Program-made: the position numbers and the translations under genes | IMG/VR virus record: IMGVR_UViG_3300047558_000360 | Span: 1-29,646 of that record | Source: a virus | Strand: one strand, 5' to 3' | Length of the DNA stretch: 29,646 bases | The notes under the pieces: generated by a model | What the model saw: only the letters and a program-made list of their open reading frames with translations | What the model was told of the DNA's origin: nothing | The model's database searches: none | Shown: positions 1 to 29,646 of the stretch, piece by piece | How positions within the stretch are numbered: the first letter of the stretch is position 1 | Layout of the letters: each line of letters begins with the position of its first letter

Positions 1-738
1 CCTCTTATGGCAGGTGATGGTGGAGCAAGTGTTGTGGCAGGTGCTGATGCTAATATGAAGGAAATCGATAAGGCGATGAAAAAATTAGGAATAGATAATC
101 CACAATTGATAATCGCAATTCAAGCAAACGCATTAAAAGAAAGTGGTGGTAAAGTATTGGTTGAAAATACTAATTATAGTAATCAAAATCGTGCACAATT
201 AACAGCTATATTTGGAAAAAGAGTAAGTAGTTTATCTGATGCTGAATTAGCTAAAATTAAAGCAACTCCTGAATCATTTGCTAACTATATGTACGGAAGA
301 CCTGGAAATAGTTTAGGAAATACTGAACCTGGTGATGGCTACAAATTCAGAGGTAGAGGATTCGTACAAATTACAGGTAGAGCAAACTATTTAGCTTGTT
401 CTAAGGCTTTATATGGTGATGATAGATTAGTAAAAAATCCAGATTTGTTAAACAATTCTCAAGCTGCGGCTGAAGCAAGTGCTTGGTTTGTAAAACGAAG
501 TTTGAATAATTTTGCTAATAAAATGAATTACGATACGAAGAATTTAACTCAAGAACAGGCTACACACTTAGTAACGAGTATAGTTGCAGGAAAACCAATT
601 GATAAAAACGGAACTGGATTCTTAACCACCACTGCTTTAGGAAATGCTAACAAATATGCTACTCAATTAGCTGCAAAAGCATCGACTGACCTATTAGCAT
701 CCACAAATCCAGCCAAAACATTAACATTTGGTTCTTAG
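1..738 (+). CDS. GH19-type lysozyme/endolysin domain protein, probably 5'-truncated by the window edge
   Basis: The protein carries a glycoside hydrolase 19 (chitinase/lysozyme) fold that cleaves the glycan chains of peptidoglycan. Counting from the Met at base 7, the catalytic glutamate is E45 in the LKESGG motif. The family signature follows: YGRPGNSLGN (about 96-105), then GDGYKFRGRGFVQITGRANY (about 109-128). The frame is open to base 1 (Pro-Leu before the Met) and the residues before the domain are Gly/Ala-rich like a linker, so the Met is probably internal and this is the C-terminal domain of a longer protein. Immediately downstream are gp25 and gp6, where T4-like phages carry gp5, the baseplate hub protein with a tail lysozyme. 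I infer a tail-associated lysozyme that opens the cell wall during DNA injection; a free endolysin is the alternative. Domain call is firm, role is inferred. Confidence 0.85.
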   Translation, partial: PLMAGDGGASVVAGADANMKEIDKAMKKLGIDNPQLIIAIQANALKESGGKVLVENTNYSNQNRAQLTAIFGKRVSSLSDAELAKIKATPESFANYMYGRPGNSLGNTEPGDGYKFRGRGFVQITGRANYLACSKALYGDDRLVKNPDLLNNSQAAAEASAWFVKRSLNNFANKMNYDTKNLTQEQATHLVTSIVAGKPIDKNGTGFLTTTALGNANKYATQLAAKASTDLLASTNPAKTLTFGS

Positions 739-771
739 GTGGTAATAAAAATGTATATTATTTGATTATTA

Positions 772-779
772 TATTTATA
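772..779 (+). promoter_or_regulatory. TATTTATA box, putative phage late promoter
   Basis: An exact TATTTATA in the 61-nt gap after the lysozyme gene, ending 20 nt before the start codon at 800. The same octamer recurs at similar distances before other genes (7684, 12697, 12721, 16188, and on the minus strand at 24894-24887). Confidence 0.5.
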
Positions 780-799
780 CACAGAATTAATTCAAAATT

Positions 800-1258
800 A
801 TGGACACGAACAAACTTTTTAAAGCTATTCAGCTTGTAGTTAGAGAAGAAGTTAAGAAACAAACTGCTGAAATTAAAGAGCAAGTTAGGAAAGAAATCTT
901 AGCTGAAATTAAGAAAACTAATGTAAGCGCACCAATTTCTAATCAAAGAAAGATGGAAAATCCTTTTGATAGAGCATTGGCTATGTTAGAGGAAGATAGA
1001 GAAGTTGAACAAACTCAATATGTAAAAAATCCAACTCTAAATCAGATTCTTAACGAAACTGCTATTAGACCAGGATTTAGTAGAACTGATGGTGAATGGG
1101 GAACTATGACACCTGAAATGATTGGTTATGGTAATCCACAAATGGGATATCAATCTCCATCGCAAACGGCAATGCCTAGCACCGGAAATGATTTAATAGA
1201 TAAGGCTATTGCTAGAAGTGCAGCGGTTTTAAAAGCAAGTAAAGATAAAAATAGATAA
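800..1258 (+). CDS. Small coiled-coil protein between the lysozyme gene and gp25
   Basis: A 152-residue protein I do not recognise. Residues 1-40 are a charged amphipathic helix rich in Lys/Glu (VREEVKKQTAEIKEQVRKEI), likely a coiled coil. The middle and C-terminal parts are polar, Pro/Gln/Gly-rich and probably poorly ordered, ending in a short helix. There is no signal peptide or membrane segment. It sits inside the baseplate gene block and its stop codon overlaps the gp25 start by one base (TAATG), so it is translated together with wedge proteins and is probably a small virion or assembly component. A TATTTATA box lies 20 nt upstream and the leader has no Shine-Dalgarno sequence. The function is unknown. 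Confidence 0.8.
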   Translation: MDTNKLFKAIQLVVREEVKKQTAEIKEQVRKEILAEIKKTNVSAPISNQRKMENPFDRALAMLEEDREVEQTQYVKNPTLNQILNETAIRPGFSRTDGEWGTMTPEMIGYGNPQMGYQSPSQTAMPSTGNDLIDKAIARSAAVLKASKDKNR

Positions 1259-1689
1259 TGGCAATATTAGTTGGGCCTAAATTGGTTAAAGATTTACCGG
1301 AAAAAGATAGAGTTGCTATCGGAATTACCCTTCCTTTACAAAGGGGTAATAATGGATTTTTTAATCAATCCTTTCAAACTATTGATCAAGTTAAATCAAA
1401 CATCAAAAATCTTATCTTAACGAGAAGAGGAGAAAGGTTAATGCACCCAACATTTGGAACGGATTTATATAATTCTTTATTTAATCAAAATACCGATGAT
1501 TTAGAATTGGAAATCCAAACTTCCATAGAATCTGCAATTGCAGAATGGATGCCATTTATATCAATAGAAGAAATATTGGTCGACCAAAGTAACACTGATA
1601 GAGATAGATATTTTTTCACGGTTTCGTTGAAATTTACAGTTGCGGGACAACAAAATTTAGAGACAGTAACATTTAATGTAATTGAATAA
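1258..1689 (+). CDS. gp25: Baseplate wedge protein gp25 (GPW/gp25 family)
   Basis: The 143 residues fit the GPW/gp25 family, close to the T4 gp25 length. In T4-like baseplates gp25 binds gp6 and gp53 in the wedge and primes sheath assembly. The characteristic block is visible: a helix IDQVKSNIKNLILTRRGER (about 42-60), then MHPTFGTDLYNSLF (62-75), an amphipathic helix of acidic and hydrophobic residues (about 80-97), and a beta C-terminus. It overlaps its upstream and downstream neighbours by one base each (TAATG), which suggests translational coupling. The immediate downstream neighbour is gp6, its structural partner in the wedge, which strengthens the call. Confidence 0.93.
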   Translation: MAILVGPKLVKDLPEKDRVAIGITLPLQRGNNGFFNQSFQTIDQVKSNIKNLILTRRGERLMHPTFGTDLYNSLFNQNTDDLELEIQTSIESAIAEWMPFISIEEILVDQSNTDRDRYFFTVSLKFTVAGQQNLETVTFNVIE

Positions 1690-3728
1690 TGGCATTTAAA
1701 GTAACAAATAAAAAAGTAGGTAGAAATAGTAGAGATATAAACTACTTAGGTAAGGATTTCGAATCATTCAGAGAAAACCTTATTGAATATGCTAAAACAT
1801 ATTTCCCAAACTCATACAATGATTTTAATGAATCATCACCTGGTATGATGTTTATTGAAATGGCTTCTTATATAGGAGATGTTTTAGGATATTATACCGA
1901 TTCATCGTTAAAGGAAAGTCTTATTCAATATGCAAGTGAGGAAAAGAATGTGTTTGCATTAGCTGGTTTATTAGGATATAGACCTAAACCAACCTCTCCT
2001 GCTATAACAACTTTATCGGTTTATCAATTATGTAAAGCTGATAGTAGTGGTAATATTGATAGAAATTATTTATTAAGAATAAACGAAGGATTATCAGTAA
2101 GATCAAGTTCTAATACTGATATTACATTTAGAACTACCGAAGTATTAGATTTTAACGAACCTGCTGATAGAGAGATTATAGTTTATAGTGTATCTCCTAC
2201 CACTAATTTACCTGACTATTTTTTAGTAAAGAAAAAGATTCAGGCAATTTCGGCGAATGTTAAAACAATTGATCAGATTTTTGGTAGTGCTGAATCATTT
2301 CAAAATATTAATATAACTGATACCGATGTAATTTCAATAGAAAGTATTGTAGATGACAATGGTAATAAATGGTATGAAGTTCCTTATTTGGCACAAGAAA
2401 CCATTTATATAGATTATCCGAATGTGGAACAATATGATGCTGATTTATATCAATTTTCAACAACAGTTCCATATTTGTTAAAATTATTAAAAACTTCTAG
2501 AAGATTTGTAGTTAGAACAAATGATGATTTCACTACATCTATTCAATTTGGAGGAGGAGATAGTTCTCTTTCCGATGAATTATTAATACCAAATCTTAAA
2601 AATGTAGGATTAGGATTAAATAATTCAATTGATAGAATGAATGAATCATATGACCCTACAAACTTCTTAAAGACAAAAACATATGGACAATCACCATCAA
2701 ATACTACTTTAACAATAACATATTTAGTTGGAGGTGGAATAAGTTCAAATGTTCCTCAAGGAGATTTGACAACTATTACAAATATTAATTTTGATGATGA
2801 TTTAATTAATACAACAACTGGTTTAGATACAACTATCTTAAATTTTTCAAAACAATCAGTTGCAGTAGAAAACGAAATTCCTGCAAAAGGTGGTAGAGGA
2901 GTAGATACGATTGAAGAAATCAGAGAAACTGCTTTAGCTAATTATGCATCTCAAAATAGAGCAGTAACTGGAAAAGATTATCAAGTTAGAGCTTTATCAA
3001 TGCCGACAAAGTATGGTTCAGTTTCTAAAGTATTTGCAATAGGTGATAATTCTTTAAATGCAAATTCACCAGAAGCTATATTAAATCAAACTGATAATGT
3101 AACTCAATTTGCAGAAATTGCTAAAGGATTGGTAAATTCTGCAATGGCAAATGGAGGGAAAATACCAACAACTGATGAAATAAAACAAAAGGTAAGAAGT
3201 TTTGTACAAAAAACAACTCAAAGTGCAGAATTGGTAAATCCATTCGCTATTAATTTATATACATTAGGATATGATGCAAATGGAAACTTAACTACTCTTA
3301 ATAGAGCGGTTAAAGAAAACCTTAAAACATATCTAAACGAATATAGAATGTTGACAGATGGTGTTAATATCATAGATGGATTTGTTATTAATATTGGTGT
3401 AAATTTTGATGTGACTGTTTATAAAAACTTTAATACAAAAGAAGTTTTATTAAAATGTATTGAAGAAATAAAATCATTCTTTACAATAGAAAATTGGCAA
3501 TTTAATCAAACAATAAATCTTTCTGATATTGAATTAGTATTGGCAATGGTAGAGGGAGTAGCATCGGTTCAAAAAGTAGAAATTGTAAATAAGTGTGGTG
3601 GAGCTTATGCTAGAAATAGTTATGATATTAAAGGGGCTACAAAGAATAAGATAATTTATCCTTCATTGGATCCATCTATCTTTGAAGTTAAGTTTCCTGA
3701 TAAAGATATTAAAGGAAGAGCAGTATAA
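1689..3728 (+). CDS. gp6: Baseplate wedge protein gp6 (baseplate J-like)
   Basis: At 679 residues it is near the length of T4 gp6, which forms the ring of dimers joining baseplate wedges and drives the hexagon-to-star change at contraction. Visible landmarks are the N-terminal PGMMFIEMASYIGDVLGYYT block (about 51-70), the baseplate J-like core with GGRGVDTIEEIRE and NRAVTGKDYQVRAL (about 401-440), and a C-terminal NLSDIELVLAMVEGVASVQKV segment (about 613-633) that in this family forms the dimer-contacting domain. There are no transmembrane segments and the frame is intact. It follows gp25 with a TAATG overlap and leads into the next gene the same way, placing it in one tightly coupled virion operon. 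Confidence 0.93.
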   Translation: MAFKVTNKKVGRNSRDINYLGKDFESFRENLIEYAKTYFPNSYNDFNESSPGMMFIEMASYIGDVLGYYTDSSLKESLIQYASEEKNVFALAGLLGYRPKPTSPAITTLSVYQLCKADSSGNIDRNYLLRINEGLSVRSSSNTDITFRTTEVLDFNEPADREIIVYSVSPTTNLPDYFLVKKKIQAISANVKTIDQIFGSAESFQNINITDTDVISIESIVDDNGNKWYEVPYLAQETIYIDYPNVEQYDADLYQFSTTVPYLLKLLKTSRRFVVRTNDDFTTSIQFGGGDSSLSDELLIPNLKNVGLGLNNSIDRMNESYDPTNFLKTKTYGQSPSNTTLTITYLVGGGISSNVPQGDLTTITNINFDDDLINTTTGLDTTILNFSKQSVAVENEIPAKGGRGVDTIEEIRETALANYASQNRAVTGKDYQVRALSMPTKYGSVSKVFAIGDNSLNANSPEAILNQTDNVTQFAEIAKGLVNSAMANGGKIPTTDEIKQKVRSFVQKTTQSAELVNPFAINLYTLGYDANGNLTTLNRAVKENLKTYLNEYRMLTDGVNIIDGFVINIGVNFDVTVYKNFNTKEVLLKCIEEIKSFFTIENWQFNQTINLSDIELVLAMVEGVASVQKVEIVNKCGGAYARNSYDIKGATKNKIIYPSLDPSIFEVKFPDKDIKGRAV

Positions 3729-4726
3729 TGATACATTTTGTTACCGCATCAAAAGATGCAACAGTTTATACCTTATATAAAACCAAAAACACTGGTTTAG
3801 ATGAAATATTGACGGTATCCAAACACTATTCTCGTTTTGCAGAAAAAGATGATACAAGAGTATTCATACAATTTGATTTATCGAATATACCTACATATGT
3901 AACAGCTTCATCTGCTACTATGTGTTTAAAACTAACTGAAGCAGAAGAAATGCCAATTAGTTTTTCTCTTTATGCATATCCTGTAACACAAAGTTGGAAT
4001 ATGGGTATTGGAACATTTGTTTATACTCCTTCCACAAATGATGGAATTACATGGAATACTCAACCATATATTCTAACATCATCCGCAGCTGCATCGCAAT
4101 CCTTTACATATCAAAGTTTAGATGTAGAAATGGATGTAAAAAACATTTACAACTATTGGACTGGTTCTACAAATAATGGTTTAGTATTAAAACATTTAGA
4201 ATCAATAGAATCATCTTCGGAAGATTATGGTATAATGAATTTCTATTCAAGAGAAACAAATACTATAAATCAACCTCTATTAAAATTAGGATGGGATGAT
4301 GTTTCTGGTTCATTTTCAACCGGTTCATTAAGTGCATTAACTGCATCTGCGATAATAGTAAAGAGTAAAGAATTAAAACCCGCATATTATGAGGGAGGTA
4401 AGGTTAAAATTAAAGTAATAGGTAGAGAACAATATCCTATAAAAACCTTTTCTAATTCATTCTCTTATTTAGATGTAAAATATCTTCCAACAAGTTCATA
4501 TTTCGCTATTAGAGATGAAATTACAAAGAAGAAAATTATAGATTTTTCTACTTATAGTAAAATAAATTGTAATTCAGAAGGAAATTATATTGTGTTCGAT
4601 ACTACTAATTTCCCAAAAAATAGAGTGTATAAACTTCTATTTTTGATAGAAAGAGATGGATTTGAAGATTATTTTGAAGATGATTTAACATTTGAAATAA
4701 GAAGTAATGGAGTTCGAGTTGATTAA
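3728..4726 (+). CDS. Structural protein with DNRLRE-like beta-sandwich domain
   Basis: A 332-residue protein in the baseplate block. Residues about 1-190 look like a DNRLRE-type jelly roll, a carbohydrate-binding-like fold found in surface proteins. Supporting features are an opening beta strand leading to DTRVFIQFDLSNIP (42-55), then ATMCLKLTEAEE, a WNTQPY segment, and a strand pattern ending GLVLKHLES...NFYSRET. This pattern is familiar from DNRLRE proteins but the match is by eye. Residues about 200-332 are beta-rich and may be one or two Ig-like domains. It begins with a TAATG overlap with gp6, and the next gene starts inside its last 20 bases. A role as wedge-attached adhesin or short tail-fibre support is inferred; it could also be a purely structural wedge protein. 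Confidence 0.8.
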   Translation: MIHFVTASKDATVYTLYKTKNTGLDEILTVSKHYSRFAEKDDTRVFIQFDLSNIPTYVTASSATMCLKLTEAEEMPISFSLYAYPVTQSWNMGIGTFVYTPSTNDGITWNTQPYILTSSAAASQSFTYQSLDVEMDVKNIYNYWTGSTNNGLVLKHLESIESSSEDYGIMNFYSRETNTINQPLLKLGWDDVSGSFSTGSLSALTASAIIVKSKELKPAYYEGGKVKIKVIGREQYPIKTFSNSFSYLDVKYLPTSSYFAIRDEITKKKIIDFSTYSKINCNSEGNYIVFDTTNFPKNRVYKLLFLIERDGFEDYFEDDLTFEIRSNGVRVD

Positions 4727-5729
4727 AAAAGATTTACAAAATAGTGGTTCTCTTGCAGTGAGAGATAGAAATTCTGTTTTCATAGAAGCAACTGCAAAAG
4801 AAGATGAAACTGGATATGTATATGCTCCTTCTAAAAAAAGAGTATATAATACTGATGAGTTAAAGAAAGCAATTGATGTAAATGTTTTTGAATTAATTCC
4901 AAATTCACCTGAAACAAATTTAGATTTAGTACCTAGACCTTTGTATAATGAGGCAACTCGTTCTTTGGAATTAGCAAGAGGTACTATAACAACTCAATCT
5001 TTAGAAATATCTGCTTTACAATCACAAGTTTCAGAACTAACCGCTATTTCAGCTGCATTGGATATTGAATTAGATGGAGAAAGATTATTAAGAGTAACTG
5101 CTGAATCAAGTGCAGATACTTTAAGAACTCAATTTAGTTTATTAACCGATACAATGCAAAGTAATACTCAAAGAATGACATTGGAGGGTATTGAAAATTC
5201 ATCATTGAGAGCTAGAAACGAAGGTCAAAATGCACAAATAGAATCATTTAAAAAGCAAATTGATAGCTTAACCGAACAATTAAATGGTAAAAATGCGAGA
5301 ATTGCAGAAGGTGCTAAATCTGGAGCTGATATTACCGCTAGAATCATAGAAAAAGAAAATGCAGCGGCTACTGATATATTTTATGATTCAATCGTTTCCG
5401 AAGATGGAGGAGGTAAATGGGTAAATGGGCCTACAATTGAATTATTTAATTTTTCAGTTGATGTTCAAAATGTTAGAGTTTCTCAACAAGTTGATGATAA
5501 TGTTAATTGGTTGAGTTTTCCATCTACTATAACATTACAACCTCAAGAAAAGGTTACATTTACATTAGGGACAAACCGAAATATAATCAATGATGCTGGA
5601 CCAACTGCAAGATTTTTAGGAATATTTGGAGGAGGAAGTGCTAGACAATACAAAGGAACTCTTGCTTTTGCTTCTACAAATGGAACTATTTCATTTAGTA
5701 CAACATTAGATAAACATAGAACTAGATAA
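4707..5729 (+). CDS. Coiled-coil structural protein of the baseplate block
   Basis: This 340-residue protein is not assignable to a named family. Residues 1-80 are mixed and include VPRPLYNEATRSLELARG (75-92). Residues about 95-205 form a long heptad-patterned coiled coil (SLEISALQSQVSELT, IESFKKQIDSLTEQL). Residues about 220-340 are beta-rich and end with a basic tail. A coiled-coil stalk followed by a beta head is the usual plan of a trimeric fibre or whisker. The ATG at 4707 lies 20 nt inside the previous gene. The next Met is near residue 150, beyond well-formed sequence, so this start is preferred. It ends in a TAATG overlap with the next gene, so it belongs to the same operon as gp25 and gp6. 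The role in the virion is inferred from position. Confidence 0.8.
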   Translation: MEFELIKKDLQNSGSLAVRDRNSVFIEATAKEDETGYVYAPSKKRVYNTDELKKAIDVNVFELIPNSPETNLDLVPRPLYNEATRSLELARGTITTQSLEISALQSQVSELTAISAALDIELDGERLLRVTAESSADTLRTQFSLLTDTMQSNTQRMTLEGIENSSLRARNEGQNAQIESFKKQIDSLTEQLNGKNARIAEGAKSGADITARIIEKENAAATDIFYDSIVSEDGGGKWVNGPTIELFNFSVDVQNVRVSQQVDDNVNWLSFPSTITLQPQEKVTFTLGTNRNIINDAGPTARFLGIFGGGSARQYKGTLAFASTNGTISFSTTLDKHRTR

Positions 5730-7144
5730 TGAGTTTAGATAGATTTAAAAATATAACAGATGTAGTAAATAAGGGAACTTCCTTAACTACCGAATTGAAT
5801 TTAGTAGATTTAGAATTAATTGATAAAGGATTTAAATCTACTCCATTTAATATTGGTGTTAATGATGCCTTAGAATTTGTTTTATATGATGCATCTAATA
5901 ATCTATTACAGCAACAAGATTATGGTTCGGAACGATATATTAAGGGGGAAGAAATTTCCGAATATCTAATACAAAGTGAAAATATAACTGATAAGTTAAT
6001 AGATGGTGGTGGATTTTTAATTGATGTAAAGAGATTAATTAAAGAAGCTGGGTATAATACAGGTATATTTAGAGTTCAATTAAATTTTGTAAATGATAGA
6101 ATAGGTAGTTCAGTTCCAAAGGATAAATTGTGGGTTCAAGAAATATCTCCAACTCGTTTAGAACTTAGATTATTACCATTTGATAATTTTGATGAAACTA
6201 ATCCAATTGATATTGATACAAAAATTGATTTGAATCAATCATATAATAGTTTTGTAGAGGGTAAGTTTAGTGGAGATGAAGTTTATGCTGAAATAGATGA
6301 AATCTTAAATAGATTAACCCCATCCGAATTACAAAATACTTTTCAGAAAATAAAATCAGAAGCATATATAAATCAATTAGCTTCTGAATTCAGCCTTAAT
6401 AGTTGGGAAATATTTTTTACAAAAGTATTGGATTCAATGAGAACTGCTGTTAGACATGCTCTTCTTCATAAAAATTCAACAATTGGTTCAAACAATTTTG
6501 GTGAGTATTTATCCGATTTAGTAGATTTTAAATATTATAATAAAAAAGATATTATAAATCTATTAAATAGAAAATTTGAAGAAGCGGTTGATTATCATCT
6601 TCCTAAAAGAACTTTAAGTGAAGAAGTTAAATTAGATTATTTAACGCAAAATAGTATTGATAAATTACAACAACTTGTTCAGACAATAAAATCAGATGTA
6701 ACTAATACAAACCCTAAAGCAGTAAAAGCTACAATTGAACCACCTACATCTCAAGAAATAAGAGATGGATTTACAAAGGAAAGAATTGTAGTACAAACTC
6801 CTACTGCTCCTATTGTAATGGATGTTCCTGTTATTAAACCAACAGTAATAGAACCTGCACCAATACCTACACCGGTAATTACCGATATGGTATCTTCTAT
6901 TTATGAACCCGAAGTAACCAATGAGGCAATCGAAAAAAATAGATTAAGAAGATTGCAAGAAGAAATGATGTATCAACAAGGTGGTATGGGAACTCGTTAT
7001 GATGTTCCATATCAATCTCCATATGAACAACCTTCTATCCCTACTAACAATGGCGGAGGCGGCGGAGTTGTGTTACAACAAACTGATTACATATACAATA
7101 ATGATGTAGTTCCTAGACCAATTAAAAACGAAGAATTTCTATAA
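5729..7144 (+). CDS. Structural protein with Pro-rich and Gly-rich C-terminal tail
   Basis: A 471-residue protein I do not recognise. Residues about 1-150 are a beta-type domain containing an RYIKGEEISEYLI segment. Residues about 185-330 are largely helical. Residues about 330-400 form a Pro/Thr/Val-rich linker (VIEPAPIPTPVI), followed by a short helix (LRRLQEEMMYQQGG) and a Gly-rich stretch with five consecutive glycines near 444-448. Such low-complexity tails are common in phage structural proteins that tether domains. Both ends use TAATG overlaps, so it is translated with its neighbours in the baseplate operon. A wedge or fibre-attachment role is inferred from location only. Confidence 0.8.
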   Translation: MSLDRFKNITDVVNKGTSLTTELNLVDLELIDKGFKSTPFNIGVNDALEFVLYDASNNLLQQQDYGSERYIKGEEISEYLIQSENITDKLIDGGGFLIDVKRLIKEAGYNTGIFRVQLNFVNDRIGSSVPKDKLWVQEISPTRLELRLLPFDNFDETNPIDIDTKIDLNQSYNSFVEGKFSGDEVYAEIDEILNRLTPSELQNTFQKIKSEAYINQLASEFSLNSWEIFFTKVLDSMRTAVRHALLHKNSTIGSNNFGEYLSDLVDFKYYNKKDIINLLNRKFEEAVDYHLPKRTLSEEVKLDYLTQNSIDKLQQLVQTIKSDVTNTNPKAVKATIEPPTSQEIRDGFTKERIVVQTPTAPIVMDVPVIKPTVIEPAPIPTPVITDMVSSIYEPEVTNEAIEKNRLRRLQEEMMYQQGGMGTRYDVPYQSPYEQPSIPTNNGGGGGVVLQQTDYIYNNDVVPRPIKNEEFL

Positions 7145-7680
7145 TGAGACCAACATTTAACGGACAATATACTGGACAATTATATACATCTTCAGATGGT
7201 AGTAGATGGGCTTGGGTAACTGATCAATGGCAACCTGCTGGATATGATTATTCAACCCCAAACGCACGACCTAGAGATGTGAATATTACATTTTCTACAT
7301 TTATAGAAGGAAGTAATACTCCAATAGAAGTTAGAGTTTTAGTTAATGGTAATCATTGGAATGATGTAACATATTCAACTGGAAAAGCAATTGTTCACTT
7401 TTTTGAAAATCAATTAATAAGTCCGGTTACAATTTCATTTGAAAGTAATAATACTAAATCTAAAAAAACATTTGTAGTTCAATCCGGAGTAGAACAACAA
7501 AACGAAGTATTGATAAAAGAATTGGATGAGAACGGAATGTTTATAACACCTCCTACAATCGATTTGGGAGGAAGTAATGGTTATAGCAGTGGAGGTGGAT
7601 ATAGACCTATTTATGATAACGGAGATAGAATGACCACCGGAGTAATAAGTAGAGAATTAAATACTCAGAATTATCGTTAA
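7144..7680 (+). CDS. Small beta-rich structural protein, Gly/Ser-rich C-terminus
   Basis: The 178 residues have no recognised family. The N-terminus holds a Trp-rich motif (SRWAWVTDQWQPAGYDY, about 20-36), followed by an Ig-like run of beta strands (about 48-125) and a Gly/Ser/Tyr-rich tail (GSNGYSSGGGYRP, about 143-155). There is no signal peptide or membrane segment. It starts at a TAATG overlap with the previous gene and is the last gene of the coupled block; after it comes a 27-nt gap with a new TATTTATA box. It is probably a minor virion protein; the function is unknown. Confidence 0.78.
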   Translation: MRPTFNGQYTGQLYTSSDGSRWAWVTDQWQPAGYDYSTPNARPRDVNITFSTFIEGSNTPIEVRVLVNGNHWNDVTYSTGKAIVHFFENQLISPVTISFESNNTKSKKTFVVQSGVEQQNEVLIKELDENGMFITPPTIDLGGSNGYSSGGGYRPIYDNGDRMTTGVISRELNTQNYR

Positions 7681-7683
7681 AAG

Positions 7684-7697
7684 TATTTATATAAATA
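7684..7697 (+). promoter_or_regulatory. Palindromic TATTTATATAAATA element, putative late promoter
   Basis: In the 27-nt gap before the giant tail gene lies a perfect 14-bp palindrome that contains TATTTATA (7684-7691) and its complement TATAAATA (7690-7697). TATAAATA is the known T4 late-promoter -10 sequence. The recurring box in this genome reads TATTTATA in the direction of transcription; only this site offers both orientations. It ends 10 nt before the start codon at 7708. Confidence 0.5.
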
Positions 7698-7707
7698 AAA
7701 GAAGTAA

Positions 7708-10700
7708 ATGCAAGATTCAATAGATCAATTGTCGAATACACCAAACCAAAACAATCCAGGTGGAATACCATTGGAAGTGCTTAACTCGTCTACTTTGTCA
7801 AGTGTACCGACTGATACATATCAAGCAATTACTGAATTAAAGGGTCAAAGTGTTGGTGGTAATGCGATTTATAATACTCCATATGATGCTTTAAAAGCAG
7901 TTACTCCTACCAATCCACCATCATATGTTGCTCCTGGACAAAGAACATATAGAGAATACTTTTATTCACCTTATAATACTGTCAATTTTAATATAGATGT
8001 TCCTTTTGCACAAATAGCTGCAAGAGAAACTCCAATTGAAAATATGCCAGTTCAAACTGCTGAATTTGTTAATGTTAAATTAAGAAATACAACTGGACAA
8101 GATGGTGTTAGATTGTACATTGATAAACCTCAAAATGGTGTTGGTGTTGTAGATTTAACAGGAGAACAAACAATTGGTGTAGAAAAATATTCAAAATTAT
8201 CAATTGTAAGAAAAAATCCAAATTCATATAATATTAGTGCAATAAGAATTTATAATGAAAATGGTAATTTAGTAAAAGAAACATCTGCAAATACATTTGA
8301 TTTATCATCTATTGATTCTTCTTATTTAATTGAAGTAGATACGAATCAGGTAGTAACTACTGATATGCAACCTTCAATTGTTTCACAAATAAGACAATTA
8401 TATGGTTGGAATTTAGAAGCAAGTAAAACATTTACACTAAATGTAGGGGTAACTAATTCTACAACATATGTAAAATATTATTTTCCAAACCAATCTGGAG
8501 CAGATACAAACGGAGCAAAAAAGATATCCGTTACTAATGGAGAGGCTATTATAACATTAAATAATCCTAATTCTTTAGGAAGATTTGAATTAATTATATT
8601 TGCTGGAAATGAGATATTTGGTGATTTTGGTGAAATAAGAACATTCATTGAAGTATTACAAGAAAAAACTTACGGAGAGCCTGATGTAACAAAAATTACA
8701 TTTGATAGAAATATTACCGAAGCGGATTTAAGACCATTAGATTTTAATTTTGAATTTGATTTAGAATCCGTAAATTCCGAAGGTATTCAATTATTTTTAG
8801 GTGATAATTTAATTAATGATATTCCTGTTAAAGATAATAAAGCAAAATTAACTTTGGGTGCTAAAGGTCTTTATGAATTATATAAAGATTACTTTAACGA
8901 AACCAAAGAAACATATGCAATTACATTTACTTTTCAACCATACTTTTATGGAATAGATGGAAGAATAATTGGAAAAAAAGAAAGTGTAAGTGTATTAGTT
9001 AAAAGAGCAAAATTCTTAGTTTCTAAATCAGAAGCTATTGGATCAATCTCAAGCGTATTTTCTCAATTATTTTCAGGAGGAGATACTAAGAAAAAATACG
9101 AAGACCAGATTATATTTGAAGATGATAAACATTTATATTATCAGGTTAGAACAAATGCTGATAAATCGTTTGTAATATCAAATATTGGTATTGATACTTT
9201 AACCTATTCAATATTTGAAGGAAAGGTAGTTGAAACACAATTTGAACTTGATCCTAATACTGGAAACACAAGAAAGAAAAAAGGATATTTAACATATGGT
9301 TCGTTAGTAGTTAAATTATTAGAACCATTACCAACAGAAATTGATTTAAATACTCAAGTTTGGGTTTCTAAACAAATCATACCTTCTATTGTTGAAACTA
9401 TTATTATTACCGATGAAGATGTTGATAAATGTTTGCCATTAAAACCAAACTTCGGTACTGATATTATAGATGAAACTGGATATCAATTTTTCGATGAAAT
9501 AACTGCAAGTGGTTCTTTAACATCAACTGATATTGTTAATAGATATGTATCTCAAAGTCAATTTAATTTAGATAACTTAAACATATCATATACAAGTGGT
9601 AGTGATAAAACACAAGATTATTTCTTAAAGTTTGAAAACTTTACAAATTTTGGTGGGGCTCAAACTAGATTAGAAAACTTCCAATATAAATTACAATCAA
9701 TTGAAGTATGGGAAAATAAAGTTACAAATGATTTAATTTTATCTTCAGTATCATCATCTATTGCATTAACAACAAGTGCTTCTTATGATGATAAAGTAAA
9801 GGCTATTAAAAATGGATTTGATGGTCTTGAAAAAACTTTGTATAATAATTTTTATGTAACATCATCAACTGATTCGTTTTTTACAATTCAAACTTCAAAT
9901 GCAGAAGTATATGATAGAACTAATAAAAATTATTTAGTTAAGCATATTCCTCAACATATTCAAGAAGATCAAGGTAGTTTAGAATATCTAACATTCTTGG
10001 AAATGATTGGACAACACTTTGATATTATTTGGTCTTATATCAATGGTATCAATAGAGTTAGAAAAGTTGAAAACAAAGCAACTGATGGTATATCTGATAA
10101 ATTAGTATATGAGTTATTAGAATCATTTGGATGGGATCCAGTTAATCCATTCAGTGGAACGGATTTATGGAAACATGCATTTGGATTAAACGAAGATGGT
10201 TCTACTCCTACTAATAATAATATTTTAGGAAATAGTGTTTCTTCAACTTATACTCATGAAGAAGCTAGAAATCAGTTATGGAGAAGAATACTTAATAATT
10301 TACCTTATTTATTAAAACATAAAGGTACGAGAAAATCTATAAATGCTATATTAGCGTGTTATGGTGTTCCTTCTTCTTTGATGTCAATTGTTGAATTTGG
10401 AGGCCCATCGCATACATCCGCTGAAACATCTAAATATACATATGAAGACAGAAGTGCTGTATTAAATTTAAATGCGAATGAATATGTAACTATTCCTTGG
10501 ATTAGTTCTTCAAATGCACCTGAATCGATACAATTAAGATTTAAAACCAATGATAAAGTAAATACTCAACAGATAATAAGACAAGTATCTGGTTCAAATT
10601 ACTTTAAAGTTAGTTTAATACCTTCTGCTAGCACTGAAATTGGAGATATTAAATTAGAATTATTTTCAACAAAAAACCAATTTGATGGAACTTACTTAAC

Positions 10701-12690
10701 AACTACTGCATTATCAACAAGTAGTTTAAGTATTACAAAAGTACCTTTATTTGATAATGATTTTAAATTCGTAACTCTTCAAAGAAATAGAATAAATGAT
10801 GGAGGTTTAGATTATGATAGATATACTTTATATCTTAAAGAAGCGGTTGATGATAGAGTGATGTTATCAAAGAGTTCTTCATTAACTCTTCAGGTATCAT
10901 CATCTAATTCTTTATTTGCTGGAAGTGAATATTATACAAATTTATCATGGACAGGAAATGGAACTTTATTATTCGGAGGTAGTGGAAGTAATGGTATAAG
11001 TGGTTCGATAGATGAAGTTAGATTATGGAATTCTGCATTAAGTGAATCCGTTATAAATTCACATACTTTAAACCCAGATGTGATAAGAGGTAATAATGTA
11101 TATTCATCTACCGAACATTTATTAGTTAGATTAGATTTTGAATATCCTAAAAATCTTTATACTACATCTTCTATAAAGAATGTTGCACCTCATACTGCAT
11201 CATATACATCTTCAGCTGATGCACATATGAATTCAACTATAACTTCATATCCATATCATTATGATGTATATGAAAGATTTGTAACTGCTGATATTCCTTC
11301 AATTGGATTTGTTGGAAGAGATAAAGTTAGAACTGAAGATATTGAATTAGTTGGTAATTTATCATATAAAGCAAGAGCAACTAAAAAGGCATTTGATAGA
11401 GCAGCATTAGATTCAAATAGATTGGGATTATTTTTCTCACCTGTTAAAGAATTGAATTTGGATATTCTTAAATCAATGGGTTCTATTAATATTGGTGATT
11501 ATATTGGTGATTGGGGTGATGAATATGGTAGTGATTCTTATAGTGAATTGGTTGGATTAAGAAATTATTATTTTCAAAGAACAAATTTAAATTTTGATGA
11601 ATATATCAAATTAGTAAGATCAATAGATAAATCTTTATTTGATATGTTGGATCAGGTTATTCCTGTGAGAGCTAATGTATCAAAAGGATTATTAATCGAA
11701 CCTTCTCTTTTAGATAGAAGTAAAATTAAAATAAATAGACCTACTGCTGAAAACATATATCATAGTGGTTCTATAATAGCTACAACGGCTCAAAATATAG
11801 AAACTGAAATACCATATTTTACCGGTAGTTTAGATGTTCAAACTAATAAGGATTTAGAAGCATCAGTTGCTTTTTATTCAGGATCTTATGCAGTAGATGG
11901 TGTAGATGAGGTTAGTGCTGAATATCAAAGTTTAGAATCCGAATATACTGTCGTAGATTTAGATTCTATGAGTGGTGAAATAACATACAATTCGGGATCA
12001 ACAATGGGTGGTATCGAAATTATTGTAGATGCTGGATTAAAAGAATCTACGATAGTTGCTGAATATGATTTAGAAACTTCATATCAATCCGTAGGTAATG
12101 AATCCGATTCACCATTTAATTTAGGATTTGGATTATACGGACAAAAAGGTGCGGTAGATAGAACATATTTTAGAGAAGATGGAACTTTGGTATTAACTCA
12201 AAGATATAATGCTTATATTATAACAATTAGATATAGTAGAAATGTTCCATATAGAATTCCTGCAAACGGAATTTCTTCATCTCTTTATAATACTTCTAAA
12301 TTAGGAGCAGATGATAAGATAGATGTTCAAAAAGTTTATAGATATGAAAAGAAATTGGTATTAATTGACCCAATAGAAAATAATACTTTTAAAACACCTA
12401 CACAACATTCATTCTACGGAGATATATCATCTGCATTGGGTGTATTCCCATATGGTAAGGGAGTTATCACTGCTATTGAAGTATTTGATGGATATACAAG
12501 TGGACATTATAGATACACAAAGGATACTACAAGAGGTTTGGATAATTCATTCTTTGAAGGTTCTAAACAAACTTCTTTAACTACTTTAGATGGTGCATCT
12601 CCGGTAGAAGTATTTGTAACTAACCCTAATAGATTGAAAGTTGCGGCTTCAGGTAGAGGTAGTGGAGAACCAATATTGGAAGTTGATTAA
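7708..12690 (+). CDS. Giant tail/baseplate structural protein with LamG-like region
   Basis: At 1660 residues this is the largest complete gene in the window. The N-terminal half (about 75-600) is a chain of beta-rich, Ig-like segments. A central helical part includes a conserved-looking block NLPYLLKHKGTRKSINAIL (about 869-887). Residues about 915-1125 resemble a concanavalin/LamG jelly roll, opening with LNLNANEYVTIPW and closing with GSIDEVRLWNSALSESVI. The C-terminal third is again beta-rich. Single proteins of this size after gp6 are plausible functional counterparts of T4 gp7 (wedge) or of fused wedge and fibre-anchor proteins, but I see no direct gp7 motif. The LamG-like part could bind glycans on the host surface. 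It has its own promoter-like box 16 nt upstream and no Shine-Dalgarno sequence. Confidence 0.85.
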   Translation: MQDSIDQLSNTPNQNNPGGIPLEVLNSSTLSSVPTDTYQAITELKGQSVGGNAIYNTPYDALKAVTPTNPPSYVAPGQRTYREYFYSPYNTVNFNIDVPFAQIAARETPIENMPVQTAEFVNVKLRNTTGQDGVRLYIDKPQNGVGVVDLTGEQTIGVEKYSKLSIVRKNPNSYNISAIRIYNENGNLVKETSANTFDLSSIDSSYLIEVDTNQVVTTDMQPSIVSQIRQLYGWNLEASKTFTLNVGVTNSTTYVKYYFPNQSGADTNGAKKISVTNGEAIITLNNPNSLGRFELIIFAGNEIFGDFGEIRTFIEVLQEKTYGEPDVTKITFDRNITEADLRPLDFNFEFDLESVNSEGIQLFLGDNLINDIPVKDNKAKLTLGAKGLYELYKDYFNETKETYAITFTFQPYFYGIDGRIIGKKESVSVLVKRAKFLVSKSEAIGSISSVFSQLFSGGDTKKKYEDQIIFEDDKHLYYQVRTNADKSFVISNIGIDTLTYSIFEGKVVETQFELDPNTGNTRKKKGYLTYGSLVVKLLEPLPTEIDLNTQVWVSKQIIPSIVETIIITDEDVDKCLPLKPNFGTDIIDETGYQFFDEITASGSLTSTDIVNRYVSQSQFNLDNLNISYTSGSDKTQDYFLKFENFTNFGGAQTRLENFQYKLQSIEVWENKVTNDLILSSVSSSIALTTSASYDDKVKAIKNGFDGLEKTLYNNFYVTSSTDSFFTIQTSNAEVYDRTNKNYLVKHIPQHIQEDQGSLEYLTFLEMIGQHFDIIWSYINGINRVRKVENKATDGISDKLVYELLESFGWDPVNPFSGTDLWKHAFGLNEDGSTPTNNNILGNSVSSTYTHEEARNQLWRRILNNLPYLLKHKGTRKSINAILACYGVPSSLMSIVEFGGPSHTSAETSKYTYEDRSAVLNLNANEYVTIPWISSSNAPESIQLRFKTNDKVNTQQIIRQVSGSNYFKVSLIPSASTEIGDIKLELFSTKNQFDGTYLTTTALSTSSLSITKVPLFDNDFKFVTLQRNRINDGGLDYDRYTLYLKEAVDDRVMLSKSSSLTLQVSSSNSLFAGSEYYTNLSWTGNGTLLFGGSGSNGISGSIDEVRLWNSALSESVINSHTLNPDVIRGNNVYSSTEHLLVRLDFEYPKNLYTTSSIKNVAPHTASYTSSADAHMNSTITSYPYHYDVYERFVTADIPSIGFVGRDKVRTEDIELVGNLSYKARATKKAFDRAALDSNRLGLFFSPVKELNLDILKSMGSINIGDYIGDWGDEYGSDSYSELVGLRNYYFQRTNLNFDEYIKLVRSIDKSLFDMLDQVIPVRANVSKGLLIEPSLLDRSKIKINRPTAENIYHSGSIIATTAQNIETEIPYFTGSLDVQTNKDLEASVAFYSGSYAVDGVDEVSAEYQSLESEYTVVDLDSMSGEITYNSGSTMGGIEIIVDAGLKESTIVAEYDLETSYQSVGNESDSPFNLGFGLYGQKGAVDRTYFREDGTLVLTQRYNAYIITIRYSRNVPYRIPANGISSSLYNTSKLGADDKIDVQKVYRYEKKLVLIDPIENNTFKTPTQHSFYGDISSALGVFPYGKGVITAIEVFDGYTSGHYRYTKDTTRGLDNSFFEGSKQTSLTTLDGASPVEVFVTNPNRLKVAASGRGSGEPILEVD

Positions 12691-12696
12691 AGAAAA

Positions 12697-12728
12697 TATT
12701 TATAAAACTAAAAGGTTATATATTTATA
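12697..12728 (+). promoter_or_regulatory. Two tandem TATTTATA boxes, putative double late promoter
   Basis: The 68-nt gap after the giant gene holds two exact TATTTATA copies, at 12697-12704 and 12721-12728, with start-to-start spacing of 24 bp. They lie 54 and 30 nt before the start at 12759. No other gap in the window has two. The unit they precede ends in a strong terminator, which suggests a highly expressed transcript. Confidence 0.5.
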
Positions 12729-12758
12729 TAAGACCAATAAAAAGTAAAAAAACATAAA

Positions 12759-13373
12759 ATGGCATATTTAGATAATTCCGAAATTATTATTGATGCTATC
12801 CTTACAAAAAAAGGTAGAGAAAAATTGGCAGCGGGTCAATCATTGAACATTACTCAATTTGCTTTGGGTGATGATGAAATTGATTACCAATTGTATGATG
12901 CGGCACACCCAAAAGGTTCTGCATACTATGATGCGGCTATTAAAGCTATTCCTATTTTAGAGGCTAGTCCAGATGAAACTCAAGTTTTGAAATACAAACT
13001 TGTTACCCTTCCAAAAGGAACAACCAAAATACCTCAAGTATCAATCGGTGTAACATCGGTTACTACAAATCAACAAAGAGGTAAAGTTACTATTACACCA
13101 ACAACTTCTCCAGCAGGAAATACAACTGCAGGATATACTGCGGTATTGGCAGATAAAACTGCGGGTACTTTGGTAGGTTTAGGTGTTGCAGCAGCAGGAC
13201 AAATTGCTGTTAGTGATTCAGTTACCGCAACTGCAGACGTTAAGAGAGGTATTACATTTGAGTTTATTCCAAATCCTTCATTAACCGCTACAATTGTAAC
13301 TACATTGACAGTTTATGGAAATGAGACCGGAGGTTCAGTTTCTATTCCTGTGACAGTAAATTATGTAGCATAA
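12759..13373 (+). CDS. Virion structural protein with beta-rich C-terminal domain
   Basis: A 204-residue protein. The N-terminus (MAYLDNSEIIIDAILTKKGR, 1-20, then EKLAAGQSLNITQFALGDDE) reads like the N-terminal region of phage structural proteins, but I cannot name a family. Residues about 95-204 are Thr/Ala/Gly/Val-rich with alternating beta strands ending VSIPVTVNYVA, consistent with an Ig-like decoration domain. It is followed after 15 nt by the next structural gene and preceded by two TATTTATA boxes, so the two genes probably form one strongly transcribed unit. Translation starts behind an A-rich leader without a Shine-Dalgarno sequence. The exact virion position is unknown. Confidence 0.82.
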   Translation: MAYLDNSEIIIDAILTKKGREKLAAGQSLNITQFALGDDEIDYQLYDAAHPKGSAYYDAAIKAIPILEASPDETQVLKYKLVTLPKGTTKIPQVSIGVTSVTTNQQRGKVTITPTTSPAGNTTAGYTAVLADKTAGTLVGLGVAAAGQIAVSDSVTATADVKRGITFEFIPNPSLTATIVTTLTVYGNETGGSVSIPVTVNYVA

Positions 13374-13388
13374 AAATTAATATAGAAA

Positions 13389-14639
13389 ATGGCACAAATT
13401 ACAGGAGCACAAGGAGCAGCACTTACACAACAATTATCACAATATTTGATTGATAATGCAGGGGTAATTGATTCAACTGCGATTGCAAATATTTTGAACT
13501 CATCTTTACCGGCAAACGAAAAGTTAGGTGTTAGTAGTGGAGGTGTTTTAACACAAGGTATATTTAAAAAATTCGGAGAATTCGACAAAATTTCTAATAA
13601 GATAGAAGTAGTAACGGAAGGATTATGGAGTAATGGTAGTGGAAGTTTAAATTCTACAATGGTTACCGGTTCTACAACTACTATTTCTGGTCATAGTGGT
13701 TCAGATGCATCGAAATATTATCTAAATGTTTATTTAACTGGTTCTAATACGGGATCATCTGCACCGATTGAATTTGCAATTGCATACGGACATAAGTACG
13801 GAAGTGGTTCAGTTCAGTTATCAACTTCAGATTCAGCATTGTTACCTACAAAAGCAATCTATTCTCAATATAGAATGTTATTGAACGATAACTATGAAGG
13901 AACTGCTGATGAATTCTTTACAGTTTATTCATCATCAATTGAAGATGGATATCAAATTGATCATGCATATGTTATTAACTTAGCAAGAGCTAGATATAGA
14001 CAACAAGCAGATGCGGGTAATATTAAAATCACTTTAAGTGGTTCTAATGGAATTCACACATTTATTGACGATAGTGGTAAGAAGTTTTCTGATAAAGCAG
14101 GAAAAGCGGGAACAGTATTTAATATTGTATCCGGTTCTAATAATATAGGAACTGAAGCAGATGCAACTATAAACACATATACTGCATCAAATGCACAAGG
14201 ATTTGGTAAATTCTATCCTAAATTAGGTATTATTTTGTTAAACCCAACCGCTATTAATGAAGTTGTTGGTAATGTAAATGATGAATTATTACCTACTACT
14301 TCATCAGTAACTAATGAAACTTATAATCATAGATTATTATATAATGCATTAAAAGGTGGCGGTGATTTTGAAATGAGAAGAACTGAAAATGTATCAACTC
14401 AACACTTCTTTGTAAGAGCAACAAATAGAGAATTTAACTTCTCAAATAATCCTACATTCACAAGTGGTTCAGATGGTACTTTCAATGAACCTTCATTTGA
14501 AACTGATCCTAAAACATATATTACATCGGTTGGTTTATACAACGATGCTAACGAATTGATGGCTGTGGCTAAAACTTCACAACCAATCGCAAAATCCTTC
14601 GATAAGGAGGTGTTGATTAAGGTAAAACTTGATTTTTAA
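13389..14639 (+). CDS. Virion structural protein with C-terminal domain shared with the 14712 gene
   Basis: A 416-residue protein, Ser/Gly/Thr-rich as typical for phage tail proteins. The N-terminal 60 residues are helical (TQQLSQYLIDNAGVID); the middle is beta-rich with repeated SGS and GSN turns. The last about 77 residues (from near 340) contain REFNFSNNP, then YITSVGLYNDANELMAVAK, and end KVKLDF. The same ordered motifs close the next protein (EFNYSSNP, YITTIGLYDENYNMVAVAK, VRFDT), so the two are at least partly paralogous. The gene lies 15 nt after 12759-13373 and is followed by a hairpin terminator, so it ends a transcription unit. Its role (neck, collar or fibre attachment) cannot be decided from sequence. 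Confidence 0.82.
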   Translation: MAQITGAQGAALTQQLSQYLIDNAGVIDSTAIANILNSSLPANEKLGVSSGGVLTQGIFKKFGEFDKISNKIEVVTEGLWSNGSGSLNSTMVTGSTTTISGHSGSDASKYYLNVYLTGSNTGSSAPIEFAIAYGHKYGSGSVQLSTSDSALLPTKAIYSQYRMLLNDNYEGTADEFFTVYSSSIEDGYQIDHAYVINLARARYRQQADAGNIKITLSGSNGIHTFIDDSGKKFSDKAGKAGTVFNIVSGSNNIGTEADATINTYTASNAQGFGKFYPKLGIILLNPTAINEVVGNVNDELLPTTSSVTNETYNHRLLYNALKGGGDFEMRRTENVSTQHFFVRATNREFNFSNNPTFTSGSDGTFNEPSFETDPKTYITSVGLYNDANELMAVAKTSQPIAKSFDKEVLIKVKLDF

Positions 14640-14667
14640 ATTTAAACTTAAACCTTAATTTTAATAG

Positions 14668-14690
14668 AACCCGCTTCGGCGGGTTTTTTT
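14668..14690 (+). terminator. Rho-independent terminator with UUCG tetraloop
   Basis: A perfect 7-bp stem AACCCGC/GCGGGTT (14668-14674 with 14679-14685) is closed by the exceptionally stable C(TTCG)G tetraloop and continues into an uninterrupted T run ending at 14690. It starts 28 nt after the stop codon at 14639 and is a rare G+C-rich stem in this A+T-rich sequence, so it is a convincing intrinsic terminator. Confidence 0.95.
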
Positions 14691-14698
14691 AATTATGA

Positions 14699-14706
14699 TA
14701 TTTATT
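14699..14706 (+). promoter_or_regulatory. TATTTATT box just upstream of the 14712 start
   Basis: A one-mismatch version of the TATTTATA box lies between the terminator and the next gene, ending only 5 nt before the ATG at 14712. If it works as a -10 element, the transcript would begin at or near the start codon, giving a leaderless message. Confidence 0.35.
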
Positions 14707-14711
14707 AGTGT

Positions 14712-16184
14712 ATGTTTAAATCGATACCAAAATCCGATATTACTATTAGACCATTTAAAGTTTACAAAAACTGGACTTTAGATGATACTACTATTCCTAT
14801 TACCACAGTTAGAAACTTAACAGGTTCTTTTGAAGATTTAGAAGGATATACTGCTGGTGGATTTAATGAAATGGCTTTATATAAAAGTGTAAAGCAATTA
14901 TTTTATTCAAATGCAGTAAAACAAATAGGGACAGTAACTAATTGGAATTTAGTTAATCATAAAGCTAAAAAGATTAAAAAATATGATGTTAGGATAAACT
15001 ATAATCTATCAGTAGCTACCGAACAATCATATTCTTATTACTATGATACTAATTCTAAAAAATATGTAGATGAATTTCAACAATTTTTAGATGATAACGG
15101 ATATATTGTAAATGATAATGGTATCATATTATCTGGTAAATGGACAAACATATCCACTCTATATGGTAAAATGGAGAATTATGGATCTGTTCAGGAAAGA
15201 GTGTTGGGTGATAGATTTCTTATGTGGAGTGTTCCTCAACGATATGTGGGAGAGGAGATTAAACCTGGATCATTAGTTATTACCGATTATTCTAATCTAA
15301 ATCCAGATGGAACATATTCACAAATTGTAGACGATGGGTATAGTAATTTAGTTTATTTAGGTAAAAACTTTGTAGAAGCTGGACAATTTGATTTTGGAGA
15401 AGATATTGGAGGGGGTATATTTACGGATTCTACTTTTACAATTACCACAAGCGATGGATTAGAATATATTTTGGATTTAGTTGAATTCAATATGGGAGAT
15501 GAAGAAAGTAATCAAAATGGATATTTTTCCGTTACATATCAAGGTGGATCTCCTTTTAAAACTGAAATTAGTAGTTATGATTTAATGACGGGAAATATCT
15601 TTACAATTGGTAATTTAAATTTACCAACCGCTTTATCACAATATAATATATCTACAAAAATTGGTAATATATTTTATTCAAATGGTATCATTCTTTTAAC
15701 ATATGGAACTAGTAAATATGATGATACTTCCGAAGAACAATCTAATTACAATTTTGGTAATGATGGTAATTGGGATATAAGATTTCAATCAACAAAAACT
15801 ATTTTTGAAAACGAAATATTCTTAGAAGTAGATTCCAATGAATTTAACTATTCATCAAACCCATCTGCTACAACATATTATAATGGTGAAAAATATGTAA
15901 ACAAATATATTCCATTCAAACCTGCTTCATTGGATTACACAGGAAGTGCTTACGATTTAGATTTTAGAATTACATCTGATTTTGATGGTGTAAGCAAATT
16001 AGGATTTGATGAATATGAATATAGTTCTTCGTTAGACCCAACTGGTTCATATCTTGCTCCATATATCACCACAATTGGTTTATATGATGAAAATTATAAT
16101 ATGGTAGCAGTTGCTAAAGTTCCATCCAAACCAAAGAGTTTACCGGATTATCCAGTGAATTTTGTTGTTCGTTTTGATACTTAA
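14712..16184 (+). CDS. Virion structural protein, partial paralogue of the 13389 gene
   Basis: A 490-residue Tyr/Asn/Asp-rich protein with no named family. The N-terminal region (about 1-60) has KSDITIRPFKVYKNWTLDD and looks like a virion-attachment domain; the middle is beta-rich. The C-terminal domain from about 370 carries SNEFNYSSNP, a long insertion of about 50 residues, then YITTIGLYDENYNMVAVAK and a terminal VVRFDT. It therefore repeats the C-terminal domain of the preceding protein. It starts 5 nt after a TATTTATT box and 22 nt after a strong terminator, so it is transcribed separately from its paralogue. A tail or neck role is inferred. Confidence 0.82.
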   Translation: MFKSIPKSDITIRPFKVYKNWTLDDTTIPITTVRNLTGSFEDLEGYTAGGFNEMALYKSVKQLFYSNAVKQIGTVTNWNLVNHKAKKIKKYDVRINYNLSVATEQSYSYYYDTNSKKYVDEFQQFLDDNGYIVNDNGIILSGKWTNISTLYGKMENYGSVQERVLGDRFLMWSVPQRYVGEEIKPGSLVITDYSNLNPDGTYSQIVDDGYSNLVYLGKNFVEAGQFDFGEDIGGGIFTDSTFTITTSDGLEYILDLVEFNMGDEESNQNGYFSVTYQGGSPFKTEISSYDLMTGNIFTIGNLNLPTALSQYNISTKIGNIFYSNGIILLTYGTSKYDDTSEEQSNYNFGNDGNWDIRFQSTKTIFENEIFLEVDSNEFNYSSNPSATTYYNGEKYVNKYIPFKPASLDYTGSAYDLDFRITSDFDGVSKLGFDEYEYSSSLDPTGSYLAPYITTIGLYDENYNMVAVAKVPSKPKSLPDYPVNFVVRFDT

Positions 16185-16187
16185 TGA

Positions 16188-16195
16188 TATTTATA
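16188..16195 (+). promoter_or_regulatory. TATTTATA box, putative late promoter
   Basis: An exact TATTTATA in the 30-nt gap between 16184 and 16215, ending 19 nt before the next start, the same geometry as the box before 800. Confidence 0.5.
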
Positions 16196-16214
16196 CTATA
16201 TAACAAAATAAAAG

Positions 16215-16454
16215 ATGGGAAAGACTAAACAAATATTAGACATTTATAAGACTTCTAAAATTGCTGAAAAGAATGCATCTAAACAATCGATTGATTTTTC
16301 AAAACCGAAAGTTGGTGGTATGTTAGCAGTTAAAGGGTTTACTCCAAATGCACTTCCAGGAGCTAGTGATTATAATACAAATGATAAAGTATTAGAAGCT
16401 GCAAGAAAGGGTAAAGTAAACGGAACTTCTTATAGTTCTACTGTCAAACGATAA
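16215..16454 (+). CDS. Small basic protein of unknown function
   Basis: A 79-residue basic protein, Lys-rich at both ends, with a short helical N-terminus (KTKQILDIYKTSKIAEKNAS) and a Gly/Pro-containing middle (GGMLAVKGFTPNALPGASDY). There is no signal peptide, membrane segment or recognised motif. It has its own TATTTATA box 19 nt upstream and an A-rich leader, which suggests late expression with the structural genes and a possible minor virion or assembly role. The next gene starts 21 nt downstream. Confidence 0.72.
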   Translation: MGKTKQILDIYKTSKIAEKNASKQSIDFSKPKVGGMLAVKGFTPNALPGASDYNTNDKVLEAARKGKVNGTSYSSTVKR

Positions 16455-16475
16455 TATTAAATAAAAGGTTACAAT

Positions 16476-16919
16476 ATGTGGAAATATAAAAATGGGATAA
16501 TTTCAGATTTATCTGAAACCCCTGAAGGAGCTTTTGGGTTTGTATATGAGGTAGTACATCTCTCATCTGGCAAACGATATATAGGTAGGAAACAACTTAT
16601 ATCAGTAACCACAAAAGCATTGGGCAAAAAGGAATTATCAGAACTAACTGATAAGAGAGCTAGTAAGAAAAAAAAGGTTCAAAAAGAGAGTGATTGGAAA
16701 ACATATTATGGTTCACACTCTGAAATAAAAGCATTAATCAAAAGTGGGAAGCAAGAAGAATTCGAAAGAACTATTTTACAATTTGCTTTCTCTCCAAAAC
16801 ACTTAACTTACTTAGAAACAAAATATTTATTTTCATTAGATGTGTTAGAAAATCCTAACTTATATTTTAATGATAATATTTTAGGTAAATTTTTTAGAAA
16901 AGATATTCCAAATGGGTAA
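16476..16919 (+). CDS. SegE-like GIY-YIG endonuclease
   Basis: A 147-residue protein with the GIY-YIG nuclease core: the first strand GFVYEVVHL (21-29) supplies the GIY-equivalent Tyr24, then GKRYIGRKQ (32-40) supplies YIG with the following Arg/Lys. A basic insertion (about 50-70) leads to DWKTYYGSHSEIKALI, and the helix YLETKYLF near residue 114 offers the metal-binding glutamate. The order matches the SegE-type GIY-YIG family of T4-like phages, relatives of homing endonucleases that cut DNA once. There is no separate DNA-binding domain in this short protein, so target specificity is unclear. It overlaps the next gene by 8 nt and sits at the boundary between structural and replication genes, a common place for such mobile or accessory genes. 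Confidence 0.8.
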   Translation: MWKYKNGIISDLSETPEGAFGFVYEVVHLSSGKRYIGRKQLISVTTKALGKKELSELTDKRASKKKKVQKESDWKTYYGSHSEIKALIKSGKQEEFERTILQFAFSPKHLTYLETKYLFSLDVLENPNLYFNDNILGKFFRKDIPNG

Positions 16920-17733
16920 ATTATTAATGACAGTTGGGGATTCATTCACATTTGGTGAAGCGTTACAATTTCATTTATGGAAAAGTAAATACCCAACTAC
17001 ATTTAATAGATTTAAAGGCAAAGAAAGATATGATCCATGTCATTCTATTAGTGAAGATTTCATAGAATTTGATGATTTTAGAAGAAAAGTAAATTATACT
17101 GGACAACTATCCTCTATATTAGGAATAACATATGCTAAAAATTCTGGAAACGGAGGAAATAATATAGGTAGTTTAGAATTATTAGATAGATGGATAGAGC
17201 ATGTTCTTTATGATAAATCACTTGAACCTGAATTAGTTGTATTTCAATTTACCAATATAATAAGAGATGTTATACATTTAAAAAATATGAATGAAGGTAA
17301 TAGAGGGCCTTATAATCATATTTTTGAAAAAGTAAAAACCATATTATCTTTAATTGATAATATAAATCAACCTTCCAAAGAACAAATGGAAAATATGGGA
17401 AGTATATTTGCTGATTTTTTCTATACAATAGTTTTGGAAGTTCAAAAAAGATTTTCTATATTAGAGAATGAATTTGGAACAAAATGTATTTACTTCATAG
17501 GTAGTGCAGAGCAATATTCCAAACAATTATATCATTCATTGATACAATCTGATATACACTATTTACCAATTATTTATAAAGAAAATTTATATACTGATTG
17601 GGATACTATGAATAGACAAAATGGATTAACAATCAGATTAGAGTTGGGTGTAAACGATGACCATCCTACTTTAGATTCTCATCAATATATTACAAATCTT
17701 ATATATAAAAAATATTTGGATATTTCCAAATAA
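16912..17733 (+). CDS. SGNH/GDSL-fold hydrolase-like protein 1
   Basis: A 273-residue protein with the SGNH layout. Strand 1 ends in the nucleophile motif VGDSFTFG (Gly9-Asp10-Ser11), NSGNGGNNIGS (78-88) fits the block II Gly, FQFTNIIRD (111-119) fits block III with Asn115, and DDHPTLDSH near the C-terminus (249-257) fits the block V Asp-x-His. SGNH enzymes are esterases or acyl-transferases, often removing O-acetyl groups from sugars. It begins 8 nt inside the GIY-YIG gene and is followed by a second protein of the same fold. I infer an esterase acting on host surface glycan or on acylated metabolites; no signal peptide is present, so it acts in the cytoplasm, is released on lysis, or is carried on virions. 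Substrate is unknown. Confidence 0.75.
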   Translation: MGKLLMTVGDSFTFGEALQFHLWKSKYPTTFNRFKGKERYDPCHSISEDFIEFDDFRRKVNYTGQLSSILGITYAKNSGNGGNNIGSLELLDRWIEHVLYDKSLEPELVVFQFTNIIRDVIHLKNMNEGNRGPYNHIFEKVKTILSLIDNINQPSKEQMENMGSIFADFFYTIVLEVQKRFSILENEFGTKCIYFIGSAEQYSKQLYHSLIQSDIHYLPIIYKENLYTDWDTMNRQNGLTIRLELGVNDDHPTLDSHQYITNLIYKKYLDISK

Positions 17734-17746
17734 TTTCGTATATTTG
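17713..17746 (+). promoter_or_regulatory. Bacteroidota-type promoter with dyad over the -33 box
   Basis: The -7 element TATATTTG (17739-17746) matches the Bacteroidota consensus TAnnTTTG exactly, and a TTTG -33 element (17715-17718) lies 20 nt upstream of it. The -33 box lies in a perfect dyad with 8-bp arms TATTTGGA/TCCAAATA around TATT (17713-17732), a possible operator. The -7 box ends 4 nt before the ATG at 17751, so that gene's message would be nearly leaderless. Confidence 0.6.
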
Positions 17747-17750
17747 GGTT

Positions 17751-18452
17751 ATGAAAAAAGTGTATCTTTTTGGTGACTCATTTAGCCTTTTCAACGGATA
17801 TATTAAAAACCAATATTCGGATGTAATAGAATTCAATTCACATTCGTCTTTATCAAATGATCACATTTTAAAATTAGTTAAGAAGAAATTAACTAAACTT
17901 AGCAATGAAAATATAAAGCCAGAAGATGGTATTAATATTTTTGTTCAATTGACTGTATCTACTAGAATGTTAGTGAATTACACATCAAATGAACCCGCTA
18001 AAACTTCATTAGATGTAACATATGGATATTATAATCAAATGTTAGAATTTTCTGATGAAGAACTTTTTAAGGATAAAGAATATTATTCAATATATCCATG
18101 TGGGCCAAAAGATAATTTATTGATGGATATGATTTATAGACCGTATTTAGGAACATTTATTGCTCATAATGAAAAAAATATTTTAAATGATTTATTAGTT
18201 GAAGTAAATTGTTTAAAATCATTTGCTAAATCATTGAATATAAATTTTGATTATATTTTTTATTCCGATAATTTTGATAAATTATTGAGTGAAGGTGAAT
18301 CTACACATATTAGTTTATATGGACATCAAAGTGTTCAATCTTATATTAAATCAAATCATGCTCATTTTTTTATGACACCTATGGATATTCATTTTAATGA
18401 TGAAGGTAATTTGTGGTATATTAATTGGTTAAAAGAACTTTATGGTTTCTGA
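17751..18452 (+). CDS. SGNH/GDSL-fold hydrolase-like protein 2
   Basis: A 233-residue protein starting with the nucleophile strand KKVYLFGDSFSLFNG (Gly8-Asp9-Ser10) and ending with MDIHFNDEGNLWY, where Asp212 and His214 fit the block V Asp-x-His followed by the usual Asn/Gly. Block II and III residues are less clear (SLSNDHIL near 33-40; FVQLTVSTR near 65-73), so catalytic competence is not certain. It is similar in plan but not in close sequence to the preceding SGNH protein. The ATG is fixed because the GDS strand begins at once. It overlaps the primase gene by 11 nt and lies directly behind a host-type promoter, so it would be co-transcribed with primase. Confidence 0.68.
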   Translation: MKKVYLFGDSFSLFNGYIKNQYSDVIEFNSHSSLSNDHILKLVKKKLTKLSNENIKPEDGINIFVQLTVSTRMLVNYTSNEPAKTSLDVTYGYYNQMLEFSDEELFKDKEYYSIYPCGPKDNLLMDMIYRPYLGTFIAHNEKNILNDLLVEVNCLKSFAKSLNINFDYIFYSDNFDKLLSEGESTHISLYGHQSVQSYIKSNHAHFFMTPMDIHFNDEGNLWYINWLKELYGF

Positions 18453-19368
18453 AATAGATAAACAATTCGTTAAAACTAAAATTGATGAAGTTTTAGGAGG
18501 TGGAAGAAATTTGGGTAAAGATGAAATTCAATATTATTGCCCTTTTTGTTCTCATCATAAACCAAAATTACAAGTCAATTTAGAATCTCAAAAATGGAGA
18601 TGTTGGGTATGTAATTCCAAAGGTGGTAAAATTTATACACTTCTTCGTAAACTACAAGTTGATAGAGATGTTGTTGTAAAAGTAAATACTATCTATAACG
18701 AAGCAAATATTGGAGGAGAGGTTAAGGATGAAGAATATATTGAGTTAAAACTACCATCTGAATATAAATCTATATTAGATAATCAACATATTATAGAATA
18801 TAAAGTTGCTTACAATTATCTTAAAAAAAGAGGTATAAGTGATAAAGATATTCTTAAACATAAAATAGGATATTGTGATACTGGATTATACAAAGGTAGA
18901 GTTATTATACCTTCATATGATTGTGATAATAGATTAAATTTTTTTATAGCAAGAAGTATCTATCCAAATCAAAATATGAAATATAAAAATCCACCTGTAT
19001 CAAAAAATATAATTGGATTTGAATCAACTATAAATTGGGATATGCCCATAACTTTATGTGAAGGAGCATTTGATGCAATTGCTATCAAAAGAAATGCAAT
19101 TCCTATATTTGGTAAAACACTTCCAAAATTATTGAGTGATAAAATCTTAACAAAGAAACCTTCGGTTAATATTGTATTAGATAAAGATGCTATGGGAGAT
19201 GCGGTTAGGCATTATCAATATTTAACCAACAATGATATAGATTGTAAAATCATAACCTTAAATGGAAAAGACCCATCGGAAATGGGATTTATGGAAGTAA
19301 CTAAACAAATAGAAACAAATACAACTTCTTCTTTTGAAGATTTAATAAAACTTAAATTATCTTTATAA
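18442..19368 (+). CDS. DNA primase (DnaG/gp61 type)
   Basis: A 308-residue primase that would lay RNA primers for lagging-strand phage DNA synthesis. The N-terminal zinc ribbon has CPFC (33-36) and CWVC (54-57) as the two Cys pairs. A linker containing LKKRGISDKDIL (about 127-138) follows, then the TOPRIM domain with the catalytic LCEGAFDAIA (Glu207) and the metal-binding LDKD pair (Asp247, Asp249). Length is near that of T4 gp61. There is no fused helicase domain, so it must partner with a separate helicase not in this window. It overlaps the upstream SGNH gene by 11 nt and is followed after 1 nt by the membrane protein gene. Confidence 0.93.
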   Translation: MVSEIDKQFVKTKIDEVLGGGRNLGKDEIQYYCPFCSHHKPKLQVNLESQKWRCWVCNSKGGKIYTLLRKLQVDRDVVVKVNTIYNEANIGGEVKDEEYIELKLPSEYKSILDNQHIIEYKVAYNYLKKRGISDKDILKHKIGYCDTGLYKGRVIIPSYDCDNRLNFFIARSIYPNQNMKYKNPPVSKNIIGFESTINWDMPITLCEGAFDAIAIKRNAIPIFGKTLPKLLSDKILTKKPSVNIVLDKDAMGDAVRHYQYLTNNDIDCKIITLNGKDPSEMGFMEVTKQIETNTTSSFEDLIKLKLSL

Positions 19369-19369
19369 T

Positions 19370-19759
19370 ATGGATTCAAACACAACATACAAAATTGGAT
19401 TATTTACAATACTCGTTATAGGATTTATAGCAGTTGGTTTAAGTATGAATCATAATAAAGTAAATATAACAAAAGCAGAAGAGAGTTATTTAGAATCATT
19501 ACAAAAAAGAGATTCGTTACAAAATGTAATCGATAGTTTACAAAGTGATATTACGAATTTAGAAAATGGATTTGATTCAAAAGAACATAGATATGAAGAT
19601 ATTATCAATGAATATGAATTGGGAATATCTTATTTAAAAGATTATCATCCAGATGCATATAAAGATTTTCATAGAATAATTGGAATGAAAGAAAGATACT
19701 CATCGGAACTTGAAAAAGAAAATAAAAAAAGATTAAACTTATATGAACAACTTAGATAA
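19370..19759 (+). CDS. Single-span membrane protein with coiled-coil domain
   Basis: A 129-residue protein with one N-terminal hydrophobic segment (about 9-27, GLFTILVIGFIAVGLSM) that has no cleavage site, followed by a long charged helix with heptads (LQKRDSLQNVIDSLQSDITNLEN, near 41-63, and again near 105-128). This is a membrane anchor plus a soluble coiled coil. The plan resembles an inner-membrane spanin (Rz type), which fuses membranes at lysis, but no lipoprotein partner is present in or next to it. A role in anchoring replication proteins to the membrane is equally possible. It lies between primase and thymidylate synthase, one base after the former, and overlaps the latter by 17 nt. 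Function unknown. Confidence 0.72.
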   Translation: MDSNTTYKIGLFTILVIGFIAVGLSMNHNKVNITKAEESYLESLQKRDSLQNVIDSLQSDITNLENGFDSKEHRYEDIINEYELGISYLKDYHPDAYKDFHRIIGMKERYSSELEKENKKRLNLYEQLR

Positions 19760-20894
19760 ATCATATCAGATATTATTACAAGACATTTTAGATAATGGTG
19801 TAGAGAAAGGTGATAGAACCGGTACAGGTACTATTTCAGTTTTTGGTAGACAAATCCGTCACAAAATGAGTGAAGGATTTCCATTGCTTACCACAAAGAA
19901 GATGGCGTGGAAAACTATGGTAGCTGAATTACTATGGTTTTTAAGAGGTAATACTAATATTAAATTTCTATTAGATTATGATTGCCACATTTGGGATGGA
20001 GATGCTTATAAAAATTATCAGAAAAAAATGACAGAATGGTTTGGTAATGAAACTCAACTTACCAAAGAACAATTTGTTAATAAAATAAAAACTGATGATG
20101 AATTTAAAAGTAAGTGGGGCGATTTAGGGCCAATTTATGGTAAACAATGGAGGGATTGGAATGGAGAAACTCATACTGAATTAAGTAGTACAAAGGGAGA
20201 AGATGGATTTTATGATTACATAACAAAACATATTCCAGGTATTGACCAAATCAAAACTTTAATCAACGAACTTAAAACAAATCCGGATAGTAGAAGATTG
20301 ATGGTATCCGCTTGGAATGTAGGTGAATTAAATAAAATGACATTGCCTCCTTGCCATTACGGATTTCAAGTTTACACAAGAGAATTAACTGGTGAAGAAA
20401 GATGGGATTTATTAAAGAAGAAAGTTGGTGATGATGAATTTAAAACAATGGTTGATGAGTTAATACCATTCGGCGGAGGTTTAAATGAAGAACTTAAATC
20501 ATTTAAAATACCAAAAAGAGCAATCTCATTAATGTGGAATCAAAGAAGTGTTGATACATTCTTAGGATTACCATTTAATATTGCATCATATGCGTTGTTA
20601 TTGGAAATCATTGCTAAGGAAGTGAATATGATACCCGATGAATTAATTGGTAACTTAGGCGATACTCATTTGTATTCAAACCACATTGAGCATGCAAAAG
20701 AACAAATCAGTAGAGAACCATATGATTTACCAAAAGTTGAAATCACCGAAAGAAATTGGTATTTACATCATAAAGTAAAAGAACATTTGGGCGAAAAAAC
20801 TTTTGAAGAAAAGATATTATCATATAGACCCGATTGTTTTGAACTAATCGGATATGAATCGCATCCAAAAATTAAAGCACCTTTAAGCAATTAA
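19743..20894 (+). CDS. thyA: Thymidylate synthase (ThyA), enlarged
   Basis: Converts dUMP to dTMP with methylenetetrahydrofolate, feeding phage DNA synthesis in a very A+T-rich genome. All hallmark motifs are present: GDRTGTGT with the phosphate-binding Arg25, the catalytic LPPCHYGFQ with Cys204, RRLMVSAWN before it, GLPFNIASYALL and GDTHLYSNHIEHA. At 383 residues it is about 120 longer than the 264-residue E. coli enzyme. The extra length lies mainly in an insertion after HIWDGDAY (about 90-125), a second before GIDQI (about 140-160), and a third of about 45 residues after FQVYTRE (about 212-255). The frame is intact and the active site complete, so activity is expected. It overlaps the preceding gene by 17 nt. 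Confidence 0.96.
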   Translation: MNNLDKSYQILLQDILDNGVEKGDRTGTGTISVFGRQIRHKMSEGFPLLTTKKMAWKTMVAELLWFLRGNTNIKFLLDYDCHIWDGDAYKNYQKKMTEWFGNETQLTKEQFVNKIKTDDEFKSKWGDLGPIYGKQWRDWNGETHTELSSTKGEDGFYDYITKHIPGIDQIKTLINELKTNPDSRRLMVSAWNVGELNKMTLPPCHYGFQVYTRELTGEERWDLLKKKVGDDEFKTMVDELIPFGGGLNEELKSFKIPKRAISLMWNQRSVDTFLGLPFNIASYALLLEIIAKEVNMIPDELIGNLGDTHLYSNHIEHAKEQISREPYDLPKVEITERNWYLHHKVKEHLGEKTFEEKILSYRPDCFELIGYESHPKIKAPLSN

Positions 20895-20896
20895 TT

Positions 20897-21262
20897 ATGG
20901 CATATAAACCAATAAAGATAAATAAACAATGGGGTTATGAATTATGGATTCATAATGATTCTCAATATTGTGGAAAACTTTTAGTGTTTCCAAATGAAGG
21001 TAATCATTTTTCAATGCATTATCATATTATTAAAAATGAAACTTGGTATGTTCAGAAAGGAGCATTTGAATTTCATTGGATAGATACCGATACTGCGACT
21101 CTACATAAAGAAATCTTAAATGTAGGGGAATGTGTTTATATTGAAAATGGAAAACCGCATCAATTAATTGCATTAGAGCCCGAATCTATTATTTTTGAAG
21201 TAAGTACACAACACTTTGATGATGATAGTTATAGAATTTATAGAACTCCAAAAACAACATAA
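20897..21262 (+). CDS. Cupin-fold protein
   Basis: A 121-residue single-domain cupin. Motif 1 gives the metal ligands MHYHIIKNETWYVQKG (His41, His43, Glu48) and motif 2 gives GECVYIENGKPHQL (His88), the usual His-x-His, Glu, His set. The N-terminus (KQWGYELWIHN) resembles that of the mannose-6-phosphate isomerase/GDP-mannose pyrophosphorylase-type cupins, so a sugar or sugar-phosphate substrate is plausible, but small cupins have many functions. There is no signal peptide. It lies 2 nt after thyA and is directly abutted by the next small gene, so all three would be co-transcribed. Confidence 0.85.
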   Translation: MAYKPIKINKQWGYELWIHNDSQYCGKLLVFPNEGNHFSMHYHIIKNETWYVQKGAFEFHWIDTDTATLHKEILNVGECVYIENGKPHQLIALEPESIIFEVSTQHFDDDSYRIYRTPKTT

Positions 21263-21442
21263 ATGACATATATAACCACCCGTGTCCCTAAATTAGCGGA
21301 TTTGAAAAAGGAATTGGAAGAACATCCTAACCGAATAGAATTGTATTGTAAATATATGGGGTATGATGGGGATAGTGAGGCAATTGCGTATTTAGAAGAG
21401 AAAATAAAGGAATATATGGACTCAAAAAATGTTAAAAAATAA
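21263..21442 (+). CDS. 59-residue hypothetical protein
   Basis: A short open frame that begins on the base after the cupin stop codon and ends at a TAA just before the promoter of the nuclease gene. The protein opens MTYITTRVPKLADLKKELEE and is mostly helical and charged, with a KYMGYDGDSEAIAYLEEKI segment (30-48). It fills a gap that would otherwise be 231 nt long in a genome with almost none. No family is recognised. Its direct abutment to the cupin gene and clean helical amphipathic pattern support it being real, but length alone cannot exclude a chance frame. Confidence 0.62.
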   Translation: MTYITTRVPKLADLKKELEEHPNRIELYCKYMGYDGDSEAIAYLEEKIKEYMDSKNVKK

Positions 21443-21474
21443 TTTGGTTATATCAATTATTTTTCGTATCTTTA
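21435..21474 (+). promoter_or_regulatory. Bacteroidota-type promoter with 10-bp dyad
   Basis: The -7 element TATCTTTA (21467-21474; consensus TAnnTTTG, last base differs) stands 20 nt after a TTTG -33 element (21443-21446), the same spacing as the promoter at 17715. A perfect inverted repeat AAAAATAATT/AATTATTTTT (21435-21444 and 21455-21464) with a 10-nt spacer flanks the -33 region. The predicted start of transcription is about 14 nt before the ATG at 21494. Confidence 0.6.
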
Positions 21475-21493
21475 TCCTAAGAAATATACTATA

Positions 21494-24400
21494 ATGAAGT
21501 TAGATAATGTTAAGTACATCTATCACTTAGCCGATTTGCATATTCGCAATTTAAAAAGGCATAAGGAATATAGAGAAGTATTAAATAAATTTTTGTCCGA
21601 TGTGGATTCTCAAAATTTAGAGAATTCCGTTATTTATTTAGCAGGAGATATTGCTCACGCTAAAACTGAAATGTCTCCTGAATTAGTTAGAGAGATTACT
21701 TGGTTTTTTACGGAATGTGCTAAAAGAAAACCTACTTATGTTATTACGGGAAATCACGATTGTAATCTAAACAATAAAGATAGATTGGATGTTCTTACTC
21801 CAATTTGTGATAATCTTTCCTTACCAAATTTATTTTATTTAAGAGATACTGGTGTATATCAGATTACCGATGATATTACTTTTACCGTCTATTCTATTTT
21901 AGACAAACAAGAAAATTGGCCTAAAGGTAAAGATGTAAGTGGTAATAAAAAGATTTGTTTCTTTCATGGACCGGTAGATGCTGCAAGAACCGATATTGGT
22001 TATGTAGTATCATCTAATAATTTCACACCCGATATGTTTGATGGGTTTGATATGGTATTAATGGGTGATATTCATAAAAGACAAGTTGTTCAACAAAGAG
22101 ATAAGGCAAATGGAAAACCTATTGTAGTTTACGCAGGTTCAACTGTCCAACAAAATCACGGAGAGTATTTAGAGAATCATGGTTATTTACTTTGGGATGT
22201 AGAAAATGAAACATTTGAAGAATATAATATTCATAATGATTATGGATATCTTACTATTGATATTGTAAATGGTGTAATTCCACAATGGGTTCATGATGAA
22301 ATAGGAACTAAGTTACCTAAACAACCTAGATTAAGAGTTCGTTTCTCCGATACTGAAGTTAGTGATATTAAGTTAGTAGCGGCAGAATTGCAACAAATGT
22401 TTAAGGTAAATGAAATTACTATTACAAAACAGGATACTTTAAACTCATTAAAATCTAAAAACCGAAATGCTAGAAACTTAGCTGGTAATATAAAAGATGT
22501 AAATGTTCAAAATGGTTTAATTAGAGAGTATTTAGAACGCCAATTTCTTTTAGATGATGAAACCCTTAATAAAGTAATTGAAATCAATAATGGGGTTAAT
22601 TTAAGGGTTACTCATGAAGATACTGATAATATTCTTTGGATTCCAAAATCTTTCGAATTCAGTAATATGTTTTCATATGGAGAAGGTAATAAAATTAACT
22701 TTGAGAATGCCAGAGGAATTATAGGATTATTTGCACCAAACACTCAAGGTAAATCATCTTTATTTGATGCACTTTCATTTTGTATATTTGATAAGTGTAG
22801 TAGAGCATTTAAGGCAACGCATATAATGAACAACCAAAAGGATACTTTTAGTTGTAAATTTAATTTTGAAATTGATGGTGTGAATTACTTTGTAGTAAGA
22901 GAAGCACACACTACAAAAAGCGGAAATGTAAAAGTAAATGTAAACTTTTTTAGAATTGTAGATGGTTCAGAAGAATCTTTAAATGGTGAAGAAAGAAGAG
23001 ATACAAACGATATTATTCGAAAGTATTTGGGAACATATGAAGATTTTGTGATGACATCTTTATCATTGCAAGGTAATAATGCTTTATTCATTGATAAATC
23101 TCAATCAGAAAGAAAAGATATATTAGCACAATATATGGGTGTTAATGTATTTGATAAATTGTTTGATATTGTAAATGAAGATAATAAAGAAGCAGCGGTA
23201 TTATTAAAGAATTTTAAAAAAGATGATTTCTCTCAAAAGTTGGGTGATTTAGAAACATCTATTACTACCGATACAATTAAATTTGATAATTTAATTGAAA
23301 AGAAAGATGATTTAGAACATGATAAAACTGAAATTGAAAGAGAATTATCAAAATTAGAATCTCAAATTGTTCAAACTGCTATCACAATAGATTTAGATGA
23401 TGAAACAAAACGATTAAATTCATTTAGTTCTTCATTAGAAACTAATAAGGAAAAATTGGGCAAAATGGAAACCCAATTAACTGAGGCGAAAGGTATTATA
23501 GTTCAATTAGAAGAGCAAAAGAAAGAATTATCTACTTTCAGTATAAATGGTACAGAAATTGATATTGAGTATGCGTATAACGACTGGAAAGATAAACAAA
23601 AAGATTTATCAGAAGCAGAAAGAAAATATGATACGGCTAAACAATATTTAGATGCTGCTAATCAAAAGATTGCACATTTAGATGATCACAAATATGATCC
23701 TAATTGTGAATTTTGTTGTGATAATGTATTCGTAAAAGATGCAATGAAAGCGAAAGAATCATTAGAAGAATTGGAAACGACAGTAGACCATACTTTGGAT
23801 GATGTACTTGGTATTAATAATACTTTAGAATTGTTAAAAGGAGTAGACGAAGCGTATAAAACATATACTGATAAAGAAAAAGAAATTGTTAATACTACAA
23901 CATTAGTTAGTAAAATTAAAGAGTATATTGCTAGAACACAATTAGATATAAAAAATTGTGAAGATGGTATCACAAAAGCTACTTCTAATATTGAAGAATA
24001 TCATAGAAACAAAGAACAAATAGAATTAAACAAACAACTTCGTAAGAATATAGCTGATACCAAAGAGATTATTAATGGTGTTAAGAAAGAAGTTAAACGA
24101 TTAGGTGATACTATTTTAGAACTTAATACAAAAATTTCAAAGGCAAAGCAGGAGAAAGAAGGTATTGAGGCTAATATTAAAAAAGTAAAAGAATTAGAGG
24201 AAACAAATAAATTATATGATTACTATTTGGATGCAACTAAGAGAGATGGTATTTCATATGAATTAATTTCTAAAACTCTTCCAACAATTGAAGGAGAGAT
24301 AAATAACATCTTAGGTCAAATTGTGGAATTCAGTATGAATCTACAAATGGATGGTAAGAATGTTAATGCTTACATCAATTATGGAGATAGTAGAAAGTGG

Positions 24401-24685
24401 CCTTTGGAAATGTGTAGTGGAATGGAGAAGTTTATCAGTGGATTGGCAATTAGAGTTGCATTGATAAACATATGTAATCTACCTAGACCAAACTTCTTAG
24501 TAATTGATGAAGGATTTGGTACTTTAGATAGTGAAAACCTACAATCCTTATTTATGGCTTTTGCTTATCTAAAAACACAATTTGAATTTGTGATTGTTAT
24601 TTCACATATTGATTCTATGAGAGATGTGGTGGACACTCTTTTAGAAATTAAAAAAGATAACGGATTTAGTTCCGTTAAGTTTTAA
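21494..24685 (+). CDS. Fused Mre11/SbcD-like nuclease and Rad50/SbcC-like ATPase (gp47-gp46 fusion)
   Basis: A single intact frame of 1063 residues that joins two proteins separate in T4 (gp47 and gp46), which resect DNA ends for recombination-dependent replication and host DNA breakdown. Residues 1-350 are a calcineurin-like phosphoesterase with LADLH (Asp14, His16), LAGDIAHA (Asp52), TGNHD (Asn87, His88), HGP (His158) and MGDIH (Asp192, His194), all metal ligands present. Residues about 385-1063 are the SMC-type ATPase: Walker A APNTQGKSS (Lys420), long coiled coils (about 570-720 and 750-930), a zinc hook CEFC (Cys738, Cys741), ABC signature MCSGMEKFISG (Ser975) and Walker B VIDEGFGTLD (Asp1005, Glu1006). 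The hook CxxC suggests dimerisation as in Rad50. It sits behind a host-type promoter and its end overlaps the convergent regulator gene by 11 nt. Confidence 0.95.
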   Translation: MKLDNVKYIYHLADLHIRNLKRHKEYREVLNKFLSDVDSQNLENSVIYLAGDIAHAKTEMSPELVREITWFFTECAKRKPTYVITGNHDCNLNNKDRLDVLTPICDNLSLPNLFYLRDTGVYQITDDITFTVYSILDKQENWPKGKDVSGNKKICFFHGPVDAARTDIGYVVSSNNFTPDMFDGFDMVLMGDIHKRQVVQQRDKANGKPIVVYAGSTVQQNHGEYLENHGYLLWDVENETFEEYNIHNDYGYLTIDIVNGVIPQWVHDEIGTKLPKQPRLRVRFSDTEVSDIKLVAAELQQMFKVNEITITKQDTLNSLKSKNRNARNLAGNIKDVNVQNGLIREYLERQFLLDDETLNKVIEINNGVNLRVTHEDTDNILWIPKSFEFSNMFSYGEGNKINFENARGIIGLFAPNTQGKSSLFDALSFCIFDKCSRAFKATHIMNNQKDTFSCKFNFEIDGVNYFVVREAHTTKSGNVKVNVNFFRIVDGSEESLNGEERRDTNDIIRKYLGTYEDFVMTSLSLQGNNALFIDKSQSERKDILAQYMGVNVFDKLFDIVNEDNKEAAVLLKNFKKDDFSQKLGDLETSITTDTIKFDNLIEKKDDLEHDKTEIERELSKLESQIVQTAITIDLDDETKRLNSFSSSLETNKEKLGKMETQLTEAKGIIVQLEEQKKELSTFSINGTEIDIEYAYNDWKDKQKDLSEAERKYDTAKQYLDAANQKIAHLDDHKYDPNCEFCCDNVFVKDAMKAKESLEELETTVDHTLDDVLGINNTLELLKGVDEAYKTYTDKEKEIVNTTTLVSKIKEYIARTQLDIKNCEDGITKATSNIEEYHRNKEQIELNKQLRKNIADTKEIINGVKKEVKRLGDTILELNTKISKAKQEKEGIEANIKKVKELEETNKLYDYYLDATKRDGISYELISKTLPTIEGEINNILGQIVEFSMNLQMDGKNVNAYINYGDSRKWPLEMCSGMEKFISGLAIRVALINICNLPRPNFLVIDEGFGTLDSENLQSLFMAFAYLKTQFEFVIVISHIDSMRDVVDTLLEIKKDNGFSSVKF
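24650..24677 (-). terminator. Hairpin terminator for the minus-strand regulator gene, possibly bidirectional
   Basis: A perfect 7-bp stem TAACGGA/TCCGTTA (24658-24664 with 24671-24677) with a 6-nt loop. Read on the minus strand it begins at the regulator's stop codon and is followed by TC and six T residues (24655-24650), a standard intrinsic terminator. On the plus strand it is followed by a weaker T-rich tract (24680-24683 and on), so it may also slow transcription leaving the nuclease gene. It lies inside the last codons of the 21494 gene. Confidence 0.65.
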
Positions 24686-24860
24686 TTCTTTCCGCCGGTA
24701 GTATATTTCTAACTTTTGATGTGGTTCGTATTTTTTCTTTAATTAGATTAGATACGAACCTACTCATTTTATATCCTCTCTCATCACAATAGTCTTTTAA
24801 TGCGGTATGAACCTCTTTTGGGAGTTGTAACATAGCATATCTGTCAGATTTCTTTATCAT
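24675..24860 (-). CDS. Ribbon-helix-helix (Arc/CopG-like) DNA-binding regulator
   Basis: The only minus-strand gene, 61 residues. It has the ribbon-helix-helix plan: a short strand (DRYAMLQLPKEV, about 6-17), helix A (HTALKDYCDERG, 18-29), a turn (YKMS), helix B (RFVSNLIKEKIR, 34-45) and a basic tail. Such proteins bind DNA as dimers, inserting the strand pair into the major groove of tandem repeats. It is convergent with the nuclease gene (11-nt overlap) and divergent from the tail fibre gene. A TATTTATA box is correctly oriented 26 nt upstream and 10-bp tandem repeats cover its leader and start codon, so autoregulation is likely. Unlike the other minus-strand frames here it has a recognisable fold, promoter and terminator. 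Confidence 0.8.
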   Translation of the reverse strand: MIKKSDRYAMLQLPKEVHTALKDYCDERGYKMSRFVSNLIKEKIRTTSKVRNILPAERIKT

Positions 24861-24888
24861 TCTTTAGATTTCTTTAGTATTTCCTTTA
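24847..24888 (-). repeat. Tandem 10-bp repeats at the regulator start, candidate operator
   Basis: On the plus strand GATTTCTTTA occurs at 24847-24856 and 24867-24876 with the variant TCATTCTTTA exactly between them (24857-24866), and a looser copy GTATTTCCTTTA follows (24877-24888). The core TTCTTTA thus repeats every 10 bp, one DNA helical turn, the arrangement that tandem ribbon-helix-helix dimers use. It covers the promoter-to-start region of the regulator and its first codons. A+T richness makes some repetition expected. Confidence 0.55.
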
Positions 24889-24894
24889 TAAATA
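24887..24894 (-). promoter_or_regulatory. TATTTATA box on the minus strand, putative promoter of the regulator
   Basis: TATAAATA on the plus strand, so TATTTATA in the direction of the minus-strand regulator, 26 nt before its start codon. This is the only minus-strand gene and its box is reversed accordingly, which argues that the motif is directional. It abuts the tandem repeats. Confidence 0.5.
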
Positions 24895-24905
24895 CATCAA
24901 AAATA

Positions 24906-24913
24906 TATTTATT
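24906..24913 (+). promoter_or_regulatory. TATTTATT box, putative promoter of the tail fibre gene
   Basis: A one-mismatch TATTTATA box ending 21 nt before the ATG at 24935, about 12 bp from the divergent box of the regulator. The 74-nt divergent region therefore holds both promoters and the candidate operator. Confidence 0.45.
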
Positions 24914-24934
24914 GAAAATACATTTCAATAATAA

Positions 24935-27900
24935 ATGGCAAAAATTAAAAAAACATCCCCCCTTCTAAACTTAACAGGATTTCAAACATTTTTAGTTGAT
25001 ACAAATCCTCTATCAGATTATTTTAGAATATCGGAATTGGGAGATTTATTAACTTCTGGAAAAAATGGATTCTTAATCGAAGGTTCTACTCACCTAAAAC
25101 CATCTACTGAAGTTAAAATTGAAATATTGGATACTGAAGGTAATCCGATATATGTTGAGCCAGGAAATGGTATACCAGAATATTACGAAGGATTATCAAA
25201 ATTAATATCGGTTCATGTTTATCAAGATACTCCAATTGGTATAGGTAAAATTACCATTTTGGGAGAATTGGAAACTTATATAGATGATAATGGATTTGTC
25301 CAATCAGTTCCAGATGATTGGAAAGGAGTTTATAATGTTAAATGGGAAAGGGATATTAAAATCAATAAAAATATTCCTAATGAATCACGAATTAGATTTA
25401 CAAGAAGACCGCAAGTTATAATCGAGGAATTAAATGAAAGTTTTTATTCAAGAGATTTAACTACTGCAACACAAACGGATGCGACTGTAAGAGGTATAGC
25501 ATTGACTCCATCCGAAGGAACATCCTATACTGGTTTTAGAGGAGGTGTAAGATATTTAATTCAAAAAGAATCGGGAATACCATTTAAAGATGGTGGAACT
25601 CGAATTACAATAAATGGTACATCATTAAACGATGTGGAAGTTGTTGAATATCTAAACGAAACAACATTAGTAATTCAGATTCCTTATACGGATTCAAATA
25701 ATGTAATTTCTAATTTTAGTGGAAAAACATATTCTTTAACATATCAATATAATAGTAACCCGGTAGCATCTTCTATATTAGGTTCTTTTGGTAGATTTGA
25801 AATTAATTATTTAGAAACTTTCGTTGGTGATGTTGAAAGAATAAAAGTATTTAAAAAATCGAGAGCATCAAATGTAGATTATGAAGTAATTCAAGATACA
25901 AGAGTAACATCTGCAGAATTATTGACAACAATTGTTTCTGGATCAAATATAGATACCGGACACTTTAGTGCATCATATGAAGGTGGAAAAAATTGGAATG
26001 AATTTTGGGTAACTCAAAGTAATGCGGGTAATATATTAGATTCTTCTAAAATTTATAGAGCAGTAAAATTACAAAATAATAGATTATCATCAAATTTGGG
26101 TGATAATATTCGTTTGGAAAGTGGTAGTGAATATACTTTAGAATTTTACAATTATTATGAAACATCTTCTAATCAAAAATTAGATACTTTAAAAGTTTAT
26201 TTAACTTCTACCGAAAGAAGTGGTAGTGGTATAGCAAATTATGTACTTACTCAAAGTATTGATATATTAAGTGGTTCAAATGAAAGAAGAAGTGCTAACA
26301 AAGTTAGTTACAATTTTTATCCATCTATAACTGATAATTGGACGGTTCATTTTGAAGCAGATAATACAACTGCTAATTCATATTGGCATGTAGGAAGTGT
26401 GAGTTTGCAAGCTGCTCATGAAGCTGGATTCTCACCTGATGAATTTCAATTTATAATTCCTGTTAATAGAAACTTAGAAAGAGAAACATTTGATTTTAAA
26501 TTTGAATTTTTTGATATCAATAATAACTATGTTCCTATTACTACGACTTATCCAAAAACATTTCAAAGTGGTAATATTGGATTAATTGATAAAAATATTA
26601 TAATAGATACCGATAAACAATTTTTCAATTTCTCTTCATCATTAGAAGGATTACCATCCGAACAAATAATAAACATTACCGGAACAAAAAATAGAATATT
26701 AGGTAATTTATTAATTACTTCCCAGGCATTTGATACGGGAGGTATTGCAATCCCCGCCGCAACATATTCAAATGCAGGATATGCTTATCCAGGAGCACTA
26801 ACAAACTATAATGAAGATTTATATAGTTTATCAGCATCTTTGGATATAGCTAATTTTACGGGTTCATTGCATACTTCATCATTAGTTGATAGAATAACAT
26901 ATACATTAACTGAAACGGAATCAATACAACCTTTTGTAAAAAGATTTACAATAAGTAGATTGGTAGCGGGTGCAAGTGGGCAAGATGGTATTAATTCAAA
27001 GATATTATCAGTTTCAGCTAATACAAATCAATTTTTATATAAAGCTACTAACTTAGCATTAAACCCATCTGGTCAAACAATTTATATAGATGTTAAAAAA
27101 CAAAATTTATTATCAAGTTCAATAGAGCCGATAAGAATTAGTTCATCTTCAGCTTCGGCTCCTGCTATAAATTCAACATCGGGTTCTGAAGTTGGAGGAG
27201 TAACAAGATTTACATTAAATGGTTCACTATTTCCATATTCATTGGGAGAAGTTATATATGCCTTTACAGGATCAGATGAATTATTAAATCCATATTATGA
27301 TATTGTAAAGATAACACCTGTAAAAATATTAGATGGATTTTCGGTTATAGCTACAAATGAAAATACATCATTTGCTGCCACATCAACTGGAACAGTTTCC
27401 GGAGGATATGCGGCAAGTAGTGGTTCAATATTAGTTAAAGTAGGAAATGAACCAATAAATTATTCATCTACTTTTGTAACAAATTCATTTAGTGCAAGTA
27501 TTTCATCATCCACATCAGCGGGTATAAATGTAAATTCATTTAATGGTACTGATTATTCAATTTCAAATTTATCAATAGATAGTGGTTCACTTGTTATAGA
27601 TGTAAAATATAAAGATGGCGGCGGTACAATAATAAGTTCATCAAAAGAAATAACATATTCTAAAGTTAAAAAGTCGGCTCCATTAGTAACATTTAATATT
27701 GTAAATAGTAATCAATCAACTAATGCATATTCAAATGGAATACAAAGTGGTAGTTTTATTCCGGTTACAATGAGTGTATCGGAAACATATAATGGTATTA
27801 CCACAACATCCGTACCCACAACAATATCTGGAATATCGGTGCCAGCGGGAGCAGTAACATTTGGTATTAGTAGTAGTAAGCAAATTTTAACTGCATCTAT

Positions 27901-29646
27901 GGATTCGGTTTCATATGATTCTGGGGATATTATTCTTACCGGAACATATACGGATCAAGAAGGTAGTAGTAGAAATATTTCGGGAAGTGTTTCATTGGTA
28001 AAAGTTAAAAAGGCATCTCCTACTACATTAGCAATTTTATCATCGGAAACACAAACTATATTAAGTAGTTCTGCTGGATATGCAACACCTTCAACTTTTA
28101 CAATATCGGTAAATGAAGGAGGAACAAATTATACTTATGATGATACAGTTCCATATGCAAGTTCGAGTTTTAGAGTTTCGAGTATAAGTGGAGGTTCTAA
28201 TAGTAGTGGAACTATAACACCTACTACTCCATCATCAACTTCAGGAACGACTGTTTCACTTACTATTGCGTATGTTAATTCAGAAGGAACTGCAGGTACT
28301 ATAACAAAAACGCATAAGGTAGCGGTATCATTGGAAGGGCAAAAGGGTAACACCGGAGATCCTGGATCAAATGGTAGTGATGGTAAGAGAACTGCAACTG
28401 GAATGGTGCATTATCAAATTACCGCATCATCTGCACCTGCAACTCCATCTGCAACATCTTATAATTTTTCAACCGGAGTTTTCACTGGATTAACCGCAAA
28501 TTGGGGAACTGGTGCACCTACATATGCAAGTGGTAATAGTAACAAATATTGGTATGCAATTTATACAGTTGTGGAAACTACTGCTGGAGGAGGAACAGGA
28601 ACTCCAACATTCGGAAGCCCTACACAGGCTATTGGATTTAGTGGATTGGTATCATTCACCGCAGCTAATAATGTAAGTGATGGTTCTAACACTCTTTCCT
28701 TTGGTGTAGCCGGTGCCACTTTGATTAATGGTAGTAATATATCAACTGGAAAAATAATTTCCACAAATTATATTGCAGGTACTCCTTATACAACATCGGG
28801 TAGTATTATAGATTTAGATAATGGTAGAATTGCTACAAGAACTTTTTACATTGATTCAAATGGAGATGCAACTTTTAAAGGAACACTTTCAGCAGCGGGT
28901 GGAACATTTACAGGAAATTTATCCGCAGCAGGTGGTTCTTTTACCGGAGCATTAGTTGCAGCGGGAGGAACTTTTGCGGGTGATGTAACTGCAGCTGGTG
29001 GTAAAATTGGTGGTTGGACAATTGATAGTTCTTCAATATATGTACCAAATGCAATTTCATTAAACTCTTCAGCTAAAACAATTACGATAGCTGATACAAG
29101 TGGAGTACCGAGAGTTAATTTTAACACTAATACTGCATTCAGTTCATTAAGTGCTGGATTACCTACGACTGTAAGTGGAACTGGTACAAACTACAATTCT
29201 GGACCATATAGCCCTGGAAACTTTGATAGAAATTTAGGAGGTATGGCAAGTGTTAATAATAGAACTTACAATATTACTACAACTTGGACACAGGCTAATG
29301 GAACAACTGCATTAACAATATCAAGTGGTACTCCAAATACAATAGATGTTTGGTCTCAAATTGTTGTTGATAATGGTGTAACTACAACAGTTGTAGCTGA
29401 ATATAAAGATGGTGTAACATTTGGCAGTAGTGCCACTTGGGCGGCTATAAATAATAAGGTAGTTTCTACTACAATGACTGGTAATGGTAACACATGGACA
29501 GTTTATCAAAGATTTAAATGGACTTATCAAGGTACAACATCTTATACTGCAAATTTATATAACCAACCGGCAGTAAGTGTAACTTTAGCGGGAGCTAATT
29601 CATTCGTAGAAATTATAGCAGGTGGTATTCAAGTTGGTAGAGATTC
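24935..29646 (+). CDS. Tail fibre/host-specificity protein, 3' end beyond the window
   Basis: An open frame of 1570 codons without a stop, running off the right edge. The N-terminal about 170 residues (MAKIKKTSPLLNLTG..., with a VEPGNGIPEYYEGLSKLI block near 74-91) look like a virion-attachment domain. Residues about 170-800 are beta-rich, Ser/Thr/Gly-rich segments. About 805-1134 are three tandem Ig-like modules of roughly 110 residues whose ends are alike (KVKKSAP at 910-916, KVKKASP at 1023-1029, VSLEGQKG near 1131). A collagen-like run of six Gly-x-y triplets follows (1135-1152), and four 11-residue AAGG(T/S)F(T/A)G repeats lie at 1320-1363. These are hallmarks of a trimeric host-recognition fibre with a beta-helical shaft. 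The receptor-binding tip is presumably downstream. Confidence 0.9.
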   Translation, partial: MAKIKKTSPLLNLTGFQTFLVDTNPLSDYFRISELGDLLTSGKNGFLIEGSTHLKPSTEVKIEILDTEGNPIYVEPGNGIPEYYEGLSKLISVHVYQDTPIGIGKITILGELETYIDDNGFVQSVPDDWKGVYNVKWERDIKINKNIPNESRIRFTRRPQVIIEELNESFYSRDLTTATQTDATVRGIALTPSEGTSYTGFRGGVRYLIQKESGIPFKDGGTRITINGTSLNDVEVVEYLNETTLVIQIPYTDSNNVISNFSGKTYSLTYQYNSNPVASSILGSFGRFEINYLETFVGDVERIKVFKKSRASNVDYEVIQDTRVTSAELLTTIVSGSNIDTGHFSASYEGGKNWNEFWVTQSNAGNILDSSKIYRAVKLQNNRLSSNLGDNIRLESGSEYTLEFYNYYETSSNQKLDTLKVYLTSTERSGSGIANYVLTQSIDILSGSNERRSANKVSYNFYPSITDNWTVHFEADNTTANSYWHVGSVSLQAAHEAGFSPDEFQFIIPVNRNLERETFDFKFEFFDINNNYVPITTTYPKTFQSGNIGLIDKNIIIDTDKQFFNFSSSLEGLPSEQIINITGTKNRILGNLLITSQAFDTGGIAIPAATYSNAGYAYPGALTNYNEDLYSLSASLDIANFTGSLHTSSLVDRITYTLTETESIQPFVKRFTISRLVAGASGQDGINSKILSVSANTNQFLYKATNLALNPSGQTIYIDVKKQNLLSSSIEPIRISSSSASAPAINSTSGSEVGGVTRFTLNGSLFPYSLGEVIYAFTGSDELLNPYYDIVKITPVKILDGFSVIATNENTSFAATSTGTVSGGYAASSGSILVKVGNEPINYSSTFVTNSFSASISSSTSAGINVNSFNGTDYSISNLSIDSGSLVIDVKYKDGGGTIISSSKEITYSKVKKSAPLVTFNIVNSNQSTNAYSNGIQSGSFIPVTMSVSETYNGITTTSVPTTISGISVPAGAVTFGISSSKQILTASMDSVSYDSGDIILTGTYTDQEGSSRNISGSVSLVKVKKASPTTLAILSSETQTILSSSAGYATPSTFTISVNEGGTNYTYDDTVPYASSSFRVSSISGGSNSSGTITPTTPSSTSGTTVSLTIAYVNSEGTAGTITKTHKVAVSLEGQKGNTGDPGSNGSDGKRTATGMVHYQITASSAPATPSATSYNFSTGVFTGLTANWGTGAPTYASGNSNKYWYAIYTVVETTAGGGTGTPTFGSPTQAIGFSGLVSFTAANNVSDGSNTLSFGVAGATLINGSNISTGKIISTNYIAGTPYTTSGSIIDLDNGRIATRTFYIDSNGDATFKGTLSAAGGTFTGNLSAAGGSFTGALVAAGGTFAGDVTAAGGKIGGWTIDSSSIYVPNAISLNSSAKTITIADTSGVPRVNFNTNTAFSSLSAGLPTTVSGTGTNYNSGPYSPGNFDRNLGGMASVNNRTYNITTTWTQANGTTALTISSGTPNTIDVWSQIVVDNGVTTTVVAEYKDGVTFGSSATWAAINNKVVSTTMTGNGNTWTVYQRFKWTYQGTTSYTANLYNQPAVSVTLAGANSFVEIIAGGIQVGRD
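28337..28390 (+). repeat. Collagen-like Gly-x-y run in the tail fibre gene
   Basis: Six consecutive Gly-x-y triplets (GQK, GNT, GDP, GSN, GSD, GKR; residues 1135-1152). Short collagen-like helices of this kind are common in phage fibres and serve as trimeric connectors between modules. Confidence 0.8.
28892..29023 (+). repeat. Four tandem 33-bp (11-residue) repeats in the tail fibre gene
   Basis: Units at 28892, 28925, 28958 and 28991 each encode AAGG followed by (T/S)F(T/A)G or, in the last, KIGG and three further residues. The third codon positions differ between copies, so the DNA repeats are diverged while the protein pattern is kept. They precede an IGGWTIDSSSIY motif seen in phage fibre shafts. 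Confidence 0.85.

Follow-up and report, generated by a model that had tools for sequence, protein, structure and literature searches.

Late transcription in bacteriophage T4 requires the sliding clamp gp45 and gp33 (PMC2988020). In the open complex formed with the T4 sigma factor gp55, a deep pocket holds A(-12), stacked on Y97; N13 and H95 are in contact with A(-9), and T99 forms a bond to A(-8) (PMC7892883). Variant late octamers occur in Aeromonas phage Aeh1 (a/gC at -13/-12) and cyanophage S-PM2 (PMC2988020). What has been worked out on gp55 late transcription to date concerns T4 and phages fairly close to it. Here, we describe a box, ATATTTATA, that marks the particle-building genes in a large T4-like family infecting flavobacterium-type bacteria and is probably read by an unnamed, phage-made relative of gp55. 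We put the probability at roughly 80% that it represents a late promoter class of T4-related Bacteroidota myoviruses with an altered core, read by a divergent gp55-like sigma factor. A literature search, with most subscription journals lying outside it, returned no account of the box, nor any of late promoters in phages of this kind.

The window, i.e., the whole stretch of 29,646 nucleotides analysed here, is a 29.6-kb viral contig fragment (GC 30%) from a T4-related myovirus. It encodes an endolysin, gp25-like and gp6-like baseplate wedge proteins, large tail proteins and a primase, as well as a thymidylate synthase, an SbcCD-like nuclease and a fibre. A comparison of the window with phage records found no close match; the nearest isolates to its gp6-like protein were Microcystis phage Mel-JY01 and Flavobacterium phage immuto (ca. 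40%). IMG/VR yielded at least 600 contig matches, of which 80 were taken for analysis; among the relatives, L010 is close to the window phage (gp6 83% identical).

The sequence-only reading had listed eight octamers in the window, all of which were found in place (Table 1). Its statement that they almost always end 16–30 nt before a start codon held for six of the eight, the exceptions being the copies at 12697 and 14699. In the T4 register, the latter box would place +1 at the A of the ATG (a leaderless transcript) unless a later start is used.

Table 1. Putative late boxes, host-type promoters and associated features in the window (octamer: position of the listed octamer; distance: box end to ATG).
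Feature	Position	Strand	Octamer	Distance (nt)	Downstream gene or remark
Putative late box ATATTTATA	771..779	+	772	20	Gene 800-1258
gp25-like and gp6-like baseplate wedge genes	1258..3728	+			phrog_261 and phrog_219; virion operon under the 771 box
Putative late box GTATTTATA	7683..7691	+	7684	16	1660-aa gene 7708-12690
Second ATATTTATA	12696..12704	+	12697	54	Gene 12759
Putative late box ATATTTATA	12720..12728	+	12721	30	Gene 12759-13373 (204 aa, putative tail protein)
Intrinsic terminator	14666..14687	+			Directly 5' of the box at 14698
Putative late box ATATTTATT	14698..14706	+	14699	5	ATG 14712
Putative late box ATATTTATA	16187..16195	+	16188	19	Gene 16215-16454
Host-type promoter TTTG-N20-TATATTTG	17715..17746	+			Gene 17751
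Host-type promoter TTTG-N20-TATCTTTA	21443..21474	+			SbcCD-like gene 21494; read from sequence
Putative late box GTATTTATA	24887..24895	-	24894-24887	26	Ribbon-helix-helix gene 24860-24675; kept in G006
Putative late box ATATTTATT	24905..24913	+	24906	21	Fibre-like gene 24935; kept in G006

Over the whole window, the octamer showed no excess (16 seen, 24 expected). Its mere presence therefore has little meaning, and its significance lies in its placement. TATTTATW occurred seven times in 619 plus-strand intergenic bases and five times in 29,027 coding bases of the same strand (odds ratio 66, Fisher P = 1.2e-9), and none of 2000 dinucleotide shuffles of the intergenic DNA reached seven boxes (mean 0.73, maximum 5). 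Equal density inside genes, which had been named as the outcome that would speak against a promoter, was thus missed by about 66-fold. The in-gene copy pointed out at 16824 exists but is not the sole one, with others at 2067, 10306, 17571 and 21631 on the plus strand and at 11730 and 29446 on the minus strand. The minus-strand copy at 7690 is merely a palindromic overlap (TATTTATATAAATA), in which the 7683 box is overlapped by its own reverse copy.

The position of the boxes upstream of starts was confirmed both by this intergenic concentration and by conservation in relatives. The box of gene 800-1258, which heads the gp25/gp6 baseplate operon, was found in 71 of 71 upstream regions of that gene family, in register among relatives. 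All six members of the family of gene 7708-12690 carried the box (the same one in L009), as did 28 of 28 members of the family of gene 12759-13373. For the last family, the copy at 12721 was in register in eight relatives (G006, L011, L014, L015, L041, L044, L056 and G001); the copy at 12697 was not kept in the aligned upstream regions and is probably not the functional one. G006 showed the same arrangement of box and ATG as gene 14712 and likewise had a box upstream of the gene corresponding to 16215-16454. Boxes kept in register while their flanks diverged were those of genes 800, 7708, 12759 (12721 only), 14712, 24860 (minus strand) and 24935.

Across the relatives' loci, no 8-mer was more enriched in the non-coding DNA upstream of genes than TATTTATA and ATATTTAT (156 and 173 seen, 7 expected), at ca. 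200- and ca. 460-fold over coding sequence, respectively. For the window's clade, the sharpness of the box was measured in a set of 236 non-redundant upstream regions. ATATTTATA was the dominant word, present in 92 of them (4.8 expected), and TATTTATA was seen 96 times against 9.9 expected. Single deviations from ATATTTATA were nearly confined to C at -11 (14 seen, 0.8 expected) and T at -6 (16 seen, 3.7 expected), whereas A at -10 was avoided (2 seen, 8.9 expected). The leader downstream of the box is A-rich. In the immuto clade, a possible G-rich signal was also seen near -29, in a set from which orthologue redundancy had been partly removed.

The T4 octamer TATAAATA was considered as the real motif and rejected: it was not enriched in the same 236 regions (7 seen, 10.5 expected), and TATTTATA outnumbered it in unidirectional upstream gaps by 20:2 in G001, 17:1 in G002 and 24:6 in immuto. 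T4 treated in the same way gave 0:3, with its few TATTTATA copies all in divergent gaps. The box is therefore truly directional. The earlier view that the box reads opposite to the T4 motif is misleading: the box is better described as reading in the same direction, as a T4 box with the central AA replaced by TT (TAT(AA)ATA to TAT(TT)ATA). Each octamer is nearly palindromic, and this alone makes TATTTATA the reverse complement of TATAAATA. Compared in the direction of transcription, both have T(-13), A(-12) and T(-11) as well as A(-8), T(-7) and A(-6), so that -10/-9 are the sole points of difference. Since the T4 consensus TATAAATA is not matched, the box is classed as a variant and not as a T4 late promoter proper, although it appears to function like one. 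With the gp55/gp33/gp45-dependent promoters of T4 it has in common a TATA box of 8 bp in the -10 position without a -35 element, A/T-rich DNA downstream, the virion genes served and a phage-encoded gp55-like sigma factor. The lineage-specific octamer changes of Aeh1 and S-PM2 likewise accompany a divergent gp55; however, those lie at the upstream edge (-13/-12), whereas the present box keeps -13/-12 and is changed centrally.

A gp55-like sigma factor had been predicted elsewhere in the genome, and such a gene was indeed found in relatives, outside the window. The candidate is an unannotated protein of ca. 235 aa conserved in the relatives. In immuto, searching with the T4 gp55 family gave one weak match, immuto26A_153 (‘hypothetical’, E = 0.008), with orthologues in the long relatives and in each of the 80 further loci that were taken along with it. 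The gene always lies at the same place, upstream of the baseplate genes, and in the immuto clade the box precedes 80 of 80 orthologues of the gene immediately following it. A distance of 8.4 kb separates it from the gp6-like gene downstream in G006, and the same spacing would put the sigma gene of the window phage ca. 6.7 kb left of the window edge; close relatives such as L010 suggest that the window's own phage carries it.

The candidate is homologous to gp55, although every individual match at the sequence level is weak. In hhalign, a 34-member candidate profile aligned with nine gp55s over 105 columns (probability 82%, score 41.9), while 15 decoy families from the same phages scored at most 16.4, and the immuto protein as a single sequence ranked first of 353 single proteins. 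NCBIfam matches were weak, and all were to sigma factors. Other searches returned no match: the candidate profile against PDB sequences, T4 gp55 alone in phmmer, and Sigma70_r2 (PF04542) and phrog_12791. The use of phrog_274 as the gp55 family proved to be a wrong assignment. When an AlphaFold2 model of the candidate (pLDDT 79) was re-aligned to PDB chains, the first hit was 7d7c_F, T4 gp55 in the RNA polymerase open complex (5.0 A over 121 residues), with a Z of 9.9, a value within reach of unrelated helical proteins and alone no proof. It was followed by a long row of sigma factors, which made up most of the top-ranked chains. Foldseek alone gave weak PDB matches, mostly sigma factors, and T4 gp55 came first only after re-alignment. 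The hhalign scores and the structural match to 7d7c_F together identify a sigma region 2 homology domain.

Unlike T4 gp55, the candidate has an extra helical C-terminal domain of ca. 100 residues. Modelled alone (pLDDT 88), this domain had no clear relative among structures, its weak matches including SigR region 4 (Z 4.8) and the N-terminal domain of an integrase (Z 5.8). A clear sigma region 4 was not recognised in the candidate; in view of the SigR match, the domain may nevertheless correspond to one. No C-terminal clamp-binding motif is common to the family, although the sigmas of the window's clade end in acidic-aromatic tails (EEDTFF, EEDIFYK, DEMDFFAY), which could be a sliding-clamp-binding motif. 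The gp45/beta-clamp families phrog_223 and PF02767 gave no match in any of nine records, the complete immuto genome among them, a search that may miss a divergent clamp; in this respect, too, the phages may differ from T4.

In the hhalign alignment, the counterpart of Y97 is an invariant tyrosine (34 of 34 candidates), and that of T99 is T in the window's clade and G or Q in other clades. H95 corresponds to F or Y and N13 to T in this distant alignment, in which the placement of N13 is uncertain by a residue. The changed bases at -10/-9 might thus match changed pocket residues. Co-occurrence and this residue correspondence suggest that the candidate sigma reads the box. Alternatively, another phage factor, such as an activator that binds DNA or a phage polymerase that escaped recognition, could read it while the gp55-like protein has a different role. 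The link between sigma and box is not direct, and of two further phages with a sigma homologue, the box was only weakly seen in the distant Mel-JY01 and not evident in LR756508. Even so, a -10-like TATA octamer lacking a -35 element, near starts and on virion genes, is the signature of a gp55-type promoter, and in each of the two complete-size genomes analysed, no protein resembled gp55 better than the candidate. We therefore consider another reader unlikely.

A second gene set in the same phage genomes bears TTTGG-N-TTCGTATATTTG, which we take to be the Bacteroidota sigma-A promoter (TTTG-N~20-TANNTTTG); in immuto, GTTG-N-TATMTTTAG precedes many small hypothetical genes. Two promoter classes can thus be distinguished. 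In immuto, the boxes precede the terminase, portal, tail sheath, tube, hub, tape measure and spike genes, and they were found in 17 of 29 upstream gaps of virion genes versus 8 of 31 others (P = 0.01, with the list sorted by hand); some non-virion genes carry boxes too. This split resembles the early/late division expected of a T4-like programme, and gene content suggests the corresponding timing. Together with the strand bias and conservation, the gene sets support a class of directional promoters that is specific to the phages, serves virion genes and is distinct from the host-type promoters.

The host-type promoters also raise the possibility that the box merely represents a weak form of the -7 element of host sigma-A, TANNTTTG with its G replaced by A (e.g., TATATTTA), so that host RNA polymerase would serve the late genes. 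Such promoters are in use in these genomes and share TATTT-like letters with the box, and TATATTTA, which fits TANNTTT, also shows enrichment in upstream DNA (56 seen, 9.9 expected). However, they need the TTG at -33, 18–26 nt upstream of the box, which was present at 42 of 44 host-type -7 boxes and at just 9 of 80 late boxes; the late boxes have no conserved -35 element and do not combine TTTG near -33 with TANNTTTG near -7. Moreover, the conserved core extends through TATA past TTT, over positions that are meaningless in the host element, while the two bases before ATATTTATA are variable. The classes also sit on different genes, with 24 genes of G001 carrying the late box, 13 the host-type promoter and one both. 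A host variant is thus highly improbable. The idea of an AT-rich translation or mRNA-processing signal can practically be set aside: the short distance to the ATG (median 22 nt) and the A-rich leader suit it, but the distances spread from 3 to >40 nt, unlike a ribosome-binding signal, boxes are confined to operon starts and gaps and never occur at the many stop/start-overlap genes, the family of the co-directional gene 13389, next in the operon after 12759, has none (0/22 vs 28/28 before 12759), and one box follows the intrinsic terminator at 14666-14687.

For the late promoter with its gp55-like sigma, we propose the following mechanism. Early and replication-type genes would use host sigma-A promoters, and virion genes ATA(T/C)TTAT(A/T), with the box as the -10-like element of a late promoter that has no -35 element. 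The gp55-like sigma would bind the core of the host RNA polymerase and recognise the non-template strand of the box once unwound, and transcription would start ca. 6 nt downstream, late in infection. The box keeps the A(-12) and A(-8) of the deep gp55 pockets, with AA changed to TT at -10/-9, and the sigma appears from the alignment to keep the tyrosine that stacks on A(-12), with changes in the residues contacting base -9. A more specific version, in which the sigma acts without a T4-type clamp, the C-terminal domain replaces gp33/gp45 and the box was re-specified by matched base and pocket changes, is tentative, and we would sooner doubt than assert it.

An altered, tightly kept box and an unannotated gp55-like sigma factor are thus found in very abundant environmental Bacteroidota phages (at least 600 contig matches). 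The pair offers a natural test of how a minimal sigma factor shifts its DNA specificity, and it makes late promoters annotatable in hundreds of contigs. For genetic work in Bacteroidota, it is also a candidate for an orthogonal pair of promoter and sigma factor, and since Flavobacterium phage immuto is a cultured isolate, the system is directly testable.

The gp55-like sigma factor, a candidate reader of the late box (the TATTTATW-type octamer upstream of virion genes), lacks annotation and is kept across the phage group to which the window belongs. It bears an extra C-terminal helical domain of ca. 100 aa; members from the window's clade also end in an acidic-aromatic tail, which could bind a clamp.

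At one site in the window (14698–14712), only 5 nt separate the end of the late box from the ATG at 14712, a gap so short that, given T4 spacing, the start codon's A would be the first base of a leaderless mRNA. The related locus G006 keeps the same layout, and late boxes 3–5 nt ahead of an ATG were found repeatedly in relatives.

Within 17715–17750, the host-type (Bacteroidota sigma-A class) promoter of gene 17751 leaves just 4 nt between its end and the ATG, which again points to a transcript that is leaderless or nearly so.

Coordinates of the sigma factor and ribbon-helix-helix genes
Feature	Sequence	Position	Strand	Remark
gp55-like sigma factor	L010 (related locus)	1567–2289		unannotated
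gp55-like sigma factor	MW353175	78174–78872		unannotated
Small ribbon-helix-helix (Arc/CopG-like) gene	window	24675–24860	−	sole minus-strand gene

The ribbon-helix-helix gene, a possible late regulator, is preceded by a late box of its own, which stands back to back with the fibre gene's box. The G006 counterpart of this gene is 97% identical.

The protein encoded at 16476–16919 matched phrog_447, labelled ‘NAD synthetase’ in PHROG, and also homing-endonuclease families; the equivalent position in Mel-JY01, a distant relative, holds a gene annotated GIY-YIG. The ‘NAD synthetase’ label looks wrong.

The recorded host of Microcystis phage Mel-JY01 (PP395634) is a cyanobacterium. Its gp6-like and sigma proteins group it with Bacteroidota phages, and GTATATTT is a frequent upstream word in its genome. 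The true host of Mel-JY01 may be a bacterium of the Bacteroidota present in the culture.

Follow-up and report, generated by a model that had tools for sequence, protein, structure and literature searches.

The window analysed here, a 29.6 kb fragment of viral DNA, encodes at positions 21494-24685 of its plus strand a single protein of 1063 residues, in which an N-terminal Mre11/SbcD-like nuclease is followed by a C-terminal Rad50/SbcC-like ATPase. The gene is one open frame from ATG to stop, and its product is very probably a phage Mre11-Rad50 complex (SbcCD, or gp47-gp46 of T4) contained in one chain, which would resect DNA ends for recombination-dependent replication. An uninterrupted chain of this kind, with the nuclease first, had already been recognized in a preliminary description of this DNA, and the reading frame, Pfam and PHROGs all agree with it.

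Architecture and catalytic residues of the fused protein

Pfam places the Metallophos family at residues 9-195 (E 2.4e-8) and the AAA_23 family at residues 390-625 (E 4.3e-10), both above their curated cut-offs, whilst in PHROGs an SbcD-like family spans residues 5-361 and an SbcC-like family residues 288-1062. The NCBIfam models of SbcC (TIGR00618, 77.3 bits) and SbcD (TIGR00619, 28.7 bits) score on this protein below their curated cut-offs of 478.5 and 77.65. Reading from the N-terminus, and always on the plus strand, a calcineurin-like phosphoesterase, the Mre11/SbcD nuclease, occupies residues ~1-246 (21494-22231), as given by Metallophos and by a fold match with a Z of ~20 over residues 7-320. 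It is followed by a predicted capping-domain region at residues ~247-321 (22232-22456), delimited from the predicted secondary structure and from an alignment with the Mre11 nuclease and capping fold that reaches residues 311-322. Next comes a putative helix-loop-helix region, with helices at residues 336-351 and 355-369 (22499-22600), assigned from the predicted secondary structure of the model and with its role taken from what PMC3175470 describes. Between helix 355-369 and strand 383-390, residues 370-382 (22601-22639) show no regular structure and form the linker of the two halves, ~13 residues long in the AlphaFold2 model. Capping and helix-loop-helix regions thus appear to be kept in the model, with a short linker before the ATPase.

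The ATPase half begins with an N-terminal lobe at residues ~383-550 (22640-23143), assigned from Pfam, motifs and the model, which holds the Walker A motif APNTQGKS around K420. Two stretches of long helices in the model correspond to an ascending coiled coil (residues ~551-732; 23144-23689) and a descending one (residues ~744-915; 23723-24238), and the zinc-hook motif C738-E-F-C741 (23705-23716) lies in between. The C-terminal lobe, defined by its motifs at residues 917-1063 (24242-24682), carries the signature C974-S-G-M977, a Walker B motif ending in D1005-E1006 and the H-loop residue H1038. All the SbcC/Rad50 motifs are consequently present, that is, Walker A, Walker B, signature, H-loop and a CxxC hook at the coiled-coil tip.

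In the AlphaFold2 monomer the secondary structure of the nuclease half follows that of Mre11, and the hook cysteines sit between two long helices. Structural comparison with VIA-align matched the N-terminal 320 residues to Mre11/SbcD (Z ~20, 261-291 residues, rmsd 3.6-4.4 Å) and residues 382-1063 to Rad50 (Z ~17, 319-334 residues, rmsd 4.2-5.0 Å). Many SMC proteins also appeared among the fold-search matches, as expected for a protein with an ATPase and a coiled coil. The model, built from 43 sequences, has a mean pLDDT of 73.6, and because its pTM is low (0.43) and several active-site loops fall below a pLDDT of 50, it is silent on how the nuclease is seated at the head.

The preliminary description had named fourteen catalytic and structural residues (D14, H16, D52, N87, H88, H158, D192, H194, K420, C738, C741, S975, D1005 and E1006), and all of them are found at those positions. 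Together with H55, C974, G976 and H1038 they make 18 checked positions, and the 18 are invariant in all 43 aligned family members, including both hook cysteines and the nuclease ligand positions (21494-22231) D14, H16, D52, N87, H88, H158 and H194, to which H55 and D192 are to be added. Chance matches to these motifs are ruled out by such a conservation. The set had been called complete and every position is indeed there, but the word is slightly generous with regard to Asp192, Ala414 and Met977. A Walker A motif follows the pattern GxxxxGK and the SbcC signature the pattern SGG; Ala414 takes the place of the first glycine of the former, and Met977 that of the second glycine of the latter.

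In the nuclease site, His55 is matched by a histidine in Thermotoga maritima (GDLLH), so it is not odd, although Staphylococcus aureus has an aspartate there (GDLYD). Position 192, on the other hand, is Asp in 43 of the 43 family members and His in both T. maritima (LGHIH) and S. aureus (LGHLH). Asp192 replaces a metal-binding histidine of the solved relatives, and therefore metal use or activity could differ; this uniform His-to-Asp change is the one point that a specialist might follow. The substitution could even be read as the mark of an inactive or structural nuclease, in a protein devoted mainly to tethering or bridging DNA ends, a reading that its presence throughout the family would favour. 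We consider it improbable, given that aspartate is able to bind metal and that all the other ligand positions are invariant in the 43 members. Ligand conservation so uniform suggests instead an active site under selection.

A primase neighbour and a probable role in end resection

The genes upstream of the fusion are one of the GIY-YIG type, two to which the searches made assigned no family, one for a primase, a small unknown one, and those for thymidylate synthase and a cupin. The primase, of the DnaG type (18442-19368, plus strand; Pfam DNAG_N and Zn_ribbon_DnaG; phrog_47 DNA primase, E 2e-41), is the conserved neighbour: it lies on the same strand within 4.2 kb of the fusion in 142 of 143 viral relatives, made up of 78/78 loci of a first set and 64/65 non-repeated loci of a wider one. 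Thymidylate synthase and cupin neighbours occur in only 12 of the 78 and in none of the 65. Phage SPO1 also has a primase, directly after its separate SbcC. With regard to the recombinase, a RecA family scored above the Pfam cut-off in nine of 13 long records carrying the fusion, and the four records with no RecA match, 101-164 kb in length, are probably fragmentary contigs.

Several other frames of the window are worth recording. Downstream of the fused gene, a frame that runs off the window end occupies positions 24935-29644, with 1570 codons or more and no match in Pfam or PHROGs; sequence resembling it comes after the fusion in 53 of 78 relatives. The interval from the cupin gene to the fusion holds a 59-codon frame (21263-21442), seen by eye, and a 1660-codon frame with no PHROGs match (7708-12690) lies near baseplate genes. 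Two adjoining frames of 273 and 233 residues at 16912-18452, present in 11 and 12 of the 78 relatives, both begin in the manner of SGNH-type hydrolases (GDSFT, GDSFS).

The canonical Mre11-Rad50 complex is already an M2R2 assembly, so the statement in the preliminary description that fusion fixes a 1:1 stoichiometry adds little. In the mechanism that we propose, two copies of the window protein would dimerise through their nuclease halves and through ATPase heads engaged by ATP, the coiled coil ending in the zinc hook. The result would be an ordinary M2R2 head where each nuclease is tethered to its own ATPase by the short linker. With ATP driving its opening and closing, the complex would then allow the nuclease to process DNA ends, and the resulting 3′ single strands would be used by a phage RecA-type recombinase to feed recombination-dependent replication. 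According to PMC3016280, end resection in T4, before strand exchange by UvsX, is probably the work mainly of gp46 and gp47. By analogy, a T4-like role in resection is likely for the window protein, because the same domains are encoded beside a primase gene in genomes that also encode a RecA-type protein. As natural 1:1 complexes, one-chain versions may be easier to purify and study than the two-subunit SbcCD.

A different occupation for an ATPase-nuclease of this kind would be defence or counter-defence, as in Lamassu- or Wadjet-like systems, rather than replication or repair. The ATPase half is matched by Lamassu LmuB with E 2e-26, and Lamassu chains are among the Foldseek matches, but LmuB is itself Rad50-like and a match with it is to be expected. 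Moreover, the nuclease half is of the Mre11 type, with putative capping and helix-loop-helix regions, and the gene found constantly near the fusion encodes a primase. Among the neighbours scanned, many of which lack a family, none was recognized as an LmuA-like partner. All this makes a defence function very improbable.

The single frame among viral relatives and its origins

The first search yielded 78 loci in IMG/VR, viral contigs encoding relatives of the protein, whose frames were traced by script. A single frame crosses the junction in all 78; it is complete in 55, and in the other 23 the contig ends before the frame does, but always beyond residue 600. A wider viral search with alignment found at least 559 encoding stretches, from which 80 loci were kept; 15 of these repeat a locus of the first set, leaving 65. 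Counting repeats and the window's own locus (L001), a frame matching both halves was found in 171 of 176 loci. The other five are L084, fetched deliberately for its separate SbcC, L173 and L174, with the nuclease only, L175, where two genes lie side by side, and L176, with no frame match at a contig edge. An Rfam intron search of the window gave no match. That the halves are really separate genes, joined into one frame by sequencing or assembly error, is next to impossible. Whilst gp47 and gp46 do stand apart in T4-like relatives (P-SSM2), as the preliminary description had said of T4, no stop or restart appears between the halves in the relatives (78/78 read through residues 350-385), the window gene has no homopolymer of six or more in those residues, and the isolated Microcystis phage Mel-JY01 has the fusion annotated as one gene.

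Some relatives depart from the common form. In a 484 kb phage (LR756508.1, locus L081) an insert of ~900 bases at 8686-9603 splits the nuclease half, not the junction, just after the metal-site motif GDIHKRQ. The insert encodes an HNH-endonuclease-like gene (phrog_1271), the C-terminal part of whose product matches a TnsA-like endonuclease. Rfam gave no intron at the insert, which has the appearance of a mobile endonuclease lodged in a catalytic motif. A relative of 999 residues (L053, 8001-10988) lacks ~60 residues of the capping-domain region and keeps the rest. In L173, a contig labelled Bacteroidales and phage-like by its primase neighbour, the nuclease half stands alone (5998-6831, 277 residues), without capping region or adjoining ATPase, and an AAA+ protein is encoded downstream.

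A tree of the ATPase was made from 340 columns, with 28 fused rows (the window, L081 and 26 others hand-picked from the 171 loci) and eight non-fused ones. Twenty-seven fused rows, the window's included, group together with support 99/99, and the fused protein of Xanthomonas phage XacN1 groups with non-fused proteins of the P-SSM2 type (98/98). A single origin of all fusions was rejected when one clade was imposed (AU p 0.008), with the caveat that long branches meet in a set of 340 columns. As XacN1 stands outside the window's fused clade in this tree, the fusion probably arose at least twice, XacN1 being a separate event, although the details of the tree are unsure because several branches are very long. 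Viruses would have fused these genes more than once, as the clade indicates, in line with the repeated fusion already suggested in 2011 (PMC3175470).

Second copies of the pair were sought with the PHROG 100 and 77 profiles in the 13 long records, and a clear separate SbcC-like match was obtained in LR756501 only. This 735 kb phage (LR756501.1) has, in addition to the fusion, a T4-type SbcC-like gene at 670999-672753 (L084, 6006-7703), and the two proteins fall in different parts of the ATPase tree. The PHROG 100 nuclease model matched there only a different frame of 262 residues, and it gave no match in four of the 13 records, all of them carrying the fused gene, so that the absence of a second pair elsewhere weighs little, the model having missed known copies. 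The same four records exemplify a wider effect on annotation: fused genes are often labelled merely 'AAA domain', as in Mel-JY01, or split over PHROGs 77 and 100, and their nuclease half is therefore undercounted in phage surveys.

It is conceivable, though unlikely, that the window's clade makes up a biochemical class of Mre11-Rad50 on its own, a single old fusion that none of the examined viral relatives has split again, with a primase always near by and Asp in place of His in the metal site. If so, a fusion whose metal site is altered may work in cis in processive, replication-coupled end processing, with metal or cleavage preferences unlike those of SbcCD.

Known fusions and two-gene systems

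Compared with T4 gp47/gp46 and their relatives in P-SSM2, SPO1 and PG07, the window protein has the same domains and a probable role in end resection in common, but they are two genes there, separated by five others in SPO1 and by one in P-SSM2, and one frame in the window. E. coli SbcCD shares both folds and differs in having two chains and long coiled coils. Among fused proteins, WWT39521.1 of Mel-JY01 (PP395634) aligns with 100% of the window protein at 39.8% identity, is encoded in one frame and has a primase just upstream, the difference being its annotation as a mere 'AAA domain containing protein'; a literature search on this phage found no paper. XacN1 ORF305 (AP018399) is fused in the same order, but it is only 20-21% identical to the window protein and its ATPase groups with non-fused T4-like proteins.

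A literature search for other reports of the fusion gave one relevant paper, where Yoshida, Claverie and Ogata described in 2011 an N-terminal Mre11/C-terminal Rad50 fusion for Mimivirus R555 and for twelve other proteins, the fusions coming from bacteria, eukaryotes, plasmids and Bacillus phage 0305phi8-36 (PMC3175470). In our plasmid search ten records matched, none over 80% of the query, and the Clostridium and Deferribacter plasmid fusions listed in 2011 were absent among them. The same paper gives the order as nuclease-first, and reports R555-like genes as abundant in aquatic viral metagenomes and fractions, with primases on the same scaffolds. Architecture, order, compatibility with the complex and viral home are thus already in print, the one-chain arrangement is common in aquatic viruses, and the unusualness implied in the preliminary description is not supported, nor is novelty, given that relatives are encoded in a single viral collection by 559 stretches or more. 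The further claim that fusion constrains how the complex closes is reversed in the argument of PMC3175470: since the C-terminus of T. maritima Mre11 lies ~28 Å from the N-terminus of Rad50, a linker calculated at 9-12 residues is enough for fusion and leaves the ordinary architecture intact; the linker of the window protein has ~13.

A close parallel in that account is R555 itself, which shares with the window protein the order of nuclease, capping region, helix-loop-helix, short linker and ATPase, an aquatic viral home and phage primases on the same scaffolds. According to the published description, R555 has a histidine in place of the third Asp of the SbcD motif and an aspartate in place of His206, and these two active-site departures are present in the window protein too, as H55 and D192. 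The differences are that R555 is longer, with 1351 residues as against 1063 and a longer coiled coil, and belongs to a virus of amoebae.
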